NCBI RefSeq assembly: GCF_943181405.1
Contig: NZ_CALPBY010000003.1
Location: 1-64,000 of the forward strand
Reading direction: 5' to 3'
From: Cellulosimicrobium sp. Marseille-Q4280
GTDB taxonomy: Bacteria; Actinomycetota; Actinomycetes; Actinomycetales; Cellulomonadaceae
Length of the DNA stretch: 64,000 bases
Made by a program: the position numbers and the translations under genes. The notes under the pieces were generated by a model. It had not been told where the DNA came from, made no database searches, and saw only the letters and a program-made list of their open reading frames with translations. Shown here piece by piece: positions 1-64,000 of the stretch. The stretch's first letter is position 1. Each line of letters opens with the position of its first letter.

Positions 1-72
1 CCCCCGAGGAGCCCGCCGATGCCCCGACGCACCACCCGCTCGCGCAACCGCGACCGCGCGGTGAGCCGATGA
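1..72 (+). CDS. C-terminal end of an upstream gene (partial)
   Basis: The frame beginning at base 1 is open to a TGA at 70-72, which overlaps the ATG of the next gene as ATGA. The 23 visible residues are rich in Arg, Ser and Pro, as in many basic protein tails. Nothing can be said about function. The 4-bp overlap suggests translational coupling with the FtsK-like gene. A second frame ends at a TGA at 62-64, so the assignment rests only on the overlap pattern that recurs throughout this window. Confidence 0.4.
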   Translation, partial: PPRSPPMPRRTTRSRNRDRAVSR

Positions 73-1781
73 GCGGGCGCACCCGGGCCGTACGCATCGA
101 GCGCGCCCCGATGCGCATGCCGAACGGGTTCGACACCCGCAAGCTCGCCGACCCGCGCGTGCAGAAGGTCCTGCAGCAGCGCATCTCGACGCACTTCGGC
201 GAGGGCTGGGAGATCGAGCACGCCAACGCCGACGGCACCCTGACCCTCAAGCGCGAGGTCGAGATCTCCGACGTGCCGAGCATCGACGTCAAGCTCGCCG
301 CCTCGGTCAAGCCGTCCGACGCCGCCAAGAAGCAGTCCGACTTCGAGTCGGAGTACCCCGGCTACACGATGACGGCGTTCGACCCCTACGGGCGCCACGC
401 CACCCTGACGCGTCTGACCGACGAGGAGGTCCGCGCTCGCGGGCTGGTCGCCGAGGCGCTGCAGGTCAAGCCGTGGGACGTGCAGGTCACCTCCCGCGCC
501 GACAACGGCTTCGACTTCCAGCTGCGCTCCTACGTGCCGTCCAAGCACGACGCCCGCATCCGCGAGGTCGCCTCCGAGACCCTCGGGCGCCCCGGCTGGT
601 ACCACCGGGTCGACATGCAGAACATGGTGCTGTCGATCATCCCCGGCGACCTGCCGACGTTCCCGGCTGCCTACCCCTACCCGTTCGGGCAGCCCACCAA
701 GAGCGTGTTCGACATCCCGATCGGCATGGCCCTGGGCGGGGACGGCGTGCCCAACACACCGCTCGACCTGCGACTGGCGGACAGCGCCGGCGGCCTTTTC
801 CAGGGCCTGGCCGGAGCAGGAAAGTCCGTCAGCGTGAACACGATCGTCTACGGGGTGCTCGAGCGCGGGCACCAGCTCGTCATCCTCGACGTCCCGCACA
901 AGGCCGTCGACTTCGAGTGGTGCAAGCCGTACGTACGTGAGAACGGGTGGGGCTGCGAGTCCAAGGCGGCCGCCGTCACCGCAGCACGACTCGTGTACGA
1001 CGAGGGTGTGCGCCGCGGCAAGGTCCTGCGCGAGATGGGCGTGCAGAAGTGGCAGGACCTGCCCGAGCACGTGCGAGCCGAGATGCCCCTCATCACGATC
1101 ATCGCCGACGAGCTCACCGGCCTGCTCGCGTTCGACCCCATCCCCAAGGCGCTGCCCAAGGACCACCCGGTGCGGATCGAAGCCGCGCAGGCCGCCGCCG
1201 AGACCGAACTGCTCAAGGCCGTCATCACCAAGATCCCCGCCGAGATGCGCGCCGCCGGCATCCGCCTGGTCCTCGCGACCCAGCAGGCCCAGTCGAACAC
1301 CGGGATCCCGCCGTCGGTGAAGATCAACCTGCCCAACCGGGTGCTGCTGGGCGTCAACGCCACCAAGCAGGCCCGCGGTCACGCGTTCGCCAACCCCGAC
1401 TCCGTGCCGTGGGTGCCCGAGCACATCGCCGCCGACGCCAAGGCGGGGCGCGGCGCCGGCGTCGCCGAGTTCGAAGGCCAGACCTCGACGGTGTTCAAGG
1501 CGTTCTACGCCTCGACCGACGAGTACCTGCGTCACCTGCAGGCTCTCGGCGTGCCGCGTGCTGCCAACCCGGAGCCGACGGCGGCGCAGATCGCCAAGCA
1601 CGTCCCGCGTCTGGACGAGAGCGAGGACGACGGCCCGCCGCCCTCGGCCCTGGACGGCGGCGGCTTCGGCGCCCCGGACGGGCGTGACGCGCCCGAGCCG
1701 CGCCTGCGCGGGGCCGCAGCGGCAGCCCACCAGCTGCGCGTCGCCGAGGCCGAGCACGCCCGAGCACAGGCGGCCTCGTGA
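69..1781 (+). CDS. FtsK/SpoIIIE-type DNA translocase (plasmid transfer or coupling protein)
   Basis: A 570-residue P-loop ATPase. The Walker A motif GLAGAGKS is at residues 246-253. The Walker B strand runs into D347-E348 (PLITIIADE), and 'LVLATQQ' at about residue 400 matches the FtsK-family pattern after Walker B. The N-terminal 240 residues lack clear membrane segments, and the C-terminal 80 residues are acidic and low-complexity. FtsK/TraB-like pumps move double-stranded DNA in actinobacterial conjugation, so this is the best candidate for the element's transfer motor. A chromosomal FtsK would be longer, with four N-terminal membrane helices and a gamma domain, none of which is seen. The start overlaps the preceding stop (ATGA), and the stop overlaps the next GTG start. 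Confidence 0.8.
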   Translation: MSGRTRAVRIERAPMRMPNGFDTRKLADPRVQKVLQQRISTHFGEGWEIEHANADGTLTLKREVEISDVPSIDVKLAASVKPSDAAKKQSDFESEYPGYTMTAFDPYGRHATLTRLTDEEVRARGLVAEALQVKPWDVQVTSRADNGFDFQLRSYVPSKHDARIREVASETLGRPGWYHRVDMQNMVLSIIPGDLPTFPAAYPYPFGQPTKSVFDIPIGMALGGDGVPNTPLDLRLADSAGGLFQGLAGAGKSVSVNTIVYGVLERGHQLVILDVPHKAVDFEWCKPYVRENGWGCESKAAAVTAARLVYDEGVRRGKVLREMGVQKWQDLPEHVRAEMPLITIIADELTGLLAFDPIPKALPKDHPVRIEAAQAAAETELLKAVITKIPAEMRAAGIRLVLATQQAQSNTGIPPSVKINLPNRVLLGVNATKQARGHAFANPDSVPWVPEHIAADAKAGRGAGVAEFEGQTSTVFKAFYASTDEYLRHLQALGVPRAANPEPTAAQIAKHVPRLDESEDDGPPPSALDGGGFGAPDGRDAPEPRLRGAAAAAHQLRVAEAEHARAQAAS

Positions 1782-2314
1782 GCGCCCCGGCCCTGATCGG
1801 GCTCACCGGGCCCTGCGCCGACCAGGTCGCGGCCGTGCTGGACGGGCACGGCTACCGCGTCCACGACGCCGCCGAGCCGGCCCGCCGGGCGCTCGCGGTC
1901 ATCGACCCGCTGCTGCCCTCGGGCCGATCCCTGACCGCGCTGGTCGGCACCTGCGGCTGGGACGGCGCGACCCGCGACCGGACCGACGGCCCGGAGGTCG
2001 CACGCCTGGTGCACGCCATGCGCACGGAGGTGCCCGCCATCGTGCTCGGCGGGGCGGCGTGGCTCACGCGCGTCACCGCGGAGATCTCCGCGGCCGCCGA
2101 CCTGCTCGGCGGGGCGCCCGTCGCGCTGCTCGGCGTCGACCTGCCGGCCGAGCGGGCCTGGGTGCGCGAGCACGGCGGCACGGTGTGGAACGTCGGGCCC
2201 CAGCGCGACCCGGACTCCGAGGCGAACCTGCCCGCAGACGTCTCGGCGCAGGCCCTGGGGCGCCGGGTCGAGCGTGAGCTGGCACGTGCCGCACATCCAC
2301 TGGTCGTGGCGTGA
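1778..2314 (+). CDS. deoxynucleoside monophosphate kinase-like protein
   Basis: A 178-residue protein starting at a GTG that overlaps the preceding stop by 4 bp. The layout resembles phage dNMP kinases: an N-terminal 'LIGLTGP' beta-loop, then 'GYRVHDAAEPARRAL', and a late 'LLGVDLPAERAWVREHGG' segment like the family's conserved Arg/Glu strand before the C-terminal helix. The P-loop is degenerate: after GLTGP comes C-A-D-Q where G-K-D/S-T would be expected, so phosphotransfer is doubtful. The CCGCACAT box for the next gene lies inside its 3' end. Family membership is an inference from pattern and order of motifs, and a catalytically dead paralogue is possible. Confidence 0.5.
   Translation: MSAPALIGLTGPCADQVAAVLDGHGYRVHDAAEPARRALAVIDPLLPSGRSLTALVGTCGWDGATRDRTDGPEVARLVHAMRTEVPAIVLGGAAWLTRVTAEISAAADLLGGAPVALLGVDLPAERAWVREHGGTVWNVGPQRDPDSEANLPADVSAQALGRRVERELARAAHPLVVA
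2289..2296 (+). promoter_or_regulatory. CCGCACAT box, leadered type, upstream of 2357
   Basis: The box lies in the last codons of the preceding gene. No start codon follows 9 nt downstream. The next start, 2357, is 60 nt away and has its own GAGGAGG Shine-Dalgarno sequence. This is one of four boxes that behave like a promoter with a 5' leader. Confidence 0.5.
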
Positions 2315-2356
2315 TACCCGCACGCCTGCACACCACCACCCGAGGAGGTCGCCCGC

Positions 2357-2818
2357 ATGGGTGACGAGTCCCGCTTCGCCCTGAGCTTCTTCGACCGCAC
2401 CGTCGAGGCCGACTCCCTGACCGAGCTGGTCGCCGCGCTGATCGCCGGCTACAGCGACGACGAGACCGCTGCGCTGCTGCAGCGCCACAGCGCCGCCGTC
2501 GGGCTGGTCAACGCCCGCCAGGCCGACCTGGCCGTCGAGGCCGCGGAGGCCGGTGAGGCGATCGACGCGTTCACCGAGGAGCAGCTGACCGCCCTGTTCG
2601 CCTCGCGCGACGAGATCGTCGACGTGCCGGACGGCAAGTGGGAGTCCGAGACGATCCCGCTGCTGCTCATGGCGACCGACTACGAGCCGTACACCGACCG
2701 GGTCAAGCCGGTCGGCAACGTCAAGTTCGTCGACCCGGCCAACGAGCGCACCTTCCTCGGGACGCTGTCCGACGTCGGCGCGCTGACGCTGTTCGTGCGC
2801 GAGGAGACGGCCGCGTGA
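2357..2818 (+). CDS. hypothetical protein, 153 aa
   Basis: An acidic protein of 153 residues with no family I recognise. A perfect GAGGAGG Shine-Dalgarno sequence at 2341-2347 fixes the ATG. The N-terminal half is helical (residues 20-75, rich in Ala and Glu), and the C-terminal half contains 'VKFVDPANERTFLGTLSDVGALTLFVRE', which reads as a beta-rich segment. The stop overlaps the GTG of the RbpA-like gene by 4 bp, so the two are probably translated together. It may be a partner of that factor, but only the coupling supports this. Confidence 0.75.
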   Translation: MGDESRFALSFFDRTVEADSLTELVAALIAGYSDDETAALLQRHSAAVGLVNARQADLAVEAAEAGEAIDAFTEEQLTALFASRDEIVDVPDGKWESETIPLLLMATDYEPYTDRVKPVGNVKFVDPANERTFLGTLSDVGALTLFVREETAA

Positions 2819-3189
2819 AGTACCAGACCCACGTCGGCACGATGCCGTGGTCGCGCGGCGGCAACCTGCTGGAGGCGTTCGGCGAGCAGGAGGACGTCCT
2901 GCCCGCCGCGACCCGGCCGGTCACCTACGAGTGCGCCGCGGACCACGTCACCGTGCTGACGTTCGCCCTGGACGCCAAGGCGCCGGCGACCTGGACGTGC
3001 CCGCGCTGCAGCCGTGACGGCGCCCTGACGGACGCCGGTGGCGGCCCCGTGGACGACGAGGAGGTCGCGCCCCCGAAGCCCGCGCGCACCCACATGGACA
3101 TGGTCCGTGAACGGCGCACCACCGCCGAGCTCGAGGCGCTGCTGGCCGAGCGTCTGGACCTGCTGCGGGCGCGTCGCGTCGCCGTGTGA
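2815..3189 (+). CDS. rbpA: RbpA-like RNA polymerase-binding protein
   Basis: A 124-residue protein starting at a GTG overlapping the previous stop. It shows the RbpA order: an N-terminal basic segment (MPWSRGG), a core domain with Cys residues at 'YECAADH' and a 'CPRC' pair after 'PATWT', then the diagnostic C-terminal sigma-interaction helix beginning RTHMDMVRERRTTAEL and ending LLRARR. In actinobacteria RbpA binds the beta subunit and group 1/2 sigma factors and stabilises open complexes. Chromosomes normally carry their own copy, so this one is probably an element-borne paralogue that could bias host polymerase towards element promoters, for example those with the CCGCACAT box. Homology is confident from the C-terminus; the regulatory role is inferred. 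Confidence 0.82.
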   Translation: MKYQTHVGTMPWSRGGNLLEAFGEQEDVLPAATRPVTYECAADHVTVLTFALDAKAPATWTCPRCSRDGALTDAGGGPVDDEEVAPPKPARTHMDMVRERRTTAELEALLAERLDLLRARRVAV

Positions 3190-3193
3190 GTCC

Positions 3194-3201
3194 CCGCACA
3201 T
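3194..3201 (+). promoter_or_regulatory. CCGCACAT box before 3211
   Basis: The box is followed by a 9-nt spacer (ctagggggc) and ATG. It comes 5 nt after the rbpA-like stop. Confidence 0.6.
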
Positions 3202-3210
3202 CTAGGGGGC

Positions 3211-4857
3211 ATGACGACCACGACGACGCCACGCATCCCTGCGACGGCCCCGCGCGTGCCTGCCGGGGTCCGAGAGGGCGGCCAGTGGACCACGACGGAG
3301 CGTGACGAGTCCGCCGTCCAGCTGACCGTCGACCCGGCTCGCGCGCTGCGTGAGCGGCACGAGCAGCTGGCCGCGGCAGGCTTCGTGCCCGCCGTCGCGC
3401 TGGCCGCCCGCCAGGACCCGCGCACCACCTCCGGGATCGACGCCTGGTGGGGTGACCACTTCGCCTCCGCGGAGTACCGCGCGGGCGAGGGCGGGTACCC
3501 CCAGATGCCGGACGACTACGGCACCACCGGGGACGGCAACGCCCTGTCCGGGGCGCGGCGCACCCGCCGCATGCGGTACTCCGGCAACGGGGTCGAGCTG
3601 CGGATGCCCGCCGCCGCGGTCGTGCGCCGCTTCGCCACCGAGAACGACGGCAAGACGTTCGACCTGCCGGTCACCGCCGAGATCGCCGAGGGCACCTCCA
3701 CCCGGCAGGTCGCCGGGTGGGTGCGCGTCGTGCCGCGCCCGGCCGGCGGGTACTCCGTCGCGCCGGTCGGCCTGGGCGGGGACACCGGCGTGCGCCTGGC
3801 CGAGTCCGTGTCCGCGGTGCTCGAGGCGCGCCGGCCGTCGCTGGCGCTGCGCCAGATCGGTGACCTGCTGGCCCGCCGCCGCGAGCGTGAGGCCGGGCAG
3901 GGCGCCGCGCTGCGTCCCGTCGACTCCTCGTGGGTCGAGGCGGTCGGGTACGACGAGGCGACCGGCATCATGGCGATGCAGACCCAGCGCGGTGACCTGT
4001 ACGGCCACCAGGTCTCGCGGACCCGGTTCGAGCAGGTCGTCTCCGACGCCTCCCCCGGCGCGCAGTTCAACCGCATCATCAAGGGCAACACCCGGGCTGC
4101 GGTCGCCCGCTGCGAGTCCGGATGCGGCCGGTTCTACTCGGCGACCAAGGCCCACACGTGCCCCGTCACGCCGTCCGCCCCGTCGACGCAGCGCATCGCC
4201 CAGAACGCCGCCGCGCGCGCCGCCGCGGCCGCCGTGACCGCGCCGGCCGTCCCCAAGGGCCCCGCCCCGGCGCCCGGCGCGCACACCCCGGCGGGCACCG
4301 TCATCGCCCGCGACGTCGACGAGTGGCAGGACCGGCACCTGCGCCGCCGCGACAAGCAGCTGGGCGTGTACGGCCCGGCCGGGTACACCAAGGCGCTCAC
4401 CCCGGCGCTGTCGCAGTTCACCACCTCGACGTACGTGCCGAACCTGTACCGCTCGTTCAAGGTCGGCGACCAGGTCACCCAGCTGCACAACGGCGACTCC
4501 GACGTCATGCGGTTCGAGGGCCTGCACGGCAAGAAGGCGATGGAGGTCGGCCGCGCGCTGACCGCGCGCCAGCGCGCCATGCGCCACGCCGGCGCCCCGA
4601 CCACGGGTGCCGCGCTGCTCGCCTCGGCCCGTCACCCGGGCAAGGTCGAGGCGTTCGGCTACATGGTCGCCCCGTCGCGCGAGGACGAGCGTCTCGCGGT
4701 CGGCGGCGTGCTGCTGTTCGACGACGCCCCCGACGAGCAGGCCGCGATCGCCGCGGCCGCCGAGTACGGGCTGGACGCCGTGGTCGAGCCGCAGCGGGTG
4801 CAGCGCGTCGAGGTGCCGTGGCGTCCGGGCGAGAAGGCCTGGCGCCTGACCTGGTGA
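3211..4857 (+). CDS. RVPAG-tagged protein, 548 aa, with Cys-rich centre
   Basis: The tag is at residues 15-26 (RVPAGVREGGQW, with Trp replacing the usual Phe), followed by 'ERDES' and 'VQL'. A Cys/His cluster 'CESGCGRFYSATKAHTC' near residue 300 could bind one zinc ion. An Ala-rich, probably disordered linker (about 330-360) separates the two halves. The C-terminal half contains 'GYMVAPSREDERLAVGGVLLFDDAP' split across predicted strands. I recognise no enzyme family. The ATG is set by the CCGCACAT box; no Shine-Dalgarno sequence is present. A strong hairpin follows the stop. Confidence 0.8.
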   Translation: MTTTTTPRIPATAPRVPAGVREGGQWTTTERDESAVQLTVDPARALRERHEQLAAAGFVPAVALAARQDPRTTSGIDAWWGDHFASAEYRAGEGGYPQMPDDYGTTGDGNALSGARRTRRMRYSGNGVELRMPAAAVVRRFATENDGKTFDLPVTAEIAEGTSTRQVAGWVRVVPRPAGGYSVAPVGLGGDTGVRLAESVSAVLEARRPSLALRQIGDLLARRREREAGQGAALRPVDSSWVEAVGYDEATGIMAMQTQRGDLYGHQVSRTRFEQVVSDASPGAQFNRIIKGNTRAAVARCESGCGRFYSATKAHTCPVTPSAPSTQRIAQNAAARAAAAAVTAPAVPKGPAPAPGAHTPAGTVIARDVDEWQDRHLRRRDKQLGVYGPAGYTKALTPALSQFTTSTYVPNLYRSFKVGDQVTQLHNGDSDVMRFEGLHGKKAMEVGRALTARQRAMRHAGAPTTGAALLASARHPGKVEAFGYMVAPSREDERLAVGGVLLFDDAPDEQAAIAAAAEYGLDAVVEPQRVQRVEVPWRPGEKAWRLTW

Positions 4858-4894
4858 GGACCCTCAAGTCGGCGCGTTCGCGACCGAAGTGGTG

Positions 4895-4928
4895 GGTGAG
4901 CGGCGGCCGGAGGGGGCCGCCGCTCACC
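4895..4928 (+). terminator. perfect 14-bp hairpin, candidate terminator
   Basis: The arms GGTGAGCGGCGGCC (4895-4908) and GGCCGCCGCTCACC (4915-4928) flank a 6-nt loop. There is no U tract, as is common in high-GC actinobacteria. It separates the 3211 gene from the 5005 gene. Confidence 0.6.
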
Positions 4929-5004
4929 AGCACGCCGGGCCCCGCCCGGGAACCGACCGGCTCGCGTACCGGACGCGAGCTCGAGCACGAGCACTGGAGA
5001 CCTG

Positions 5005-5811
5005 ATGCCCCAGCCCGACCTGTGGTCCACCCCTCCCGAGCCGCGCCGCCCCGCGCCCGCGCCGGTGCAGCAGCCGACCGAGACGTTCGACCCCGTCGCC
5101 GTGCACCCGTCCGGGCCGCCCGCGCCGGGGTTCCCGGCCCCGCACGCACCGGGGCCCCAGGGCGCCCCGCCGCCCGCACCGGGTGGTGAGCGGCCCATCA
5201 TCGTCCTGCTGGGCCTGATCTTCGCGTTCGTGGTGTGGCCGGTCGGCCTGGTCCTGTCGATCCTGGGCCTGCGCGAGGTCAAGCGCACCGGCGCGCCCGG
5301 GCGCGGCATGGCCAAGGCCGGCGTGATCCTGTCGTCGGTGTTCGGCGCTCTGAGCATCCTGGGCCTGATCGCCAGCGTCGTGCTGCCCCTGCTCCTCGGC
5401 GGCGCGATCCTGGACGCCACCGAGGAGCAGGGGTCCGGCACCTCGACATCGTCCACGCAGGACGGCTCCGCAGCCGAGCCCGGCGCGGGCGGTCAGCAGG
5501 ACGTCGTGATCGCCGACGGCATGCCGGCCGAGCTGCAGGACCAGTTCACCGCGTTCGCCGACCAGGCCGTCGCGCTGGTCGCGGGCACCGACGGCTCCCC
5601 CGGCGCGATGTACGACCCGGAGGCCGGCGGCCTGGGCCTGTACGCCGCGGACGGGTCGGTCTCGACCACGGTGGCGCTGACCGACCTCGGCGTCACCACC
5701 CCCGAGCAGGTCACCACGGCGTTCGTCATGCTGAACGAGGACGGCTCCCTCGCCCAGGCCTACATGGTCATCGGCGGGTACGAGGCGTCCAGCACCGGCC
5801 CGACACCGTGA
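5005..5811 (+). CDS. DUF4190-type membrane protein with extracytoplasmic domain
   Basis: 268 residues. Residues 1-60 are Pro-rich and cytoplasmic. Two hydrophobic helices follow (about 63-85 and 104-135), with the intervening 'SILGLREVKRTGAPGRGMAKAG' pattern that is typical of DUF4190 proteins but here split over two helices. The remaining 130 residues start with a Ser/Thr-rich linker and should lie outside the membrane. A GGAG just before the ATG supports the start. DUF4190 proteins are common actinobacterial membrane proteins of unknown role. It is flanked on both sides by strong hairpins, so it is likely a single-gene transcription unit not driven by a CCGCACAT box. Confidence 0.75.
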   Translation: MPQPDLWSTPPEPRRPAPAPVQQPTETFDPVAVHPSGPPAPGFPAPHAPGPQGAPPPAPGGERPIIVLLGLIFAFVVWPVGLVLSILGLREVKRTGAPGRGMAKAGVILSSVFGALSILGLIASVVLPLLLGGAILDATEEQGSGTSTSSTQDGSAAEPGAGGQQDVVIADGMPAELQDQFTAFADQAVALVAGTDGSPGAMYDPEAGGLGLYAADGSVSTTVALTDLGVTTPEQVTTAFVMLNEDGSLAQAYMVIGGYEASSTGPTP

Positions 5812-5837
5812 CGTCCTGACCGGACCAGCACGACCCC

Positions 5838-5870
5838 GCGGGGCGCCAGCACACGCTGCTGGCGCCCCGC
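5838..5870 (+). terminator. perfect 14-bp hairpin overlapping the next CCGCACAT box
   Basis: The arms 5838-5851 and 5857-5870 are exact reverse complements (GCGGGGCGCCAGCA) with a 5-nt loop. The last four bases of the 3' arm are the first four bases of the CCGCACAT box at 5867-5874. Confidence 0.75.
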
Positions 5871-5874
5871 ACAT
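5867..5874 (+). promoter_or_regulatory. CCGCACAT box before 5884
   Basis: Spacer ctacccggc, then ATG. Because a terminator hairpin ends inside the box, transcription of 5884 must begin at or after this point. Confidence 0.65.
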
Positions 5875-5883
5875 CTACCCGGC

Positions 5884-6855
5884 ATGATCGACATCGCGCG
5901 CGTGCCCGCAGGCGTCACCACCGGCGGCCAGTTCGCCACCACCGCCCGCTCCGAGGCCGCCGGCGTCACCCTGGCGCCACCGAAGCTCGAGGGCGCGCAC
6001 GACCCCGCCGTCGTGGACGGGACATGGATCTCCGACGGCCAGGTCCTGATCTCCCAGGTCGCCCGCGTCGACGGCGCCATCATGGTGAACTCCCGCGGCG
6101 GTCACCCCCAGGCCATCGCCGCCAACCGTGCGGTCGCCTCCCGCCTGCAGCGCGCCGGCGGCACCGACCTCGAGGACGAGGTGTTCGAGCTCGCCGCCTC
6201 CGGCGCGAAGGTCACCATGCTGCTGACGAACAAGGCCGGGGTGATCCGTGCCCACGAGGGCACGATGTACCGCAGCCCCGGCGGCAACCTCGCCCTGATC
6301 AACAAGGGCTCGCGCTCGGGCAAGGGCATGCTGCTCTACCGCGCCGACCAGCACCCCGACGAGCGCTGGCACGCGCGCCCGCTCGCGCTCAAGCGCGGCT
6401 ACGGCCACCTGGAGACGATGACCGACACGTGGCGCGAGACCGCCGCCACGATGCCCGCCACCGAGAAGCCGCACTACGACGACATCCCGGTCTGGGACGG
6501 GGCCGGTGAGCCGCCGAACGCCATCTCCGCGGTGTTCACCTTCACCCACCCCGGGTTCGAGGGCGTCGAGGGGCCGGGGTCGCTGTTCTTCGCGACCGAC
6601 GTCCAGACCGACAACGCGGGCAAGGCGTCCATCGTCAACGGGTACGGCGTCTACCCCTCGGACGCCGGGCTGGTCTCCGAGCACGGGTCGATGTACGTCT
6701 CGGACCTGGACGCCATGTCCGGGCGCGTCAGCGGCTTCGAGCCTGACAAGATGACGTTCTCCGACGCGATGGCGCTCGGCAACGCCGCGAACTGGGAGAA
6801 CGACATCGAGCGAGCCTGGGACGCCGTCGCGGCCCACAGCGGTCGCACGGCATGA
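5884..6855 (+). CDS. RVPAG-tagged protein, 323 aa, unknown function
   Basis: The tag occupies residues 6-17, followed by 'ARSEA' and 'VTL'. The body contains 'HEGTMYRSPGGNLALINKG' and a long polar stretch, and ends in 'MALGNAANWENDIERAW'. There is no signal peptide, membrane helix or recognisable catalytic motif. The start is fixed by the box at 5867. The stop overlaps the ATG of the CCA-adding-like gene (ATGA), so the two are probably one translational unit. I cannot name a family. Confidence 0.8.
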   Translation: MIDIARVPAGVTTGGQFATTARSEAAGVTLAPPKLEGAHDPAVVDGTWISDGQVLISQVARVDGAIMVNSRGGHPQAIAANRAVASRLQRAGGTDLEDEVFELAASGAKVTMLLTNKAGVIRAHEGTMYRSPGGNLALINKGSRSGKGMLLYRADQHPDERWHARPLALKRGYGHLETMTDTWRETAATMPATEKPHYDDIPVWDGAGEPPNAISAVFTFTHPGFEGVEGPGSLFFATDVQTDNAGKASIVNGYGVYPSDAGLVSEHGSMYVSDLDAMSGRVSGFEPDKMTFSDAMALGNAANWENDIERAWDAVAAHSGRTA

Positions 6856-8348
6856 CCCGCGCGCGGGTGCCGGCCGGCGTGACCGAGGGCGGCCAGTTCG
6901 CGACCGGCGCCCGCGCGGAAGCTGCGCTCACCCTCAGCGCCCCAGTGCGTGTGCCCGCCCAGGTCCCGGTCAGCCCGGCCGCCGCACGTGCACTGGACGC
7001 GATCGCCGCCGCCGGCGGGCGCGGCTACCTGGTCGGCGGGTGCGTGCGGGACTCGCTGCTGCGCCCCGGCGCGGCGCCCAAGGACGTCGACATCGAGGCC
7101 TACGGCCTGGAGCCGGGTGACCTGGCCCGCGCCCTGGACGGCGTCGGACGGGTCGACGAGGTCGGCAAGGCGTTCTCGGTCCTGACGGTGCGCACCGGCG
7201 GGCAGAGCCTGGATGTCGCCCTGCCGCGCCGGGAGGTGCGCACCGGCCCGGGCCACCGGGACTTCGCGATCGAGGTCGACCCCTACGTCGACCTGGCGAC
7301 CGCGTCGGGTCGCCGGGACTTCACGATCAACGCCCTGATGTTCGACCCCGCCTCTGGCGAGCTCGTGGACTGCTGGGGCGGACTGGACGACCTGCGAGCC
7401 GGCGTCCTGCGGCACACCACCCCCGCCTTCGCCGAGGACCCGCTGCGGGTGCTGCGCGGGGCCCGGTTCGCGGCACGGTTCGACCTGACCATGCACCCGG
7501 ACACCGTCGCGCTCGCCCGCGACCTCGCGCCCGAGTTCGCCTCGCTGTCCACCGAACGTGTCTGGGGCGAGTGGTCCACGATGGCCGCGACCGCCAAGCA
7601 CCCGTCGCGGTGGCTGGACGTGCTCGCCCAGACCGGGTGGCTGCGGCACTTCCCCGAGCTCGACGTCCTGCGCGGCATCTCCCAGGACCGGCGCTGGCAC
7701 CCCGAGGGCGACGTGTTCGAGCACTCCCGGCTGGCCGCCGACGCGGGCGCGCGCCTGGCGGACGAGGCCGGGCTGGACGGGCCCGACCGGGCGGCGATCG
7801 TGCTGGCCGCGATGCTGCACGACGTCGGCAAGGCCACCCACACCCAGTGCGACGGCGACCGGATCACCTCCCACGGCCACGACGAGTTCGGGGAGCCGAT
7901 CGCCAAGACGTTCCTGTCCCGGATCGGCGCGCCGCGGCACGTGGCCGACCTCGTGGGCCCGCTGGTGCGCAACCACATGGTCTCCACCACCGTCGCGCAG
8001 CCGTCCATGTCGACGGTGCGTCGTCTCGCGCGCCGCCTGGCTCCGGCCACGATGCAGCAGTGGGCGCTGGTCGTGGGCGCCGACCGGGGCGGGAGGGGCC
8101 CCGCGTCCGAGCCGGGCAACACCGGCCGGTGGTTGGAGCTGGCCCAGCGGGCCGGGACCGAGCAGCGGCCGGTACGCCCGATCCTCGGCGGCGACATCCT
8201 GCGCGCGGCCGGGTGGGCGCCCGGCCCCTCGTTCGGGCCGGTCATCAAGGCCGCGATCGCCGCGCAGGACGACGGCGCGTTCGCCGACGCCGACGGTGCC
8301 CGCGCATGGCTGGCGGCCACCTACCCGGGCGGGCAGCCGTCCGCCTGA
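6852..8348 (+). CDS. CCA-adding enzyme / poly(A) polymerase family protein with HD domain, RVPAG-tagged
   Basis: 498 residues. The RVPAG tag (5-16) precedes a complete class II tRNA nucleotidyltransferase layout. The nucleotidyltransferase strand has GGCVRD at 62-67 and a following 'KDVDIEAYG' supplying the metal-binding Asp pair. 'RRDFTINALMFD' and 'EDPLRVLRGARFAARF' are the family's neck signatures. An HD domain has MLHDVGK with H323-D324, and 'GPSFGPVIKAA' near the end matches the usual C-terminal helix. CCA-adding enzymes rebuild the tRNA 3' end; HD-containing members may also have phosphatase or phosphodiesterase activity. All catalytic residues I can check are present. What is unusual is the tag, which no chromosomal CCA enzyme known to me carries. 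ATGA overlap with the gene upstream. Confidence 0.85.
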   Translation: MTRARVPAGVTEGGQFATGARAEAALTLSAPVRVPAQVPVSPAAARALDAIAAAGGRGYLVGGCVRDSLLRPGAAPKDVDIEAYGLEPGDLARALDGVGRVDEVGKAFSVLTVRTGGQSLDVALPRREVRTGPGHRDFAIEVDPYVDLATASGRRDFTINALMFDPASGELVDCWGGLDDLRAGVLRHTTPAFAEDPLRVLRGARFAARFDLTMHPDTVALARDLAPEFASLSTERVWGEWSTMAATAKHPSRWLDVLAQTGWLRHFPELDVLRGISQDRRWHPEGDVFEHSRLAADAGARLADEAGLDGPDRAAIVLAAMLHDVGKATHTQCDGDRITSHGHDEFGEPIAKTFLSRIGAPRHVADLVGPLVRNHMVSTTVAQPSMSTVRRLARRLAPATMQQWALVVGADRGGRGPASEPGNTGRWLELAQRAGTEQRPVRPILGGDILRAAGWAPGPSFGPVIKAAIAAQDDGAFADADGARAWLAATYPGGQPSA

Positions 8349-8350
8349 CC

Positions 8351-8358
8351 CCGCACAT
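8351..8358 (+). promoter_or_regulatory. CCGCACAT box before 8368
   Basis: Spacer ctacccggc, then ATG. It begins 2 nt after the stop of the tRNA nucleotidyltransferase-like gene. Confidence 0.6.
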
Positions 8359-8367
8359 CTACCCGGC

Positions 8368-9204
8368 ATGACCGACACCATGCGCTCCCGCGTCCCCGCT
8401 GGCGTGACCACGGGCGGGCAGTTCGCGACCGAGGCTCGCGGCGAGGCCGACGTCCAGCTCGCCGCCACCGCGCCGGCCGGTGTCGGGTCGCCGTCGACCG
8501 TCTACCTGGCGAACCTCGCTGAGCAGCTCGGGCTGCGCGGGCAGGCCACCTACGCCGACGACGACGCGCCCGCCGCGGGCTGGGCGAGCGCGACCTTCGT
8601 CTCCCCGGACGGCGACCGGCTGCTGATGTCGGCCTCGTCGCGCACGCGCCCGCACTCCGGCGAGGTCGAGACCACCGCCCTGTGCGTGGACCTCGAGCGC
8701 AGCGAGGACACGCCGCTGCCGTTGGCGGCCGTCGCGCAGGCCTTCCGGTCCGAGGTGTACGGCGGCGGGTCCGGCACGTGGGCGGCCAGCTCGCGGGCGA
8801 CGGTCCGCTCCGTCGTGCTGACCGCGGGGATGGCGCAGGCGGCCGCCGGCCGCTTCGAGCGTCCCGAGCACGGCATCACGGGCGTCACCTTCGGCACGCA
8901 GGTCGAGCTGCCGTCGGTGCGGTACGCCGACGACGAGGAGTACGAGACCAGCCCGCTCCTGACGTGCAAGGTCGACGGCGAGGGCCTGACGATCGCCGCC
9001 CACGACGACCACCTGGAGGTCGAGCTGGGCGACCTGCAGGTGGGCGACACCCCGGACCTCGTGCGCGACCTGGTCGGGGCAGACCTGTGCACCCGCCTCG
9101 GCATCGACCCGGGCGAGGACCCGATGGGTGCCCTGGAAGCGCAGCTGCGCGACCTCGCCGAGCAGGCCCGCCAGGGCGAGCTGTACCGCGCCTACTTCGG
9201 CTGA
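8368..9204 (+). CDS. RVPAG-tagged protein, 278 aa, unknown function
   Basis: The tag is at residues 8-19 and continues TEARGEADVQL, the fullest version of the consensus. The body is acidic, without membrane helices or Cys clusters. The C-terminal 70 residues are strongly acidic and helical (LEAQLRDLAEQARQGELYR). The 'SRTRPHSGEVETTALCVDL' and 'FGTQVELPSVRYADDEEYE' regions read as beta strands. No family recognised. Start set by the box; no Shine-Dalgarno sequence. Confidence 0.78.
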   Translation: MTDTMRSRVPAGVTTGGQFATEARGEADVQLAATAPAGVGSPSTVYLANLAEQLGLRGQATYADDDAPAAGWASATFVSPDGDRLLMSASSRTRPHSGEVETTALCVDLERSEDTPLPLAAVAQAFRSEVYGGGSGTWAASSRATVRSVVLTAGMAQAAAGRFERPEHGITGVTFGTQVELPSVRYADDEEYETSPLLTCKVDGEGLTIAAHDDHLEVELGDLQVGDTPDLVRDLVGADLCTRLGIDPGEDPMGALEAQLRDLAEQARQGELYRAYFG

Positions 9205-9221
9205 GCGCCCCGGCGCCTGCC

Positions 9222-9229
9222 CCGCACAT
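9222..9229 (+). promoter_or_regulatory. CCGCACAT box before 9239
   Basis: Spacer ctaccggcc, then ATG; 17 nt after the preceding stop. Confidence 0.6.
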
Positions 9230-9238
9230 CTACCGGCC

Positions 9239-9988
9239 ATGAGCGCACAGACCCGGTCCCGTGTCCCCGCCGGCGTGACCACGGGCGGGCAGTTCGCCGC
9301 CTCGGCCCGGGGCGAGGCCGAGGTGACGCTGGGCGCCGCCGCGCCGGAGTACGACTTCGTCGGTCAGGACGCCCGCGGCGTCGACATCCTGGCCGGCGAC
9401 ACGGTCGTCAAGGTCGGCGGCGGCTACAGCGCCACCGCGTGGACGGTGGTCGGCGCCAAGGGCGAGAAGGTCACCGTCGCCTCGCAGAACAACCCGGCCA
9501 CCCGTCGCCACGTGAACCTGGCCGACTACACCATCGTGCGACCGGACCCGAACTACCCGACCCCGGAGGGGTACGCGGCGGCGCTCTACAACCAGGACCA
9601 GATCGAGGCACTGCGCGACGTCTGGGCCGACCGCGACCCCGGGTACGCGGCCGCGCTGCAGGACGTGATCGACGACCTGCCGATGCGCAAGGTCGGCTCG
9701 ACCTACCGCCAGGCGATGGTCGACCAGGTCGCACCCGAGCACCGCCGCGAGGTCGCCGAGGGGCCGTACTCGCTGTACTTCTCGCTGCGCAACGGCCACA
9801 ACGGCTGGAGCCACGACGACGCTCTGACTGCCGCCAACGCCCACAACGCGCTGCCCTTCCGCCCGCCGACCGCTGAGCAGCTGCGCGCGATGGACGACGA
9901 GCAGTTCCGCGCCCACCACCTGGCCTGGCGGATCCGCAACGACGACGCGACCCGCGAGCTCGTCGAGCAGATCGCCGCCGAGCGGTAG
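9239..9988 (+). CDS. RVPAG-tagged protein, 249 aa (paralogue of the next gene)
   Basis: The tag is at residues 8-19. Residues 30-150 match the next gene in order: 'YDFVGQDARGVDILAGDTVVK' pairs with 'LDFVGADAAGVFLVRDDWVT', 'YTIVRPDPN' with 'YEVMRPDPD', and 'WADRDPGYAAALQDVIDDL' with 'WAERDPAYAARLAQVIDRL'. The first part looks like a small beta-barrel (KOW/SH3-like in pattern). The C-terminal 100 residues differ and include 'HHLAWRIRNDD'. A tandem duplication followed by C-terminal replacement would explain the pair. Function unknown. Confidence 0.8.
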   Translation: MSAQTRSRVPAGVTTGGQFAASARGEAEVTLGAAAPEYDFVGQDARGVDILAGDTVVKVGGGYSATAWTVVGAKGEKVTVASQNNPATRRHVNLADYTIVRPDPNYPTPEGYAAALYNQDQIEALRDVWADRDPGYAAALQDVIDDLPMRKVGSTYRQAMVDQVAPEHRREVAEGPYSLYFSLRNGHNGWSHDDALTAANAHNALPFRPPTAEQLRAMDDEQFRAHHLAWRIRNDDATRELVEQIAAER

Positions 9989-9993
9989 CCGCC

Positions 9994-10001
9994 CCGCACA
10001 T
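9994..10001 (+). promoter_or_regulatory. CCGCACAT box before 10011
   Basis: Spacer ctacgggcc, then ATG; 5 nt after the preceding stop. Confidence 0.6.
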
Positions 10002-10010
10002 CTACGGGCC

Positions 10011-11048
10011 ATGAGCGCACAGACCCGGCCTCGTGTTCCCGCCGGCGTGACCACCGGCGGGCAGTTCGCCGCCTCGGCTCGCGGCGAGTCCGCAGCGGAC
10101 CTGACCGTGCCCGCGCACCTGGACTTCGTCGGGGCCGACGCCGCCGGGGTGTTCCTGGTCCGCGACGACTGGGTCACCGAAGTCGCGGCCGGCGGCGGGT
10201 CGGACCCGTGGCGCGTCGAGGGCGCCCGCGACGGCAAGGTCGAGCTGCAGTCCGTGGACGACCCGACCGCGCGCCGGCTTGTCGACGGCGCGGACTACGA
10301 GGTCATGCGCCCCGACCCGGACAGCCCCTACGGCGAGCCCGCCACGCGCACGAGCGTCGACCACCTGGCGCAGGTCGCCGAGGAGTGGGCCGAGCGCGAC
10401 CCCGCGTACGCCGCGCGCCTGGCGCAGGTCATCGACCGGCTCACCGGCCCCGACCTGCCGGCGCGCGACGCGATCTTCACCGACCCGGTCGACCTGGTGC
10501 GCTCGACCGAGAACCACGACGGCTCCGACGTGGCCGTGCGTCGCCACCGCGCCGTCGAGCTCGCCGTCGCCCGCCCGCTGCCCCGGATCTCCAGCCAGAC
10601 CCGCCACCCCGCGAAGGTCGGGGCCGCCCGCTCCGCGCTGCGCGCCACCCGTGACCCGGGGCGGGTCGTCTCGCTGCGCGGCCTGGACACCATCGGCAAG
10701 GACCCGTTCGAGGTCCGCGGCAACGACACCGACCCGCTCGTGGTGATCAACCGCTCCGGGTTCAGCCACCTGCGCGTCACCTCCGGCGCCGCTCTCATCC
10801 ACGCCGAGTCCGCCTCTGGCAACGCCGTCACCGTCACCGACGGCGCGACCGCCGTGATCTTCGCCTCCCCGGGGCGCAAGGTCTCGGTCAGCGTCGAGGG
10901 GTCCGGCGTCGCGGTGCTCGTCAGCTCGCAGGACGTCCACGGCTACCAGCGCCGAGACGAGGGCGAGGGGTCCCTGGACGTGCTGCGTGAGGAGACCGAC
11001 CGCCTCACGGTCCGCACGCCGTCGAGCGACAAGGCGGTCCGGCCGTGA
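10011..11048 (+). CDS. RVPAG-tagged protein, 345 aa (paralogue of the previous gene)
   Basis: The tag is at residues 8-19; the first eight residues differ from the upstream paralogue only by S7P. The shared region ends near residue 150. The C-terminal half is different: 'VVSLRGLDTIGKDPFEVRGN' followed by short repeated strands ('LRVTSGAALIHAES', 'VTVTDGATAVIFAS', 'VSVSVEGSGVAVLVS') that look like a right-handed beta-helix or stacked beta-roll with about 20-residue rungs. Its stop overlaps the GTG of the prepilin gene by 4 bp, joining the tagged series to a pilin. Confidence 0.8.
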   Translation: MSAQTRPRVPAGVTTGGQFAASARGESAADLTVPAHLDFVGADAAGVFLVRDDWVTEVAAGGGSDPWRVEGARDGKVELQSVDDPTARRLVDGADYEVMRPDPDSPYGEPATRTSVDHLAQVAEEWAERDPAYAARLAQVIDRLTGPDLPARDAIFTDPVDLVRSTENHDGSDVAVRRHRAVELAVARPLPRISSQTRHPAKVGAARSALRATRDPGRVVSLRGLDTIGKDPFEVRGNDTDPLVVINRSGFSHLRVTSGAALIHAESASGNAVTVTDGATAVIFASPGRKVSVSVEGSGVAVLVSSQDVHGYQRRDEGEGSLDVLREETDRLTVRTPSSDKAVRP

Positions 11049-11680
11049 CGCGCCCGCCTTGTGCGCGGGCGGCGGCCCGGCGACCGGCGGGCTGGTCCGC
11101 CGGCTTCACGCTGACCGAGCTGCTCGTGGTCATCGTGATCATCGGCATCCTGTCCGCGGTCGGCGTGCCCATGTACCTGAACCAGCAGCGCAAGGCGGCC
11201 GACGGCACGCTGCGCTCCGACCTGCGCAACGCCGGGATGATCGTCACCTCCACCCTGCTGGACACCGGCGGCGCCGCCGGTCTGCGCGACCAGGTCAACT
11301 GGCACAACAACACCCTGTACGTGCACGAGGGCGCCTGGCAGACCCTGCCGACGTCGTCGCTGATGTGGAACGACCTCGGCCTGCAGGAGATCCCCGTCTC
11401 GGGTGACGTCCTGCTGGAGGTGCAGCACGTCGTCTCCTCCAGCGACTGGCCGCGCCGGCACGGCGACTTCGAGTTCTGCATCACCGGGGCGAACAAGGGC
11501 AGCAGTCACGACCGCCTGCGCGGCAGCGGCAACATCACGTACGACCGGTTCCTGTACTACGACTCCGTGCTCGGCGGCGTCGCCGACCTGAGCCGGGTCG
11601 CCGCAGCGGCCGACGCCGGTCAACAGCCCGCGTGCTACGCCTACGCCGACCTGTTCCGAGCCGCCGGCGGCACCCTGTGA
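11045..11680 (+). CDS. type IV prepilin (PilA-like), orphan
   Basis: 211 residues starting at a GTG that overlaps the previous stop. It has a 20-residue basic leader ending SAG, then FTLTELLVVIVIIGILSAVG, a textbook class III signal: cleavage after G20, F21 as the new N-terminus, and E25 at +5. The hydrophobic helix is nearly identical to that of pilA at 29246-29731, and 'VPMYLNQQRKAADG' parallels 'IPMYLNQQNKAHDA' there. The globular part has Cys pairs that could form a disulphide (FEFCITG and QPACYA). It lies 18 kb from the pilus locus, is coupled to a tagged gene on each side and has no Shine-Dalgarno sequence. Confidence 0.88.
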   Translation: MTRPPCARAAARRPAGWSAGFTLTELLVVIVIIGILSAVGVPMYLNQQRKAADGTLRSDLRNAGMIVTSTLLDTGGAAGLRDQVNWHNNTLYVHEGAWQTLPTSSLMWNDLGLQEIPVSGDVLLEVQHVVSSSDWPRRHGDFEFCITGANKGSSHDRLRGSGNITYDRFLYYDSVLGGVADLSRVAAAADAGQQPACYAYADLFRAAGGTL

Positions 11681-12390
11681 CCGGGGCCGCGCCGCGCCGC
11701 GTGCCCGCAGGCGTCACCACCGGGGGCCAGTTCGCTGCCCAGGCGCGCGCGGAGGCCGACGTCGACCTGGCCTCCACCTCCCGCGGCCGCCCGCCCAACG
11801 AGGCCGTGTGGTCCGAACGCGTCGACGCGCTGCAGTCCTTCGTCGAGGACGAGGCCCGTTGGCCGCTTCGGACCTCGCCGGACGCCGACGAGGCGCGTCT
11901 GGGGCGGTGGCTGTCCGACGTGCGCCAGGCCGCCGTCAACGGTCGCCGACCGAGCCTGACGCGTCCCCACCGCCTCGAGGCGCTGGACAACGCGGTCCCG
12001 GGCTGGCGCACCGGCACCCTGGACTCCCTCGTCGACGAGACGGGCAACATCCACGGCGAGCTGACCGTGCTGGGGCGAGCTGCCCAGCGAGGCGACCGCA
12101 CGGAGGCGCTCTGGCGCTGCCGGTGCACCTGTGGCGAGGAGGTCGTCGTCATCGGAAGCAGTCTGCGTCGAGGCGCCACCCGGTCCTGCGGTCACCTGCG
12201 CAAGACCGCGATCGACGAGGCGGGCAAGACCTACGGCGAGCTCACCGTGCTGCGGCGCACCCAGCGCGATGGGAACACTTCGGCCTTCTGGCTGTGCCAG
12301 TGCAGCTGCGGAAGGCAGACGACCGTCTACGGCGGAGCCCTGCGGTCGGGATCCACGCGCTCGTGCGGGCACCTCAAGCGGTTGACCTGA
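11677..12390 (+). CDS. RVPAG-tagged protein with helicase-associated domain and two zinc repeats
   Basis: 237 residues from a GTG overlapping the prepilin stop. Order: tag (8-19); a helicase-associated-type helical domain at about 40-105 (W..R...L..FV..E...P....D.ARLGRWL..VR.A...G..); then two zinc-binding repeats of about 50 residues. Each repeat reads 'GELTVL', W-x-C-x-C-x-C-G, and ends T-R-S-C-G-H. Such C-x-C-x-C-G/S-C-G repeats occur in phage and mobile-element proteins, often beside HNH or AP2 domains. No nuclease residues are visible. DNA binding is likely. It forms a translational chain with 10011 and 11045. Confidence 0.82.
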   Translation: MTGAAPRRVPAGVTTGGQFAAQARAEADVDLASTSRGRPPNEAVWSERVDALQSFVEDEARWPLRTSPDADEARLGRWLSDVRQAAVNGRRPSLTRPHRLEALDNAVPGWRTGTLDSLVDETGNIHGELTVLGRAAQRGDRTEALWRCRCTCGEEVVVIGSSLRRGATRSCGHLRKTAIDEAGKTYGELTVLRRTQRDGNTSAFWLCQCSCGRQTTVYGGALRSGSTRSCGHLKRLT

Positions 12391-12396
12391 CCCCGC

Positions 12397-12404
12397 CCGC
12401 ACAT
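12397..12404 (+). promoter_or_regulatory. CCGCACAT box before 12414
   Basis: Spacer ctaccggcc, then ATG; 6 nt after the preceding stop. Confidence 0.6.
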
Positions 12405-12413
12405 CTACCGGCC

Positions 12414-13706
12414 ATGACCAGCGCAGCAGACCGCTCCCGCGTGCCCGCCGGCATCACCACCGGCGGCCAGTTCGCGACCCAGGCGCGCGGCGAGGCGGCC
12501 GTCGACCTGACCGGTCCCGCGGGGCTGCCGGCCGCCGACCAGCTCGACGCCGCGCTCGCGCGACTGGGCATCGACGAGGTGCCCACCGGCGTCGACGGCG
12601 TGCCGTTCACTGAGCACTGGGCGACCCGGTTCGCCGCCCTGGGCGAGCCCGAGCCGCCCCGAGCCGTCGACGAGGTCGCCCGCCAGGTCTCGGGCGTCGT
12701 CGACCCCGAGCGGATCAAGGGCGAACCGAACGCCGTGCTCGCCCACCCCCGCCCGCCGCTGGGCGGCAAGCCTCGCGTGGAGTGGTCGACGCTGCAGCAC
12801 TTCCCGGACCCGACCTCCCTGATGCACGGCGCGAAGGTCGCCGGGTACGTGCACCTGACCGGCCGGAACCTGCCGGCCGAGCTGGTCGCCCACCCCCGGT
12901 ACCTCGGCGTGGACCTCGAGGCCGACGCGCGGTGGTCGGACGAGCCGGACCCGACCGACGTCACGGTCCTGATCGAGCTCGACCTGGACGACGATGCGCT
13001 GACCGACGCCCTGGCCCGCCGCGACGAGCGGCGCTCCTGGGAGCAGTCCCGCGCGCTCGCCGACGACATCGCCACCGGGAAGGTGGCGCCGTGGTCGATC
13101 TGCCCGGTGAACGCCGACACCAAGGCGCTCATCGACGCCGAGCACGCCGCCTCGCGCGCCCGGGTGGAGCCGATGTCCCGCGAGCACGAGAGCGACCTGG
13201 GCACCCGCGACTCCCGGCGGCTGAACCGGGCAGACCTGCAGCGGGTCACCGCGACGCTGTCGTACCTGCGCGGGGAGTCCGACGAGGAGCCGCAGACGCA
13301 CTACAACGACCCGATCTGGGGCATCGCCAACCACGTGCGCGCCGGACGCGAGCACCGCGAGAAGGTCGCCAAGGCCGCGGTCTCCCAGGCGGGCCTGGAC
13401 CTGGCCGCCGACCCGTCGACCGACCCGCAGGTGCTCGCCGCGCTGGAGGAGGTCGGCGCCGTGCGCGACTGGAACACCCGGGTGCGGTGGGCTGCCCAGT
13501 CCCAGAAGCGGATCGACACCTGCATCGCCGAGGTCTCCGCCGCGGCCGACGACCTGTCCCGGATGGTCGACGAGCGCGACGAGCGTGCCGCCCACGCGGA
13601 TCGGGCCAAGGACCTGGCGTGGGCGCTGCGCTGGCCCGGCCCGTCCGATGAGTGCCCGGACGCCCCCGATGGCGCCCGCGGCGGCACCGAGCCCTCCTGG
13701 GGCTGA
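12414..13706 (+). CDS. RVPAG-tagged protein, 430 aa (paralogue of the next gene)
   Basis: The tag is at 9-20 after MTSAADRS, a leader identical to that of the next gene. Both proteins then share 'LPAAD.L.AALAR..I..VP' (about 40-60), a central segment with 'APW.....PVN.DT.A.......A' and a C-terminal 'ALRWPG'. This one is acidic, with a helical C-terminal third of coiled-coil character (residues 340-410). There are no catalytic signatures, signal peptide or membrane helices. Tandem duplicates with diverged middles suggest binding proteins rather than enzymes, but this is a guess. Confidence 0.8.
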   Translation: MTSAADRSRVPAGITTGGQFATQARGEAAVDLTGPAGLPAADQLDAALARLGIDEVPTGVDGVPFTEHWATRFAALGEPEPPRAVDEVARQVSGVVDPERIKGEPNAVLAHPRPPLGGKPRVEWSTLQHFPDPTSLMHGAKVAGYVHLTGRNLPAELVAHPRYLGVDLEADARWSDEPDPTDVTVLIELDLDDDALTDALARRDERRSWEQSRALADDIATGKVAPWSICPVNADTKALIDAEHAASRARVEPMSREHESDLGTRDSRRLNRADLQRVTATLSYLRGESDEEPQTHYNDPIWGIANHVRAGREHREKVAKAAVSQAGLDLAADPSTDPQVLAALEEVGAVRDWNTRVRWAAQSQKRIDTCIAEVSAAADDLSRMVDERDERAAHADRAKDLAWALRWPGPSDECPDAPDGARGGTEPSWG

Positions 13707-13715
13707 GCGCCCGGC

Positions 13716-13723
13716 CCGCACAT
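13716..13723 (+). promoter_or_regulatory. CCGCACAT box before 13733
   Basis: Spacer ctaccggcc, then ATG; the 20-nt segment is identical to that before 12414. Confidence 0.6.
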
Positions 13724-13732
13724 CTACCGGCC

Positions 13733-15115
13733 ATGACCAGCGCAGCAGACCGCTCCCGCGTCCCGGCCGGCGTCCGCACCGGCGGGCAGTTCGCCGCCGG
13801 CGCGCGCGGGGAGGCTGACGTGCACCTGGACGCCGGCGAGAAGCCGCTGCCCGCCGCCGACACGCTGACCGCCGCCCTGGCCCGGTACGCCATCACCGAC
13901 GTGCCGGCCGACCACGAGGGCGTGAGCCTGGAGCAGCGCTGGCGCGAGACGTTCGAGGTCCTGGACGGTGCCAAGCCGCCCCTGCCCGACCCGCTGATCT
14001 GGGCCCAGCTCGGCCCCGACTTCGTCGTGGCACGACACAAGGGCGGACCGGACCTGGTCTGGTTCGACCCGCAGGTGGCGTCGTTCTGGGACGAGGACCG
14101 CCAGTGGCGGCCCGTGCAGGAGGTGCCGCTGGACGAGGCAGCCGCCCGGAACCTGCAGCTGGTCGCGGCGTTCAGCACCCGCGCCGGCGGCGGGAATCGG
14201 GACTGCTGGTGCTCGACCGAGGATGCGGCCTCCCCCACGCACGACCGTGAGTGCACGGCGGCGATCGGCTGGAAGATGGGCGAGCACCCGCGCCACATGC
14301 ACGACGCGGACTCCGAGGACGGGTACGCCGACTGGTACTTCAAGCTCGACCTCGACGCCCCGATGCGCGAGGCGATCGAGGCCCGGCAGGCTCGGGCGGT
14401 GTGGGACGCCGCGGCGAACCGCCTCGCAGCGATCAGCGACGGCACGGCCGCCCCGTGGACCGTCATGCCGGTCAACCCCGACACGCAGGCCGCCGTGGTC
14501 AGCGCCCGGGCCGCGCTGGAGGAGATGGGCAGCAACGACCTGGACGAGCGGTCCGCGAAGGCCCTTGGCGTGCCCGTGTCCCACATGAGCACGTACTACG
14601 GCTCGGGGTCGCGCACCGACGTGCAGTTCACGCCGCAGCACCTCGAGGACGTCGACGCGGTGATCGCGTGGTCCGACGACCCGTCCCAGCCCGCCCCGCA
14701 GCTGGCGGCGAAGTGGGCTGGCGGCGTCACCGCGATCTGGCAGGCCCAGCAGGCCGTCGAGCAGATCACCAAGGCCACCGCGCCCGCTCGGCAGGCCGTC
14801 GCGGCCCGCCAGGCGATCGAGGCGGGGACGGTCGACGAGGACGTGGCCGCGGTGCTGCAGCGCGCCCTGGACTCATCGCTCGGGTTCAAGAACGCCGAGA
14901 AGCACCTGGACGACGCGCGCAACGACCTCGTCACCCGCGTCGGGCGGCTGCGCCAGGAGCGCGAGAAGCTCGTGGGCGCGGCCCAGCGGCGGCGCGAGCG
15001 CTTGGACCTCAAGCGTCGCGCGTCCGTCGACGGCAGCGCGCTGCGCTGGCCGGGCGAGCCGGGCACCGCGCCGCAGCTCACGACCGAGGCTGCTGCGGGC
15101 GCCGTCGAGTTCTAG
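13733..15115 (+). CDS. RVPAG-tagged protein, 460 aa (paralogue of the previous gene)
   Basis: The tag is at 9-20, followed by 'GARGEADVHL'. It shares the paralogue blocks described for 12414 but contains an insertion with 'DCWCSTEDAASPTHDRECTA', a Cys/His group that may bind zinc. The C-terminal 150 residues are helical and charged ('LVTRVGRLRQEREKLVGAAQ'), a likely coiled coil. It ends 15 bp from the stop of the convergent VanY-like gene, with no hairpin between them. Function unknown. Confidence 0.8.
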   Translation: MTSAADRSRVPAGVRTGGQFAAGARGEADVHLDAGEKPLPAADTLTAALARYAITDVPADHEGVSLEQRWRETFEVLDGAKPPLPDPLIWAQLGPDFVVARHKGGPDLVWFDPQVASFWDEDRQWRPVQEVPLDEAAARNLQLVAAFSTRAGGGNRDCWCSTEDAASPTHDRECTAAIGWKMGEHPRHMHDADSEDGYADWYFKLDLDAPMREAIEARQARAVWDAAANRLAAISDGTAAPWTVMPVNPDTQAAVVSARAALEEMGSNDLDERSAKALGVPVSHMSTYYGSGSRTDVQFTPQHLEDVDAVIAWSDDPSQPAPQLAAKWAGGVTAIWQAQQAVEQITKATAPARQAVAARQAIEAGTVDEDVAAVLQRALDSSLGFKNAEKHLDDARNDLVTRVGRLRQEREKLVGAAQRRRERLDLKRRASVDGSALRWPGEPGTAPQLTTEAAAGAVEF

Positions 15116-15130
15116 CCGGGCGGGCGGCGC

Positions 15131-16084
15131 TCAGGCACCGGTCACCACCAGGTGCTCGGCCCAGCCGTCGACGACGATCTCGTTCGGCGCGCCGAGCAGG
15201 TCCGACACGACCAGCGTGAAGGTGCCGTCCGCCGCGACCGTGGTCGACGTCGTCGTTCCGCCGGGGAACCCGGCGAACTCCCAGTGCCAGTGCTCCGGCT
15301 TGGTCCCGCCTGGGCGCGCCCACGCCGGGTGCACCCAGCCGTAGGCGCCCGCGTTCGCCGCCAGCCAGTCGCCGGTGATGGTGCCGGGCACCGCGGCCTG
15401 GTTCGCGATGTCGATCGCCGTGCCGAACCCGTGGTTGGACGTGCCGGGCACCGCGGCCAGGCGCGGGCCGAGGGTGGCGCGCAGGTGGACCTGCTCGCCC
15501 AGGGAGCGGTAGGCGTCGTTGAGGGTGATGCTCGCGCCGGTCGCGGCGGTCATCGCCGTCATCATCGCGTCGAACGCGCCCGCGGCGTCGCAGCGCAGCG
15601 ACCGGCCGCCGGCGGCCTCGCTGGCGCACAGGATCGACCCGTCGGCCAGGCCGTTGGCCTGCCCGGGCCACGGGTCCGCGGAGGCGTCACCGGGCCCGGA
15701 GGCGGCCTGGGAGATGTTCGTGGCCGTCACGACGGCTCCCGGGGCCCAGTGACGGCCGGTGATGGTGACGGTCCGGCCGGTGGTCTCGTGCGACAGCTGC
15801 GGTGCGGGCGGCGCCGCGGGCACCAAGGGCCCGTACGGGGCGACGGGCGTGGAGCGGGCGCTGCGCGACGGCGCGTCGTGCTCCGGGCGCAGGTCTGCTG
15901 CCGCCACGGGCGACGGCAGCAGCGAGGCGGTCGCAGACAGGTCGAACAGCGAGGGCGTGGACGCCTTGGTGAAGGCGTCGGGCAGCTCGGACGCGGCCGC
16001 CTGGCCCGCAGCGGGCAGCAGCAGCGCGACGGCCGCGACGGCGCTCAGGGCAGCTCGCCGGGCCGTGGTGGGATGAATCCTCAT
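15131..16084 (-). CDS. secreted VanY-type D-alanyl-D-alanine carboxypeptidase (peptidase M15)
   Basis: 317 residues. Residues 1-40 are a Sec signal peptide (basic start, AALSAVAAVALLLPAA core, cleavage near AAA-SEL). A Pro-rich, Ig/PKD-like segment follows. The M15B domain carries 'LNDAYRSLGEQ' (substrate Arg), S216-N-H218-G-F-G-T-A-I-D225 supplying the first zinc ligands, and H265-W-H267-W supplying the last ligand and neighbour. All zinc residues are intact. The enzyme would trim stem-peptide D-Ala in the cell wall, perhaps opening the wall for pilus or conjugation machinery. The ATG at 16084 is chosen because a CCGCACAT box lies exactly 9 nt upstream; a GTG at 16111 is the only upstream alternative. 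A short beta-strand segment closes the protein. Confidence 0.88.
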   Translation of the reverse strand: MRIHPTTARRAALSAVAAVALLLPAAGQAAASELPDAFTKASTPSLFDLSATASLLPSPVAAADLRPEHDAPSRSARSTPVAPYGPLVPAAPPAPQLSHETTGRTVTITGRHWAPGAVVTATNISQAASGPGDASADPWPGQANGLADGSILCASEAAGGRSLRCDAAGAFDAMMTAMTAATGASITLNDAYRSLGEQVHLRATLGPRLAAVPGTSNHGFGTAIDIANQAAVPGTITGDWLAANAGAYGWVHPAWARPGGTKPEHWHWEFAGFPGGTTTSTTVAADGTFTLVVSDLLGAPNEIVVDGWAEHLVVTGA

Positions 16085-16093
16085 GCCAGGCAC

Positions 16094-16113
16094 ATGTGCG
16101 GCGCCCCGCACAT
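16094..16113. promoter_or_regulatory. back-to-back CCGCACAT boxes for 16084(-) and 16123(+)
   Basis: The minus box (16094-16101) and plus box (16106-16113) are inverted and only 4 bp apart, forming the palindrome ATGTGCGG-CGCC-CCGCACAT. Each keeps the 9-nt spacing to its own ATG. The whole divergent intergenic region is 38 bp, so any -35 element for one gene would lie within the other gene. Confidence 0.65.
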
Positions 16114-16122
16114 CTACCGGCC

Positions 16123-16947
16123 ATGACCAGCCACCAGCACCGTTCCCGGGTCCCCGCCGGCGTCACCACGGGCGGCCAGTTCGCGACCGAGGCCCGCGGC
16201 GAGGCCCCAGTGACGCTGTCCAGCCGGCCGCCGCACGCCGACGTCCTGGTCGATGGCGTGCAGGGTCCGAACAGCGCGACCTACGCCGCCGCGCTGTCGA
16301 AGGTCGCACCACTGGGCAACGTCCTGCTCAAGGTGCACGTCGACGAGCCCGGCGGCCGGTTCTCCGCCACCGCGTACGCCCTGGGCTACGAGTACCGCAT
16401 CGACTCCGGTGACGGCGACCACGTGCGCCTGAGCCGCGCGGACGGCGCGTACCTGGGCGACCAGTTCGGGCGGATCGAGGCGCTGGACTACCAGATGCCG
16501 CGCATGGTCGCCGCCGCCCACGTCGCGGCCCACGAGCGCGACACCCTCAAGAACGTCGAGCGGATGGTGCGCACGGAGTTCTCCTCCGAGCTGATCAAGC
16601 GGCACGTCGCGGCGGTGCGCCGCGGCCACACCTTCGACTCGATCGAGGTCGGCATCCCGCTCCCGGGAGACCACATGAAGGTCGTGGCGTTCGACACCGC
16701 GCCGGCCGGTAGCGGCCTGGACACCGTCGTCGACAAGCGCCTGTTCGCCCGCTCGGCGGTCAAGGACGACCAGCTGGCCGACCTGACCGACCGGCAGATC
16801 ACCAACCGCCTGAACAAGGCGCTGGACGCCATCGGCCCTGACCGCGCGTACAGCGAGAAGTACCTGCGCCGCTACATGGCGCTGGCCTGCGCCGAGCTGG
16901 ACACCCGCCGCGCGTCCGACCCGGTCTGGTCGGAGACCGAGCGATGA
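16123..16947 (+). CDS. RVPAG-tagged protein, 274 aa, unknown function
   Basis: The tag is at 9-20 with the full TEARGEAPVTL continuation. The body shows alternating strands at 60-130 ('GRFSATAYALGYEYRIDSGDGDHVRL') and a helical second half containing 'LADLTDRQITNRLNKALDAIG'. No cysteine clusters, membrane helices or known catalytic motif. Divergent from the VanY-like gene, and ATGA-coupled to the next tagged gene. Confidence 0.8.
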   Translation: MTSHQHRSRVPAGVTTGGQFATEARGEAPVTLSSRPPHADVLVDGVQGPNSATYAAALSKVAPLGNVLLKVHVDEPGGRFSATAYALGYEYRIDSGDGDHVRLSRADGAYLGDQFGRIEALDYQMPRMVAAAHVAAHERDTLKNVERMVRTEFSSELIKRHVAAVRRGHTFDSIEVGIPLPGDHMKVVAFDTAPAGSGLDTVVDKRLFARSAVKDDQLADLTDRQITNRLNKALDAIGPDRAYSEKYLRRYMALACAELDTRRASDPVWSETER

Positions 16948-17468
16948 GCGCCCCGACGCTCGCCCGCGTCCCGGCCGGGGTCCGCGCCGGCGGCCAGTTC
17001 TCCATCGCCGCGCGCGGCGAGTCCGGCATCGCGCTGCTCGCGTCCGTCCAGACGCCCCTGCACGGCCTGGGACGGTTCCGCCCCGGGCGGCCCAGCGCCA
17101 ACGCCCAGCTCGCCGCCGACGTCGTGACGCGCCTGGACGGTGTCGGCGCGTGGCGCGCGTGCGCCACGGTGCCCGACCCGGACGCCGCCGGCGACCCGGC
17201 CGCTGCGGTGTCGGTCGACGGGCACGTGCTGCTGCAGCCGTACGCCGACCCGTTCGACCCCGAGGTGTTCCTGGCCGAGCTCGACCCGTCCCGCGACGAC
17301 CCGTGGTCGCAGGCGTCGTTCTGGCGGCTGCGCGACGGCGAGCTCGACCGGCTCGACACCGACTGGCACGGGCGCACGCTGGAGGGTCCGACCTCCCACA
17401 CCGTCACCCGCACGCCCAAGGGCAAGCCGGACCCCGAGATGGTCGCGGCAGTCCTCGCCGAGTGGTGA
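16944..17468 (+). CDS. RVPAG-tagged protein, 174 aa, unknown function
   Basis: A small tagged protein (tag 8-19, then 'AARGESGIALL'). It starts on an ATGA overlap and therefore has no box of its own. 'AAVSVDGHVLLQPYADPFDPEVF' and a Trp-rich 'PWSQASFWRLRDGELDRLDTDW' are its only notable segments. Nothing suggests secretion or catalysis. Confidence 0.75.
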   Translation: MSAPTLARVPAGVRAGGQFSIAARGESGIALLASVQTPLHGLGRFRPGRPSANAQLAADVVTRLDGVGAWRACATVPDPDAAGDPAAAVSVDGHVLLQPYADPFDPEVFLAELDPSRDDPWSQASFWRLRDGELDRLDTDWHGRTLEGPTSHTVTRTPKGKPDPEMVAAVLAEW

Positions 17469-17484
17469 GGAGCCGCGCCCGGCC

Positions 17485-17492
17485 CCGCACAT
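17485..17492 (+). promoter_or_regulatory. CCGCACAT box before 17502
   Basis: Spacer ctaccgggc, then ATG; 16 nt after the preceding stop. Confidence 0.6.
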
Positions 17493-17501
17493 CTACCGGG
17501 C

Positions 17502-19061
17502 ATGACGAGCCTCGCTGACCGTTCCCGTGTCCCTGCCGGTGTCCGCACGGGCGGGCAGTTCGCCACCGAGGCGCGCGCGGAGTCCGACATCTCCCTGGCG
17601 CTCGCCCCGCACCAGGACCTGCCGCCCGTGGACGTCTCGCTCGCCGAGCTGACCGAGCAGTGGGAGCTGCGCGCGTTCGCCCCCGAGGCCGCCGCCACCC
17701 AGGCCCAGCGTGACCTCGAGCAGGCCCGGTTCCTGACCCTGGGCGGCGTGCCGGACGAGTACCTCGCCGCGCTGCTGGTCGCCGACGGTCGCACCCGCCT
17801 GCCGCGCACCTACGACCGTGGCGGCGCGTTCGGGCCCTCGGGCTGGAACTGCGCGCAGGGCGGCGAGGAGATCCGCGACGCCTACGCCTCCGGCATGCCC
17901 GCGCACTGGCCCGACCAGATGGCCGACCGCGGCGAGAAGTGGCGTGAGGGCTGCGTGCCGCGCTGGAACGCCGGCGTCACCGCCGAGGAGCTGGCGCGAC
18001 TGCAGTTCTTCGGCATGGACGGCGAGCCGGGCATCGCCGCCGCCTACGCCGGGCGCGACCTGCTCAAGGTCCGGGACTGGATCCGGGCGGCGTCGGACGA
18101 CAAGGGCTTCGGGCAGTACCTGGGGCGCTACCTCTCGCACGCCGGCGTCGGCCAGTACGTCGGCGAGGGCGTGCCGCTGCAGGACGTGCGCCTGTGCTAC
18201 GACCTGTCCGAGGACCCGAACAACGCCGTCGAGCCGGGCCTGGCGCGCCGGGGCCTGACCCGCCCCGACGGCACCGTGGAGAAGGGCCCGGACGCGATCC
18301 GCGAGCTCGTCGACTACGCCAAGGCGGCGGGCCGCTCGACCGACGAGGCCTACGAGGGCATCCGCCTGGGCATCTCCGCCAAGGACGTCAAGGCGTACGG
18401 CCCGAAGATCGAGCCGGCGGAGATCCCCGCGTTCGCCGACGCCGGTGTGCCGGCGAAGGTCGCCCGGTCCCTGCGCGCCCGCAACCGGCAGCTGTCCCCC
18501 GAACTGGCCGCGCGCCTGCACGACGCCGGGATCGTCTCCGGCGCCACCTACAAGGAGTGGGAGCGCCTGGCCACCGTCCGCGAGGGCGGCCTGGGCCGTC
18601 CGACCACGACGCGCACCGACTGGGACACCGTGCTGCCCATCGCCAAGGCCGGGGTGCCGCACGAGGTCGCCCAGGAGATGCGCGGGCACGGTGTGCCGCT
18701 GGAGTCGGTTGCCGAGATGCACGGCGCGGGCGTCACCGACATCGCGGCGTGGTCCGGGACCCTGCACAAGCGCACCCAGGCGACCATGCGCATGGAGCGG
18801 CGCACCCAGGCCGCGATGACGGCGATCTCGACGTTCGCCAAGGCCGGCGGCACGGTCGAGCAGCTGCGCCGCGCACAGCGCGCCGGCATCCCGCTGGTGG
18901 CCGCGCACGAGCACGTGTCCTCCACGCCGCAGGAGCTGTGGGCCGCGGGCGCCGAGAACCGCGCGGCCGCGCTGGCCGAGGAGGCCCGCCAGGCGTCCAT
19001 GTGGGGCCGTGACCGCTCCAGTGGGCACGGCTGGGACGTGACCGGACCGGAGGACCTGTGA
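17502..19061 (+). CDS. RVPAG-tagged helical-repeat protein, 519 aa
   Basis: The tag is at 9-20. From about residue 165 the protein becomes a series of short helical hairpins with a repeated A-G-V/I-P pattern: 'SHAGVGQYVGEGVPLQDVRL', 'ADAGVPAKVARSLRAR', 'HDAGIVSGATYKEW', 'AKAGVPHEVAQEMRGHGVPL', 'HGAGVTDIAAW', 'RAGIPLVAAHEHV'. Spacing is about 30-40 residues, giving at least six units that would stack as an alpha solenoid, usually a protein-binding scaffold. No enzymatic motif. The stop overlaps the GTG of the next tagged gene by 4 bp. Confidence 0.8.
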   Translation: MTSLADRSRVPAGVRTGGQFATEARAESDISLALAPHQDLPPVDVSLAELTEQWELRAFAPEAAATQAQRDLEQARFLTLGGVPDEYLAALLVADGRTRLPRTYDRGGAFGPSGWNCAQGGEEIRDAYASGMPAHWPDQMADRGEKWREGCVPRWNAGVTAEELARLQFFGMDGEPGIAAAYAGRDLLKVRDWIRAASDDKGFGQYLGRYLSHAGVGQYVGEGVPLQDVRLCYDLSEDPNNAVEPGLARRGLTRPDGTVEKGPDAIRELVDYAKAAGRSTDEAYEGIRLGISAKDVKAYGPKIEPAEIPAFADAGVPAKVARSLRARNRQLSPELAARLHDAGIVSGATYKEWERLATVREGGLGRPTTTRTDWDTVLPIAKAGVPHEVAQEMRGHGVPLESVAEMHGAGVTDIAAWSGTLHKRTQATMRMERRTQAAMTAISTFAKAGGTVEQLRRAQRAGIPLVAAHEHVSSTPQELWAAGAENRAAALAEEARQASMWGRDRSSGHGWDVTGPEDL

Positions 19062-19927
19062 CCGACATGACCGACCCGTCCCAGCCCCGCGTCCCGGCCG
19101 GCGTGCGCACCGGAGGGCAGTTCTCCGGGCGCTCGCGCGCCGAGGCGGCGCTGAACCTCGACCAGCGCCTCGGGCCACGACGCGACGCCCCGCTGTCGCC
19201 TGCGGCCGAGCGCCACATCGCCGAGCAGGCGCAGGCCTGGGCCGAGAAGATGACCGCCGGGATCGCCGACGCGCCCGCCTGGTCGCTGGCGTCCGCGCTG
19301 CCGGAGTTCCGGACGACGGCGACCGCCGTGGCCGCCGACCTCGCCCGCGCACGCCTGGAGCACGACGCGGCCGCCGTCGAGCGCCTCGAGCGGCGCAACG
19401 AGCACGTGCAGCGCGCGATGAGCACCCTGAACGCCGCCGCGCTGGAGGACCGGCTGGGCGGCCCGGCGCGCCCGGCGCAGGTCACGCGCGTGATCGACCG
19501 CGGCGCGGTGCTCACCAGCCCCGAGACGTTCCGGATGCAGCTGGCCTGGTTCGAGGCCGCGGCCCACCCGCTGCGACGGCGCGCGGTCGACGCCGTCGGC
19601 AACGCCCGCGCGCACGCCGACCGTGAGCTGGCCGCGGACCTGACGCAGCGCCGCGACGCCCTGCAGGGCGTCCACGACGTCACCGAGGCGGCCGGGGTGA
19701 TGCGCGCCGAGGGCGTCGCCGAGCGCTCCGGGGCGGCCCACGCCGCGCACGACGCCGCGTTCGCCTACGCCCACGCCGATCTGGTCGACGACCCGCGCCT
19801 GTGCACCGAGGGTGTCGGGCTCGCCGGCGAGCGGGTGCGCACCGGCTGGACCCGGCAGGCCTACGAGCACATGGTCGCCCCGTGGGAGACGTCCCTGGAC
19901 CGGCCCAGCGGTCTGCCGCGCGGCTAG
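19058..19927 (+). CDS. RVPAG-tagged alpha-helical protein, 289 aa
   Basis: Starts at a GTG on a 4-bp overlap. The tag is at 11-22 and lacks the usual ATEARGE continuation (SGRSRAEAALNL). The remainder is Ala/Glu/Arg-rich and predicted almost wholly helical, with coiled-coil character at residues 80-140 ('ARLEHDAAAVERLERRNEHV'). It converges on the - strand gene at 19924; the two genes share the four bases CTAG as their stop codons. Confidence 0.78.
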   Translation: MTDMTDPSQPRVPAGVRTGGQFSGRSRAEAALNLDQRLGPRRDAPLSPAAERHIAEQAQAWAEKMTAGIADAPAWSLASALPEFRTTATAVAADLARARLEHDAAAVERLERRNEHVQRAMSTLNAAALEDRLGGPARPAQVTRVIDRGAVLTSPETFRMQLAWFEAAAHPLRRRAVDAVGNARAHADRELAADLTQRRDALQGVHDVTEAAGVMRAEGVAERSGAAHAAHDAAFAYAHADLVDDPRLCTEGVGLAGERVRTGWTRQAYEHMVAPWETSLDRPSGLPRG

Positions 19928-20379
19928 CCGCGACCGATCTGCAGCAGCGGGGCCATGTCGCCGTGCTCGTACGCCGCCTCGATCCCGGGGCGCACCGCGT
20001 CGTAGACCGTCTGGTCGTTCGGCAGCACGAAGTGCATCCCGAGCTCCTGGTCGAACGTCACGATCCCGGACTCGACCGCCTCGAGCTTGGCCTTGATGAC
20101 CAGCCCGAGCGCGCGCCACAGCCGCCGGTGCTCCTTGTCCGCGGCCGCCTTCGCCGCGCTCGCCGAGCGCGACTGGCCGGTCGGCGTGGAGCGGAACGAC
20201 TCGACGTCGGGCAGGTGCAGCAGGAACTGGATCCGGCGCTCGCGCATGTCGAAGCGCACGGCCGCGCCACCGGCGGCCCACCCGATCATGAACGCGGTCG
20301 CGCCGTACCGGGTGACGATCCGCTCGATCTCGTCCTTGGAGCGCGAGATCGTCACCGTGGTGTCCGCGGCGTAGGCCAT
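19924..20379 (-). CDS. conserved phage/plasmid hypothetical protein, 151 aa
   Basis: It begins 'AADTTVTISRSKDEIERIVTRYGAT', the start of a family I have seen repeatedly in phage and plasmid genomes, where a roughly 150-residue protein begins with T-x-V-x-x-x-R-S-x-x-E-I. The next segment, 'VRFDMRERRIQFLLHLPDV', is beta-rich, followed by a helix with 'RLWRALGLVIKAKLEAVESG'. Function unknown to me. A GGAGGG Shine-Dalgarno sequence supports the ATG at 20379, and the upstream gene's stop overlaps it by one base. Confidence 0.8.
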   Translation of the reverse strand: MAYAADTTVTISRSKDEIERIVTRYGATAFMIGWAAGGAAVRFDMRERRIQFLLHLPDVESFRSTPTGQSRSASAAKAAADKEHRRLWRALGLVIKAKLEAVESGIVTFDQELGMHFVLPNDQTVYDAVRPGIEAAYEHGDMAPLLQIGRG

Positions 20380-20624
20380 CAGGGGTACTCCCTCCGGTCA
20401 CTGATCGCGGCGCCGGCCAGAAGGCCCATGCGCTCGCGGGCGGTGAAGCAGTGCCCGCACCAGGCCAGCGTGAACTCCTGGTTCGGGCCGTGCACGGTCA
20501 GCACCAGCGGCTTCGTGCTCGGGCCGCAGTAGTCGCAGCCACGCAGGGGGTCGGTCGGGTCCAGCGGGCCGGTCTGGTCGGCCTGGGTGGTGACGTCGCT
20601 CGGCGACGTGGTCATGGTGCTCAC
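20379..20624 (-). CDS. small zinc-ribbon protein, 81 aa
   Basis: Two CxxC knuckles, 'CDYCGP' and 'CGHC', separated by about 25 residues, make a likely one-zinc ribbon. The GTG at 20624 is chosen over the ATG at 20615 because it sits exactly 9 nt after the minus-strand CCGCACAT box at 20634-20641. Its stop overlaps the start of the following gene by one base. Small ribbon proteins of this kind are common on phages and plasmids; no function can be assigned. Confidence 0.72.
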   Translation of the reverse strand: MSTMTTSPSDVTTQADQTGPLDPTDPLRGCDYCGPSTKPLVLTVHGPNQEFTLAWCGHCFTARERMGLLAGAAISDRREYP

Positions 20625-20633
20625 AGGTGACCT

Positions 20634-20679
20634 ATGTGCGGCAGCCCACACGCGCGCCAGAACGCCCCCGTCCGCACAT
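20634..20679. promoter_or_regulatory. divergent CCGCACAT boxes for 20624(-) and 20689(+)
   Basis: The minus box is at 20634-20641 (spacer aggtcacct, then GTG) and the plus box at 20672-20679 (spacer ctgtagagc, then ATG). Thirty base pairs separate them. Confidence 0.6.
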
Positions 20680-20688
20680 CTGTAGAGC

Positions 20689-22008
20689 ATGCCCGACCTG
20701 ACCTACCTCGACGGCGACGACCCGTTCGCCGACGCGGCCGCGCCGCGCGCCCCGCAGGCGCCCGCCCCCGTGGTCGCGCCCGAGCCTGCGCCGGCGCCCG
20801 CACCGAGCATCGACTACGTCGGCCCCAGCCCGCTCGCCGACGAGGACCTGATCCCCGAGGCCGTCCTGGGCGTGGTCGCCGACTACGACGCCTACCAGCG
20901 CTCCCAGGCGCTGTCGCGCGCCATGCTGCTGGACCGCACCGTCACCCCGGGCCTGGTCCCTGCGCCCGAGCCGCGCGGGGAGGGTCACGACGACGGCGAG
21001 TTCCCCTTCGCCTACCTGTGGGTCGACCCGACCACGAACCACATCGTCTACCGCACCGACGACTTCGACTCCCTGGCGCCCAAGCGCGTCAACGCCGGGG
21101 TGCTGGACCACCTGCTGTCGCAGGACTTCCGGCTCGTGGTGCCCGACGCCCCCACCCTGGCGCGCATCACCCGCGCCTGCGCCGGGGCGGCCCGCCGCCG
21201 CGACGACGCGTCCGAGGCGGCCGTGCGTGTGGAGCTGCAGCTGGCGATCGCCGCGCGGCTGCGGTACTCGGCGTTCGCGATCGTGCTGACCCGCGCGCTC
21301 GCGCGCCGGTACTGGCTGCCCGAGGGCATGGACGCCGAGGAGATCGGCCCGTGGGCGGCGATGGGCGGCGCGGAGCCGTTCGCGACGAACCCGCACCGGT
21401 GCATGTCGATGCTCGTCGAGCTGGCCTCCGACGGTGCGCCGTCGATGCGGCTGACCAACGGCATGTTCTTCGCCGAGAAGTTCGCGCTGTCCGCCGCCCG
21501 GTTCCGCGGCCTCAAGACCGCCGTGTCGGCGTTCCACGACGTCGAGCGCGCCGAGGCGTGCGCCGAAGGCTGGGACCACACCGACTTCGGGCTGGTGCGC
21601 CGCAACTCGATCACCGGCGACGTGTGCCAGGTCGCGGTGACACGGATCGACGAGGTCGGCTCACGCATCCACGTCGTGATGTCCCAGCCGTTCCGGCTGC
21701 GCACCGGCAAGGCGCACGTCATCGTCACCACCGACCCGGCCGCCCCGGCGACCAACCTGACCCTGGAGTCCGTCGAGGCGACCGGCGACGCGCTGCACGG
21801 GGTGTTCACCTACTCCCGGCGCCGGCGCGCCGAGCAGAACCCCGCGCTGGTCGCCGCGGCCGCCGCCAAGCGCGACGGGCGCCCGCTGTTCGTGACCGCC
21901 AAGCCGTTCACGGGCTTCTCCCCCACGTCCAGCGCCACCCCGCGCGACCGGTGGACCGCCCGGGACTCCCCGCCCATCAAGCGGCCCGCGTGGGCCGCTG
22001 GCCTGTGA
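20689..22008 (+). CDS. hypothetical protein, 439 aa, preceding the helicase
   Basis: An untagged protein with an Ala/Pro-rich disordered N-terminus (residues 15-45) and a mixed alpha/beta body. 'HRCMSMLVELASDGAPSMRL' and 'AFHDVERAEACAEGWDHTDFG' are the most distinctive stretches. The C-terminus is basic (KRPAWAAGL). It is followed 22 nt later by an SF1 helicase with its own box, so it may be a replication or transfer partner, but I recognise no domain. Start set by the box at 20672. Confidence 0.75.
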   Translation: MPDLTYLDGDDPFADAAAPRAPQAPAPVVAPEPAPAPAPSIDYVGPSPLADEDLIPEAVLGVVADYDAYQRSQALSRAMLLDRTVTPGLVPAPEPRGEGHDDGEFPFAYLWVDPTTNHIVYRTDDFDSLAPKRVNAGVLDHLLSQDFRLVVPDAPTLARITRACAGAARRRDDASEAAVRVELQLAIAARLRYSAFAIVLTRALARRYWLPEGMDAEEIGPWAAMGGAEPFATNPHRCMSMLVELASDGAPSMRLTNGMFFAEKFALSAARFRGLKTAVSAFHDVERAEACAEGWDHTDFGLVRRNSITGDVCQVAVTRIDEVGSRIHVVMSQPFRLRTGKAHVIVTTDPAAPATNLTLESVEATGDALHGVFTYSRRRRAEQNPALVAAAAAKRDGRPLFVTAKPFTGFSPTSSATPRDRWTARDSPPIKRPAWAAGL

Positions 22009-22013
22009 CGATG

Positions 22014-22021
22014 CCGCACAT
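22014..22021 (+). promoter_or_regulatory. CCGCACAT box before 22031
   Basis: Spacer aggtagacc, then ATG; begins 5 nt after the preceding stop. Confidence 0.6.
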
Positions 22022-22030
22022 AGGTAGACC

Positions 22031-23239
22031 ATGACCTCGAGCTCGACCCTGCCCTTTCCCGCCGGCTCCCCGCAGGAGGGTGCCGTCCTGGCGCTGCTGC
22101 GCGGGCACCCCGGGGTCCTGGTCGACTCCCCTCCCGGGGCAGGCAAGTCCACGATGGTCGCCCAGGCCGTGCGCTTCCTGCACGAGGCCACGCCCGCGAC
22201 CGTCGCGGTGGCGACCTTCACCAACGAGCAGGGTTCGTCCATCGCGGCGCGCATCGCCGCCGAGCTCGGCCCGGACGCCTACGGGCGCCCGCAGGTGCAG
22301 ATCGTCTCGCGCAACATGACGGTGCCCGACGGCGTCGCCGGGCCGGGAGCGGCCACCTCCGAGAACCCGGTGACTGTGCGCACCGTCGCCTCGTGCAAGA
22401 TCAACCCGCCCGAGGTCGACGTGCTCGTGCTCGACGAGGCGTACCAGATCACGTTCGCGGACTTCTCCAAGGCCGCCGACCAGGCCGAGCAGGTGCTGCT
22501 CGTGGGCGACCCGGGCCAGATCGGCCCCGTCGTGCCGTTCAACGTCGGCGCCTGGTCCCACATGCCGCAGGCCCCGCAGATGCGCGCCCCCGAGGTGCTG
22601 GCCGAGCGCGAGGAGGTCGCCCGGTTCTCCCTGGCGCACACCTACCGGCTCGGGCCCGACACCGCCCGCGCCATCGCGCCGCTGTACCCGTTCACGTTCG
22701 ACTCCGCCCGGCCCGCGCGCAGCATCGACGGCCTGGACGGGGAGATCGCCCGCGTGGTCGTGCCCGACCGGATCGACCCGTACGACCTGGCCACGATGCG
22801 CACCGTCGCGGACGCCGCGACCGCCTACCTCGGCCGAACCCTGCGCGAGACGGCCCCCGACGGCACGCAGTCCACCCGGGCGCTGGTCGAGGAGGACGTC
22901 GCGATCGTCGTGTCCCGCAACGCCCAGGCCTCGGCGCTGGAGGCGCTGCTGATCGAGCGCGGGCACGCGCCCGGGGCGATCACGGTGGGCACCGCCGACC
23001 GGCTGCAGGGCGGGCAGTGGCACGCCGTCGTGGCCGTGGACCCGACACTGTCGGGCGCCGAGTCCGAGCACGCGCTGTCCTCGGGGCGGCTGTGCGTGAT
23101 GACCTCGCGCCACATGACGCACCTGACGTGGGTGTACGACGAGGGCTGGGAGGACGTGCTGGAGCAGGCCGCGGACTCCGGCGACGCCGGCCGGTCGGCC
23201 GCCGTGCGCACCGCGCTCGTGGCCTACCCGCACCTGTGA
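22031..23239 (+). CDS. superfamily 1 DNA helicase (UvrD/RecD/Upf1-like core)
   Basis: 402 residues. Walker A PPGAGKS is at 34-40, the DExx box VLVLDEAY at 131-138 with D135-E136, motif III 'LLVGDPGQIGPVV' near 157-169, motif IV region 'RFSLAHTYRLGPDTARAI', and motif V/VI 'ADRLQGGQWHAVVAV' and 'LCVMTSRHMTHL', the last supplying the arginine finger. All core SF1 motifs are present, with little between them, so this is a minimal helicase without added nuclease. It likely unwinds the element's DNA in replication or transfer. ATG set by the box. The stop overlaps the next GTG by 4 bp. Confidence 0.85.
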   Translation: MTSSSTLPFPAGSPQEGAVLALLRGHPGVLVDSPPGAGKSTMVAQAVRFLHEATPATVAVATFTNEQGSSIAARIAAELGPDAYGRPQVQIVSRNMTVPDGVAGPGAATSENPVTVRTVASCKINPPEVDVLVLDEAYQITFADFSKAADQAEQVLLVGDPGQIGPVVPFNVGAWSHMPQAPQMRAPEVLAEREEVARFSLAHTYRLGPDTARAIAPLYPFTFDSARPARSIDGLDGEIARVVVPDRIDPYDLATMRTVADAATAYLGRTLRETAPDGTQSTRALVEEDVAIVVSRNAQASALEALLIERGHAPGAITVGTADRLQGGQWHAVVAVDPTLSGAESEHALSSGRLCVMTSRHMTHLTWVYDEGWEDVLEQAADSGDAGRSAAVRTALVAYPHL

Positions 23240-23505
23240 GCGGGCAGAACGCACCCGCGCAGGTCACCGGCTTCTACGCCGCGACGCACCAGCACGGGCG
23301 CACGCAGCTGCTGCTGGGCCCGTTCACCGAGAAGGGCATCGCCCTGACCGCGGTGGACGCCGCGCGCGACCTGCTCTACGTCACCCGTCGCGACCTCGGC
23401 CCGGTCCCGGCCGGGGTGGAGGTCACCGAGGTCACCATGCCCGGCATCGACCTGCTGCCCGCCGGGGAGCTGAACGACGTCGCCCTGCACCTGCACGGCT
23501 CCTGA
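23236..23505 (+). CDS. small hypothetical protein, 89 aa
   Basis: Translationally coupled to the helicase through a GTGA overlap. The 89 residues run 'TGFYAATHQHGRTQLLLGPF', 'GIALTAVDAARDLLY', 'GVEVTEVTMPGIDLLP', a plausible small alpha/beta fold. No family recognised; a helicase accessory role is suggested only by coupling. Confidence 0.65.
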   Translation: MSGQNAPAQVTGFYAATHQHGRTQLLLGPFTEKGIALTAVDAARDLLYVTRRDLGPVPAGVEVTEVTMPGIDLLPAGELNDVALHLHGS

Positions 23506-23510
23506 CCCTG

Positions 23511-23518
23511 CCGCACAT
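23511..23518 (+). promoter_or_regulatory. CCGCACAT box, leadered type, upstream of 23562
   Basis: Nine nt after the box the triplet is GTC, not a start. The gene's ATG is 43 nt after the box, with a weak ACAGGA 8 nt before it. This case shows that the box is kept even where translation starts elsewhere. Confidence 0.5.
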
Positions 23519-23561
23519 CCGTTCCCCGTCACCTCACCGTTCCCGCAGACAGGACCCGCTC

Positions 23562-24230
23562 ATGGCATCCGCCACCACCCGCAAGCAGCAGGCCCCGATC
23601 TCCCGCGCCGTGGTCAACTCGGCCCTGGCCGGCACGCTCGTTCTGGCCGCCGGCGCGTTCGCGCTGTCGTTCGCCGCCCTGACCGACCTGGCCGAGATGG
23701 CCGGCGTGCCCTCGACTCTCGCGTGGATCTGGCCGCTGGTCGTCGACGGCATGGTCGTAGTTGCCACGATGGCGATCGTCGCCCTGGCCGGGCACGGGAC
23801 CCGCGCGCTGATCTACCCGTGGACGCTGCTGGGCGGCGGCGCGGCGGTGTCGGTGTGGGCGAACGCCGCGCACGCGATCCTCGCCGCCGACGGGGCCGTC
23901 CCGGCGGCCGTGTCGGCCCTGGTCGCCGCCGTCCCGCCGGTCGCGCTGCTGGCGGTCACGCACCTGTCGGTCGTGCTGATCCAGCGCTCGGCCGAGCCGG
24001 CCAAGAAGCCCGGCAAGCGGCGCGCGGCCGACGCCGAGCCGCGCACGACGCGCGCAGCGCGCGCCGAGGCCGCCTCCGAGCCGGTCGCCGAGCCCGCACC
24101 CGCCGCCCCGGCGCTGCGGTCCGTCCCGGTGCACCGCACCCAGGACGAGCCGGCGCCCGTGCGCGCGACGCGCGAGCTCGCCGGTATCGGCGCACTGCCG
24201 GGCGCCAGGGAGTTCGCCGAGTCCGTCTGA
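23562..24230 (+). CDS. DUF2637-type four-helix membrane protein
   Basis: 222 residues. Four hydrophobic helices (about 20-45, 53-72, 80-108, 112-135) are followed by a basic, Ala/Glu-rich cytoplasmic tail. 'AGAFALSFAALTDLAEMAGVP' and 'WIWPLVVDGMVVVAT' match the DUF2637 signature (ALS near the first helix, W..PL.VDG in the second, S.W.N..HA in the third). DUF2637 proteins are typical of actinobacterial plasmids and integrative elements and often lie near transfer genes; some are called spread proteins. Followed by a strong hairpin. Confidence 0.82.
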   Translation: MASATTRKQQAPISRAVVNSALAGTLVLAAGAFALSFAALTDLAEMAGVPSTLAWIWPLVVDGMVVVATMAIVALAGHGTRALIYPWTLLGGGAAVSVWANAAHAILAADGAVPAAVSALVAAVPPVALLAVTHLSVVLIQRSAEPAKKPGKRRAADAEPRTTRAARAEAASEPVAEPAPAAPALRSVPVHRTQDEPAPVRATRELAGIGALPGAREFAESV

Positions 24231-24239
24231 GCGCCCCGT

Positions 24240-24282
24240 CGACGCCCCCGGACCGCCTGCACGTCAGGCACCGGGGGCGTCG
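24240..24282 (+). terminator. 12-bp hairpin, candidate terminator
   Basis: The arms CGACGCCCCCGG (24240-24251) and CCGGGGGCGTCG (24271-24282) are perfect complements. The 19-nt loop contains a second small stem (GCCTG/CAGGC). Confidence 0.7.
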
Positions 24283-24309
24283 CCGTACCCGGCCGCGGCC
24301 GGTGATCTC

Positions 24310-24317
24310 CCGCACAT
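24310..24317 (+). promoter_or_regulatory. CCGCACAT box before 24327
   Basis: Spacer ctaccgggc, then ATG. It lies 28 bp downstream of the terminator hairpin, so it must act as the initiation signal for the tagged gene. Confidence 0.65.
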
Positions 24318-24326
24318 CTACCGGGC

Positions 24327-25505
24327 ATGAGCACCCAGTCGCGAGTCCCCGCGGGCGTCACCACCGGCGGCCAGTTCTCCACCTCGGCGCGCGGCGAGGC
24401 CGACGTGCACCTCGAGGCGGCCGACGACGACCGCGTCTGCGTGCGCTGCGGCGAGGAGGCCGGCTACCTGTCCAGCGACGACCGCTGCGACGGCTGCCTG
24501 GAGCAGGTCGACGCCGAGCGCACCCGGCTGACCACGCTCACCCCGCCCGAGGCGGACACCGAGCTCGTGCAGATCCTGAACAGCGCCGTGAGCGCACGCC
24601 GCGAGGTCGACTACGCGCTGGGCGAGGTGCACCGCGCCGTCGGCGACCGCCAGACCTGGGAGCGCAAGGGGCCCGTCTGGGGCCTGAGCCACGCCGACGC
24701 CGAGGCCAAGGCGCGCGAGCTCGCCGACTCCGACCTCGACCCGGACGACGAGAACTACTACCGCGCCGCCGCGGCCCGCAAGGCGGTGCCCCGCTACGAC
24801 GCCGCGACGCTCGCCCTGGCGCTCCTGGACGAGCAGAACGCCCTGCACGAGGCCGAGTTCGCTCGCCGCGGCGGCTGGACCCGGGCGTTCCTGGCGACCA
24901 GCACCGGCGGGCACGTGCACGCCTCGATGGGCTGCTCCACCTGCAACCGCGGCGAGTCCCCGACCGAGTTCCAGCTGATGACGGACTACTCCGGCACGGG
25001 CGAGGACACGATCGTCGCCGACGCCGGGTACCGCGCCTGCACCGTGTGCTTCCCGTCCGCGCCGGTCGGCGACGCGACGTCCCTGCCGACCAAGATGCTG
25101 TCCACCGACGAGGTCGCCAAGGCCGCCGCCCGCACCGAGCGCGAGGCCAAGAAGGCCAAGGCCGCCGAGGACCGGATCGCCAAGGGCCTGACCGCCGACG
25201 GCTCGCCGCTGCGCGTGGAGTGGACCGAGACCAACGCCCCCGGCTGGGACCCGGTGCCCGGCGGGAGGCCCGGCGAGCGCACGCACACCTACCGCGACCG
25301 GCCGGCGCACGAGGAGTTCAAGACCGAGCGCGCCGCGACCCAGTGGTACGTCGAGACGCTGGCGTGGGGCTACGGCCGCGCCGAGGACAAGGCCCCCGCG
25401 CTCGAGGCGGTCGCCCAGGCCATCGCGGTCAAGCGCGGCGTGGACGTCGAGACCGTCAAGGCCGAGCTCGCGAAGAAGGTCGAGGCGAAGAAGAAGCGCG
25501 GCTGA
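24327..25505 (+). CDS. RVPAG-tagged zinc-ribbon protein related to an actinophage family
   Basis: 392 residues. The tag is at 6-17. 'CVRCGEEAGYLSSDDRCDGC' (about 37-56) is a first zinc ribbon. The core 'GGWTRAFLATSTGGHVHASM', then GCSTCNRGESPTEFQL, 'YSGTGEDTIVADAGYRAC' and 'TVCFPSAP', is a sequence I know from many actinobacterial phage and plasmid hypothetical proteins, with a C-x-x-C...C-x-x-C ribbon. The last 130 residues are Lys/Glu/Ala-rich and helical, ending KKVEAKKKRG. In phages the family has no known role. Here it has gained the element's N-terminal tag, which argues that the tag is modular. Confidence 0.82.
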   Translation: MSTQSRVPAGVTTGGQFSTSARGEADVHLEAADDDRVCVRCGEEAGYLSSDDRCDGCLEQVDAERTRLTTLTPPEADTELVQILNSAVSARREVDYALGEVHRAVGDRQTWERKGPVWGLSHADAEAKARELADSDLDPDDENYYRAAAARKAVPRYDAATLALALLDEQNALHEAEFARRGGWTRAFLATSTGGHVHASMGCSTCNRGESPTEFQLMTDYSGTGEDTIVADAGYRACTVCFPSAPVGDATSLPTKMLSTDEVAKAAARTEREAKKAKAAEDRIAKGLTADGSPLRVEWTETNAPGWDPVPGGRPGERTHTYRDRPAHEEFKTERAATQWYVETLAWGYGRAEDKAPALEAVAQAIAVKRGVDVETVKAELAKKVEAKKKRG

Positions 25506-25522
25506 GACGAACATGCGCCGTG

Positions 25523-25530
25523 CCGCACAT
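25523..25530 (+). promoter_or_regulatory. CCGCACAT box before 25540
   Basis: Spacer cagtaactc, then ATG. The gene it serves is untagged, so box and tag are separable. Confidence 0.6.
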
Positions 25531-25539
25531 CAGTAACTC

Positions 25540-26049
25540 ATGACGACGAACACGCCCCAGCGGGCCACCACCGACATCCACCACGGCTACCGCCTGACCA
25601 AGGTCAAGCGCATGGAGTCCCGCAACGGGATCGGGTTCTCCGGCACGCTGACCCTGGACGGCGCTCCCGTCGCCTCCGTCGTGCAGGAGGGCTGCGGCGG
25701 CCAGTCGTTCGTCCACTTCCTCGACGGACGCGGCTCCGCCACCGAGAAGGCGTTCGCCGCCGCTGCCGAGGCGATCTTCGGCGCCGACGCGTTCGAGCCG
25801 ACCGAGTCGCTGCTGTGGCGCCTGGAGACGGCCGCCGCGATCGGCCGCGCCCGCACCGGCGCGTTCGTGTTCGGCCAGGCCGAGGCCGACCGGTTCTGGG
25901 ACGAGGACGACGCCGACGGCGGCTCCTACCGTCAGGTGAACGGGCTCAAGAAGGCGGACACCGCCGAGTACCTGCGCCTGCGCTACGCCGACAAGCAGCC
26001 CTTCATCTGGTCCAACGACGCGGCCACCTTCGTCGCCCTCGACGTCTGA
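25540..26049 (+). CDS. hypothetical protein, 169 aa
   Basis: A mixed alpha/beta protein without tag, signal peptide or membrane helix. 'GIGFSGTLTLDGAPVASVVQEGCGG' suggests an N-terminal beta sheet, then two helices and an aromatic 'DRFWDEDD' and 'QPFIWSND'. No family known to me. Box-set start with no Shine-Dalgarno sequence. Confidence 0.72.
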   Translation: MTTNTPQRATTDIHHGYRLTKVKRMESRNGIGFSGTLTLDGAPVASVVQEGCGGQSFVHFLDGRGSATEKAFAAAAEAIFGADAFEPTESLLWRLETAAAIGRARTGAFVFGQAEADRFWDEDDADGGSYRQVNGLKKADTAEYLRLRYADKQPFIWSNDAATFVALDV

Positions 26050-26060
26050 ACCCCGCCACC

Positions 26061-26510
26061 ATGACCACCGACCTGACCCCTGAGGCCGCAGCCACCGAGC
26101 GCCCCCTGCTGGTGCGCTCCGCGCTGCGCCCCTTCCACCCCGCCGACATCCCGACCTACCGCTACCTGCGCGCCTCCGACGGCGCCTGGGTCGACTTCGA
26201 CGACGCGACCCGCTTCGACGCGGCCACCGACCAGGCCACACTCCCGGTCACCACCGGCTCGCACGCCGAGGCGAGCATCACGTGGGTGCGCGACCTGCCC
26301 CGCGACCTGGACGACTTCCCGTTCGACCCCAACGACGGCCCCTACATCGAGCGGCTCACGCGCTGCTGCGCCGCGGCGTGCTCGATCAGCGACGGCCCCC
26401 TGTACTGCAAGTCCTGCTTCGTCGAGCAGGGCCTGGACGCCGCCACCCCGCCGCGCCTGGACGCGAACTGGAGCCCCGGCGACGGGCCCATCGCGATCCG
26501 GCTCGGCTGA
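26061..26510 (+). CDS. hypothetical zinc-binding protein, 149 aa
   Basis: Starts 11 nt after the previous stop at ATG 26061, without a box or a good Shine-Dalgarno sequence, so expression probably depends on the upstream gene. The C-terminus holds 'CCAAACSISDGPLYCKSC', a four-cysteine group suited to one zinc. The N-terminal 85 residues are acidic. Function unknown. Confidence 0.65.
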   Translation: MTTDLTPEAAATERPLLVRSALRPFHPADIPTYRYLRASDGAWVDFDDATRFDAATDQATLPVTTGSHAEASITWVRDLPRDLDDFPFDPNDGPYIERLTRCCAAACSISDGPLYCKSCFVEQGLDAATPPRLDANWSPGDGPIAIRLG

Positions 26511-26522
26511 AACCGCGAACTG

Positions 26523-26530
26523 CCGCACAT
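26523..26530 (+). promoter_or_regulatory. CCGCACAT box before 26539, 8-nt spacer
   Basis: The only box with 8 rather than 9 nt (agatagcc) before ATG. Confidence 0.55.
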
Positions 26531-26538
26531 AGATAGCC

Positions 26539-26868
26539 ATGACCACGAACACGAACAGCACCGCCATCCGCCTCGCAGCCCAGGCGCTCGCCGCCCGCGA
26601 CGGCCTCGACTACTTCGAGCGCGAGAACCAGGCCGGCATCGCCGACCTGCTGTTCGTGTCCGAGGCCGTTCTTCGGGCCGCTCGCGAAGCCGGGGACGGC
26701 GCGCCCGACGCCGACCTGGCGTCCGACCCGATCGCGGTCGGCGCCGCGGCCCGCACCCTGGCCGTGCTCGAGGGCAACGCCCCGGCCCGCCTGACCGGCC
26801 ACCTCGACGACGCCCGGGCGATGCTCGCCGCGCTCGCCACCAAGACCCCGGCCCTCGCGGCCGCCTGA
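26539..26868 (+). CDS. small helical protein, 109 aa
   Basis: An Ala-rich protein predicted to be almost entirely helical, without Cys, membrane segments or tag. It begins with the same MTTNT as the 25540 product, but the rest differs. No function inferred. Confidence 0.65.
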   Translation: MTTNTNSTAIRLAAQALAARDGLDYFERENQAGIADLLFVSEAVLRAAREAGDGAPDADLASDPIAVGAAARTLAVLEGNAPARLTGHLDDARAMLAALATKTPALAAA

Positions 26869-26909
26869 CCACCCGCACCCGCACTGCACTCCCTGGAGGG
26901 AACCCGACC

Positions 26910-27584
26910 ATGAGCACGCGCACCCTGATCGACATCAAGCTCGACGTCACCGAGCCCGAGGCCCTGTCCGAGGACCTGATCTTCACGCTGTCCACCGACG
27001 GCGCGTCCGAGCAGGTCGAGGCCGACGTCGCCCTGACGTACGCCTCGCAGATCGACTCGATGCTCGGCGACGCGCACACCGTCGAGGTGGCGATCGCCAC
27101 GGCGCTGTTCGAGCGCCAGCAGGCCGTCGTGGCCGCGGCCCAGGCCGACGCTGCTGCCCTGGCCGAGCGCCTGAGCTCGCTGGGTGCCAAGCCGAAGGCT
27201 GGCAAGTCGACCTCGACCCGCCGCCCGCGTGCCGCCGCGAAGGCCGAGACCGAGGCCACCCCGGCGCCGGTCGCCGAGACGGAGCCGAAGCCCGCCGTCG
27301 CCACCGACGTGGTCGAGCCGGACGACGCGCCGCAGACCCCCGCCGTCGCCACCGACGTGGTCGAGCCGGACGACGCGCCGCAGACCCCCGCCGTCGCCAC
27401 CGACGTGGTCGAGCCGGACGCCGAGCCGCGGGGCACCTCCGAGAGCTTCGACGACGTGCCCCCGGCCGACGAGCCGCCGGTCGAGGACGACGCCCCCGAG
27501 AGCGCGCCCGTCACCGAGCAGCACGCCCAGTTCTACGTCCCGGCGCCCGGCGCCGACGGCGAGGAGGACGTCACCGAGTTCTGA
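26910..27584 (+). CDS. acidic repeat-tailed protein, 224 aa
   Basis: The N-terminal 90 residues form a folded-looking domain ('TLIDIKLDVTEPEALSEDLI', then helices). The rest is disordered and acidic, with two full copies and one partial copy of a 16-residue unit, PAVATDVVEPDDAPQT, encoded by a 48-bp exact DNA repeat. It ends FYVPAPGADGEEDVTEF, an acidic-aromatic C-terminus of the kind used by SSB-like proteins to recruit partners, although no OB-fold is evident. A GGAGGG Shine-Dalgarno sequence fixes the ATG. Function unknown. Confidence 0.75.
   Translation: MSTRTLIDIKLDVTEPEALSEDLIFTLSTDGASEQVEADVALTYASQIDSMLGDAHTVEVAIATALFERQQAVVAAAQADAAALAERLSSLGAKPKAGKSTSTRRPRAAAKAETEATPAPVAETEPKPAVATDVVEPDDAPQTPAVATDVVEPDDAPQTPAVATDVVEPDAEPRGTSESFDDVPPADEPPVEDDAPESAPVTEQHAQFYVPAPGADGEEDVTEF
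27291..27419 (+). repeat. 48-bp in-frame tandem repeat (2.7 copies)
   Basis: Units at 27291-27338 and 27339-27386 are identical; 33 bp of a third follow (27387-27419). They keep the reading frame of the 26910 gene. Exact identity at third positions implies recent expansion. Confidence 0.9.
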
Positions 27585-27592
27585 GGCCCAGC

Positions 27593-27644
27593 GCCTCACC
27601 CGAGCCACCTCCCGGCCGCCGACCCTCCACGGCGGCCGTGAGGC
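27593..27644 (+). terminator. hairpin after 26910 gene, candidate terminator
   Basis: The outer stem GCCTCA/TGAGGC (27593-27598, 27639-27644) and inner 8-bp stem CGGCCGCC/GGCGGCCG (27613-27620, 27631-27638) form a long interrupted hairpin. Confidence 0.5.
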
Positions 27645-27705
27645 TTCACCCCTCGCGCGCACCGCGCCTGATCCTGCGACCGGCCCGCCCGGCCGCGGAG
27701 GTTGA

Positions 27706-28536
27706 GTGACCAGCAAGCCCAACGCCCGCTACGCCGGGTGCACCCATGCCCGGGTGCACCGTCACGGCACGCGCGCCTGCGTCCTGGCCCACCGGTGCGA
27801 CTGCGACCCGTGCCAGGTCGCAGCACGCCAGTACGCCGCCGTGCGCGGCCTGGCGATCGCCCAGGGGCGCTGGACACCGATGGTCGACGCCGGCCCCGTG
27901 CGCGAGCACGTGCACGTCCTGCGCCGCCACGGCATGACGCTGCCCCAGGTCGCCCGGGCCGCGTCCCGAACCCGCACCGACGCCGGACCGGTCACGGTGC
28001 GGGTGTCCGCGCTCGAGCGGCTCATGTACGGCCAGACCCGCGCCGGGTCCAACCAGCCGGTGCACCGCGTGCGCATCGAGCTCGCCAACGCCCTGCTGGC
28101 CGTCAAGCCCGAGCAGTCCCCCGCGCTGATGGCCGCGAAGGTCGAGCGGGCCGTGGAGTCGCTGTCCGACCAGGGCTGGGACGACGCGCGCGTCGGGGCG
28201 CTGCTGATCGGCGCCACCCCGGCCGTGCGCGCCGCGGTCGTCCGCTCGGCCACCAGCTCGCGCGCGCTCGCGGCCCAGGCCGGTCCGGTCCTGCGCACCT
28301 CCCTGGACCGGTACGTCGCGCGTACCCGGCGCCCGCTGGGGGCCACGCTGAGCCCGGAGGTGGTCGCCATGTGCCGCCACGTGCTGTCCTCGCTGCTGCC
28401 GGAGGCGTCCTCGGTGCGCGCCCGGCCGGCGGCCGTGCAGATCCTGCTGCGCGCCGGCCTGTCGGTGCCGCAGACCGCCCAGGTGCTCGGGGTCTCCCGG
28501 CGCACCGTGGAGCGCCGGGTCGCCGCCGGCACGTGA
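27706..28536 (+). CDS. helix-turn-helix DNA-binding protein of actinophage/plasmid type
   Basis: 276 residues from a GTG with a GGAGG Shine-Dalgarno sequence at 27697-27701. The N-terminus contains 'CTHARVHRHGTRACVLAHRC' then DCDPC, a Cys/His pattern (H-G-T-x-x-x-Y/V...C-x-C-x-x-C) found in many actinophage proteins and followed there, as here, by 'GRWTPMVDAGPVREHV'. The C-terminus 'LSVPQTAQVLGVSRRTVERR' is a clear helix-turn-helix. It is probably a transcriptional regulator of the element and a candidate to act at element promoters. Confidence 0.78.
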   Translation: MTSKPNARYAGCTHARVHRHGTRACVLAHRCDCDPCQVAARQYAAVRGLAIAQGRWTPMVDAGPVREHVHVLRRHGMTLPQVARAASRTRTDAGPVTVRVSALERLMYGQTRAGSNQPVHRVRIELANALLAVKPEQSPALMAAKVERAVESLSDQGWDDARVGALLIGATPAVRAAVVRSATSSRALAAQAGPVLRTSLDRYVARTRRPLGATLSPEVVAMCRHVLSSLLPEASSVRARPAAVQILLRAGLSVPQTAQVLGVSRRTVERRVAAGT

Positions 28537-28559
28537 GCTCGGCCGCGGGCCGCGCGGGC

Positions 28560-28567
28560 CCGCACAT
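28560..28567 (+). promoter_or_regulatory. CCGCACAT box before 28577
   Basis: Spacer ctagcgggc, then ATG; 23 nt after the preceding stop. Confidence 0.6.
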
Positions 28568-28576
28568 CTAGCGGGC

Positions 28577-28819
28577 ATGGACGCCATCGAGACCGGTCAG
28601 GGCCGTGTGCCCGCCTCCGCCTCCGCCCCTCGCGTTCCGGCGGGCGTGCGCGCCGGAGGGCAGTTCCGCACCGCGGAGCGCCAGGAGTCGCCGGTCGCGC
28701 TCACGTCCGACCCGGTGGCCGGCGAGCTGCGCATCGACGCGCAGCGGGGCGCGGTGGCCGAGGTCCCCGACGGCGCGGCGGCTTTGCCTGCGCTCGGGGA
28801 CGGGGTGATCTGGGACTGA
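28577..28819 (+). CDS. minimal RVPAG-tagged protein, 80 aa
   Basis: Almost nothing but the tag: residues 19-30 are RVPAGVRAGGQF, continuing RTAERQESPVAL, and a degenerate half copy (RVPASASA) stands at 10-17. Only about 37 residues follow, with no evident domain (a 'GELRIDAQRGAVAEV' strand pair). It may be a remnant of a longer tagged gene or a free tag peptide. Two hairpins follow the stop. Confidence 0.7.
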   Translation: MDAIETGQGRVPASASAPRVPAGVRAGGQFRTAERQESPVALTSDPVAGELRIDAQRGAVAEVPDGAAALPALGDGVIWD

Positions 28820-28837
28820 GGGTCCCGGTGTAGACGT

Positions 28838-28869
28838 CCTCGCACCCCACGGCGTTGTGGCATGCGAGG
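28838..28869 (+). terminator. hairpin after 28577 gene
   Basis: The stem CCTCGCA/TGCGAGG (28838-28844, 28863-28869) has an inner CCAC/GTGG stem and a 6-nt loop. Confidence 0.5.
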
Positions 28870-28884
28870 GAACCGGCCGGTGCC

Positions 28885-28912
28885 GCCGCCGTCACCCGTT
28901 TGCGACGGCGGC
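28885..28912. terminator. 9-bp hairpin between convergent genes
   Basis: The arms GCCGCCGTC (28885-28893) and GACGGCGGC (28904-28912) flank a 10-nt loop. It lies between the 28577 (+) and 28921 (-) genes and could serve both strands. Confidence 0.55.
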
Positions 28913-28920
28913 CCGGCCCC

Positions 28921-29154
28921 TCACCCGAGCAGGTTCATGCCGGCGGCTGCGAGCCCCGCCACCACCAGCCCTCCCCCTACTCCGAAGCCGATGACCTTGC
29001 CCCACGACAGCGGCTCGCGCTGGCGCGAGCTGTCCTGCACGCGCGGCGGGGCGTCGGGGTGGGCAGGGCGCTGTGTGGTGGCGTGCGCCGCGGGTGCGGC
29101 CTGCGCGCCGGCGGGCGGGACGAGCGGGCGCCGCGATGTCGGGGACGGGCTCAT
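28921..29154 (-). CDS. possible small tail-anchored membrane protein, 77 aa
   Basis: A 77-residue frame with a Pro/Ala/Arg-rich soluble part and a single hydrophobic C-terminal helix ('VIGFGVGGGLVVAGLAAAG'). That layout suits a tail-anchored protein, and the frame lies between two hairpins just downstream of pilA. The Shine-Dalgarno sequence is weak (AGGA about 9 nt upstream). It may be a chance frame in GC-rich DNA; the membrane helix is the main argument for it. Confidence 0.45.
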   Translation of the reverse strand: MSPSPTSRRPLVPPAGAQAAPAAHATTQRPAHPDAPPRVQDSSRQREPLSWGKVIGFGVGGGLVVAGLAAAGMNLLG

Positions 29155-29183
29155 GGGCGGGTCCTGCCTCTCGGGGAGACCGA

Positions 29184-29219
29184 AGGCCGGGCCACTGGCG
29201 GATGCGAGCGGCCCGGCCT
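29184..29219 (-). terminator. 10-bp hairpin downstream of pilA
   Basis: The arms AGGCCGGGCC (29184-29193) and GGCCCGGCCT (29210-29219) begin 27 bp past the pilA stop on the - strand. Confidence 0.6.
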
Positions 29220-29245
29220 CCTGGCGGTGCTGGGTCAGAGCGACG

Positions 29246-29731
29246 TCACGGGGTGACTGTCGTCGTCGGGTCCCACGGGACGCCCGCTCCGGTGACGCCC
29301 GTGTCGCCGGTCGGCGCCGAGGCCGTGCCGGGCAGCGCGGTGAGGCTGGTCGGCTGCGCGCCGTCGCCCGAGGAGCGGTCGTAGCGGAAGACCGTGTTCG
29401 ACTTCGACTTGCCGTAGATCACGTAGTTCTGGGGCCCGACGAACGCGACGTACGAGGTGCCCGGCGAGGCGAGCGGCGCGCCGTTGTCGTTGGCGAAGCC
29501 CGCCGCGGTGGTCGGGTACTCGAGGTCGTCGACGTAGTACGCGTCGGCGGCCAGCGCGGCGTTGGTGATGTCGGACTTCACCGCGGCGTCGTGCGCCTTG
29601 TTCTGCTGGTTGAGGTACATCGGGATGGCGACGGCAGCCAGGATGCCGATGATCACGATGACGACGAGGAGCTCGGTCAGCGTGAAGCCGGCCTCCTTCT
29701 TCGCCAGGGTGGTGCGGAAGCGGGAGATCAT
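29246..29731 (-). CDS. pilA: type IV pilin precursor, major pilin candidate
   Basis: 161 residues. The leader ends KKEAG, then FTLTELLVVIVIIGILAAVA: cleavage after G15 gives F16 as the N-terminus and E20 at +5. The helix is followed by 'IPMYLNQQNKAHDAAVKSDI' and a small globular domain with 'DAYYVDDLEYPTTAAGF', a pattern typical of Gram-positive type IV pilins. No cysteines. A GGAG 6-7 nt before the ATG at 29731 decides the start; an upstream ATG would add MEPH only. A palindromic operator (29815-29825) stands about 85 bp upstream. Being single-gene, with its own terminator, it is the best candidate for the major subunit. Confidence 0.92.
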   Translation of the reverse strand: MISRFRTTLAKKEAGFTLTELLVVIVIIGILAAVAIPMYLNQQNKAHDAAVKSDITNAALAADAYYVDDLEYPTTAAGFANDNGAPLASPGTSYVAFVGPQNYVIYGKSKSNTVFRYDRSSGDGAQPTSLTALPGTASAPTGDTGVTGAGVPWDPTTTVTP

Positions 29732-29814
29732 GTGGGGCTCCATGAGGATCTCGGGACGGGTGAGCTCCACCGGCGCGGGTACGCCAGGGCGGGGCGCGAT
29801 GAACGTACGTCCTG

Positions 29815-29825
29815 GTGTCATACAG
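29815..29825 (-). promoter_or_regulatory. pilus-locus operator (GTGTCATACAG) upstream of pilA
   Basis: Matches the 11-bp imperfect palindrome GTGTCATACAC at 10 positions. It lies 84 bp upstream of the pilA ATG, in the only intergenic region before it. Confidence 0.55.
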
Positions 29826-29927
29826 ACCCCCGCAAGATGGGCTCGACGCCGTCGCGCGCCGCGACCCGCCGACGGATCGTGGCACGGCGTTCTCGCAGGT
29901 CAGTGCGCCTTTCGCCCGGACGTCAGT

Positions 29928-29959
29928 CCGCCCCGTGCAGTTCAACTTGCGCGGGGCGG
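29928..29959 (-). terminator. 8-bp hairpin downstream of 29976 gene
   Basis: The arms CCGCCCCG (29928-29935) and CGGGGCGG (29952-29959) lie 17 bp beyond the stop of the - strand gene. Confidence 0.45.
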
Positions 29960-29975
29960 GCTGTCGCAGTGACTG

Positions 29976-31376
29976 TCACCCCACCCAGAGCGTCGGCGGC
30001 GTCGGCTCGGAGCCCACGACCGGCTCGGCCTCGCCCAGGATCGCCGGTGCCGCCGGCGGGCACACCGGCTCCGGCTCGCCCGCGCTCGGGCTCGGGCTCG
30101 GGGTCGCGGTCGGCGCCGGGACCGGCCCGCCGCCCGGCGTGATCTCCAGCGGCCGCTCGGCGCACACCCGCAGCTGCTCGTCGTAGGTCGTCTGCGCCGC
30201 CTCGCGCGCCACCAGCCAGGCGTCACGGTCGCCGACCTGCTGCTTCCAGGTCTCAAGCGCCTGGTCGTAGGCGGCCAGCTCGCGCGCCTGGGCGTCCCAC
30301 GCCGCGCGCACGCCCGTCGCCGCGGCGACGTAGCCGTTCCACGCCGCAGCGGCCTCCAGGTGCGCCGGCAGCGCCGCCTCGAGCTCGGCCCGCGCGGTCA
30401 GCCACGCCGCCTGGCCGCGCAGCAGGTCGGCCCGCGCGCTCGCGCGCACCTGCTCGGCCTGGGCGGCGATCTGCTCGCCGTCCACGCGCGGGGCGGCCGC
30501 GGCGGTGAACGCCCAGCCGCAGCCCGGCCCGGCGTCGTCGACCGCGGGCACCTGCACGGCGGCGGTCAGCACCTCCGCGCCCGGGTCGGGCAGCGCGGAC
30601 GGCGCGGTCACCGCCACCGGCGCGGGCGGCCCGGTGATCCCGCGCGGCATCGTCATCGTCGGCGCCTGGGCCAGGGCCGGCACCACCGAGGTGTCCACCG
30701 GCGCCTCGCCGGAGGCCTCGATCACGACCTGCTCGGCCACCGTCCACTGCGCGTACGCCTCGTGGCGCGGGTTGCGGGTCGCGTCGCCCGGCGCCGGGGC
30801 GAGGTTCGTGCACACCGGGGACAGCGCCGTGCTCACGCGCGCGTCCACAGCTGCAGCAGCCTCGGGCGAGACGGACCCGGCCGCCAGGGTGACCAGCACG
30901 TCACCGCGGCTCCACGCGAGCACCTGCCCGCCGTCGACCTGCATGCGGATCGCGGACGCCCCGGGCACCATCGTGCTCGCCCGCCCGCACCGGGCCATCG
31001 AGTCCGTCCAGGTGCCGCCGTACCCGGTCGGCAGCACGAACACCCCGACCTGCCCCTCGGGGGCCGAGGCCGTCGCGGAGATCACCGCCTGCGGGGCGGT
31101 GCAGCCGAACGGCGCCGGGACGACCTGGCCGAAGTCGGCGCGCTCGCCCAGCACGGCGCGCACCACCTGCAGCGCGGGCGGGTCCGAGGGGTCCGGCAGC
31201 GTGGGCTCGACCTGCTCGACGACCTGCGTCTCGTCGGCGGCCGCGGCCTGCGGGCTGAGCATCGGCGGCAGCACCAGGGCGGCGAACCCGCCGAGCGCGG
31301 CCAGGGCGAGCCCGGACAGGCCGAGGGCCGGGCCGGCGCCCCAGGAGGTCGGGGAAGGCCGCCACGAACGGCTCAT
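29976..31376 (-). CDS. exported coiled-coil protein of the pilus locus, 466 aa
   Basis: A single membrane anchor at residues 16-42 (LGLSGLALAALGGFAALVL) follows a short basic start. The extracytoplasmic part has Cys residues, Pro-rich linkers and an alpha-helical stretch from about 300 to 420 ('QIAAQAEQVRASARADLLRG', 'WNGYVAAATGVRAAWDAQAR'), and ends in a Pro/Thr/Ser-rich tail. This resembles envelope-spanning accessory proteins, but I recognise no family. It is divergent from the penicillin-binding protein gene; both starts lie near copies of the same palindrome. It may scaffold the pilus across the wall. Confidence 0.75.
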   Translation of the reverse strand: MSRSWRPSPTSWGAGPALGLSGLALAALGGFAALVLPPMLSPQAAAADETQVVEQVEPTLPDPSDPPALQVVRAVLGERADFGQVVPAPFGCTAPQAVISATASAPEGQVGVFVLPTGYGGTWTDSMARCGRASTMVPGASAIRMQVDGGQVLAWSRGDVLVTLAAGSVSPEAAAAVDARVSTALSPVCTNLAPAPGDATRNPRHEAYAQWTVAEQVVIEASGEAPVDTSVVPALAQAPTMTMPRGITGPPAPVAVTAPSALPDPGAEVLTAAVQVPAVDDAGPGCGWAFTAAAAPRVDGEQIAAQAEQVRASARADLLRGQAAWLTARAELEAALPAHLEAAAAWNGYVAAATGVRAAWDAQARELAAYDQALETWKQQVGDRDAWLVAREAAQTTYDEQLRVCAERPLEITPGGGPVPAPTATPSPSPSAGEPEPVCPPAAPAILGEAEPVVGSEPTPPTLWVG

Positions 31377-31377
31377 G

Positions 31378-31388
31378 CTGTATGTCAC
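31378..31388 (-). promoter_or_regulatory. pilus-locus operator (GTGACATACAG) before 31376
   Basis: Ends 1 nt before the ATG of the - strand gene. If that gene is transcribed from here, a bound protein would directly cover its start. Confidence 0.5.
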
Positions 31389-31433
31389 GAGCGACCACGA
31401 TACGCGCCAACTTCCGCGGCACGCCGTCGGCGT

Positions 31434-31469
31434 GTGTATGACACGCCGGGGCGATTCTCGCGGTAGGCT
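31434..31469 (+). promoter_or_regulatory. operator plus -10 element for the penicillin-binding protein gene
   Basis: The operator GTGTATGACAC is at 31434-31444 and a -10-like TAGGCT at 31464-31469, 7 nt before the GTG at 31477. This suits a leaderless actinobacterial promoter with the operator over its -35 region. Confidence 0.5.
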
Positions 31470-31476
31470 CGCCCTC

Positions 31477-33669
31477 GTGATCGTTCGCCGCCACCTGCGC
31501 CCGCTGGGCACCTTCGCCGTCGCCGTGCTGGCCGGCGGGGTGCTGCTGTCGGCGGCGTCCGCCGTGCCGAGCGCCGTCGCCGGTGCCCAGGTCAACGCCG
31601 CGGTCGGGTACTGGGACGACATCGAGGTCGACCCGGCGGTGTTCGCCGCCGCGATGCCCGAGCGTGTCATCGTCGAGACCACCGACGCCCAGCAGGTCGC
31701 GGTGTTCTACTCCGAGAACCGCGTGCCCGTGGCGTCCCTGGACGAGATCTCCCCGACCCTGATCGACGCCGTGCTGTCCGTCGAGGACCGCGAGTTCTAC
31801 GAGCACGGCCCCATCGACGTGCAGGGCACCGCGCGCGCCGCCGCCCGCAACCTCGTGCGCGACACCCAGCAGGGCGGCTCGACGATCACCCAGCAGTACG
31901 TCAAGCTCATGCGCGCCGCCGCCGGCGAGGACGACGCCGAGAAGGCCGCGGCCTCCGAGGGCACCCTGAACCGCAAGCTCGTCGAGCTCAAGTACGCCGC
32001 CGCGCTCGAGGCCAGCGCCAGCAAGGACGACATCCTGCTCGGCTACCTCAACGCCGCCTACTTCGGCGACGGCGCCTACGGCATCGGCGCCGCCGCCCAG
32101 CACTACTTCAACATCCCGGCCTCGCAGCTGAACCTGGCGCAGTCCGCGCTGCTGGCCGGTCTGCTGCGCAACCCCAACGGGTACAACCCGAACACCGCGC
32201 CCGAGGCCGCCACCGCACGCCGCGATGTCGCGCTGTCCACGATGGTCGCGAACGGCAAGATCACGCCCGACCAGCGCGCCGAGGCGGCAGCCACCGAGCT
32301 CGGCACCGGATCTTTCGACCTGCCCAACGGCTGCACCACCTCCCCGTGGCCGTACTACTGCGACTGGATCCGCTCCACGCTGCTGGCCGACGAGGCGTTC
32401 GGCGCCACCGAGGCTGAGCGGCAGGACAACCTCTACCGCGGCGGGTTCACCGTCACCGCGGCGCTCGACCCCGCCCAGATGGCGATCGCCCAGGGCCAGC
32501 TCGACACCGCGCTCGGCCGCCAGGACGTCGCCGCCGCGACCGCGATCATCGAGCCCGGCACCGGGCGCGTCACCGCGATCGCCGCCACCCGCGACCACGG
32601 CGCCACCCAGTTCAACATCCCGGTCCAGGGGCAGCTGCAGATCGGCTCGACGTTCAAGCCGATCACCCTGGCCGCCGCCCTGCAGCGCGGGTTCTCCCCC
32701 ACCGCCACGCTGACCGCGCCGCACCCGTACGTCGCCTCGCGCGGCAACTCCCCGGCCGGCGGGTTCTCCAACCTCGACCGCATCAGCCGCGGGCAGACCG
32801 ACTCGGCCACCGCGCTCAAGTACAGCGTGAACACGTGGTTCGTGAAGCTCGCCGAGCAGACCGGCGTGCAGGCCGTGGCCGACACCGCCTTCGACCTCGG
32901 CATGACCAGCATGGACCCGGCCACCCGCCGCGTCGGCGACGGCGACCTGTCGCTGACCCTCGGCGCGTTCGAGACCACCGTGCTGGACGCGACCAACGTC
33001 TACGCCACCCTGGCCGCCTCCGGCGTCGCCTGCCGCCCCATGTCGATCCTCGCGGTGCGCGACTCCGCGTCCGGCGAGGCGCTGAGCGCCCCGGACCCCG
33101 ACTGCCACCAGGCGGTCCCGGCGGCCGTGGCCGACAACGTCACCTCCGTGCTGCACGCCACCGGCGCGCCCGGCGGCACCGCCGACATGGTGTCCCTGCC
33201 CGGGCAGGACTGGGTCGGCAAGACCGGAACGACCAACGAGCACGGCGCCACCTGGTTCATCGGCGCCACCCGCACGCACGCCGCCGCGGTCTGGGTCGGC
33301 GACCCGCGCGGACCGTCCTACTCCGCCCGCGGCGTGACCGCCTGGGGCCGCACGCACCAGACCGTGTACGGCTCCACCGTGGCTGCACCGCTGTGGAACC
33401 GCGTCATGGCCGACGTCACCGCCGGCGAGGCGACCTCCCCCTTCCCGTCCCCGGGGCCGCTGACGGTCTCCGGCTTCACCTTCCCGAAGGTCGTGGGCAT
33501 GACCCTTCCCGCCGCACGCGCCGTGCTCGAGGCCGTCGAGGCCGACGTCACCGTCACCTACGACCCGGCGTCCGACCAGCCCGCCGGGACGGTGATCGCC
33601 CAGACCCCCGAGGCCGGGACGTCCACGCGCACCAGCGCGGCCCTGACCGTCGCCGGGAGCGCGTCGTGA
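31477..33669 (+). CDS. class A penicillin-binding protein (transglycosylase-transpeptidase-PASTA)
   Basis: 730 residues. A short cytoplasmic tail and one anchor helix (10-33) lead into a GT51 glycosyltransferase (about 65-250) with catalytic E103 in 'SVEDREFYEHG' and 'QGGSTITQQYVK'. The transpeptidase domain (about 340-620) has S391-T-F-K394, S450-V-N452 and K582-T-G584, all intact. A PASTA domain (about 667-728) closes the protein. It should polymerise and cross-link peptidoglycan outside the membrane. Lying inside a pilus locus with a pilus-type operator, it may be a dedicated wall synthase making room for the pilus. The GTG is preferred over an ATG at 31438 because that ATG lies inside the operator and upstream of the -10 element. 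Confidence 0.92.
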   Translation: MIVRRHLRPLGTFAVAVLAGGVLLSAASAVPSAVAGAQVNAAVGYWDDIEVDPAVFAAAMPERVIVETTDAQQVAVFYSENRVPVASLDEISPTLIDAVLSVEDREFYEHGPIDVQGTARAAARNLVRDTQQGGSTITQQYVKLMRAAAGEDDAEKAAASEGTLNRKLVELKYAAALEASASKDDILLGYLNAAYFGDGAYGIGAAAQHYFNIPASQLNLAQSALLAGLLRNPNGYNPNTAPEAATARRDVALSTMVANGKITPDQRAEAAATELGTGSFDLPNGCTTSPWPYYCDWIRSTLLADEAFGATEAERQDNLYRGGFTVTAALDPAQMAIAQGQLDTALGRQDVAAATAIIEPGTGRVTAIAATRDHGATQFNIPVQGQLQIGSTFKPITLAAALQRGFSPTATLTAPHPYVASRGNSPAGGFSNLDRISRGQTDSATALKYSVNTWFVKLAEQTGVQAVADTAFDLGMTSMDPATRRVGDGDLSLTLGAFETTVLDATNVYATLAASGVACRPMSILAVRDSASGEALSAPDPDCHQAVPAAVADNVTSVLHATGAPGGTADMVSLPGQDWVGKTGTTNEHGATWFIGATRTHAAAVWVGDPRGPSYSARGVTAWGRTHQTVYGSTVAAPLWNRVMADVTAGEATSPFPSPGPLTVSGFTFPKVVGMTLPAARAVLEAVEADVTVTYDPASDQPAGTVIAQTPEAGTSTRTSAALTVAGSAS

Positions 33670-34514
33670 GCGCCGCCACCGCGCCGCACGCCACCTGGTC
33701 GCGGGCAGACCTGTGGGGCCCGGCCCCCGCGCCGCGCCCGTTCGGCGCGCTCGACCTGGGCGCCGGCGTGCTCGCGCTGATCGTCGCGCAGGTCGTCATC
33801 GGCGGCGGCGCGCTCGCGATCGAGCTCGCGGGCGGCACCGACCCTGCCGACGTCGCCAACACGACGTTCGTGCTGCTGACCGGCATGGCGTCGATGTGGG
33901 CGGTGTTCCTCGGCTGGCCGGCCGTGGCCGCACGCCGCGTCGGGACAGCCATGCGCGACCTGATCGGCCCCTGGGCGATGCGTCACGGCGCCGCCCAGCT
34001 GCGCGTCCTGGGTTGGGCCGTCGCCGTGGCGCTCATGCTGCGCGCACTCAGCATCGGCGTGGACCTGCTGGCCGCACACCTGGGCTGGGGCGTGGAGGGC
34101 AACTCCGGGTGGATGACCGCCGAGCGCGCCTGGTGGGCCAGCGCCGCGGTCCTGCTCGGCGGCGCCGTGGTCGGCCCGATCGCCGAGGAGGTGTTCTTCC
34201 GGGGCCTGGCGCTGCGGTCGATCGCGGCGAGCCTGACACGCCGAGCACGCCTGAATCCGCGTGTGGTGTCTGTCACGGCGATCGTCCTGAGCTCGATCGC
34301 CTTCGGCCTGCCGCACGCCTCCACGGTCGACGCCAGCGGCGCCCTGACGAGCCCGCTGTCGGCGTCCGGAATCTACGTGTTGGCCCAGACCACGCTCATC
34401 GGCGCAGCCCTCGGGGTCATCGCCGTGCGCAAGGGACTGGCCGCGGCATGCGCCGCGCACGTCACCTTCAACAGCGTCGGCGTCCTGCTCATGGTCACCG
34501 GCGTGGCGTCGTGA
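33666..34514 (+). CDS. CAAX-type (CPBP family) intramembrane protease
   Basis: 282 residues, GTG start overlapping the preceding stop. About eight hydrophobic helices carry the CPBP motifs: E174-E175-V-F-F-R179, H217 in 'FGLPHAS', and H265 in 'HVTFNSVG'. All four metal- or base-type residues are present. Bacterial CPBP members act in bacteriocin immunity, toxin or signal processing. Because it is coupled to the penicillin-binding protein and no prepilin peptidase (PilD) is seen in the window, a role in processing surface proteins of this locus is possible, though CPBP enzymes are not known prepilin peptidases. Confidence 0.85.
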   Translation: MSAATAPHATWSRADLWGPAPAPRPFGALDLGAGVLALIVAQVVIGGGALAIELAGGTDPADVANTTFVLLTGMASMWAVFLGWPAVAARRVGTAMRDLIGPWAMRHGAAQLRVLGWAVAVALMLRALSIGVDLLAAHLGWGVEGNSGWMTAERAWWASAAVLLGGAVVGPIAEEVFFRGLALRSIAASLTRRARLNPRVVSVTAIVLSSIAFGLPHASTVDASGALTSPLSASGIYVLAQTTLIGAALGVIAVRKGLAAACAAHVTFNSVGVLLMVTGVAS

Positions 34515-34524
34515 GCAGTGCGCG

Positions 34525-34550
34525 GTGACAGACACAACGAGCGCTAGCCT
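34525..34550 (+). promoter_or_regulatory. operator and -10 element before the RHH gene
   Basis: GTGACAGACAC (34525-34535) is a variant of the pilus-locus operator. TAGCCT (34545-34550) is a -10-like hexamer 34 nt before the ATG. Confidence 0.45.
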
Positions 34551-34584
34551 CATGGCCGAGCCCCACCCGATCGAAGGAGCACCC

Positions 34585-34971
34585 ATGACCAACCAGGCCG
34601 ACGACCTGCTGCCGGGCGAGGCCGCATCGCTGCCGATGGAGGTGGGGGCCCCTCCGGTGTCGGACGCCGAGGTCCTCGGCGTGTGGCGCCGGTGGATCCG
34701 CCAGTCCAACGAGCGGCTCGGCCGCGACGAGGAGCTGCCCACCGAGCTGCCGCTGCCCAACCCTGGCGGCAAGACACCGATGTTCTCGTTCCGGATGCCG
34801 ATGCTGCTGATCCTGCGCGCCCGGGCTCGCGCCGACCGTGAGGGCGTGTCGCTGGCGAAGGTCGTCACGACCTTCATCGACCAGTACGGGCGCTCGGAGA
34901 TCGGCTCCGAGGTCAAGATGGTCGTGCCCGCCGCCGGCGGGCCGCGACGCTCGCGGCGAGGCTCGAAGTGA
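34585..34971 (+). CDS. ribbon-helix-helix-like regulator candidate, 128 aa
   Basis: The ATG follows AAGGAG by 6 nt. The N-terminal 60 residues are acidic and Pro-rich. From residue 68, 'MFSFRMPMLLILRARARADR' followed by EGVSLAKVVTTFIDQY fits a ribbon-helix-helix: a strand with alternating basic residues, then two helices with G-V-S at the turn. The C-terminus is very basic (PRRSRRGSK). RHH dimers bind short palindromes, and a variant of the locus palindrome lies just upstream of this gene, so it is the best candidate for the pilus-locus regulator. The fold assignment is by pattern only. Confidence 0.6.
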   Translation: MTNQADDLLPGEAASLPMEVGAPPVSDAEVLGVWRRWIRQSNERLGRDEELPTELPLPNPGGKTPMFSFRMPMLLILRARARADREGVSLAKVVTTFIDQYGRSEIGSEVKMVVPAAGGPRRSRRGSK

Positions 34972-35123
34972 GCGAGGGGGCCGAGGCGCTGTTCAGCGCG
35001 GACGTCGACGAGGAGTTCCTGACCGGACCCTCGGCGTCGACCCCTGCCCAGTCCGACGCCCCCGCGACGGCCAGCGTGACTGACACCAACACGGCGCGCA
35101 AGGCCAGGCTTCTGTTCGGATAG
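34968..35123 (+). CDS. small acidic protein, 51 aa
   Basis: Starts at GTG 34968 overlapping the RHH stop by 4 bp and ends with TAG at 35121-35123. The product begins VSEGAEALFSADVDEEF and ends ARKARLLFG, with an acidic, disordered first half and a short basic tail. The overlap, good codon third positions and lack of any alternative frame support it. It could be a co-regulator or antagonist of the RHH protein. Confidence 0.5.
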   Translation: MSEGAEALFSADVDEEFLTGPSASTPAQSDAPATASVTDTNTARKARLLFG

Positions 35124-35154
35124 CGGCGTTTCGAGGCCTGGAAACAGGCAGGGT

Positions 35155-35166
35155 GTGTCATACACT
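35155..35166 (+). promoter_or_regulatory. operator overlapping -10 element (GTGTCATACACT) before the lectin-type minor pilin
   Basis: The exact palindrome GTGTCATACAC at 35155-35165 overlaps TACACT (35161-35166), a good -10 hexamer. The start codon follows 38 bp later with its own Shine-Dalgarno sequence. Confidence 0.6.
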
Positions 35167-35204
35167 CAGGGGGTCGATGACCGTCCCCCAGAGGAGTCCT
35201 GCCC

Positions 35205-37604
35205 GTGCTGCGCCTGCGCCACACGCTCCGCGACCAGCGCGGCGGCACCCTGGTCGAGGCCATCGTCGGCCTTCTCCTGCTGTCGCTGACGATCTCGTTC
35301 GCCGCCGCCTCGAGCGTCAACAGCCTGCGCGTGCAGGCCGTGTCCGAGCGGATGGCCGCCTACGCCACCGCGACGCAGGCGATCATGGCCAAGGCCCGCC
35401 AGGCCGACTACTCCGACCTGGGCTTCTATGGCAACGACGACGACGTCAGCACCGGCACGCTCACCCTGCCGGTCGTCGACGGCGCCGACGCCGCGCTGGC
35501 CGAGCAGGCCATCGTCCTGGGCGACGTGCGCCCCGCGTCGACCTCCAGCTTCGACGTCGCCCCGGTGGAGACGTTCGAGAACGACGGCGTGACCTACCGC
35601 GTCGAGACGTTCGTGACCGCCGTCCCGCCGGCGCCCGGCGACAGCGTCTCCCGGGCCCGGCGCGTGGTCGTCCAGGGCGAGTGGGCCGCCACCGCGAACG
35701 CCGGCCAGCTCGACGGGTCCTGCACCGGCACCGACGTGCACTGCTCGGTCCAGATGATCGTGCGCACCGCCTCCGGATCGGACATCGACCCGACCTCCGG
35801 TGCGTCGGCCGCCGACTCCTCCTCGTGCGCCAGCCCCGCCGCCGCGGTCTGCGAGTCCTACATCCGCTCCGGGCGCGTGCTCGACGGCTCGACGATGGTC
35901 TCCGACGCCGACACCGCTCGCCTCGGCTCGGACGTCGACCTGTACGCGCGCACCTCGGTCGTGGCCGACGAGGTCGTCGCGACGTGGGACTACCAGTACG
36001 CCTACGGCGACACCGTGCGCACCGGCACCCAGTCGATCGACCTGCACAGCCTGGACGGCGGTACCCGCTGGACCGGCCTGGTCGCGGCCGACAGCGTCCA
36101 GCAGGGCACCGAGCCCGCCGGGATCATCCGCCCCGGCAAGGTCGAGGTCACCTTCGCCGCGCGCGTCGACGGCGCGACCGTCGAGACGACCACCCCGGCG
36201 TTCTGGACCGTCGCCCGCGACACCGGCACCGACATCGACGCCGTCGCCGCCACCCTGGCCGACCCCGACTCCAAGACCTGGTGCACCCCCGACGGCACCG
36301 GTGCCCCGATCCGCGTCACCACGACCGGCGGCTCGGTCGGCATGTCGGCCACCACCGCGACCACCGCGGGCGCCGACCGCGCCTGGGCGACCATCGCCGT
36401 GCGCGAGGCCGACGGCACCGTCACCTCCCAGATCGTGGCCGCCACCCCCACCTCGGTCGAGAAGGTCACGCTCAACCTCGCCGGCACGATCATCCAGGTC
36501 TCGACGAACACCACCTGGGAGCTCACCGCCCCGGGCACCGCCTCGTGCGCCACGTCCTCGGCCGCCTCGCTCGTGCTCGCCCGCGCCGTCGACGGGTCCA
36601 CCACGACCATGCCGCTGCGCCTGGCTGCCGACCCCGACACCACCGCCGAGCCCGAGCCGGCGCCCACCCCGGAGCCGACGCCCGAGCCGACCCCGGAGCC
36701 GACGCCCGGCCCGGTCGCCCCCGCCGCGCCCACCGGCCTGCGCCTGCTGGGCAAGGAGCCCGGCGTCGTCACCGTCAAGTGGGACGAGGTGCCCGGCGCG
36801 ACGTCCTACCAGGTGCACCCGAACGGCACGGTCAACGGGACCGTCGCGCGCGTCAACGGCGACCCCGGCGAGACCCTGTCGGTCATCCGCGTGCGGGCGA
36901 TCAACGAGGCTGGCTTCTCGGCCTGGTCGGGTTCGATCTCGGCCACGCTGGCCCCTGCAGCACCGTCCGGTCTGCAGATCGACGGCATCCGCGGCCGGGT
37001 CGTCTCGTTCAGCTGGAAGCCCGCCGCCGGCGCCACCTCCTACGTCGTGACCGGCGCCGCAGGCGCGACCGTCAACGGCACCACCGCGACCGCGACCATG
37101 ACCGTCGGGGCCAGCGCCCAGGTCAGCGTCAGCGCCGTCGGCCCCGGAGGGACCGGCCCCGCCTCCAGCATGACCGTCCAGATGCCCGCCGACCGGCTCA
37201 ACGCCGGCGAGCAGCTGACCAACGCCTCCACCTCCGGCGGCGCGAACATCGACAACCGCCGCGGCACCGCGCTGGTGTCCCCCAACGGCCGGTACGTCGC
37301 CTACCTGCAGGCCGCGGGCAACTTCGTCATCTACGACACGACCACCGGCGCCGCCGTGGCCTACACCCACAACACCACGCTCGGGACCACCCGCCTGAGC
37401 ATGCAGACCGACGGCAACCTCGTGCTCTACCAGGGCTCGACCGCCCTCAAGCACACCGCCACCAGCGGCAACGCCGGATCCCGCGTGGTCATGCAGGACG
37501 ACGGCAACCTCGTCGTCTACAGCTCGACCGGCAAGGCGCTGTGGGCGCGCTCGTACGGCAGCGGCAACGCCGGTGCCGGCTCGACCTTCTTCCAGGCCTG
37601 GTGA
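35205..37604 (+). CDS. minor prepilin with fibronectin and mannose-lectin modules (pilus adhesin)
   Basis: 799 residues from a GTG with GAGGAG 9 nt upstream. Residues 1-40 are a prepilin signal: leader ending QRG, cleavage after G13, E18 at +5 and a hydrophobic helix (VGLLLLSLTISFAA). A pilin-like region with disulphide cysteines follows (to about 490), then a PEPT repeat linker (about 485-503), one or two fibronectin type III-like domains (505-665) and a bulb-type lectin domain (665-799). The lectin carries Q-x-D-x-N-x-V-x-Y sites 'MQTDGNLVLY' and 'MQDDGNLVVY' plus a weaker third. Such lectins bind D-mannose. It would sit at the pilus tip and bind glycans on other cells. Confidence 0.88.
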   Translation: MLRLRHTLRDQRGGTLVEAIVGLLLLSLTISFAAASSVNSLRVQAVSERMAAYATATQAIMAKARQADYSDLGFYGNDDDVSTGTLTLPVVDGADAALAEQAIVLGDVRPASTSSFDVAPVETFENDGVTYRVETFVTAVPPAPGDSVSRARRVVVQGEWAATANAGQLDGSCTGTDVHCSVQMIVRTASGSDIDPTSGASAADSSSCASPAAAVCESYIRSGRVLDGSTMVSDADTARLGSDVDLYARTSVVADEVVATWDYQYAYGDTVRTGTQSIDLHSLDGGTRWTGLVAADSVQQGTEPAGIIRPGKVEVTFAARVDGATVETTTPAFWTVARDTGTDIDAVAATLADPDSKTWCTPDGTGAPIRVTTTGGSVGMSATTATTAGADRAWATIAVREADGTVTSQIVAATPTSVEKVTLNLAGTIIQVSTNTTWELTAPGTASCATSSAASLVLARAVDGSTTTMPLRLAADPDTTAEPEPAPTPEPTPEPTPEPTPGPVAPAAPTGLRLLGKEPGVVTVKWDEVPGATSYQVHPNGTVNGTVARVNGDPGETLSVIRVRAINEAGFSAWSGSISATLAPAAPSGLQIDGIRGRVVSFSWKPAAGATSYVVTGAAGATVNGTTATATMTVGASAQVSVSAVGPGGTGPASSMTVQMPADRLNAGEQLTNASTSGGANIDNRRGTALVSPNGRYVAYLQAAGNFVIYDTTTGAAVAYTHNTTLGTTRLSMQTDGNLVLYQGSTALKHTATSGNAGSRVVMQDDGNLVVYSSTGKALWARSYGSGNAGAGSTFFQAW

Positions 37605-37612
37605 GGACCCCC

Positions 37613-40600
37613 GTGAACAACATGCGCCAGCGCGGCGCGATGCAGTGGATCGTCATCGTCACGCTCCTCATCGCCTCCTTCGCGACCGCGATGGTCACCA
37701 TCGCCGTCGCCCACATCTCGCGCACCGACGCGACCAACGACCTGGTCGCCGTCACCCAGCGCACCGACGTGGCCGTGGCCGACGCCGTCGCGCTGCTGTC
37801 GGCCGGCGAGGTGCTGCCCGCCACCCGGGCCACCGCCACCACCACGTGCGACGAGGTCGGCAACCGGCCCGTCTGCTCGGCCTACTGGGCCCTGCCCCGG
37901 CCCGGCAACGCCACCGAGCCCGTGCGCTACGACCTGATCACCAACTCCTGGGTCGACAACGACCGCGACCAGCTGCCGCCGTCGGACGCCAACCGCGTGC
38001 GCGCCGTGCGCGTGCCGCTCGAGGCGGTCACCTACCAGACCCGTGACGGGCTCGGCCCGAAGTCCGAGGCCGGCAAGATCCGCTACAACGCGACCCCGCC
38101 CGGCCCGTTCGGCAACGCCCTGTTCGGGTTCACCTCCACCCAGATCAACGGCCCCTCGGTCACCGTCAGCTCCTACAACTCCACCAGCGGCGACCTGGGC
38201 ACCGGCAACGGCGTCGTGGCCTCCGGCGGGTTCGTCTCCTACGGCACCGGCACCGACGCCGACTCCACGATCCTGTACGGCTCCGCAGGCGCCGGCGGCG
38301 TGTCCACCACGCGCTGCACCGGCGACACCTGCGACGAGTCCGACGTGACCGTCCTGACGCACTCCTACTCCCCCGCGACCGAGGCGTCCGTGGCGTGGAT
38401 GGACTCGGCCACCTGCACCGCCGTCGTCGAGGGCAACTGGGTCGCCTCCGAGCGCGGCGCCCGCATCGACACCCCGACCCTGTGCGTCAAGGGCTCGCTC
38501 ATCATCGACGTGCCTACCCGGGTCACCATCCCGACCGTCGCGCTGTACGTGCACGGCTCCATCGAGCTCGCCGCGTCCCTGAACGCCCCGACGATCAACC
38601 AGCTGGGCAATCCCGCGAAGCTGTTCGTCTACTCCGCCGGCCAGGCCGTCACCATCACCCCGACCGAGACCGCCAACCCCGGCACCGCGGTCGCCGCGAT
38701 GCTGTACGCCCCGCGTGCCGCGTGCTCGACCGACCCCGCCAACGCCAAGGCCGGCGGCTCCTACGCCGGGCAGATGAACTGGTACGGATCCCTGGTCTGC
38801 GACACCGTCAGCCTCGGCGGCTCCTGGCGTCACCTGTACGACGACGCCGGCACGGTGCGCTACGCCGATCCGGTGCCCGGCGCCGCCAAGGCCTGGACCA
38901 CCGGCACCTACGACGTCATCGACACCGGCGACAGCTGGGACATCCCGAGCGGCTGGGAGACCGGCACCTGTGTGCTGCCCGCCCCCGTCGACGCGATCTC
39001 CTACTGGCGCCTGAACGAGCCGTCCGGCCTGGTCGCGCTCGACTCCGCCGGTGACTCCGACCTGGAGTGGACCACCACCGACCGCGGCGAGGGCCTGTGC
39101 GGCAAGGCCGCGAAGCTGCGCTCCGGCGGCGCCGCGGTGTCCGACCAGGCGCTGCGCTCTGCCACCCAGGGCGTCACCCTGGAGTGGTGGGGCTCGGGCG
39201 ACCCGCAGTCGTACAACACCGCCCAGACCGTCCAGGCGGCCGGCGTGCGCGCGGTCATGAACTCCATCGGCCACGTCGTGGTCGAGGCCGGCGGCACCCA
39301 GTCCCGCGTGCCGTTCACCATCCAGAACCGCGACAAGCCGCACCTGTACCAGGTCACGGTCACCAACGACGGCGCGGTGACCCTGTACGTCGACTCCATC
39401 GCCAAGGGCACCGCGAAGGTCGGCTCGCCCACCGCGGGCGGCCCCACCGTGCTCGCCAACGGCAACCGCGGCGTCCTGCACGACGTCGTCGTCTACGGGC
39501 GCACCCTGACCCAGCAGGAGGTCAACGACCGCTGGGCGAACTGGAACGAGAACGTCTCGTTCACCCCGTCCAACCCGGGCGTGCCCGTCACGGCGCCGAC
39601 CAACGTGCGCGACAACGGCACGCAGGTCCAGACCGTGCGCATGGCCTGGGACGCACCCGGCGGCACCCTGCCGCCCGAGGGCGAGTTCAGCGGAGACCTC
39701 ATCGCGCAGGTCGCACCCCTGACCGGCGGGTCCTTCTCCACGTTCGCGACCATGCCGCTGGGCACCACCGAGCTCGCCGAGCCCGCACCGGCGCTCGGTG
39801 AGAACCGGTACCGCATCTGCGTGCGCTACAACGGCGACACCTGGTGCTCGTCCGCGATCGAGCTCGTCACGCTCGACGTGCCCGGCGTGCCGACCGTGAC
39901 CGTCTCGGAGGTGGCCGGCGACTCCGCTCGCTTCTCCTGGGGCGCGACCACGGACGCGGCGACCTACGCCTACCAGTACCGCGTCGACGGCGGGGCCTGG
40001 TCGTCCACGACGAGCAACGCGGCGGCGCTGTCGCGGGTCGTGACCGTGAGCTCGGGCGCCAAGATCGAGTTCCGCGTCCGGGGCGTCAACGCCGCCGGGT
40101 CCTCGGACTGGTCCGCGGTCGCCGTGGCAGACCTCATCCCCGGCACCCCGACCATGTCGGTCGGCTCCATCACCTCCACGACCGCCCGGTACTCCTGGAC
40201 GACCGTGGCGGGCGCGGCCCGGTACGAGACGCAGTACCGCGTCAACGGCGGCGGCTGGTCCGGGGTGTCGAACGTCGGCACCGCCACCTCCCAGACGCAG
40301 GGGCCCTCGACCCAGGGCACCAAGATCGAGTCGCGCGTGCGCGCCGTCTCGGCTGCCGGTGTCGCCGGGGCGTGGTCCAACGCCCCCGTCGGTCAGCTCA
40401 CCATCACCGCGGCCAAGGTCAACGGCTGGGACACCTACAGCTCCTACCCGCAGATGTTCGCCCGCCTCAAGTACAGCGGCGGCGCGATCTGCCCGCCCGG
40501 CACCATCCCGCAGACCCAGAAGCGCGACCGCCCGACGAACGGCAACTGGAACCCGTGGGTGCAGACCTGGGTCAACGGCACCGCGAACTCCACCGTCACC

Positions 40601-40999
40601 GCGTACACCATGTCGCAGGTGTCCAGCTACGCCGTCGGCGCCCAGCAGCAGCTGAACGTGCGCTGCTTCAACCCGGCGTCCGGCGCCGCGTCGGCCGCCA
40701 CGGGCCCGCACGGCCCGATCGAGATGTGGCACCCGGTGCCGACCCCGTCCGGCGTGCAGATCTGGGTGTCGGACTGGCGCACGCTGACCTGGACCGGCGC
40801 CTGCCCGGCGGGCATGACATTCCGCGCCGACTGGTGGGTCCAGGCCGCGTTCGGCGGCACCGGCCAGCAGAACGTCGGCGCCGGCTCCTGGGCCAACACC
40901 GGGCAGGGCTGGGGCGCAGGCAACGCCAGCGTCTCCGCCTGGTGCGTGGCGCCCGGCGGCCGCACATCTGCACGTGTCGGCGCTGTCGGCTACTTCTGA
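37613..40999 (+). CDS. large pilus-associated surface protein with LamG and fibronectin domains
   Basis: 1128 residues; GTG preceded by GAGGA, 8 nt after the previous stop. The N-terminus 'RGAMQWIVIVTLLIASFATA' is PilX-like: a short basic leader and one helix, but without the pilin Glu at +5. Residues 40-450 are a cell-surface region with several cysteines. Residues about 459-646 match a LamG/concanavalin-like fold ('YWRLNEPSGLVALDSAGD', 'TLYVDSIAKG', 'GVLHDVVVYGRTLTQQEV'). Fibronectin-like domains span about 659-930, and a Trp/Tyr-rich 200-residue domain ends the protein. With the lectin minor pilin it would form the adhesive tip. A CCGCACAT box lies inside its last codons. Confidence 0.82.
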   Translation: MNNMRQRGAMQWIVIVTLLIASFATAMVTIAVAHISRTDATNDLVAVTQRTDVAVADAVALLSAGEVLPATRATATTTCDEVGNRPVCSAYWALPRPGNATEPVRYDLITNSWVDNDRDQLPPSDANRVRAVRVPLEAVTYQTRDGLGPKSEAGKIRYNATPPGPFGNALFGFTSTQINGPSVTVSSYNSTSGDLGTGNGVVASGGFVSYGTGTDADSTILYGSAGAGGVSTTRCTGDTCDESDVTVLTHSYSPATEASVAWMDSATCTAVVEGNWVASERGARIDTPTLCVKGSLIIDVPTRVTIPTVALYVHGSIELAASLNAPTINQLGNPAKLFVYSAGQAVTITPTETANPGTAVAAMLYAPRAACSTDPANAKAGGSYAGQMNWYGSLVCDTVSLGGSWRHLYDDAGTVRYADPVPGAAKAWTTGTYDVIDTGDSWDIPSGWETGTCVLPAPVDAISYWRLNEPSGLVALDSAGDSDLEWTTTDRGEGLCGKAAKLRSGGAAVSDQALRSATQGVTLEWWGSGDPQSYNTAQTVQAAGVRAVMNSIGHVVVEAGGTQSRVPFTIQNRDKPHLYQVTVTNDGAVTLYVDSIAKGTAKVGSPTAGGPTVLANGNRGVLHDVVVYGRTLTQQEVNDRWANWNENVSFTPSNPGVPVTAPTNVRDNGTQVQTVRMAWDAPGGTLPPEGEFSGDLIAQVAPLTGGSFSTFATMPLGTTELAEPAPALGENRYRICVRYNGDTWCSSAIELVTLDVPGVPTVTVSEVAGDSARFSWGATTDAATYAYQYRVDGGAWSSTTSNAAALSRVVTVSSGAKIEFRVRGVNAAGSSDWSAVAVADLIPGTPTMSVGSITSTTARYSWTTVAGAARYETQYRVNGGGWSGVSNVGTATSQTQGPSTQGTKIESRVRAVSAAGVAGAWSNAPVGQLTITAAKVNGWDTYSSYPQMFARLKYSGGAICPPGTIPQTQKRDRPTNGNWNPWVQTWVNGTANSTVTAYTMSQVSSYAVGAQQQLNVRCFNPASGAASAATGPHGPIEMWHPVPTPSGVQIWVSDWRTLTWTGACPAGMTFRADWWVQAAFGGTGQQNVGAGSWANTGQGWGAGNASVSAWCVAPGGRTSARVGAVGYF
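40960..40967 (+). promoter_or_regulatory. CCGCACAT box, leadered type, upstream of 41023
   Basis: Embedded in the 3' end of the preceding coding sequence; 55 nt separate it from the next start, which has a perfect AAGGAGG. It could be a chance match, since the bases also encode residues of the upstream protein. Confidence 0.4.
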
Positions 41000-41022
41000 T
41001 GCCCGCCCCCTCAAGGAGGACC

Positions 41023-41772
41023 GTGAACACCACCGAGCCCGAGCGCAACGCGGGAGCAGACGTGCTCGACGTCCAGCCCGAGCGTCCCGCCCGCTCGCGC
41101 GAGCGAGGGCGCCAGCGCCCCTCGCGCCCCAGCCCGCGCCGGCGCCTGGTCTCGCTGCTCGTGCTCGGCGGTCTCGTCTGCGGGATCGCCGGTGCCGGCG
41201 CGCTAGCCCTCGTGCAGACCGCGCTCGAGGAGCCTGCGCCCCCGCCCACCGTCATGGGGCCGCAGTCCGTCGTCGCGCCGACCGAGAAGCCGGCCGACCC
41301 GGACCCCGTCGTCCCCGAGCCGGCCGCGACCCAGGCCGACGGCACCGCGATGCCCAAGGCCGGCGACACCTTCGACGCCGACCCGGGCCTGCTGACCGAC
41401 GGGCTGCGGGCCATCGGCCTCAACGACGGCACCTGGCACGTCGTGGACCCGTTCACCGACCTGCCCGAGCCTGTCGTGGCCGACATCGTCGAGGCCGCCG
41501 CCCCCGCCAACGGCATGGGCGACATGCAGCAGGCCACCGCGGCCCGCGAGGACGTCGACACCTGGGTGCACTCCCAGACCGGTCTGCACCCGGTGCTGAT
41601 CATCCCGTGGACGAACACCGACGGCAGCGCAGCGTGGGCGTTCTGGGCCCGTGACGACGTCGCGTCGTTCCTGTCCAAGCCCGGCACCAAGGACGAGGTG
41701 CTGGCCGCGGCGCAGGAGTGGATCGACGCCCACGAGAACCCGTTCCCGTTCACCATCATCGTCACCGAGTAG
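41023..41772 (+). CDS. membrane-anchored hypothetical protein of the pilus locus, 249 aa
   Basis: GTG with AAGGAGG at 41013-41019. A 48-residue basic cytoplasmic part precedes one transmembrane helix ('LVSLLVLGGLVCGIAGAGAL'), then a Pro-rich spacer and an extracytoplasmic domain of about 150 residues containing 'LRAIGLNDGTWHVVDPFTDL' and 'TGLHPVLIIPWTNTDG'. No known family. The position between the adhesin gene and a second anchored protein suggests an accessory role in pilus assembly. Confidence 0.75.
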   Translation: MNTTEPERNAGADVLDVQPERPARSRERGRQRPSRPSPRRRLVSLLVLGGLVCGIAGAGALALVQTALEEPAPPPTVMGPQSVVAPTEKPADPDPVVPEPAATQADGTAMPKAGDTFDADPGLLTDGLRAIGLNDGTWHVVDPFTDLPEPVVADIVEAAAPANGMGDMQQATAAREDVDTWVHSQTGLHPVLIIPWTNTDGSAAWAFWARDDVASFLSKPGTKDEVLAAAQEWIDAHENPFPFTIIVTE

Positions 41773-41785
41773 GAGGGGCAGCGAC

Positions 41786-42169
41786 ATGGACCGCACACCA
41801 CAGCGCGGCGACTCCGCGTGGGCCCTGGGCCTGACCGACGGCACCGAGCCCGTCGGTCAGGGGCGCGCCGCCGCCCCCGGCGAGGACCCCTGGGCGCTGC
41901 CGCCGCGCCCACGCGTGCGTCGCACGACCGACACCGGGCCGGTCGCCGTCGTCGAGCAGCCGCCCGCGCCGCCGGTCAGCGCGCTCGCCACGAGCATCGT
42001 GGCCGCCGCGGTGTCGGCGTCGTTCGCGACGGTCGCCTACGCCCAGTCGCGGCGCGTGGAGAACCTCAAGCCGCGCCCGCAGGCCACCTGGACGCGCGAC
42101 GTCACCCCGGTCGAGCGGGTCGACCCGCTGCAGGCCCGCGCCGTGCTCGAGGAGCTGGCCGGCCTGTAG
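41786..42169 (+). CDS. small membrane protein of the pilus locus, 127 aa
   Basis: ATG 41786 has an AGGAGGGG Shine-Dalgarno sequence. The Pro/Asp-rich N-terminal half is cytoplasmic; one hydrophobic helix ('SALATSIVAAAVSASFATVA') lies near residues 69-90; the C-terminus is short and charged. No family recognised. A strong terminator follows, so it closes the operon begun at 35205. Confidence 0.7.
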   Translation: MDRTPQRGDSAWALGLTDGTEPVGQGRAAAPGEDPWALPPRPRVRRTTDTGPVAVVEQPPAPPVSALATSIVAAAVSASFATVAYAQSRRVENLKPRPQATWTRDVTPVERVDPLQARAVLEELAGL

Positions 42170-42179
42170 GCCATCGCGG

Positions 42180-42225
42180 CACGACGAAGCCCCGGCGCCA
42201 TCTCGGCGGCCGGGGCTTCGTCGTG
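42180..42225 (+). terminator. 16-bp perfect hairpin terminator
   Basis: The arms CACGACGAAGCCCCGG and CCGGGGCTTCGTCGTG enclose a 14-nt loop. It lies between the convergent genes 41786(+) and 42248(-). Confidence 0.85.
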
Positions 42226-42247
42226 TGCGGGGCGGTGCGGGCGGCCC

Positions 42248-42934
42248 TCAGGCGCTCTGGTGCAGCCCGAACCCGTCCAGGGTCGCCGACAGGCGCACCC
42301 ACTCCACCGGGCCCAGCACCTCGCGCGCCGCGGCGCACGGGTCGCCGCCGAACGAGTGCGCCTGCTGCTCGATGAGCTGCCAGCGCGCCAGCGCCGACAT
42401 CAGCGACAGGTCCGCGACCTGGTCGGCCATGACCACCAGGTGCGCCCGGATCGCCCACGAGGCGCGCTCGGGGCCGGAGGTGGACGCGACCTTCGCCCGG
42501 GCGGTGGCCAGGAACCCGTCGAGCGTCTCGTCGCCGATGGCGGCCTCACGCACCTGCGCCGGGGTGACGACCCCGAGCTGGTCCAGGTGGTTGATCGGCG
42601 GGAAGAACAGCGGGATCGCCAGCGCCCGCATCGACACCGACCAGCCCTCGCGCAGCACCTCGACGGTGTCGTGCGCGCTCAGGTCGGAGCCGTCCAGGGT
42701 CAGCGCCGGGCGCATCACCTGGGTCGCCATCGAGAAGAACGAGCCGGCCGGGTCGTTGGTACCCGACGCCTTGGACCACAGGCCCGACATCACCTTGTGC
42801 ATGTCGGAGACGATCTGGGCGGCCAGCGCGCCGGGCGCGTCACGCAGCCGTGCCCGCTCCCGGGAGAGCTCGACGTACTGGGCCGAGGCGTGCGCGTCGA
42901 AGCTGCGCCGCGCGGACGTGGTGAGGCCGCTCAT
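42248..42934 (-). CDS. hypothetical protein of the ABC exporter operon, 228 aa
   Basis: A soluble, mainly helical protein ('YVELSRERARLRDAPGALAA', 'ARWQLIEQQAHSFGGDPCAA') with no membrane helix. The ATG overlaps the stop of the permease gene (ATGA), so it is the last gene of a four-gene operon starting at 45814. No family recognised; it could be a substrate-handling or regulatory partner of the transporter. Confidence 0.75.
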   Translation of the reverse strand: MSGLTTSARRSFDAHASAQYVELSRERARLRDAPGALAAQIVSDMHKVMSGLWSKASGTNDPAGSFFSMATQVMRPALTLDGSDLSAHDTVEVLREGWSVSMRALAIPLFFPPINHLDQLGVVTPAQVREAAIGDETLDGFLATARAKVASTSGPERASWAIRAHLVVMADQVADLSLMSALARWQLIEQQAHSFGGDPCAAAREVLGPVEWVRLSATLDGFGLHQSA

Positions 42935-44415
42935 TCGGTACCTGCCTGTGCGAGGGCCCGGGCGCTGCGCGAGTGCCAGGACCGGATGGACATCATGAGC
43001 AGACCGGCGCCGGTGCCGGTCAGGATCAAGGTGGCCGCCACTCGGGCGACCATGTGCGACTCCTCGGCTGCGACCAGCACCGGCCAGGTCGTCGCGCCCC
43101 ACACCACGCCGGACGCCACACCGAGGCGCACCAGCTCCACGAGGGTGACCGAGTCCGGCACGAGCGGGCCGCCGCGCTCGATGCCCGCGCCGACCGGGCG
43201 TCGCACCGCACGGTGCACGGACAGCCCGGCGAGCAGGGCCACGGCCGCCGGGGCGGCCAGCGCGAACGAGACGAGCTGGTCCGGGGCGAGCACCGCGATG
43301 CCTGCGCCCGCGACGACCAGCACGGCAGCGGGGACGGCGACGGCCAGCTGGGCGCCGGCGCGAGCCATCGCCGCGGCCACGGACGGCAGGGAGGAGATCC
43401 ATGCCGCGCCGCGCCCGTGGGCGGCCAGGAAGTTCGAGGTGAAGGTCAGCGACCACGCCAGCGGCACGATCACGGCGACCGAGACCACGGTGACGTCGCG
43501 GGCGAACGCGACCAGCGCGACGGTGGCCAGCAGCGCCATCGTCATGCCCGAGCGGACCGCGGCCGACCGCATCGCGGGCACCGCCAGGGACGCCCGGGCG
43601 GCGGCGAACGGCTCGGTCGGGATCCGCACCGAGCGGACCTGCCCGGCCACGCGCGCCGGGGCGACGTTCGCCGAGGCCGCGCACGCCCACAGGCCGCCGC
43701 ACAGCGCCGCGAGGCCCGCGACAGCCACCGACGCCCCGGCGAGGGCTGCGGGACCGTCCAGCAGCCACCAGGCGGCCGAGAGCAGGTGCTGCCAGGACAG
43801 CGCCGCGACAGCCCCGACGGCCACGCCGGCCCCGGTCAGGGTCCAGCGGGCACGGCGGGTGCGCGGCAGCAGGGTCGCGGCCCACGCGGCACCCACCTGC
43901 AGCAGGTGCAGCACGACCACCAGGGCCATCGCGGTGGCGATCACCCGGGGGCGGCCCTGCCCGTCGGCGGTCAGCACCGAGGCGGCCCCGGTCAGGGTCG
44001 CCAGCTGCAGTGCGGGCACGACAGAGATCGCCGCGGCGCCCACCGACTCCAGGTACCGGGTCAGGTGCCCGGTACGGACCAGGGCACCCAGCGGCGCGGC
44101 CAGCAGGCGGCTGTTGCCGGTGTGGGTCGCCAGGGTCATCAGCGACGTCGCCGCCGCGCCGGCCAGCGCCAGCGCCCACACCCGCTCGGGATGCTCGAGC
44201 GCGAAGCCCAGCACGGTGCGCGCCGCGTCACCCTGGGAGTCCATCGGCCGGGCGGCCTCGCGCAGCACGTCACCGAGCTTGGAGGTCACCGCGACCATCA
44301 GCAGGCACGCGACGAACCCGACCCACATGGCGAACCGGGCACCCGGAGACCGCAGGCCCCGCCAGCGCGCCGCGGCCAGCACCCGGGCGGTGCGGACCTG
44401 CGCCAGGGCGCTCAC
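42931..44415 (-). CDS. ABC transporter permease-like membrane protein, 494 aa
   Basis: GTG on a GTGA overlap with the ATPase gene. At least ten hydrophobic helices spread over the whole length, with a cytoplasmic start ('ALAQVRTARVLAAARWRGL') typical of ABC-2 type exporter permeases. No solute-binding motif is visible. With the adjacent ATPase it should form an exporter or an ABC module acting on membrane or wall components. The substrate cannot be read from the sequence. Confidence 0.78.
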   Translation of the reverse strand: MSALAQVRTARVLAAARWRGLRSPGARFAMWVGFVACLLMVAVTSKLGDVLREAARPMDSQGDAARTVLGFALEHPERVWALALAGAAATSLMTLATHTGNSRLLAAPLGALVRTGHLTRYLESVGAAAISVVPALQLATLTGAASVLTADGQGRPRVIATAMALVVVLHLLQVGAAWAATLLPRTRRARWTLTGAGVAVGAVAALSWQHLLSAAWWLLDGPAALAGASVAVAGLAALCGGLWACAASANVAPARVAGQVRSVRIPTEPFAAARASLAVPAMRSAAVRSGMTMALLATVALVAFARDVTVVSVAVIVPLAWSLTFTSNFLAAHGRGAAWISSLPSVAAAMARAGAQLAVAVPAAVLVVAGAGIAVLAPDQLVSFALAAPAAVALLAGLSVHRAVRRPVGAGIERGGPLVPDSVTLVELVRLGVASGVVWGATTWPVLVAAEESHMVARVAATLILTGTGAGLLMMSIRSWHSRSARALAQAGTE

Positions 44416-45146
44416 GCCGCGCTCCGGGCGGCGGCGTCCAGCACGGCGCCGTAGCGGCGCGCGCCGCGGGCACCGGCGAAGTCGCGGCCGAGACCGGCGT
44501 CGCGGACCTTGCCGGCGGTCATCACGGCGACCTGGTCGGCCACCTCGACGGCCCACTCCAGCTGGTGGGTGGACACGATCGCGGCGCCGCCGGCGCTCTG
44601 GTGCTCGGCGACGAGGTCGACGATGGCGCGGGCACCGACGGGGTCGACGCCGTCGAACGGTTCGTCGAGCAGCAGCACCCCGTCCTGGCCGAGGCAGGCC
44701 AGCAGCACCGAGACGCGGCGGGCCACGCCGTGGGAGAACGTGTGCGCGGGGTGGTCGAGCCGGTCGGCGACCGACAGCCGCTCGGCCAGGCCCAGCGCGG
44801 ACGGCCACATCGACAGCCGGCCGGTCGCGGCAAGGGTGATGCCGATGAGCTCGCGCACGGTCATCATCGGCGGCAGGCCACCCACGTCGGGGCAGTAGCC
44901 GATGCGCGAGCGGGTCTTGTCCGCTCCGGCCGCGGAGCGCACGACCTGCCCGTCGACGGCGACGGTCCCGGACGTCAGCGGCCACGCCCCGGCGATCGCC
45001 TTCATGGTGGTCGACTTGCCCGCACCGTTGGAGCCCAGCAGCGCCAGGACCCCGCCGGCGGGCACGCGCAGGCTGACTCCGTCCACGGCGACCTTCCCGC
45101 CGTCGTAGGTGACGTGCAGGTCTCGGACCTCGATCATGGGGGTCAC
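44412..45146 (-). CDS. ABC transporter ATP-binding protein, degenerate signature motif
   Basis: 244 residues. Walker A GSNGAGKST is at 38-46; Q-loop region 'RSRIGYCPDVGGLPPMMTV' (the Gln is missing: Y-C-P-D occupies its place); signature 'TFSHGVARRVSVLLA' where LSGGQ is expected; Walker B 'VLLLDEPFDGVD'; H-switch 'IVSTHQL'. The nucleotide-binding core is intact, but the signature keeps only S and G (SHGVARR), which resembles some ABC-2 exporters with F-S-x-G-M/V. The GTG overlaps the upstream stop; an internal ATG three codons later is an alternative. Confidence 0.85.
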   Translation of the reverse strand: MTPMIEVRDLHVTYDGGKVAVDGVSLRVPAGGVLALLGSNGAGKSTTMKAIAGAWPLTSGTVAVDGQVVRSAAGADKTRSRIGYCPDVGGLPPMMTVRELIGITLAATGRLSMWPSALGLAERLSVADRLDHPAHTFSHGVARRVSVLLACLGQDGVLLLDEPFDGVDPVGARAIVDLVAEHQSAGGAAIVSTHQLEWAVEVADQVAVMTAGKVRDAGLGRDFAGARGARRYGAVLDAAARSAA

Positions 45147-45814
45147 GCGCTGGCCTCGTTCTCGGTCAGGGACGGTGGGGTCTGCCCGGGAGCTCCGGGC
45201 GCGGGCGCGGCGTCGGCGAACAGCGCGTCGATGACCTGCGGCGCCAGGGTCGTGCAGGACTGCAGGGTCCCCCAGGAGGTCGCCACGGCCTGCTCAGGTC
45301 CCAGCTGCCACGGGTAGTCGCCCGGCCAGCGGTGCACGCTGGCGTTCCACTGCGGGTGCTCAGCGACGGCCTCGCGGGCCGCGGCGACGTCAGCGGCGGA
45401 CGCGCCGGCGCCGAGCCACACGATGCGCTGCCCCTGCCACAGGGCGCGCACGCCCTGCTCGGGAGTGGCGGTCCCAGCCCGGGGCAGGTCCGGTGCCATC
45501 CACCCGGCCACCGGCACGTCGGTCTGGTAGGCCAGCGCGCTGGTGACCGGCACGGTGCCGATCGCCGAGTCCAGGGCGATGACCTGCTGGACGGGCCCGC
45601 ACCGCGCCGCCAGCGCCTCGACGCTGGCCGGGGCGTACCGCACGCCGCCGGCGTAGACGTCCTGGGCCTGCAGCGCCGGCGCCGGGTTCAGCATCGACGC
45701 GCCGACCAGGACGACAGCGGCGGCCACGACCAGGGCGTTGCGCACGCCGCGGCGGGTGTGGGCCCGTGCACGCGCGCGAGGCGCACTCGGGTCGTTCCAC
45801 CACGGGTCTGCCAC
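45143..45814 (-). CDS. membrane-anchored protein heading the ABC operon, 223 aa
   Basis: GTG at 45814 with GGAGGAGG 6 nt upstream. A short cytoplasmic region, one helix ('RNALVVAAAVVLVGASML'), then an extracytoplasmic domain with two Cys residues ('AARCGPVQQV', 'LQSCTTLA') that may form a disulphide. 'GQRIVWLGAGASAADVAAAR' and a Trp-rich segment resemble no family I know. As first gene of the operon it may be the extracytoplasmic partner of the exporter. A CCGCACAT box lies 50 nt upstream. Confidence 0.75.
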   Translation of the reverse strand: MADPWWNDPSAPRARARAHTRRGVRNALVVAAAVVLVGASMLNPAPALQAQDVYAGGVRYAPASVEALAARCGPVQQVIALDSAIGTVPVTSALAYQTDVPVAGWMAPDLPRAGTATPEQGVRALWQGQRIVWLGAGASAADVAAAREAVAEHPQWNASVHRWPGDYPWQLGPEQAVATSWGTLQSCTTLAPQVIDALFADAAPAPGAPGQTPPSLTENEASA

Positions 45815-45858
45815 GTACGTCCTCCTCCAGGTCGCCCGGCCGGGCGGCCGCGATCCCC

Positions 45859-46386
45859 CTACCTATGTGCGGCAGGGCTGATCGCCACGCCGGTGACCTC
45901 CGACGGCGGGACGTGCACGATGCGGTCCTCGGTGCGCAGCGACAGGTAGTGCCCGCCGATCATCAGCGCGCCCTCGCGCACCTGCCCGTCGCGCAGCGTC
46001 AGCACGGCGTGCTCGCCGGCCACCTGGGACAGGTCGACGCGGTTGCCGCCCGCCAGGGTGTACCGGTGGGAGGCGGGAGTTGCCAGGCCGCGGTGCGGGG
46101 CGGCGGAGTCGAACGACTTGCCCACGCACTCGGCGGCCATCTCCTGGCAGTAGTCGCGCCCCGGGCCGTCCCCGGCGCCCAGGACGCCGCCGTGCCCGGG
46201 CGCCAGGGACTCCACGCGCCAGGACCAGGTGGACCCGTCGTAGATGACCGTGGCGACGAACCGGCCGTTGGGGTCGACGTAGGGGTCCGAGCGCCAGGCG
46301 TACTGGATGTAGTCCTCCCCCGCCTCGGAGAACTCCCACGGGATGGCGTTCGCGGTGGCGGCGCCGGGGACCATCGGGATGCTCAC
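45859..46386 (-). CDS. hypothetical protein between pilC and the ABC operon, 175 aa
   Basis: GTG with a GAGGGG Shine-Dalgarno sequence, starting 10 bp after the pilC stop on the same strand, so probably the last gene of the pilBTC operon. 175 residues, beta-rich ('GRFVATVIYDGSTWSWRVES', 'HAVLTLRDGQVREGALMIGG'), no signal peptide. The pattern in the second half recalls PilZ-like or small beta-barrel domains, without a clear match. Its last codons contain the box that serves 45814. Confidence 0.7.
   Translation of the reverse strand: MSIPMVPGAATANAIPWEFSEAGEDYIQYAWRSDPYVDPNGRFVATVIYDGSTWSWRVESLAPGHGGVLGAGDGPGRDYCQEMAAECVGKSFDSAAPHRGLATPASHRYTLAGGNRVDLSQVAGEHAVLTLRDGQVREGALMIGGHYLSLRTEDRIVHVPPSEVTGVAISPAAHR
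45865..45872 (-). promoter_or_regulatory. CCGCACAT box, leadered type, upstream of 45814
   Basis: Lies on the - strand inside the end of the 45859 gene. The next start, 45814, is 50 nt away and has GGAGGAGG. Confidence 0.5.
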
Positions 46387-46396
46387 GTAGGGCCCC

Positions 46397-47599
46397 TCAG
46401 CCGATCAGCTCGAAGACGGAGAACATGGGCAGGTACATCGCGAGCAGCTGGACGCCCATCATCGCGCCGACGGTCGTGATCAGGATGGGCTCGAGCGTGG
46501 AGGACATCTTCTTCGTGGCCCGCGAGACCTCGGAGTGGTAGAACTTCGCGACCCGGTCGAGCATCGGCCCGGGGTCGCCGACCTTCTCCCCGGCCCTGAG
46601 CATCTGCGAGGCCATCGTGGGGATGTGCCCGTCGTCGGACAGGTGCACCGACAGGTCCTCGCCGAGCTGGACGTACTCCCCGGCCTTGAGCAGCGCGCCG
46701 GAGATCACCGTGTTGTTCGCCGTCGGGGCGGCCTTGGGGATCGCCTCGATCATCGACACCCCGGACTCAAGCAGCAGCCCCAGGGTGCGCAGCATCCGGG
46801 TCACGGCGAGCTTGCGCGCCAGCGGGCCGAAGATCGGCACGCGCAGCTTGATCGGGTCGATCGTGCGGCGCACGGACTCGCGGTGCTTGTTGCGCCGCCA
46901 CCACACCGCGGCGATCGCGGCGAGCACCGCCACGGGGATCGCGACCCACTTCACGACCTCGGAGGCGGCCATCACCATGCGGGTCAGCAGCGGCAGCTCG
47001 CCGCCGAGCTCGTCGAACATGCCGGCGAACCGCGGCAGCAGGAACACCAGCATGATCACCGAGGCGAGGATGCCGACGACCAGGACGGTCAGCGGGTAGG
47101 TGGAGGCCTGCTTGACGTCGGCGGCGAGCTCGGCCTGCTCCTCGAGCGTGTCGGCCGTGGCCAGCAGCGCGGTGTCCAGGAAGCCGCCGCTCTGGGCGGC
47201 GCTGACGGCGTTGATCAGCAGCGCGGGGAACACCGACGGGTGGCGCTCGAACGCCGCGGCGAGCGAGGAGCCGGCATCGACGTCGGTCGCGACGGCGTCC
47301 ACCGCGGAGGCGAGCGTGGGGTGCTCGATCTCCTTGCTCATCATGCGCAGCGCCTCGAGCACCGACAGGTCGGCGGCGACGATGGTGGCGAACATCCGCA
47401 CGAACTGGTTCAGCTCGTCCGGCTTGACCCGCTTGGGCCCGCCGATCTCCATCTTCATGCCGGTGCCGACCTTCTTCACCGACAGCAGGGTCGCTCCGCG
47501 CAGGGATGCGCCGGCGCGCACCTCGTCCTCGTTGTCGGCGGTGATGCGCTCCGGGACGATCGTGGAGCCGACCAGGTAGCGAACGTCGAACTGGGGCAT
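46397..47599 (-). CDS. pilC: type IV pilus inner-membrane platform protein PilC
   Basis: 400 residues with two T2SSF domains (about 70-190 and 270-390). Key landmarks are 'VRMFATIVAADLSVLEALRM', 'YPLTVLVVGILASVIMLVFL', 'TRMLRTLGLLLESGVSMIEA' and the C-terminal helix with 'TTVGAMMGVQLLAMYLPMF'. Length and three membrane segments match PilC/GspF. It forms the membrane rotor on which PilB and PilT act. The ATG overlaps the pilT stop (ATGA) and has GGAGGT upstream. Confidence 0.95.
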   Translation of the reverse strand: MPQFDVRYLVGSTIVPERITADNEDEVRAGASLRGATLLSVKKVGTGMKMEIGGPKRVKPDELNQFVRMFATIVAADLSVLEALRMMSKEIEHPTLASAVDAVATDVDAGSSLAAAFERHPSVFPALLINAVSAAQSGGFLDTALLATADTLEEQAELAADVKQASTYPLTVLVVGILASVIMLVFLLPRFAGMFDELGGELPLLTRMVMAASEVVKWVAIPVAVLAAIAAVWWRRNKHRESVRRTIDPIKLRVPIFGPLARKLAVTRMLRTLGLLLESGVSMIEAIPKAAPTANNTVISGALLKAGEYVQLGEDLSVHLSDDGHIPTMASQMLRAGEKVGDPGPMLDRVAKFYHSEVSRATKKMSSTLEPILITTVGAMMGVQLLAMYLPMFSVFELIG

Positions 47600-48864
47600 C
47601 AGGACCTCCGGGCTGCAGCGCTGAGACGGGTGGCGAGCTCGTCGGGGAACAGGGCGGCCTCCGCGGCCGCCTCGCGGGTGATGACGCCTGCGTTGACCAG
47701 GCGGGCGAGGTCCATGTCCATCGTGGTCATGCCGCGAGAGACGCCGCCCTGCAGCACCGAGGTGATCTGGGCGAGCTTGTCGCTGCGGATCAGGGCGCGC
47801 GAGGCGGTGTCGAGCAGGAGGATCTCGCGCGCCGCGGCGCGCCCGTTGCCGTCGACCGTCTTGACCAGCTGCTGGACGATCACGCCTTCGAGGATCTGGG
47901 CCAGCTGCATGCGGACCTGGTTCTGCAGGGCGTCGGGGAACTGGCCGGCGAACCGGTCGACCGTCTCCAGGGCGGACTTGGTGTGCATGGTCGCGAACAC
48001 CAGGTGGCCGGTCTCGGCCGCCTCCAGCGCGATGCGGGTGGTCTCCTGGTCGCGCAGCTCGCCGACCAGGATGATGTCGGGGTCCTGACGCATCGCGGCG
48101 CGCAGGCCCGAGGCGAACGACTCGGTATCGGCGCCGACCTCGCGCTGGGTGACCTTGGACTGCAGGGACGCGTGCGGGAACTCGACCGGGTCCTCGATCG
48201 TGATGATGTGCCCGCGCCGGGTGCGGTTGGCGAGGTTGATCATCGCGGCCAGGGTGGTCGACTTGCCGGAACCGGTCGGTCCGCACACGAGCACCAGGCC
48301 GCGCTTGAGGGTCGCCAGGTTGCACAGGGCGGTCGGCAGCCCGAGCTCCTCGACCGTCTTGACGGCGGTCGGGATGGTCCGCATCACGGCGGCGATGCGC
48401 CCGCGCTCGCGCATGACGTTGACGCGGAAGCGCAGCTTCTCCCCGAGCTGGTAGGCCAGGTCGACGTCGTTGGTCGCCTTGAACTGCGCGGCGTGGCGCG
48501 CCGACATGATGGCGCCGAGCATCGTCTCGAGGTGCTCGGTGAGGATCGGGCCGTAGTCCATCGGGATCAGGTCGCCGTTGATGCGGGCGCGCGGCACCTC
48601 CCCGCCGGCCAGGTGCAGGTCCGAGCCGTTGTTCTCGGCGAGCCAGACCAGCATCGTGTCGAGCGTGCCGTTGAACGGCTGGACGCCGGTCGGCATCGGC
48701 ATGGGCGCGCCGGGGCTGGTGGGCTCGACGTGCTCGGTCGGCGCGGTGGGGGTCGCGGTCGGCAGGGCGACGGGCGCGGCAGGCGCCGGCACGGCGCGCG
48801 GGGCGGGCGGTACCGGCCGGGGCGCACCCGTGAACAGCTGGGGCATGGGCGAGGTGGGGTGCAT
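47599..48864 (-). CDS. pilT: type IV pilus retraction ATPase PilT
   Basis: 421 residues. An unusual 65-residue Pro/Thr-rich N-terminal extension precedes the PilT core. Walker A GPTGSGKST is at 195-203 (K201), with Asp box 'IITIEDPVEFPH', Walker B 'DPDIILVGELRD', His box 'TGHLVFATMHTKSA', and the PilT-specific 'AQILEGVIVQQL'. PilT hydrolyses ATP to depolymerise pili, powering twitching or DNA uptake. Its presence means that these pili are probably retractile, unlike the Tad or pseudopilus systems common in actinobacteria. ATG with GAGAGG upstream. Confidence 0.95.
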   Translation of the reverse strand: MHPTSPMPQLFTGAPRPVPPAPRAVPAPAAPVALPTATPTAPTEHVEPTSPGAPMPMPTGVQPFNGTLDTMLVWLAENNGSDLHLAGGEVPRARINGDLIPMDYGPILTEHLETMLGAIMSARHAAQFKATNDVDLAYQLGEKLRFRVNVMRERGRIAAVMRTIPTAVKTVEELGLPTALCNLATLKRGLVLVCGPTGSGKSTTLAAMINLANRTRRGHIITIEDPVEFPHASLQSKVTQREVGADTESFASGLRAAMRQDPDIILVGELRDQETTRIALEAAETGHLVFATMHTKSALETVDRFAGQFPDALQNQVRMQLAQILEGVIVQQLVKTVDGNGRAAAREILLLDTASRALIRSDKLAQITSVLQGGVSRGMTTMDMDLARLVNAGVITREAAAEAALFPDELATRLSAAARRS

Positions 48865-48872
48865 GGTGCCTC

Positions 48873-50510
48873 TCAGGCGGTGACGCGGAGGATCTCGGCG
48901 GCGGTGGTCAGGCCCTGGGCGACCTTGAGCCAGCCGTCCTGGCGCAGGGTGATCATGCCGTCGGCGGCCGCGGCGGCCTTGGCTCCGGGCGAGGAGACGG
49001 TTCCGCTGACGATGAACTGCTCCATCGCCTCGGTGCGGTGGGCGGCCTCGTAGATGGGGATGCGTCCGCGGTAGCCCTTCGAGCACCGCGAGCAGCCGGC
49101 GTCGTTGGCGACAAAGAACGTCGTCGGGGTACCCGCCGGGACCTCGAAGCCGATCAGCGCGAGCTCATCGGGGGTCGGCTCGACGGCCTCGCGGCACGCG
49201 TCGCACAGGCGTCGCACGAGACGCTGAGCCAGTGCGCACTCCACGACGGAGGCGACCAGGAACTCCTCGACGCCCATCTCGATCAGCCGCACGGACGCCT
49301 CGGCCGCGGAGTTGGTGTGCAGGGAGGACAGCACGAGGTGGCCGGTCAGCGCTGCCTCCATCGCAACCTGGGCGGTCTCGAGGTCGCGGATCTCGCCGAC
49401 CAGGATCACGTCGGGGTCCTGGCGCAGGATGGAGCGCAGCGCGTCGGCGAACGTCAGGCCGTGCCCGTGGACCTGGACCTGGTTGACGCCGGGCATCTGG
49501 TACTCGACGGGGTCCTCGACGGTCACGACGTTGCGCTCGGGCGTGGCCAGCTCCGCCAGGGTCGCGTACAGGGTCGTGGACTTGCCGGAACCTGTCGGGC
49601 CGGTGACCAGGAGCATGCCGTGCGGGCGGGTGAAGCCGTCGGTCCAGCGCTGGTGGACCTGGGCGTTCATGCCGAACGAGGCGAGTTCCAGGCGCGCGGA
49701 GTTGTCCAGGATTCGCAGCACGGCCTTCTCGCCGTGGATGGTCGGCAGGGTCGAGACGCGGATGTCGACGTTGCGGGCACCGATCTTGAACGGGATCTGC
49801 CCGTCCTGAGGCACTCGCTTCTCGGAGATGTCGATGTCGGCGCGGACCTTGATGCGCGAGATGACGTTGGGGGCCATCTCGATCGGGATGGACGGACGCT
49901 CGACAAGGACGCCGTCGATGCGGCAGCGCACCGCCATCTCGTAGGGGCCGGGCTCGAAGTGGATGTCCGATGCGCGGTCCTGGATCGCCTGCTTGATGAA
50001 CAGCTCGACCATCTCGACACCGGCCTCCAGGGAGGCGGCGGTGTTGCCGTCGGCTGCGGCTGCGAGCTCGCCGATCTTGGCCTCGTTGCGGTAGGACGAG
50101 GAGATCTTGACGTCCAGCTCACCCTGGCGGGCGACCAGGTAGGAGATCGACTGCCCGCCGAGCAGCTGGGTCAGGGTCTGGCGCTTGACGGGGTCGCCGG
50201 TGGACTCGATGGTGCCCGCCACGATCAGGGTCGAGCCCTCGAACCGCAGCGGGATGTACTGCAGCGCCTCGGCACGCTCGCGGGTGATGAGGTTGACCGC
50301 CTCGGGCGTGGTGCGCTCGGCGATGAGGTCCGTGGTCGCGTTCCTGCCGCTGGTGCGCCGCACGAGCTCGGCAAACAGCACGCCAGCGGGCTGGCCGGAG
50401 ACGAGGCTGGCGCGCTCGAGCACGTCGCCGGCCGTCATCGAACGGGCCGAGGAGGCCTGCTCCTCGGTCATCATCCCCGCACCCACGAGGACCCCGTAAC
50501 TGTCAGTCAC
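48873..50510 (-). CDS. pilB: type IV pilus extension ATPase PilB
   Basis: 545 residues. An N-terminal MshEN/GspE-N-like domain (to about 150) is followed by the N2 domain ('IKQAIQDRASDIHFEPGPYE'), Walker A GPTGSGKST at 304-312 (K310), Asp box 'VVTVEDPVEYQMPG', Walker B 'DPDVILVGEIRDLETAQ', His box 'TGHLVLSSLHTNSA' and the PilB/GspE tetracysteine knuckle 'CDACREA' plus 'CSRCSKGY'. It drives pilin polymerisation with PilC. The GTG at 50510 lies 5 nt after GGAGG; an in-frame ATG at 50522 contains that Shine-Dalgarno sequence and is less likely. The locus operator lies 46 bp upstream. Confidence 0.95.
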   Translation of the reverse strand: MTDSYGVLVGAGMMTEEQASSARSMTAGDVLERASLVSGQPAGVLFAELVRRTSGRNATTDLIAERTTPEAVNLITRERAEALQYIPLRFEGSTLIVAGTIESTGDPVKRQTLTQLLGGQSISYLVARQGELDVKISSSYRNEAKIGELAAAADGNTAASLEAGVEMVELFIKQAIQDRASDIHFEPGPYEMAVRCRIDGVLVERPSIPIEMAPNVISRIKVRADIDISEKRVPQDGQIPFKIGARNVDIRVSTLPTIHGEKAVLRILDNSARLELASFGMNAQVHQRWTDGFTRPHGMLLVTGPTGSGKSTTLYATLAELATPERNVVTVEDPVEYQMPGVNQVQVHGHGLTFADALRSILRQDPDVILVGEIRDLETAQVAMEAALTGHLVLSSLHTNSAAEASVRLIEMGVEEFLVASVVECALAQRLVRRLCDACREAVEPTPDELALIGFEVPAGTPTTFFVANDAGCSRCSKGYRGRIPIYEAAHRTEAMEQFIVSGTVSSPGAKAAAAADGMITLRQDGWLKVAQGLTTAAEILRVTA

Positions 50511-50555
50511 ACAATCCTCCATGAACAGCGCCGCGCCTACCGGAATCGGTCCCGA

Positions 50556-50566
50556 GTGTATGACAC
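50556..50566. promoter_or_regulatory. operator between pilB(-) and pilM(+)
   Basis: GTGTATGACAC on the + strand; on the - strand it reads GTGTCATACACT, giving a TACACT -10 for pilB. It is the only such element in the divergent pilB/pilM region, so it could control both pilBTC and pilMNO. Confidence 0.6.
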
Positions 50567-50634
50567 ACTTCCCCGTGAACAGGCGAGGCGCCCCGGGGCG
50601 CGTCGCGAAGTCACTCGATCCGAGGGCACACCAC

Positions 50635-51714
50635 ATGGGAAGCGTTGTCGGCCTGGACATCGGCACGACCGGCGTACGCGCCGTCGAGAGCGACAGCAAC
50701 GGCCGCACGGCGACGGTCAAGCGGGCCCACGCCGTCCCGCTGCCGGCCGGGGTCGTGGTCGAGGGGGTCGTCAAGGACTCCGCCGCCCTGGTCTCCGCGC
50801 TGCGCGACCTGTGGCGCAAGGGCGGGTTCCGCACGCGCAAGGCCGCGCTGGTGATCGGCTCGCACCCGGCGGTCTCCGTCCGCTCCGCGCAGGTGCCCTA
50901 CCTGCCCTCGCACAAGGACATGGCCGTGGTCGTGGCGCAGCAGGCCGACAAGGTCATGCCCGAGGACCCCGCACGCCTGTACCTCAGCCACCACGTCGCC
51001 GCGGTCGAGGAGCGCCTGGACGACAAGGGCGCCGCGACCCGGGAGGCGACCGTCGCGATCGCCGGCGCCGACAAGCTCGCGCTGGACTCGATCCTCGACG
51101 CCGTCTGGGCCGCCGGCCTGGTGCCCACCTCGGTCGATGTCACCTCCTTCGCCCTGGCCCGGTTCCTGGCCGCCAGCTCCTCGGGCCCCGGCGCGGTCGA
51201 CGTCCTGATCCACCTCGGCGCCACGACGGTGACCGTGACCGGGATCCTGGACAAGCAGTTCGCCTACGACCTGGCGATGAACCAGCTCGCCGGCGAGATG
51301 CTGACCCAGGACATCGCCCTGTCGATGGGCATCTCGCCCGAGCGCGCCGAGGCGCTCAAGCTCGCCGGGCCGCCGAACCCCGAGGACCCGTTCCGCGAGC
51401 GGGACCTGGACATCTCCGGCCAGATGGCCGGCTTCACCTCCGCGCTCGCCGAGGGCGTGGTGGAGACCGTGGAGGGCCTGTGCCGCAGCGTCGGTGCACC
51501 GCTGGGCCGCGTGTGGCTGTCCGGCGGCGAGTCGCGCCTGCCGCGCCTGGCCATCCGCCTGGCCGTGGAGCTGGGCGCGCGCGGGCGCGTCGCCGTGCTC
51601 GACGGGCGCGCCTGGGTGCGCAACCCCGAGAAGGTGCGCGCGGCATCCGACGCCACCGGCCAGGACCTGACCGTCGCGCTCGCTGCGAGCGTCTCGCTGG
51701 GGGGAACCCGATGA
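50635..51714 (+). CDS. pilM: type IV pilus assembly protein PilM (actin-like ATPase)
   Basis: 359 residues from the ATG at 50635 (GAGGG 8 nt upstream). It begins 'VVGLDIGTTGVRAVESDSNG', the actin-fold phosphate 1 loop, and shows 'VLIHLGATTVTVTGILDKQF' (phosphate 2), 'VWLSGGESRLPRLAIRLAVE' (adenosine loop) and the PilM Lys/Glu-rich segment around 215-260. PilM is a cytoplasmic ring protein that binds the N-terminus of PilN and couples to PilB and PilC. Followed by pilN with an ATGA overlap. Confidence 0.92.
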   Translation: MGSVVGLDIGTTGVRAVESDSNGRTATVKRAHAVPLPAGVVVEGVVKDSAALVSALRDLWRKGGFRTRKAALVIGSHPAVSVRSAQVPYLPSHKDMAVVVAQQADKVMPEDPARLYLSHHVAAVEERLDDKGAATREATVAIAGADKLALDSILDAVWAAGLVPTSVDVTSFALARFLAASSSGPGAVDVLIHLGATTVTVTGILDKQFAYDLAMNQLAGEMLTQDIALSMGISPERAEALKLAGPPNPEDPFRERDLDISGQMAGFTSALAEGVVETVEGLCRSVGAPLGRVWLSGGESRLPRLAIRLAVELGARGRVAVLDGRAWVRNPEKVRAASDATGQDLTVALAASVSLGGTR

Positions 51715-52526
51715 ACCTGAACGTCGACCTGGGCGAGCTGCTCCGGCGCAAGAAGTCCGACCCTGACGCCCCGCCCGCCGGCCAGGGCGCGGGCAAGACC
51801 GCGGCGCAGGCGGTGAAGATCGACCAGCCCCGCGTGGACCTGCTGCCCGACAAGTACCGCCAGCGCGCGGCCGAGCGCACCGTGCGCCAGGGCGCGATCG
51901 CCACCGCGGCCGGGGCCGGGGTGCTGGTCGCGGGCGTGTGGGGCGCGATGCTGGTGACCAACGGCTCCGCCCAGAGCCAGCTCGACGACGCCAAGATCGT
52001 CGAGCAGGCGCTGAGCGCGGACATGGCGGTCTACTCCCCCGTGACGAACCTCGCCACGCAGACCCAGTCGCTGACCGACACGATCCAGGACCAGGCCTCG
52101 AAGTCCGTGGACCACGACTCCGTGCTGGACCGGTTCCTGGCCGCGGCCGCCGGGCGCATCGACGTCGCCTCCGTGCAGGTCGACACCTCCAGCGGCGACG
52201 CGTGCGTGTCCACCGACCCGTTCGCGGCCGAGACGGACCGGGTCGGGTGCATCACGTTCTCCGGCACGCCGGCCGACGTGCCCGGGCTGCTGGCGGCGCT
52301 GTCGAGCGACGACTGGTTCACCGACCCGTACGTGCCCAGCGTCGGCGCGGACGCCAGCGTCTCGGGCACCGTCGGGCTGACCGAGCTCGTGCGCACGCAG
52401 GCCACCGACGCCGCGCCCGAGGCCGACCCGGCCGCCGACACCGAAGGCGCGGACACCGCGACCGACCCCCAGACCACGCAGCCGCTCGAGATCAACCTGG
52501 GCGAGCAGGACGGAGCCCAGGGCTGA
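51711..52526 (+). CDS. pilN: type IV pilus assembly protein PilN
   Basis: 271 residues. It starts MNLNVDLGELLRRKK; the second basic motif 'VDLLPDKYRQRAAERTVRQG' resembles the I/V-N-L-L-P PilM-binding peptide of PilN. One transmembrane helix (65-85), then a periplasm-facing ferredoxin-like domain with two Cys residues and an acidic Asp/Thr-rich tail. The tail is longer than in typical PilN. Lies between pilM (ATGA overlap) and pilO (one-base overlap). Confidence 0.85.
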   Translation: MNLNVDLGELLRRKKSDPDAPPAGQGAGKTAAQAVKIDQPRVDLLPDKYRQRAAERTVRQGAIATAAGAGVLVAGVWGAMLVTNGSAQSQLDDAKIVEQALSADMAVYSPVTNLATQTQSLTDTIQDQASKSVDHDSVLDRFLAAAAGRIDVASVQVDTSSGDACVSTDPFAAETDRVGCITFSGTPADVPGLLAALSSDDWFTDPYVPSVGADASVSGTVGLTELVRTQATDAAPEADPAADTEGADTATDPQTTQPLEINLGEQDGAQG

Positions 52527-53302
52527 TGATGATCCCCCGCGACCGCAAGACCCTGATCGCCGGCGGCGTGACGCTCGCGATCCTCGCCGGCGGCTGGTTC
52601 GGCGCCGTCTCCCCCGCGCTGGCCCACCACGGCGACCTGAGCGCCCAGACCCAGGCGTCGGAGTCGGCCTCGCAGTCGATGCGTTCGCGGCTGCCGCTGC
52701 TGCGCGCCCAGCTGGACGGGATCGCCCCGCGCGTGAACGAGCTGCGCTCGCTCGGCGAGCGGGTCACCGCGACGATCGACCAGCCGGTGCTGCTGCAGCA
52801 GCTGGGCGCGATCGCCCAGGCCGCGGGCATCGACGGCGTGCGCAACGTCGACGTCGGCCTGCCGAGCATGGTGACCGCGCCGGTGGCGCCCGCTGCGACG
52901 GCGTCCGCCGAGGGGCAGACGGCTGCCGACACCGCCGAGGTCGTCGACGGCGCCGGCGACACGGACCCCCTCAGCGCCCCGCCGCCGGCGGCCGCGGTGC
53001 TCGCGTCGTACAACGTCACGATGGAGGTGCGCGGCTCGCAGGCCCAGGTCCGCGACTTCCTGACCGGCCTGCAGGAGGCCTCGCGCCTGGTCGTGGTGAC
53101 GTCCTCGAGCATGCAGCTGTCCGACGACGGGTCGGCCACGATGCGCATCGAGGCGGTCTACTTCCTGCAGCAGGTCGACGTCGACGGCCTGGCCTCCCAG
53201 ATCGAGGCGCTCGTGAACCGCGACGCCCCGGCCGAGGACGAGGCTGCGGACACCGAGCCGCAGGCGAGCGAGACGGCGGACGCCGAGCCCGAGCAGGGCT
53301 GA
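52526..53302 (+). CDS. pilO: type IV pilus assembly protein PilO
   Basis: 258 residues. One helix at 10-30 ('LIAGGVTLAILAGGWFGAVS'), a coiled coil (35-90), then a ferredoxin-like domain with an inserted acidic linker (125-155) and the strand 'YNVTMEVRGSQAQVRDFLTG', which is the classic PilO/GspM alignment helper. It ends in a disordered acidic tail. PilO pairs with PilN in the membrane alignment complex. Two Met codons (52526 and 52529) are possible starts. A hairpin follows the stop. Confidence 0.85.
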   Translation: MMIPRDRKTLIAGGVTLAILAGGWFGAVSPALAHHGDLSAQTQASESASQSMRSRLPLLRAQLDGIAPRVNELRSLGERVTATIDQPVLLQQLGAIAQAAGIDGVRNVDVGLPSMVTAPVAPAATASAEGQTAADTAEVVDGAGDTDPLSAPPPAAAVLASYNVTMEVRGSQAQVRDFLTGLQEASRLVVVTSSSMQLSDDGSATMRIEAVYFLQQVDVDGLASQIEALVNRDAPAEDEAADTEPQASETADAEPEQG

Positions 53303-53333
53303 GCCGCACGCGCGGCGCGGCGCGCGAGCACGA

Positions 53334-53369
53334 CGAAGGCCCCGGACCACAGCGGTCTCGGGGCCTTCG
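53334..53369. terminator. 11-bp hairpin between pilO and 53381 gene
   Basis: The arms CGAAGGCCCCG (53334-53344) and CGGGGCCTTCG (53359-53369) lie between convergent genes, so the hairpin can serve both; an AGCA/TGCT extension lies outside a 3-nt bulge. Confidence 0.75.
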
Positions 53370-53380
53370 TGCTGGGCTGG

Positions 53381-55519
53381 TCAGCCCTGCTGGGTGACCG
53401 GCTCCCACGCGACGGCGGGTGCGCCGTCCCACGGCACGGCGTCCTCGCTCGGGGCGATGACCTCCTCGAAGGTGGCCGCCACGCCCGGGGTCGGGACCGG
53501 CAGCGCGACCTCGTCGACGCCGTCGGCCGGCGTGACCGGGGCCTGGAACGGCACCGCGGCTGCGGCACCGAACGGCACGGCGACCGGCGTGGGCGCGGAC
53601 ACCGGCGCGGTGGGTGCCTGCTCGGGCGAGAACGGCACCGCGACGGCGGCGGCCGGCGCGTCCGGGGCGGCCGCAGTGGTCGCACCGAACGGCACGGCGA
53701 CCGGCGTCGGCGCGGACACCGGCGCGACCGGCGCAGCCACGGGGGCGACCGGCTGGCCGCTGTGCGCGCCGGCCACGCCCGACGGCGTGCCGCGGACCTG
53801 CGAGACCCGCTGGTGCATCGCCAGCAGGCGGTCGTGCAGCACGGGGGCCACGACCAGCTCGGGCGCCTCGAGCGTGGACAGCACGGTGATCGACTTCTCC
53901 GCGTCGGCGCCCACCTCCATGACCCGCTCCTCGGCCGAGCCGAACGTGCCGCGCACTGCCTCGACCCCGGCCAGCAGGGTCTCCAGGCGCACCTGCGTCG
54001 GCTCGACGACCTCGCTGCGCACCCGCGCCAGCTCCGCCTCGGCGGCACGCAGCGGGACGCCGACGGTCTGCTCCACCTCAGCCTTGGCGACCTCGACGGT
54101 GCCGCCGGCGGCCTGGGCGAGGGACTCCGCCTCGGACTGGGCTCGCTCGGCGGCGGCCAGCGCGGCGCGGGCGGCAGCGACGGCCTGCTCGGCCGCGGCG
54201 GCACGGGCGGATGCCTCGGACTCGGCGGCCTCGGCCTGGGCGAGCGCGTCGAGCACGGCCTGGCCCTGGGCCCGGACGGTGGCGACCGAGCGCTCGGCGT
54301 CGGAGGCCTTGGTCTGGGCCTCGACGAGGTCGGACTGGGCGACGTGCACCTGTCCCTGCGCGGCGGCGAGGTCGGCGCTGGCCTGCTCGTAGGAGGCGAC
54401 CGCCTGGTCGAGGGAGTCGACCTTCTCGGCGGCCAGGCGCCCGGCGGTCTTGACGGTCTCGGACACGACGGTCTCCCGGATCTCGTGCTCGCGCTCGTCG
54501 GCGGCACGGGCCACCCAGTCGCGCGGGAAGGTCTCCTCGTCCGCGACGGGCGCCGGCTCGGGGATGACGGGGGTGGGCGGTGCGACCGGCTCGGGCTCGG
54601 GGGCCGGCGGCACGTGCGGTGCGGCGGCCGGCTGGGGCGCGGTGTACGCGGCCAGGGCGGCCAGCTCGTCCACCGGCTCCGGCTCGGGCGTCGGCTCGGG
54701 GGCCGGCTCGGGCTCGGTCAGGGTCGGGGAGGGCACGCCCGCGATCGCCGCGGCGCCGGCCCACTCGTTGTCGGGGTCCTCCAGGGCCTCGGGCACCGGG
54801 AACTGCGGCAGCTCGATGCTGGCGTGGTTCGCGGTGAAGGTCACCGGGACCTTGCCGGACATGATCGCCGAGGAGACGCGCGACAGGACTGTGTACCGGG
54901 TGGTGCCGGTGACGTAGGCGACCTCGTCGACGGTGCGGGTGCCGTCGAAGTCGTCCTCGCCGGGGATGGTCGCGACCAGGATCGGGGCGGCGTGCGATGC
55001 GGGCCGCGGCTCCATCCCGTTGCGGGACAGCTCAGTGGAGATGACCTCCCAGGAGATCACGAGCTCGTCGACGCGGGAGGTGACGTCCTGGATCACCAGG
55101 GCGAGGTCCTTGTGCCAGAAGCCGCCGGTGGCCTCGGCGCCCTTGCGCCTGGTGATGGTCGCGCCCGGCCACGTCAGGGCCGAGGCGAGCAGGCCGTAGG
55201 ACCAGTCGAGGATGAACCGCTCGATGACCGCGAGGCGCGCCTCGACGTCGGGCCCGAGCTGCTCGGCCTCGCTGAGGTGCGCCAGCGGGTGGGTTCCCTC
55301 GGGGGCCGGGGCGCCGGTGATGGACTCGGCGAGCTGGGCGGCGGGCGGGGCGAAGTGGTCGGACTGGATCGCGCGCACCTGACCGTCCTCGAGGTACACG
55401 CTCACGGTGAGCCCGCCGGCGGAAGCGTCCACGGCGCCCGTGAAGGACTTGTCGGCAGCGTCGCGCAGCTCACGCAGCAGCGGCGCGCTCTCGTCCACCA
55501 TCGTCGTTGCGGGGGGCAT
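53381..55519 (-). CDS. large PATAN/DUF4388-like coiled-coil protein of the pilus locus
   Basis: 712 residues from ATG 55519. No strong Shine-Dalgarno sequence; ATG 55501 is an alternative. The N-terminus, 'LLRELRDAADKSFTGAVDAS' then 'GGLTVSVYLEDGQVRAIQSD', resembles the PATAN/DUF4388 domain found in signalling proteins linked to type IV pili. It is followed by about 140 residues of alpha/beta domain, a Pro/Glu-rich linker, a long Ala/Glu coiled coil (about 370-560), and a Pro/Ala/Val-rich tail with repeated 'SAPTPVAVPFGA'. Being cytoplasmic and placed at the edge of pilMNO under the same operator, it may regulate or polarise the pilus machine. The domain call is tentative. Confidence 0.7.
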   Translation of the reverse strand: MPPATTMVDESAPLLRELRDAADKSFTGAVDASAGGLTVSVYLEDGQVRAIQSDHFAPPAAQLAESITGAPAPEGTHPLAHLSEAEQLGPDVEARLAVIERFILDWSYGLLASALTWPGATITRRKGAEATGGFWHKDLALVIQDVTSRVDELVISWEVISTELSRNGMEPRPASHAAPILVATIPGEDDFDGTRTVDEVAYVTGTTRYTVLSRVSSAIMSGKVPVTFTANHASIELPQFPVPEALEDPDNEWAGAAAIAGVPSPTLTEPEPAPEPTPEPEPVDELAALAAYTAPQPAAAPHVPPAPEPEPVAPPTPVIPEPAPVADEETFPRDWVARAADEREHEIRETVVSETVKTAGRLAAEKVDSLDQAVASYEQASADLAAAQGQVHVAQSDLVEAQTKASDAERSVATVRAQGQAVLDALAQAEAAESEASARAAAAEQAVAAARAALAAAERAQSEAESLAQAAGGTVEVAKAEVEQTVGVPLRAAEAELARVRSEVVEPTQVRLETLLAGVEAVRGTFGSAEERVMEVGADAEKSITVLSTLEAPELVVAPVLHDRLLAMHQRVSQVRGTPSGVAGAHSGQPVAPVAAPVAPVSAPTPVAVPFGATTAAAPDAPAAAVAVPFSPEQAPTAPVSAPTPVAVPFGAAAAVPFQAPVTPADGVDEVALPVPTPGVAATFEEVIAPSEDAVPWDGAPAVAWEPVTQQG
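53565..53725. repeat. 44-bp direct repeat in the tail of the 53381 gene
   Basis: Copies at 53565-53608 and 53682-53725 differ at about one base and encode the repeated SAPTPVAVPFGA segments. Confidence 0.75.
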
Positions 55520-55569
55520 CTGGGTCCAATCGGGTGGATCTGCGCCCTGCCGGACGCCTGACCCGTCGA

Positions 55570-55635
55570 GTGTATGACACACCCCGCCCCTCAGCGCCGA
55601 GGCTGGCCCGTTGCGCGGCCCGGCGTGTCATACAT
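55570..55635. promoter_or_regulatory. two operator copies upstream of the 53381 gene
   Basis: 55570-55580 reads GTGTCATACAC on the - strand and is followed by T, giving a TACACT -10 for the - strand gene. 55625-55635 is GTGTCATACAT on the + strand. The 45-bp spacing between copies would allow looping or cooperative binding. Confidence 0.55.
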
Positions 55636-55669
55636 CCGCGCCAGGGCGTGCGACCTGGCCGGCCGGCGG

Positions 55670-56377
55670 CTACCCGACCAGGCGCAACGTGTCGCGGCGG
55701 GCCCGAGCCGGTCGAGCCTGCCCCTGCACGGGATCGACGAGCGCGCCGCCGGGCGTCGGCAGCGTCAGCGTCCAGCGGTCGGTCGCGCCGCGGGTGGTGC
55801 GGGCGACGTCGAGCTCGCAGCGGCGCAGGTACCGCTCGCCGCGGTCGGTTCCGGACCAGCGGTGGGCGGCGACCTCCAGCCGGACAGCCGCCTGCTCCCA
55901 CGCCGTCGTGGTCACCAGGGCCGCGCCGCGCTCTCGGGCCCGGGCCAGCAGGCGGCGTTGTTCGGCGCGGGTGAGCGCGACGGCGTCGCCGACGACGACG
56001 AGCGCGAACCCGTCGAGCAGCGCGGCGACGACCGTGGCGCCCTCGGTGCGGACCTGGGGCACGAGGGCCACGCGGTCGAGGTCGAGCCCGGCGTCCGCGG
56101 CGGCGAGCAGGCCGAGGTCGGGCATCCCGGTGAAGGCGACCCAGTCGGACGAGCCCTGGGACATCGCGGCCAGCGCGAGCAGCAGGCTGGTGGACCCGGC
56201 CACGACGCTCACGGCTCCGGCCGGCAGGGTGCCGCCGTCGAGCAGCGCGGCGAGCGGGCGGGGTCGGTCCTCGACGTCGGGCACGGGCTGGGCCACGGAC
56301 TGCACGCCGGTGCGCAGCTCGGCGCGGCGCAGTGCCGCACGAGCCGTCTCGAGCGCGTCGGGGGCTGGTGCCGTCAC
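55670..56377 (-). CDS. ImuA-like protein (RecA-fold remnant)
   Basis: 235 residues. 'LAALLDGGTLPAGAVSVVAG', 'STSLLLALAA', 'GMPDLGLLAAADAGLDLDRV', 'VVAALLDGFALVVV' and 'ARARERGAALVTTTAWE' follow the order seen in the ImuA-like proteins of actinobacterial mutasome operons, where the P-loop is degenerate (A-G-S-T-S-L here). Those proteins normally precede imuB and dnaE2; neither is present. The GTG at 56377 is favoured because a CATACT -10 lies 6 nt upstream, consistent with a leaderless start. Function on this element is unclear. Confidence 0.6.
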   Translation of the reverse strand: MTAPAPDALETARAALRRAELRTGVQSVAQPVPDVEDRPRPLAALLDGGTLPAGAVSVVAGSTSLLLALAAMSQGSSDWVAFTGMPDLGLLAAADAGLDLDRVALVPQVRTEGATVVAALLDGFALVVVGDAVALTRAEQRRLLARARERGAALVTTTAWEQAAVRLEVAAHRWSGTDRGERYLRRCELDVARTTRGATDRWTLTLPTPGGALVDPVQGQARPARARRDTLRLVG

Positions 56378-56383
56378 CCTCCC

Positions 56384-56389
56384 AGTATG
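56384..56389 (-). promoter_or_regulatory. -10 element (CATACT) for the ImuA-like gene
   Basis: Six nt before the GTG at 56377, on the - strand. The surrounding GTGTCTCATAC loosely resembles the pilus-locus palindrome but carries two extra bases, so I do not count it as an operator. Confidence 0.4.
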
Positions 56390-56395
56390 AGACAC

Positions 56396-56914
56396 CTTCG
56401 AACGGGTGTTCGGACTTGGGGTCGGTGTGGAGGCTGCGGAGCGCTGACCAGGGCGTTTGCGTTGCTCCGTCGCTGTTCCGCAGGGTGCTCCGTTGCCGAC
56501 CGGGGACCGTTTGTGCTGGTCAGGGCCCTATTGGGGGTCCTGGTGGGTGGTACTACGGAGTAACGGAGACGAATTCGTAGTCGTATAAGTAGTAGTAGGT
56601 ACTGACTCCGGGGTACCCACTGGGGCACCCCCCAGAGGACTCCCCCATCTGGGTGTTTCTCTGTTCCCCATAGGGGTGGCGGGGCAAAATCGGCTCCGCA
56701 GCTCCGCAGCCCCGTTTTCGCCCTCTGACCTGCGCAAACGCCTGCGGAGGGCCCGACGGGCGCTGCGGACTTCGCACTCCGCAGCAGATCCGAACCAGAC
56801 AAACACCCCAAACCGGGGCAACGCTGGCTTGACGGGCCCTGCTACGCTCGTCGCGCCCGAACGGGGGCTGGAGAGAGGGACGGCGAGCGTAGCAGCGCCG
56901 GATCCGCCCCGGTG
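56396..56914. other. gene-free region with iteron-like repeats, possible replication origin
   Basis: About 520 bp in which no open frame looks coding. GC content is visibly lower, with an AT-richer patch around 56565-56605. CTCCGCAG or its complement occurs about six times, allowing one mismatch (near 56434, 56477, 56694, 56702, 56742, 56778), including a tandem GCTCCGCA pair at 56693-56708. GCGTTTGC (56453-56460) and GCAAACGC (56734-56741) form a wide inverted repeat. These are features of plasmid origins or regulatory regions, but no replication initiator gene is adjacent that I recognise. Confidence 0.4.
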
Positions 56915-56922
56915 CCGCACAT
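56915..56922 (+). promoter_or_regulatory. CCGCACAT box before 56932
   Basis: Spacer tcgcacggc, then ATG. It lies downstream of the gene-free region, so no read-through from a + strand gene is available. Confidence 0.65.
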
Positions 56923-56931
56923 TCGCACGGC

Positions 56932-57480
56932 ATGGCCGCCATCGACACCACCGGGCTCCGCGCCGTCGGCATGAACGACGAGCAGACCGAATGCGACGCC
57001 TGCGGGCGCACCGAGCTGCGCGGCACCGTGATGCTCGCCGACGCTGACGGTGCCATCGTGTACCGGCTCGGGACCACCTGCGCCTCGCGCGCGCTGGGCA
57101 TCCGGCTCACGCGACGCGACGCCACCTCCATCGAGCTGGCCCGCCGCTCGCGCGTGGCCAACCTGACGCGCTCCGCCCGCGCCGACCTGACCCACGGCCG
57201 GCTCGCCTCGGCGGCCGAGCACCTCGACGACGCCGTGCGCGCCGGGCTCCTGCACGCCACTGAGGCCGCCCTGGTCGCCGACGTCCGCGCGCTCGTGCTC
57301 GCCGCCCGCGAGGCGCTGCCGCAGCGGTGGGGCTTCTCGCGCGATGGTCACGCCGTCGTCGAGCTCGACTCCCGCGAGCAGGTCGCCGAGGTCGTCGCCC
57401 GCGCAGCCACCGCCCCGTACCGCACCGAGGTCGTGGCGCACCGGCTCGTCGACGGGGCGTGGGTTCCGGCCACCTTGTGA
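56932..57480 (+). CDS. small zinc-ribbon protein, 182 aa
   Basis: 'CDACGRTELRGTVMLADADG' near the N-terminus is a CxxC ribbon half followed by a third Cys in 'GTTCASRALGI', a pattern found in phage and plasmid hypothetical proteins. The rest is helical ('ADLTHGRLASAAEHLDDAVR') with a short C-terminal beta segment. No enzyme motif. Box-set start. Confidence 0.72.
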   Translation: MAAIDTTGLRAVGMNDEQTECDACGRTELRGTVMLADADGAIVYRLGTTCASRALGIRLTRRDATSIELARRSRVANLTRSARADLTHGRLASAAEHLDDAVRAGLLHATEAALVADVRALVLAAREALPQRWGFSRDGHAVVELDSREQVAEVVARAATAPYRTEVVAHRLVDGAWVPATL

Positions 57481-57484
57481 CGTG

Positions 57485-57492
57485 CCGCACAT
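57485..57492 (+). promoter_or_regulatory. CCGCACAT box before 57502
   Basis: Spacer aggaagggc, then ATG; 4 nt after the preceding stop. Confidence 0.6.
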
Positions 57493-57501
57493 AGGAAGGG
57501 C

Positions 57502-58020
57502 ATGAAGATCCTGACCCCTGCCCCCGCCCTTCCATCCATCCCCTTCGTGCGCCTGGCCACACCCGCCGACGCGCCGGTGCTCGCGCGCTGGCTGCGCGAC
57601 GGCATCGCCTACCGCCGCAACCGGATCGCTCGGCTCGCGATCCTCGCCGCCGGCACGCTCCTGCTGCCCGCCGAGATCCTGCGCCTGCGGCTCGTGCTCG
57701 CCACCGGCATCGAGACCATCGCCCTGTACTGCCCTGCCGGAGACGACCAGCCCATCGCCTGCGTCGGCGTCCAGCGCTTCGCGCGGTGCTGGTTCCTGCT
57801 CGACCACGTCGCCGCCGCGCCGGGGCACGGTCACGGCGCCGCACTGCGCCACCTCGTCGCGCCGGCACTCGCCGCGCAGGCGGACGCCGAGCACGTCACC
57901 ATCAAGACCGTCGCGGTCAACATGGACCTCGGGCGCGCGTACGCCGGCTCGCTTCCGGGGCTGACAGACCGCGGGTTCGGCTTCCCCCGCGGGCGCCGGA
58001 TGCGCCGCGACCCGATCTGA
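57502..58020 (+). CDS. GNAT-like acetyltransferase, 172 aa
   Basis: 'PFVRLATPADAPVLARWL' is a typical GNAT N-terminal strand-helix, and 'HVAAAPGHGHGAALRHLVAP' is motif A with G-x-G-x-G/A for acetyl-CoA pyrophosphate. 'VAVNMDLGRAYAGSLPGLTDRGFGF' fits motif B. Substrate unknown; many element-borne GNATs are toxins or resistance enzymes, but no partner antitoxin is adjacent. It ends 17 bp before a convergent lipoprotein gene. Confidence 0.65.
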   Translation: MKILTPAPALPSIPFVRLATPADAPVLARWLRDGIAYRRNRIARLAILAAGTLLLPAEILRLRLVLATGIETIALYCPAGDDQPIACVGVQRFARCWFLLDHVAAAPGHGHGAALRHLVAPALAAQADAEHVTIKTVAVNMDLGRAYAGSLPGLTDRGFGFPRGRRMRRDPI

Positions 58021-58036
58021 CCGGCGCGGGCGCGGG

Positions 58037-58657
58037 TCAGGGACGGTCGCACTCCGCGAGGAACGGCCCGCCCTCCCCCGCGGTCACGTACGTCCCGGTC
58101 CAGTCCTCGCTCAGCACCGAGGTCACCGCGTTGCAGATCCCCATCGCCTGCTCGGCGTCGGCGATCTCGTCCACCAGCGACGTCGCGACGGTGATGCGCG
58201 GGTAGTCGCGGTCGGAGAACGACTCGATCGCTGCCCAGTGCGGGTCGTCCGGCCAGCCGTACGAGGCGCTGAACGCCGCCTCGACCTGAGCTGCGCCGGC
58301 GAGCTCGGCGTCGGGCTCGGCCTCGAGCGCGTCGGCGGCCCCCTCGTCGGCGGCCTCGTCGGGCGCCACAACCTCGGGCGCAGCCTCCGGACAGAAGAAG
58401 CTGACGGTCACGGTGCTGCCCGTGTCCACGTCGGTGCCCGCCACCGGTGTCTGCGACTCGACGATGCAGCTCCCCTCGTCGATGGAGGAGTCGACGTCGG
58501 CGACGCGAAGGTCCGCGTCGATCGCGATCCATCGCGCGTCCTGGACCGTCCTGCCGTCGAGCGCTGGAACCGTGACCTGCTCGGCGGCGCCGGAGCAGGA
58601 CCCGACGAGCGTCGTGGCGGCGAGCAGGGCGAGGACCTGGGCGGTGTGGCGGCGCAT
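58037..58657 (-). CDS. PASTA-domain lipoprotein, 206 aa
   Basis: The signal peptide ends in a lipobox-like L-V-G-S-C (Cys at about 21), so the protein should be lipid-anchored outside the membrane. A PASTA-like domain follows ('VTVPALDGRTVQDARWIAID', 'ESQTPVAGTDVDTGSTVTV'), then an acidic linker and a roughly 75-residue C-terminal domain with two Cys residues. PASTA domains bind uncross-linked peptidoglycan. With VanY-like and class A PBP proteins this is the third wall-related gene in the window. GGGAGG lies 9-10 nt before the ATG at 58657. Confidence 0.78.
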   Translation of the reverse strand: MRRHTAQVLALLAATTLVGSCSGAAEQVTVPALDGRTVQDARWIAIDADLRVADVDSSIDEGSCIVESQTPVAGTDVDTGSTVTVSFFCPEAAPEVVAPDEAADEGAADALEAEPDAELAGAAQVEAAFSASYGWPDDPHWAAIESFSDRDYPRITVATSLVDEIADAEQAMGICNAVTSVLSEDWTGTYVTAGEGGPFLAECDRP

Positions 58658-58755
58658 GGCGACGATCCTCCCCCAGCCCGGCCGGGCAGCTCGACCCCGT
58701 CGCCGTCGTCGACCGGGTGAAGTCCGCGCCGAGCGCACCGTGTCCGGTTCCTTGG

Positions 58756-58866
58756 TTGTGGGACGCCGAGCGCCCCGACCCGCCCCGGATCCGACACGCC
58801 GCGCTCCGAGCGTCCCACAAGTCGTTCCACAACCCGGTGTCCCGAAACGAGCCCTGTGGGCGACTT
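58756..58866. other. candidate resolution (res) site upstream of the resolvase gene
   Basis: The perfect 11-bp inverted repeat TTGTGGGACGC (58756-58766) / GCGTCCCACAA (58810-58820) is followed by further half-site-like copies GTTCCACAA (58824-58832) and CTGTGGGCGAC (58855-58865). Serine resolvase sites usually consist of two or three such subsites next to the gene, and this region lies directly before the ATG. Confidence 0.5.
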
Positions 58867-58870
58867 CCGG

Positions 58871-58876
58871 TACGTT
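58871..58876 (+). promoter_or_regulatory. -10 element (TACGTT) for the resolvase
   Basis: Six nt before the ATG at 58883, with no Shine-Dalgarno sequence, so a leaderless transcript is likely. It adjoins the res-like repeats, suggesting autoregulation by resolvase binding. Confidence 0.5.
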
Positions 58877-58882
58877 CCGGCT

Positions 58883-59467
58883 ATGCTCCTCGGCTACGCG
58901 CGCATCTCGACTACCAAGCAGGACCTGACCCGCCAGCTCGACGCGCTCGCCGGCGCCGGGGTCGACCCCGCGCACACCTACGTCGACCGCAAGTCCGGAG
59001 CGACCACCAACCGTGAAGGCCTGCAGCAGCTGCTCGCCTACGCCCGCACCGGCGACGTCATCGTCGTGCACACCCTCGACCGGCTCGGGCGCACCGTGCG
59101 CGACACCCTCAACATGCTGCACGACCTCGGCGAGCGTGGCATCGGCCTGCGCAACCTCGCCGACCCCATCCGCATCGACACCACCGACCCCGACGACCCG
59201 ATGGCTCAGCTCGCCGTCGTGATGCTCGCGCTGTTCGCCCAGATGGAGCGCACCTACATGCTCGAGCGCGTCAACCACGCCCGCGCCGTCGCCGAGGCGG
59301 CCGGCAAGCAGGTCGGCCGGCCGCGGTCGGTCACCGACGAGCAGATCCGCTACGCCGCCCACCTGCGCGACAGCGAGGGCCTGACGCTCGCGGAGGTCGC
59401 CGCGGCCACCGGCATCCCCCGCACCACCTTGTACCGCCACCTGCCTGCCCGCCCCGAGAGCGACTGA
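58883..59467 (+). CDS. serine recombinase (resolvase/invertase family)
   Basis: 194 residues, the usual size for small resolvases. It begins LLGYARISTTKQDLTRQLDA with nucleophile S9; 'VHTLDRLGRTVRDTLNMLHD' carries the conserved D-R-L-x-R-x; 'MAQLAVVMLALFAQMERTYM' leads to the E helix. The C-terminus 'LTLAEVAAATGIPRTTLYRH' is the DNA-binding helix-turn-helix. All catalytic Arg/Ser residues I can check are present. Likely resolves plasmid dimers or a transposition intermediate at the adjacent repeats. Confidence 0.92.
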   Translation: MLLGYARISTTKQDLTRQLDALAGAGVDPAHTYVDRKSGATTNREGLQQLLAYARTGDVIVVHTLDRLGRTVRDTLNMLHDLGERGIGLRNLADPIRIDTTDPDDPMAQLAVVMLALFAQMERTYMLERVNHARAVAEAAGKQVGRPRSVTDEQIRYAAHLRDSEGLTLAEVAAATGIPRTTLYRHLPARPESD

Positions 59468-59500
59468 CCGCGCCGGCCGGGAGAGTCGGCCCCGAACGCA

Positions 59501-59580
59501 CTCTGGGTGCCCGACCGAAGCCGGGCGCCCAGAGCAGCCGCCTGCGAAGGCGCACGGACCCAGGCGGCTGGGCGGTCCGT
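59501..59580. terminator. clustered hairpins between convergent genes
   Basis: Three stems lie in series: 59501-59513/59522-59534 (13 bp, one G-U), GCCGCCTG/CAGGCGGC at 59537-59544/59561-59568, and ACGGACC/GGTCCGT at 59554-59560/59574-59580. The last two are mutually exclusive. They sit between the resolvase (+) and the 59594 gene (-). Confidence 0.65.
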
Positions 59581-59593
59581 ACGCACACCTGAA

Positions 59594-60343
59594 CTACGCG
59601 GTGGGCACCGGCAGCGCGCACACATCGGCCGCGTGCTCGCGCGCCGCGGCGAGGTCGAACGCGCCCCAGTCGGTCATCGGCACGTCCGGGTCCTGCCCGA
59701 GCTCGAACGTCACCGTCTCGAACGGCGCGGCCGCCGCCACCTGCTGCGCCGTCAGGTCCACCCGGACCCAGCCGCCGATCCACAGCCCGAAGTCGGCCGT
59801 GCGCATCGCCAGGTGCGTCGGGGCGAACACCTCCACGTGCTCGCGGTCGATCCCTGCCTGGGCGGCCAGCGCCCACAGGTACTGGTCGGTCGTGACCGTC
59901 AGGTGCTCGACGAGCATCGTGCCGGCGACCAGGGAGTCGTACCGGTCCGCCTCGGCGTACTTCCCGCGGCGCGAGCGCAGCACGGTGCGCCCGTCGGAGG
60001 TCACCACCGCCATCGTCGCGCCCAGGTGCGTGCCCCAGCGTCCGCCGCGCGCGCACGGCCCGGCGGACAGCGCCTGGCGGCGCACCTGCTCGGGCTGCGC
60101 CGCGAACTCGGCCCGGGTTCCGGTCCACGCCGACAGCGGCACCTCGTGCCACAGCAGCACCCCGCCGCCCGGTCGGATCGAGAGCACCTGGTGCACGCCG
60201 ACCGCCGGCGCCGTGTCGCCACCGGGCTCGACCGGGTGCGCCGGGTCGAAGGCCGCCTCCCGGGACAGCGAGTAGTTCAGGTGCGTCGGGTGGTAGTCGA
60301 GCACGTGGACGCGGGCGGCAGCTGCAGCAAGCGGAGAGGTCAC
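59594..60343 (-). CDS. hypothetical protein, 249 aa
   Basis: Start GTG 60343, set by a CCGCACAT box at the standard 9 nt. The sequence has alternating strands and helices: 'RVHVLDYHPTHLNYSLSREA', 'MAVVTSDGRTVLRSRRGKYA', 'VEVFAPTHLAMRTADFGLWI'. The 'GRTVLRSRRGKYAEA' region recalls the strand-turn-strand of Nudix-like domains, but no Nudix box (GX5EX7REUXEEXGU) is present. No family assigned. Confidence 0.72.
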   Translation of the reverse strand: MTSPLAAAAARVHVLDYHPTHLNYSLSREAAFDPAHPVEPGGDTAPAVGVHQVLSIRPGGGVLLWHEVPLSAWTGTRAEFAAQPEQVRRQALSAGPCARGGRWGTHLGATMAVVTSDGRTVLRSRRGKYAEADRYDSLVAGTMLVEHLTVTTDQYLWALAAQAGIDREHVEVFAPTHLAMRTADFGLWIGGWVRVDLTAQQVAAAAPFETVTFELGQDPDVPMTDWGAFDLAAAREHAADVCALPVPTA

Positions 60344-60352
60344 GGCCGGTAG

Positions 60353-60394
60353 ATGTGCGGACGCCCGGCTCCGAGATCGGCCCCGTCCGCACAT
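60353..60394. promoter_or_regulatory. divergent CCGCACAT boxes for 60343(-) and 60404(+)
   Basis: The minus box is at 60353-60360 (spacer ctaccggcc, then GTG) and the plus box at 60387-60394 (spacer cggtagtgc, then ATG), 26 bp apart. Confidence 0.6.
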
Positions 60395-60403
60395 CGGTAG
60401 TGC

Positions 60404-60625
60404 ATGAGCATCGACACCACGCCGGCCACGCCGCCCCGCCTTCGCATCAAGCCCGTCGCCGTGGTCTCGTGGGTCGCGCTGATCGCCGCCCTGATCTGGT
60501 GGGCGAACGACACCGTCGGGCACGGCTGGCCGATCGTGGCCGTCGTCGTCTGCGGGCTCGCCGTGCTCAAGGCCGTCGACGACGCCTGGACCGCGCGCAC
60601 CCTGCGCCGCCACCCGCGGCCCTGA
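60404..60625 (+). CDS. small two-helix membrane protein, 73 aa
   Basis: Two hydrophobic segments, 'PVAVVSWVALIAALIWW' and 'GWPIVAVVVCGLAVLKAV', are joined by a short loop with basic ends, so both termini are probably cytoplasmic. Small membrane proteins of this type are frequent on phages and plasmids (for example holin-like or entry-exclusion proteins), but no specific role can be claimed. Confidence 0.72.
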   Translation: MSIDTTPATPPRLRIKPVAVVSWVALIAALIWWANDTVGHGWPIVAVVVCGLAVLKAVDDAWTARTLRRHPRP

Positions 60626-60628
60626 GGC

Positions 60629-61231
60629 TCAGTCGGTCGCGAGGGCCATCGCGACGAACGGCGCCGGGTCCACCTCGGACGCCCGCCGCGCCAGCACCGT
60701 GTCCGTGCTGACCTGCAGCCGGCGCCCGTCCTCGAGCACGAGCAGCGCCGGCCAGGCCACGGGACGGCGCGACTCGCCGGCCCCCTCGAACCGCGTCGGG
60801 CGGTTGCGCGCCACCAGCAGCTTGGCGACCACGCCCCAGTTCGCCTTGCCGTACCCCTCGTACAGCGGCGAGACGGAGTCGCCGGCGCGCACCTGCCACG
60901 CCTTCGGGCGGGCCGCGGCCGTGCGCGCCTTGGAGTAGGCGGCGACCGCGTCCGCGACCGGCCCGCGCGGGTGGCGCCGGCCGATGCCGTTGCACGCGAA
61001 GCACCGCGAGTGCCCGGCGTCGCGGTTGTACTGCGACTTGCCCGACCCCTCGCACCGACCGCACAGCACCGTCGGGAACCCGAACTCGTCCGGCTCGGTG
61101 CCCGCGAGCTCGGGCATCTCGCCGAGCTCGACGTCGGCCTCCCCGCGCGCCTGCTCGGCGAACTGCCCGCCGGTGCGCACCCCGGCCGGGACACGGGCGG
61201 CGGGCGGTCGCGTGCGCGTGGTGGTGCTCAT
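60629..61231 (-). CDS. RVPAG-tagged protein with DnaJ-type zinc finger, 200 aa
   Basis: The only tagged gene outside the left block and the only one on the - strand. The tag is at 13-24, followed by EQARGEADVEL. 'CGRCEGSGKSQYNRDAGHSR' and 'CFACNGIGRR' form a C-x-x-C-x-G-x-G pair like one half of the DnaJ zinc finger. The C-terminal half has strands ('WPALLVLEDGRRLQVSTDTV'). It has no J domain and is too short to be DnaJ itself. Zinc-mediated binding to nucleic acid or unfolded protein is possible. Box-set ATG. Confidence 0.78.
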   Translation of the reverse strand: MSTTTRTRPPAARVPAGVRTGGQFAEQARGEADVELGEMPELAGTEPDEFGFPTVLCGRCEGSGKSQYNRDAGHSRCFACNGIGRRHPRGPVADAVAAYSKARTAAARPKAWQVRAGDSVSPLYEGYGKANWGVVAKLLVARNRPTRFEGAGESRRPVAWPALLVLEDGRRLQVSTDTVLARRASEVDPAPFVAMALATD

Positions 61232-61240
61232 GGCTCGTAG

Positions 61241-61248
61241 ATGTGCGG
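61241..61248 (-). promoter_or_regulatory. CCGCACAT box before 61231
   Basis: Spacer ctacgagcc, then ATG, on the - strand; 15 nt after the preceding gene's stop. Confidence 0.6.
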
Positions 61249-61263
61249 GCGCGGCTCGCGGCG

Positions 61264-61458
61264 CTACGCGTCCGGCGCGCTGATCGCCTCGAGCAGCCCT
61301 TGGGCGCCGCGGGAGAACTCGGCGAAGGCGTGCAGGATCTGCGGGCGCTGGTCCTCCGGGGCCTCGCGCATGGCTTCGTAGCACGCCCACGCGACGGCGT
61401 CGGTCAGCCTCTCCTCCTCGCGAGCGGCGACGCGGCGGCGCACCTCCTGCGGGCTCAC
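61264..61458 (-). CDS. small helical protein, 64 aa
   Basis: GTG on a GTGA overlap with the preceding gene. Fully helical and charged ('RRRVAAREEERLTDAVAWAC', 'HAFAEFSRGAQGLLEAI'). Good third-position GC and the overlap support it. No function known. Confidence 0.6.
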   Translation of the reverse strand: MSPQEVRRRVAAREEERLTDAVAWACYEAMREAPEDQRPQILHAFAEFSRGAQGLLEAISAPDA

Positions 61459-61751
61459 ACCGGGGCCGGCTCGGCGCCGTTCTCGCGGTCGAACTCCTCG
61501 GACGTGGCGATCTCGACGCGCGCCACGCCCGACCGCGTCGCCGCCTCGACGAGCTCGACGAGCTCGACGAGCTCGACGACACGCGAGGTCGCCTCGGGCA
61601 GGCTCGCCGCATCGAGCGACAGCGTGACGTCGACGCGGCCAGGGCCGCGCTGGGCCCAGACCGGCGAGAAGCCCACGAGGGCGTCCAGGACGTCGTCGGG
61701 GTCGGTGCGGCCGTCGGCGACCGTGACGGTCGCGGTGTAGTTCGTGCTCAC
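61455..61751 (-). CDS. small hypothetical protein, 98 aa
   Basis: Starts at GTG 61751. 'STNYTATVTVADGRTDPDDV', 'GRVDVTLSLDAASLPEATSR' and 'ARVEIATSEEFDRENG' suggest a small ferredoxin-like alpha/beta fold, of the type also seen in phage hypothetical proteins. The Val-Glu-Leu triplet repeat in the middle is encoded by a 9-bp DNA repeat. Coupled to the 61264 gene. Confidence 0.65.
   Translation of the reverse strand: MSTNYTATVTVADGRTDPDDVLDALVGFSPVWAQRGPGRVDVTLSLDAASLPEATSRVVELVELVELVEAATRSGVARVEIATSEEFDRENGAEPAPV
61546..61579. repeat. 9-bp tandem repeat (GAGCTCGAC)
   Basis: Between three and four exact copies of GAGCTCGAC in the 61455 gene, in frame (VELVELVEL). The unit includes SacI sites, and the tract is a likely slippage site. 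Confidence 0.7.
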
Positions 61752-61769
61752 GGCGCGATCGTGCCGCCC

Positions 61770-61813
61770 GCCACCCACACCCGCGCACTGCCCAGCGCGC
61801 GGGTGTGGGTGGC
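61770..61813 (-). terminator. 17-bp perfect hairpin terminator
   Basis: The arms GCCACCCACACCCGCGC (61770-61786) and GCGCGGGTGTGGGTGGC (61797-61813) lie directly after the stop of the helicase gene on the - strand. Confidence 0.85.
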
Positions 61814-61816
61814 AGG

Positions 61817-64000
61817 TCACGCCGCCAGCTGGTGGTCCTCGGCCTCGGACGACATCTCCCGCTCCACCGTGCGCAGCCGCGCCTCGGCGGCGGCGAGGTC
61901 ATCGGCCCGGTCGAACACCGCGGCCGCCGCGGCCTCCCGCAGCGACGCCTCCTGGCGGCGGTCGCTCGCGGCGCCGTCCAGCAGACGCTCGCGGCGCTCG
62001 TCGATCCGGCTCACCCACGCCTCGAGCGCGGAGCCCACCGCGCCGGCCGGGTCACGTCGCAGCGCCTTGGCGGTCACCTGCACCTTGCCGACCTCGCGGT
62101 AGTCCAGCTCGACGCGGACCTCGCGCACCAGGGCGGTGAACGACTGGTCGCGCACCGGGCCCACCCGCAGCCCGCGCCACGTGACCACCGGGGTCTCGTA
62201 GCTCTTGTGCCGGGCCAGCAGCGTCGAGGCCAGGCGCGCGTCCTCGCCCTTGGCGTCGAGATACTGGCGGTCCTTGGCATCGGCGACGCGCTGGTCGGCG
62301 ACCTGCAGCAGCTCGGCGACCTTGGTGTCCTGGTGGGCGCGCATGCGCAGCATGTCGGCCTGGGACGTCAGGTCGGACACGTGCTGGACGTGCACGGCGT
62401 GCAGGGTCCGCAGGCGGCGCACGTCCGAGACGGCCTCGGCGTGCTCCAGCAGCAGCGGGTTGCCCGACGCCAGCGCCTTGACCTCGCCGAACGACAGCAC
62501 CGAGGCGCCGATGTCGGAGATGGTGTCGGCCTCCAGGTCCGCGGTCATCAGGGCGTGGATGAACCGGGCCTTGGTCTCGTTGGTCTGCCACATGTACGCG
62601 TCGAAGGAGCCCTCGGTCACGTACCGGTAGATGTCGAGCACCTTCGCCTGGTTGCCAGGGCGCCGACCGCGGCCCTCGCGCTGCTCGATGTCGGACGGAC
62701 GCCAGGGCACGTCCACGTGGTGCAGCGCGGCGAGCCGGGTCTGGATGTTGGTGCCGACGCCGACCTTGCCGGTCGAGCCGAGCAGGATCGAGACCGAGCC
62801 GTCGCGGCACGCCGCGAACAGCGCCGCCCGTGCCTTGTCCGTGGTGGCCTCGTGCACGAACCGGATCTGGCCCGCCGGCACGCCGCGCGCCATCAGCGCG
62901 GCCTTGAGCCGGCCGTAGGTCTGGGTGCCCTTGGAGCCGGGGGTGCCCTGGTCGCAGAGCGCCAGCTGCAGCGAGCCGGGACGCTCGGAGCCGGGGTAGG
63001 CGCGCTGGGCGTCGCGGGAGTAGATCTCGCTCATGCGCTCGGCCACCAGCTCCAGCTTGCCCGCCTCGCCGTCGATGCCCACCAGGTGCGGGTCGAGCGC
63101 GACGCGGCGGCCGTCGTTGCAGATCGAGAGCATGTTGTCCTCGGTGGCCGCGACCTTGCCGTTGCGCAGCGCGTCGGCGCGCGCGGCCAGGTCGGCGACG
63201 AACGCGGCCTGCTCGTCGGTCATCTCGGCGACCTCGGTGTGCCAGGTCGTCTCGGGGCGCTCCAGGGGCAGCGACTCGGAGGTCATCAGGTCGGCGACCT
63301 GACGGAACATGCCCATCAGGGCGCGCACGTTCGTGATCTCGACCGGGCGGCGGTTGAGCCGGAAGCCGGAGCCGTCCGGGGCGACCTCGACCGCGGTGAC
63401 GTAGCGGACGAACATCGCGGCCCACGCGTCGAAGGTGTCGATGCCGGCGGCCGACAGCGCCTCGGGCTGGAAGAACTTCTGCCACACGAACGTCTCGGCC
63501 AGGGAGTTCGACCACAGGGTGCCGGTGAAGCCGGCGAAGTGCGGGCGGCCCGGGTTGCGCTGGCCGAGCACGCGGACCTTGAGCAGCAGGTCGGTGGCGC
63601 GCTTGGACGAGCCGAACGAGAAGCCCTCGGCGCGGGCGGCGATCGGCAGGCGCTTGAAGTAGTGGACCTCGTCCACGCCCAGCCAGTCCACGCCCAGGTG
63701 CTCGAACATCACGGTGCGCTCGTCGGCCACGGCGTGGCGCAGCTCGGACAGGCGCGAGTCGAGCTTCTTGACCGCCGACGCGATGGCCTTGGCGGTGCGC
63801 CCGCGCGAGGAGCGGGTCTCGTCGCTGCGGATCGCGTCGGCCAGGTTGTACTTCTCCTCGGCGAGCCAGTCGGACTCGGCCTCGGGGCTGACGGGCATCG
63901 CGGCCAGGGACTCGTGGGTGACGATGACGATGTCCCAGTCGCCGGTGGCGCAGCGCGCGGCGAACAGGCGGCGGGCGTCGCCGGCCAGGTCCTCCTTGGA
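61817..64000 (-). CDS. SF2 (SNF2-like) helicase, C-terminal part of a large methylase/helicase-type protein (partial)
   Basis: 728 residues open to the right edge; the N-terminus lies outside. Visible motifs: 'WDIVIVTHESLAAMPV', the DExx box 'VDWLGVDEVHYFKRLP', motif III-like 'FAGFTGTLWSNSLAETF', and the C-terminal RecA domain with 'SILLGSTGKVGVGTNIQTRL' and motif VI 'DIEQREGRGRRPGN'. This arrangement and the long helical C-terminus match the giant helicase/DNA-methylase proteins carried by large plasmids and phages (DarB-like), often linked to antirestriction. The methylase half, if present, would be upstream, outside the window. A perfect terminator follows. Confidence 0.85.
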   Translation of the reverse strand, partial: SKEDLAGDARRLFAARCATGDWDIVIVTHESLAAMPVSPEAESDWLAEEKYNLADAIRSDETRSSRGRTAKAIASAVKKLDSRLSELRHAVADERTVMFEHLGVDWLGVDEVHYFKRLPIAARAEGFSFGSSKRATDLLLKVRVLGQRNPGRPHFAGFTGTLWSNSLAETFVWQKFFQPEALSAAGIDTFDAWAAMFVRYVTAVEVAPDGSGFRLNRRPVEITNVRALMGMFRQVADLMTSESLPLERPETTWHTEVAEMTDEQAAFVADLAARADALRNGKVAATEDNMLSICNDGRRVALDPHLVGIDGEAGKLELVAERMSEIYSRDAQRAYPGSERPGSLQLALCDQGTPGSKGTQTYGRLKAALMARGVPAGQIRFVHEATTDKARAALFAACRDGSVSILLGSTGKVGVGTNIQTRLAALHHVDVPWRPSDIEQREGRGRRPGNQAKVLDIYRYVTEGSFDAYMWQTNETKARFIHALMTADLEADTISDIGASVLSFGEVKALASGNPLLLEHAEAVSDVRRLRTLHAVHVQHVSDLTSQADMLRMRAHQDTKVAELLQVADQRVADAKDRQYLDAKGEDARLASTLLARHKSYETPVVTWRGLRVGPVRDQSFTALVREVRVELDYREVGKVQVTAKALRRDPAGAVGSALEAWVSRIDERRERLLDGAASDRRQEASLREAAAAAVFDRADDLAAAEARLRTVEREMSSEAEDHQLAA

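Follow-up and report, generated by a model that had tools for sequence, protein, structure and literature searches.

A short portable tag on unrelated proteins of giant Gram-positive elements: a putative signal for conjugative delivery

Tagged genes in the window

The window, a 64-kb stretch of DNA from Cellulosimicrobium sp. Marseille-Q4280, starts with an untagged FtsK/TcpA-like ATPase gene (69..1781, + strand) that is conserved in four elements, and carries 16 open reading frames, 15 on the + strand and one on the − strand, whose products share an N-terminal RVPAG element, hereafter the tag. The original prediction had described this element on the same 16 proteins; we confirmed it in every one and found its spread to be larger than reported. 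The string R-V-P-A-G-x3-G-G-Q was complete no more than 30 residues from the start in 16/16 proteins, as had been claimed, and ten columns were invariant among the 16 tags, namely the letters of this string and a downstream R and E. A loose regular expression returned one extra match in the window, at 45843 (−), in which R-V is missing, as is the aromatic residue, and which seems to be a chance match rather than a 17th tag.

The tagged gene at 3211..4857 (+; tag at 3253-3324) encodes a weakly KTSC-like protein (E 0.0035) with tagged orthologues in the related element sequences PT, W01 and W02 described below. Also on the + strand lie a gene of unrecognised function at 5884..6855 (tag 5899-5970) and, overlapping it, the gene for a CCA-adding/poly(A) polymerase type enzyme with an HD domain (6852..8348; tag 6864-6935). 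Further + strand genes for tagged proteins of unrecognised function lie at 8368..9204 (tag 8389-8460), 9239..9988 (tag 9260-9331) and 10011..11048 (tag 10032-10103), followed by a gene with a GTG start codon and a helicase-associated domain (11677..12390, +; tag 11698-11769). Function was likewise unrecognised for those at 12414..13706 (tag 12438-12509), 13733..15115 (tag 13757-13828), 16123..16947 (tag 16147-16218), 16944..17468 (tag 16965-17036), which overlaps the preceding gene, 17502..19061 (tag 17526-17597) and 19067..19927 (tag 19088-19159), all on the + strand. The product of 24327..25505 (+; tag 24342-24413) has CxxC pairs that are zinc-ribbon-like by eye, and its orthologues bear different variants of the tag. 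An 80-residue protein (28577..28819, +; tag 28631-28702) carries a half copy in front of its tag, and the only − strand gene (60629..61231; tag 61124-61195) encodes a weakly DnaJ-type zinc-finger-like stretch (E 0.044).

The host element and its relatives

The window is part of an element of about 315 kb that spans contigs C9 and C3, with the junction between them placed by synteny, and that is integrated at a tRNA-Leu gene. A Phage_integrase protein (E 1e-17) is encoded at C9 199000-200307, adjoining tRNA-Leu(gag), and a 23-base direct repeat flanks the element at C9 200431-200453 and C3 114788-114810. An integrase next to the tRNA gene, together with repeats that bound the whole, is what an ICE would show, and the element looks integrated. 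No relaxase appeared in the Foldseek match lists, an absence that excludes nothing. By our own gene calls, 58 proteins of this element are tagged. When the host genome of 4.86 Mb was searched for the tag at E<=10, 58 of the 59 matches fell on C3 and C9, all inside the element bounds, and the remaining one, on C2, was a copy of the 60629 gene with a broken reading frame.

Tagged proteins were also found on two circular plasmids of the Arthrobacter group (W01 and W02, the latter being pACHL01 of the soil isolate Pseudarthrobacter chlorophenolicus A6) and in a Pseudactinotalea element (PT), giving 184 in total with the host element; the setting of the tag is an integrated-looking element at a tRNA gene in the present host versus circular plasmids in the Arthrobacter relatives. 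At E<0.01 the tag HMM, which was built from 43 seeds, all from C3/C9, and iterated on its own matches, recovered these 184 among 1594 called genes in the five element sequences, versus 2 when the first 60 residues were shuffled, and 159 genes had been recovered at E<=0.001 in the first round alone. Genes in all five sequences came from our own caller, which gave 465 and 529 genes on the two plasmids versus 476 and 541 annotated features. Because some genes scored as untagged (W01_116806, W02_358428, W01_143295 and C9_43051) have a degenerate tag or one lying 5' of the called start, 184 is probably a lower bound. Median length of the tagged proteins was 235-302 residues, depending on the element.

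Sequence, inheritance and modularity of the tag

Across the 184 proteins the tag comprises about 24 residues with the consensus R-[VQ]-P-x-G-[VI]-x2-GGQFA-x3-[RHK]-x-E-x2-V-x-L, and it is N-terminal except in one family that carries it at the extreme C-terminus. The original prediction had proposed one element on unrelated folds and had named a single alignable homologous family as the finding that would speak against it. With the tag removed, the 184 bodies fell into 131 families at the clustering cut-offs used, and a CCA enzyme, a NAD ligase, Fic and ArdC represent unrelated folds. Some tagged proteins are paralogues, such as the three on C3 at 95-98 kb, as would be expected if all descended from a single family that kept its start while the bodies diverged, but the number of families and the diversity of folds reduce this explanation to a negligible chance and effectively rule it out.

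When distant elements were compared, tag sequence tracked the element and not orthology, while between closer elements tags were partly inherited, with values of 0.62 for orthologues versus 0.56 for random pairs between the host element and PT (20 pairs), and of 0.58 versus 0.52 between W01 and W02 (14 pairs). Among 81 reciprocal-best pairs with at least one tagged member, 56 were tagged in both and 25 were mixed; 11 of the latter are explained by a wrongly called start, by a degenerate tag or by membership of the C-terminal family, and 14 look real. Switches of tag status include ArdC, untagged in Pseudactinotalea, and LigA, tagged in two elements and untagged in two. Recombination may be a route by which the tag spreads.

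A membrane segment, scored as any 19-residue window with a mean hydropathy of at least 1.9, was present in only 1 of 184 tagged proteins versus 329 of 1410 untagged ones. The tag has no hydrophobic core, which bears out the earlier claim that it does not resemble a Sec or Tat signal, and a signal peptide of either type was rejected. Because the tag occurs in C-terminal copies, follows the element and is nearly absent from membrane proteins, its reading as an address tag, as proposed originally, is well supported.

At the DNA level, 12 of the 16 tagged window genes share an upstream box, CCGCACATCTA, which ends 6 bases before the start codon, as exemplified at 3194..3204 (+). Its other exact occurrences start at 5867, 8351, 9222, 9994, 12397, 13716, 16106, 17485, 24310 and 28560 on the + strand and at 60350 and 61238 on the − strand. 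The box had not been mentioned in the original prediction. Such a conserved box directly 5' of many tagged genes, together with the use of nearly single codons in the C3/C9 tags (Gln CAG 54/54, Phe TTC 52/52, Glu GAG 52/54), would fit a role of the 5' stretch as a promoter, a leader or a hotspot of recombination by which gene starts are spread, with the peptide as a by-product. However, this codon bias is also expected at 74% G+C, the box is found in front of many untagged genes as well but not of four tagged ones in the window (6852, 11677, 16944 and 19067), and tag copies at the C-terminus cannot be gene starts. Since the invariant Arg, Gly and Pro residues are encoded by varying synonymous codons, selection acts on the peptide, and an origin of the tag in a DNA or RNA signal is very improbable and largely refuted.

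Transfer genes, cargo and the destination of the tag

The transfer ATPase, encoded in pACHL01 at W02 237792-240257, has a TrwB/VirB4 fold, and tagged genes crowd next to the transfer genes. A non-coding gap upstream of the ATPase gene is a putative oriT; the gap motif was picked after inspection of the gaps. As expected of a T4SS signal, the tag is common to many unrelated proteins of one system and is co-encoded with a VirD4/VirB4-type ATPase, the TrwB/VirB4-fold protein being present in 7 of the 10 tag-positive genomes among 396 sampled, a survey in which 19 candidates were scored per genome, so that weak tags may be missed. Three genomes (G312, G091 and G390) had the tag without the ATPase, and in one (G215) the most diverged ATPase occurred without the tag. 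The Fisher tests ignored relatedness and included the host genome. In a class-wide sample of 394, the ATPase was found at E<=1e-30 only in the host genome and in G193. The only ArdC-type antirestriction protein of the host genome is tagged.

Based on the co-occurrence with the ATPase, the crowding beside transfer genes and the tagged ArdC, transfer through the conjugation machine, named first in the original prediction, is the best of the putative destinations that remain from it. We give a probability of roughly one half to the tag being a portable signal by which the element sends proteins out through its own conjugation machine. Its approximately 24 residues would then mark the substrates of a giant conjugative element for a receptor in the transfer machine, most likely the TrwB/VirB4-fold ATPase or a partner from an adjacent gene. 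This receptor would pass soluble element proteins by the dozen into the recipient together with the DNA, and there they may protect and start up the incoming element. From the sequences we infer that the tag is a transport signal at all, as well as the putative identity of its reader and the role of its cargo. Foldseek with the neighbour of the ATPase gave no match at E<=0.001. Linkage and co-occurrence are equally expected for any set of genes of one element, and the 14 real-looking changes of tag status between orthologues argue against delivery. Should the tag prove to be a transfer signal, it would provide a sequence handle by which the protein cargo, mostly of no recognised function, could be predicted in a single step for a family of giant conjugative elements of Gram-positive hosts, and a small portable signal for testing in Gram-positive conjugation.

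A Pfam scan of 128 tagged representatives matched 24 families, none of those listed being a secretion-signal domain such as XVIPCD or BID, although Pfam may not hold every such model. Most tagged proteins are without recognisable function, and the logic of the cargo rests on few cases. CxxC pairs were mildly enriched (11/173 tagged versus 19/969, p 0.003), and the HExxH protease motif was not (6/173 versus 19/969, p 0.25); the untagged Pfam sample held only proteins of at least 80 residues. Tagged proteins showed no common C-terminal charge (2.5 K/R in the last 20 residues versus 2.3).

Like XVIPCD, the C-terminal domain of about 120 residues on many effectors of the Xanthomonadales X-T4SS that is read by a VirD4-type ATPase (PMC6536674), the tag is a single recognition module common to many unrelated proteins that belong to the same system. 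Unlike XVIPCD, it is only about 24 residues long, mostly N-terminal and occasionally C-terminal, and occurs in giant Gram-positive elements, with the ATPase as its putative reader. Proteins co-transferred by conjugation are described as the conjutome of the F plasmid, where cargo was identified by fusion screening (PMC11288057), and as ParA/ParB/SSB/PsiB of pED208 (PMC8406263). In these systems, as we propose for the tag, the recipient receives proteins that may facilitate establishment; their signals lie at the C-terminus or within the protein, with no more than a mention of N-terminal ones (PMC11288057), and the available excerpts of both papers describe no motif common to all, whereas the tag is such a single motif. 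Iyer et al. (2017, PMC5512222) predicted polyvalent proteins to be early-phase cargo, with ArdC-N suggested as a delivery 'header', and the available excerpts name no short tag. The tagged protein C9_5494 similarly combines ArdC-N and a zincin in one polypeptide, and LPD-type domains occur in one or two further tagged proteins (LPD29, E 1e-4; LPD1, E 0.002); unlike the multidomain polyvalent proteins (PMC5512222), the cargo here consists mostly of separate proteins with a common tag, and domains of these types are few in the tagged set as a whole.

The solubility and modularity of the tagged proteins, the use of either terminus and the element-specific tags would be explained equally well if, without any transfer, the tag docked soluble proteins inside the cell on a hub, a replication factory or a shell that the element encodes, and the large replication and translation kit of the elements (dnaE, RNR, ligases, 30-40 tRNAs and tmRNA) fits such docking. 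However, most of the nameable replication proteins (DnaE, SNF2 and SF1 helicases, SSB, ATP-dependent ligase) are absent from the tagged list, a point qualified by the LigA proteins tagged in two elements. Bacterial microcompartments and encapsulins load unrelated enzymes by short terminal cargo peptides much as the tag sits on unrelated proteins, but no shell gene was recognised here: the whole pACHL01 annotation, in which most products are hypothetical, names no shell, capsid or encapsulin. We consider docking without transfer possible, if somewhat unlikely. More speculative, and unlikely in our view, is that the tag directs import into an intracellular compartment or factory made by the element, or into a dedicated route of protein delivery, and so gathers about 40-60 soluble proteins of each element into a private proteome, with each lineage having its own tag dialect and its own reader. 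A compartment address would represent a new kind of plasmid or ICE organisation, and under either reading the 58 proteins of one element could be tested by one reporter fusion.

Standalone Clp N-terminal-domain proteins encoded near the transfer ATPase in pACHL01 raise the possibility that the tag is a degron or adaptor tag by which a Clp-type or proteasomal protease takes tagged proteins, resulting in a pulse of expression. In our own clustering, however, this Clp-N family is confined to W01 and W02, with none in C3, C9 or PT, which rejects it as a universal partner of the tag, and it is hard to see what would be gained by destabilising proteins as different as a CCA enzyme, a ligase and ArdC; a degron is thus quite doubtful.

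Literature searches for the letters of the motif found no paper, and listings on the Arthrobacter-group plasmids held nothing on the tag. The link to phages suggested originally was not supported, and a phage origin was rejected: 50,697 phage records yielded two weak matches (E=8), and the one inspected lies antisense to a primase gene. In IMG/VR, a 94.5 kb contig (L031) carries a single tagged gene preceded by a box-like upstream sequence.

Distribution of the tag and its host element

The 16 proteins of the window that the original prediction had grouped by a shared N-terminal element are real, as is their motif, a tag of about 24 residues with the consensus R-[VQ]-P-x-G-[VI]-x2-GGQFA-x3-[RHK]-x-E-x2-V-x-L. 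When a 28-residue tag query was compared with 72,556 plasmid records, 9 matched, all Arthrobacter-group or Curtobacterium plasmids, and 5 of these carried 5-14 tag places each. A tag profile search (E≤1) gave 35 matches on plasmid NZ_CP104273 and 49 on pACHL01, both Arthrobacter-group. Using our own gene calls and an iterated tag HMM (E<0.01), we counted 22 tagged genes out of 156 on the window's contig (C3), 36/260 on contig C9 of the same genome, 43/184 in the Pseudactinotalea terrae element (NZ_WNXZ01000001), 38/465 on NZ_CP104273 and 45/529 on pACHL01, while shuffled N-termini yielded 2 matches in total over all five at the same threshold. Text searches of a literature library for RVPAG at a word start together with plasmid, and for RVPAGV within a word, found no paper with the tag's letters.

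In the 4.86-Mb Cellulosimicrobium genome, 58 of 59 tag matches fall on C3 (713,759 bases, the window being its initial 64 kb), where they reach as far as 108 kb, and on C9 (215 kb), which, judging by synteny with the Pseudactinotalea element, would continue in reversed orientation into C3. On C9, at about 200.4 kb, a tRNA-Leu(gag) gene ends on its 3' side in a 23-base sequence, GTTCAAGTCCCCCTCCGGACACT, that recurs as a direct repeat in matching orientation at C3 114,788, and next to this tRNA lies a gene for a tyrosine recombinase (Phage_integrase, E 1e-17); the element therefore appears to be integrated, with a length of about 315 kb (200.4 + 114.8, plus any inter-contig gap). The tagged genes of C3 and C9 all lie inside these bounds, the last ending at 108,460 and 189,839. 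The 59th match, on contig C2, is a frame-broken copy of window gene 60629 within a fragment of a related element. This region (C2 728001-734000), the remains of a second related element, matches C3 genes 58883, 60404, 60629 (broken), 66844 and 110291 at 58-94% identity.

The element also carries an array of 30 tRNAs and a tmRNA (C9 162312-172650), and pACHL01 one of 40 tRNAs and a tmRNA (27520-36918); such arrays are among the features described for mycobacterial plasmids (PMC12803027), and the tagged CCA-adding enzyme may serve those of the elements. The FtsK-like protein encoded at C9 43746-50012 has 2088 residues vs. 1412 in the Pseudactinotalea element, and this extra length, together with homing-endonuclease matches within the C9 copy, suggests an intein. 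SecG, SecY and SecE are encoded by pACHL01 (11238-12836 and 50166-50444).

One peptide on many unrelated proteins

The tag starts within 45 residues of the N-terminus in 182 of 184 tagged genes. The remaining two, C9_27973 and PT_50811 (Pseudactinotalea), are orthologous to each other and carry it at the very C-terminus; their orthologues on NZ_CP104273 and pACHL01 have degenerate C-terminal copies (...GHAGQYTYRSHGEPTFRL and ...NRGSFASYQHAEPTFRL). A HipA-like protein of Cellulomonas hominis (9024-10589 of the extracted locus L080) likewise ends in a complete tag; the element-encoded TrwB/VirB4-fold transfer ATPase was not found in that genome at the cut-off used. At window 28577-28702 and 3211-3324 a half copy (GRVPASASAPRVPAG and PRIPATAPRVPAG) precedes each tag, hinting that the tag spread by slippage or recombination.

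Clustered at E<1e-8 and 40% coverage, the 184 tag-trimmed bodies form 131 families, 86 of them without any relative in the set, which rules out a single homologous family. A Pfam scan (E≤0.001) over representatives of 128 of these families matched 24 Pfam families vs. 89 for an untagged sample of 128 proteins, and the tagged proteins are thus unusually anonymous. The matches include NAD-dependent ligase, poly(A)-polymerase/CCA enzyme, Fic, ArdC-N, M78, SprT-like, DUF2958, DUF7007, helicase-associated and LPD29 domains. A transmembrane-like segment occurs in 1/184 tagged proteins, that one with a degenerate tag, as compared with 329/1410 untagged (p 1.7e-18).

The invariant arginines of 54 C3/C9 tags are encoded by CGC (29), CGT (11), CGA (9) and CGG (5), and tag Gly and Pro codons vary in the same way; Gln, Phe and Glu positions are each encoded almost exclusively by a single codon, as expected from base composition. 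Selection acts on the tag peptide. Mean tag identity is 0.67 within our element and 0.65 within pACHL01. For tagged orthologues shared by these two (9 pairs) it is 0.46 vs. 0.47 for random cross pairs, for our element and Pseudactinotalea (20 pairs) 0.62 vs. 0.56, and for NZ_CP104273 and pACHL01 (14 pairs) 0.58 vs. 0.52, orthologue tags being somewhat more alike than random pairs between closer elements. The within-element mean exceeded the orthologue value in 40 of 56 tagged orthologue pairs. Other tag-bearing genomes have their own dialects, RQPAGQPIGGQF in G193, NRVQAGIPEGGQ[FW]SETAKARP in G025 and RKRDTGExGNxGQFG in G222, G304 and G358, and the dialect carriers in other lineages are orthologues of the reference elements' tagged proteins. 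Such element-wise likeness is the pattern expected if one reader per element were to read all its tags; alternatively, gene conversion among tags could be its source.

A possible delivery tag or intracellular address

We put the probability that the peptide is a conjugative delivery tag at about one half. The observations behind this reading are the tag, its modular spread, its linkage, the solubility of the cargo, and ArdC: the genome's single ArdC-N protein consists of the tag, ArdC-N and an M78/DUF6782 zincin, and among 10 other genomes or records searched ArdC-N was present in 2, tagged in G193 and untagged in Pseudactinotalea. The tag would be recognised, the tagged proteins would be transferred by conjugation, and the cargo would act early in the recipient. 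Delivery of ArdC-type proteins was predicted by Iyer et al. 2017 (PMC5512222), with ArdC-N as a possible header domain; signals described for the F conjutome (PMC11288057) are C-terminal or internal, and a review of X-T4SS describes XVIPCD (PMC6536674). The main rival, an address for an intracellular hub, accounts for the tag pattern as delivery does, but most nameable replication proteins are untagged, and we regard it as rather unlikely. No nameable DnaE, helicase, pilus protein or transfer protein of the elements is in the tagged list.

Upstream box and a candidate transfer origin

Exact copies of a box, CCGCACATCTA, which ends 6 bases ahead of the start codon, occur in the window on the plus strand at 3194, 5867, 8351, 9222, 9994, 12397, 13716, 16106, 17485, 24310 and 28560, and on the minus strand at 60350 and 61238. 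The genome has 66 exact copies (65 on C3/C9 and 1 in the C2 fragment) and 2 of the reversed pattern, and the box stands upstream of untagged genes too. Its form in NZ_CP104273 and pACHL01, CCG[CT]ACACA, occurs at 188 and 192 sites, respectively. Many of them precede a start by 7-9 or about 31-58 bases, as a promoter used across the element would if its transcripts were leaderless or led, but 63 and 91 sites have no called start within 60 bases. The non-coding gaps upstream of the transfer ATPase (C9 55908-57279, Pseudactinotalea 6225-7301, NZ_CP104273 379893-381529 and pACHL01 240270-241834) contain CCGCTGCGCGG in 1-3 copies and are a candidate transfer origin; seven 11-mers are common to at least three of these gaps vs. 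a mean of 0.28 in shuffles (largest 3).
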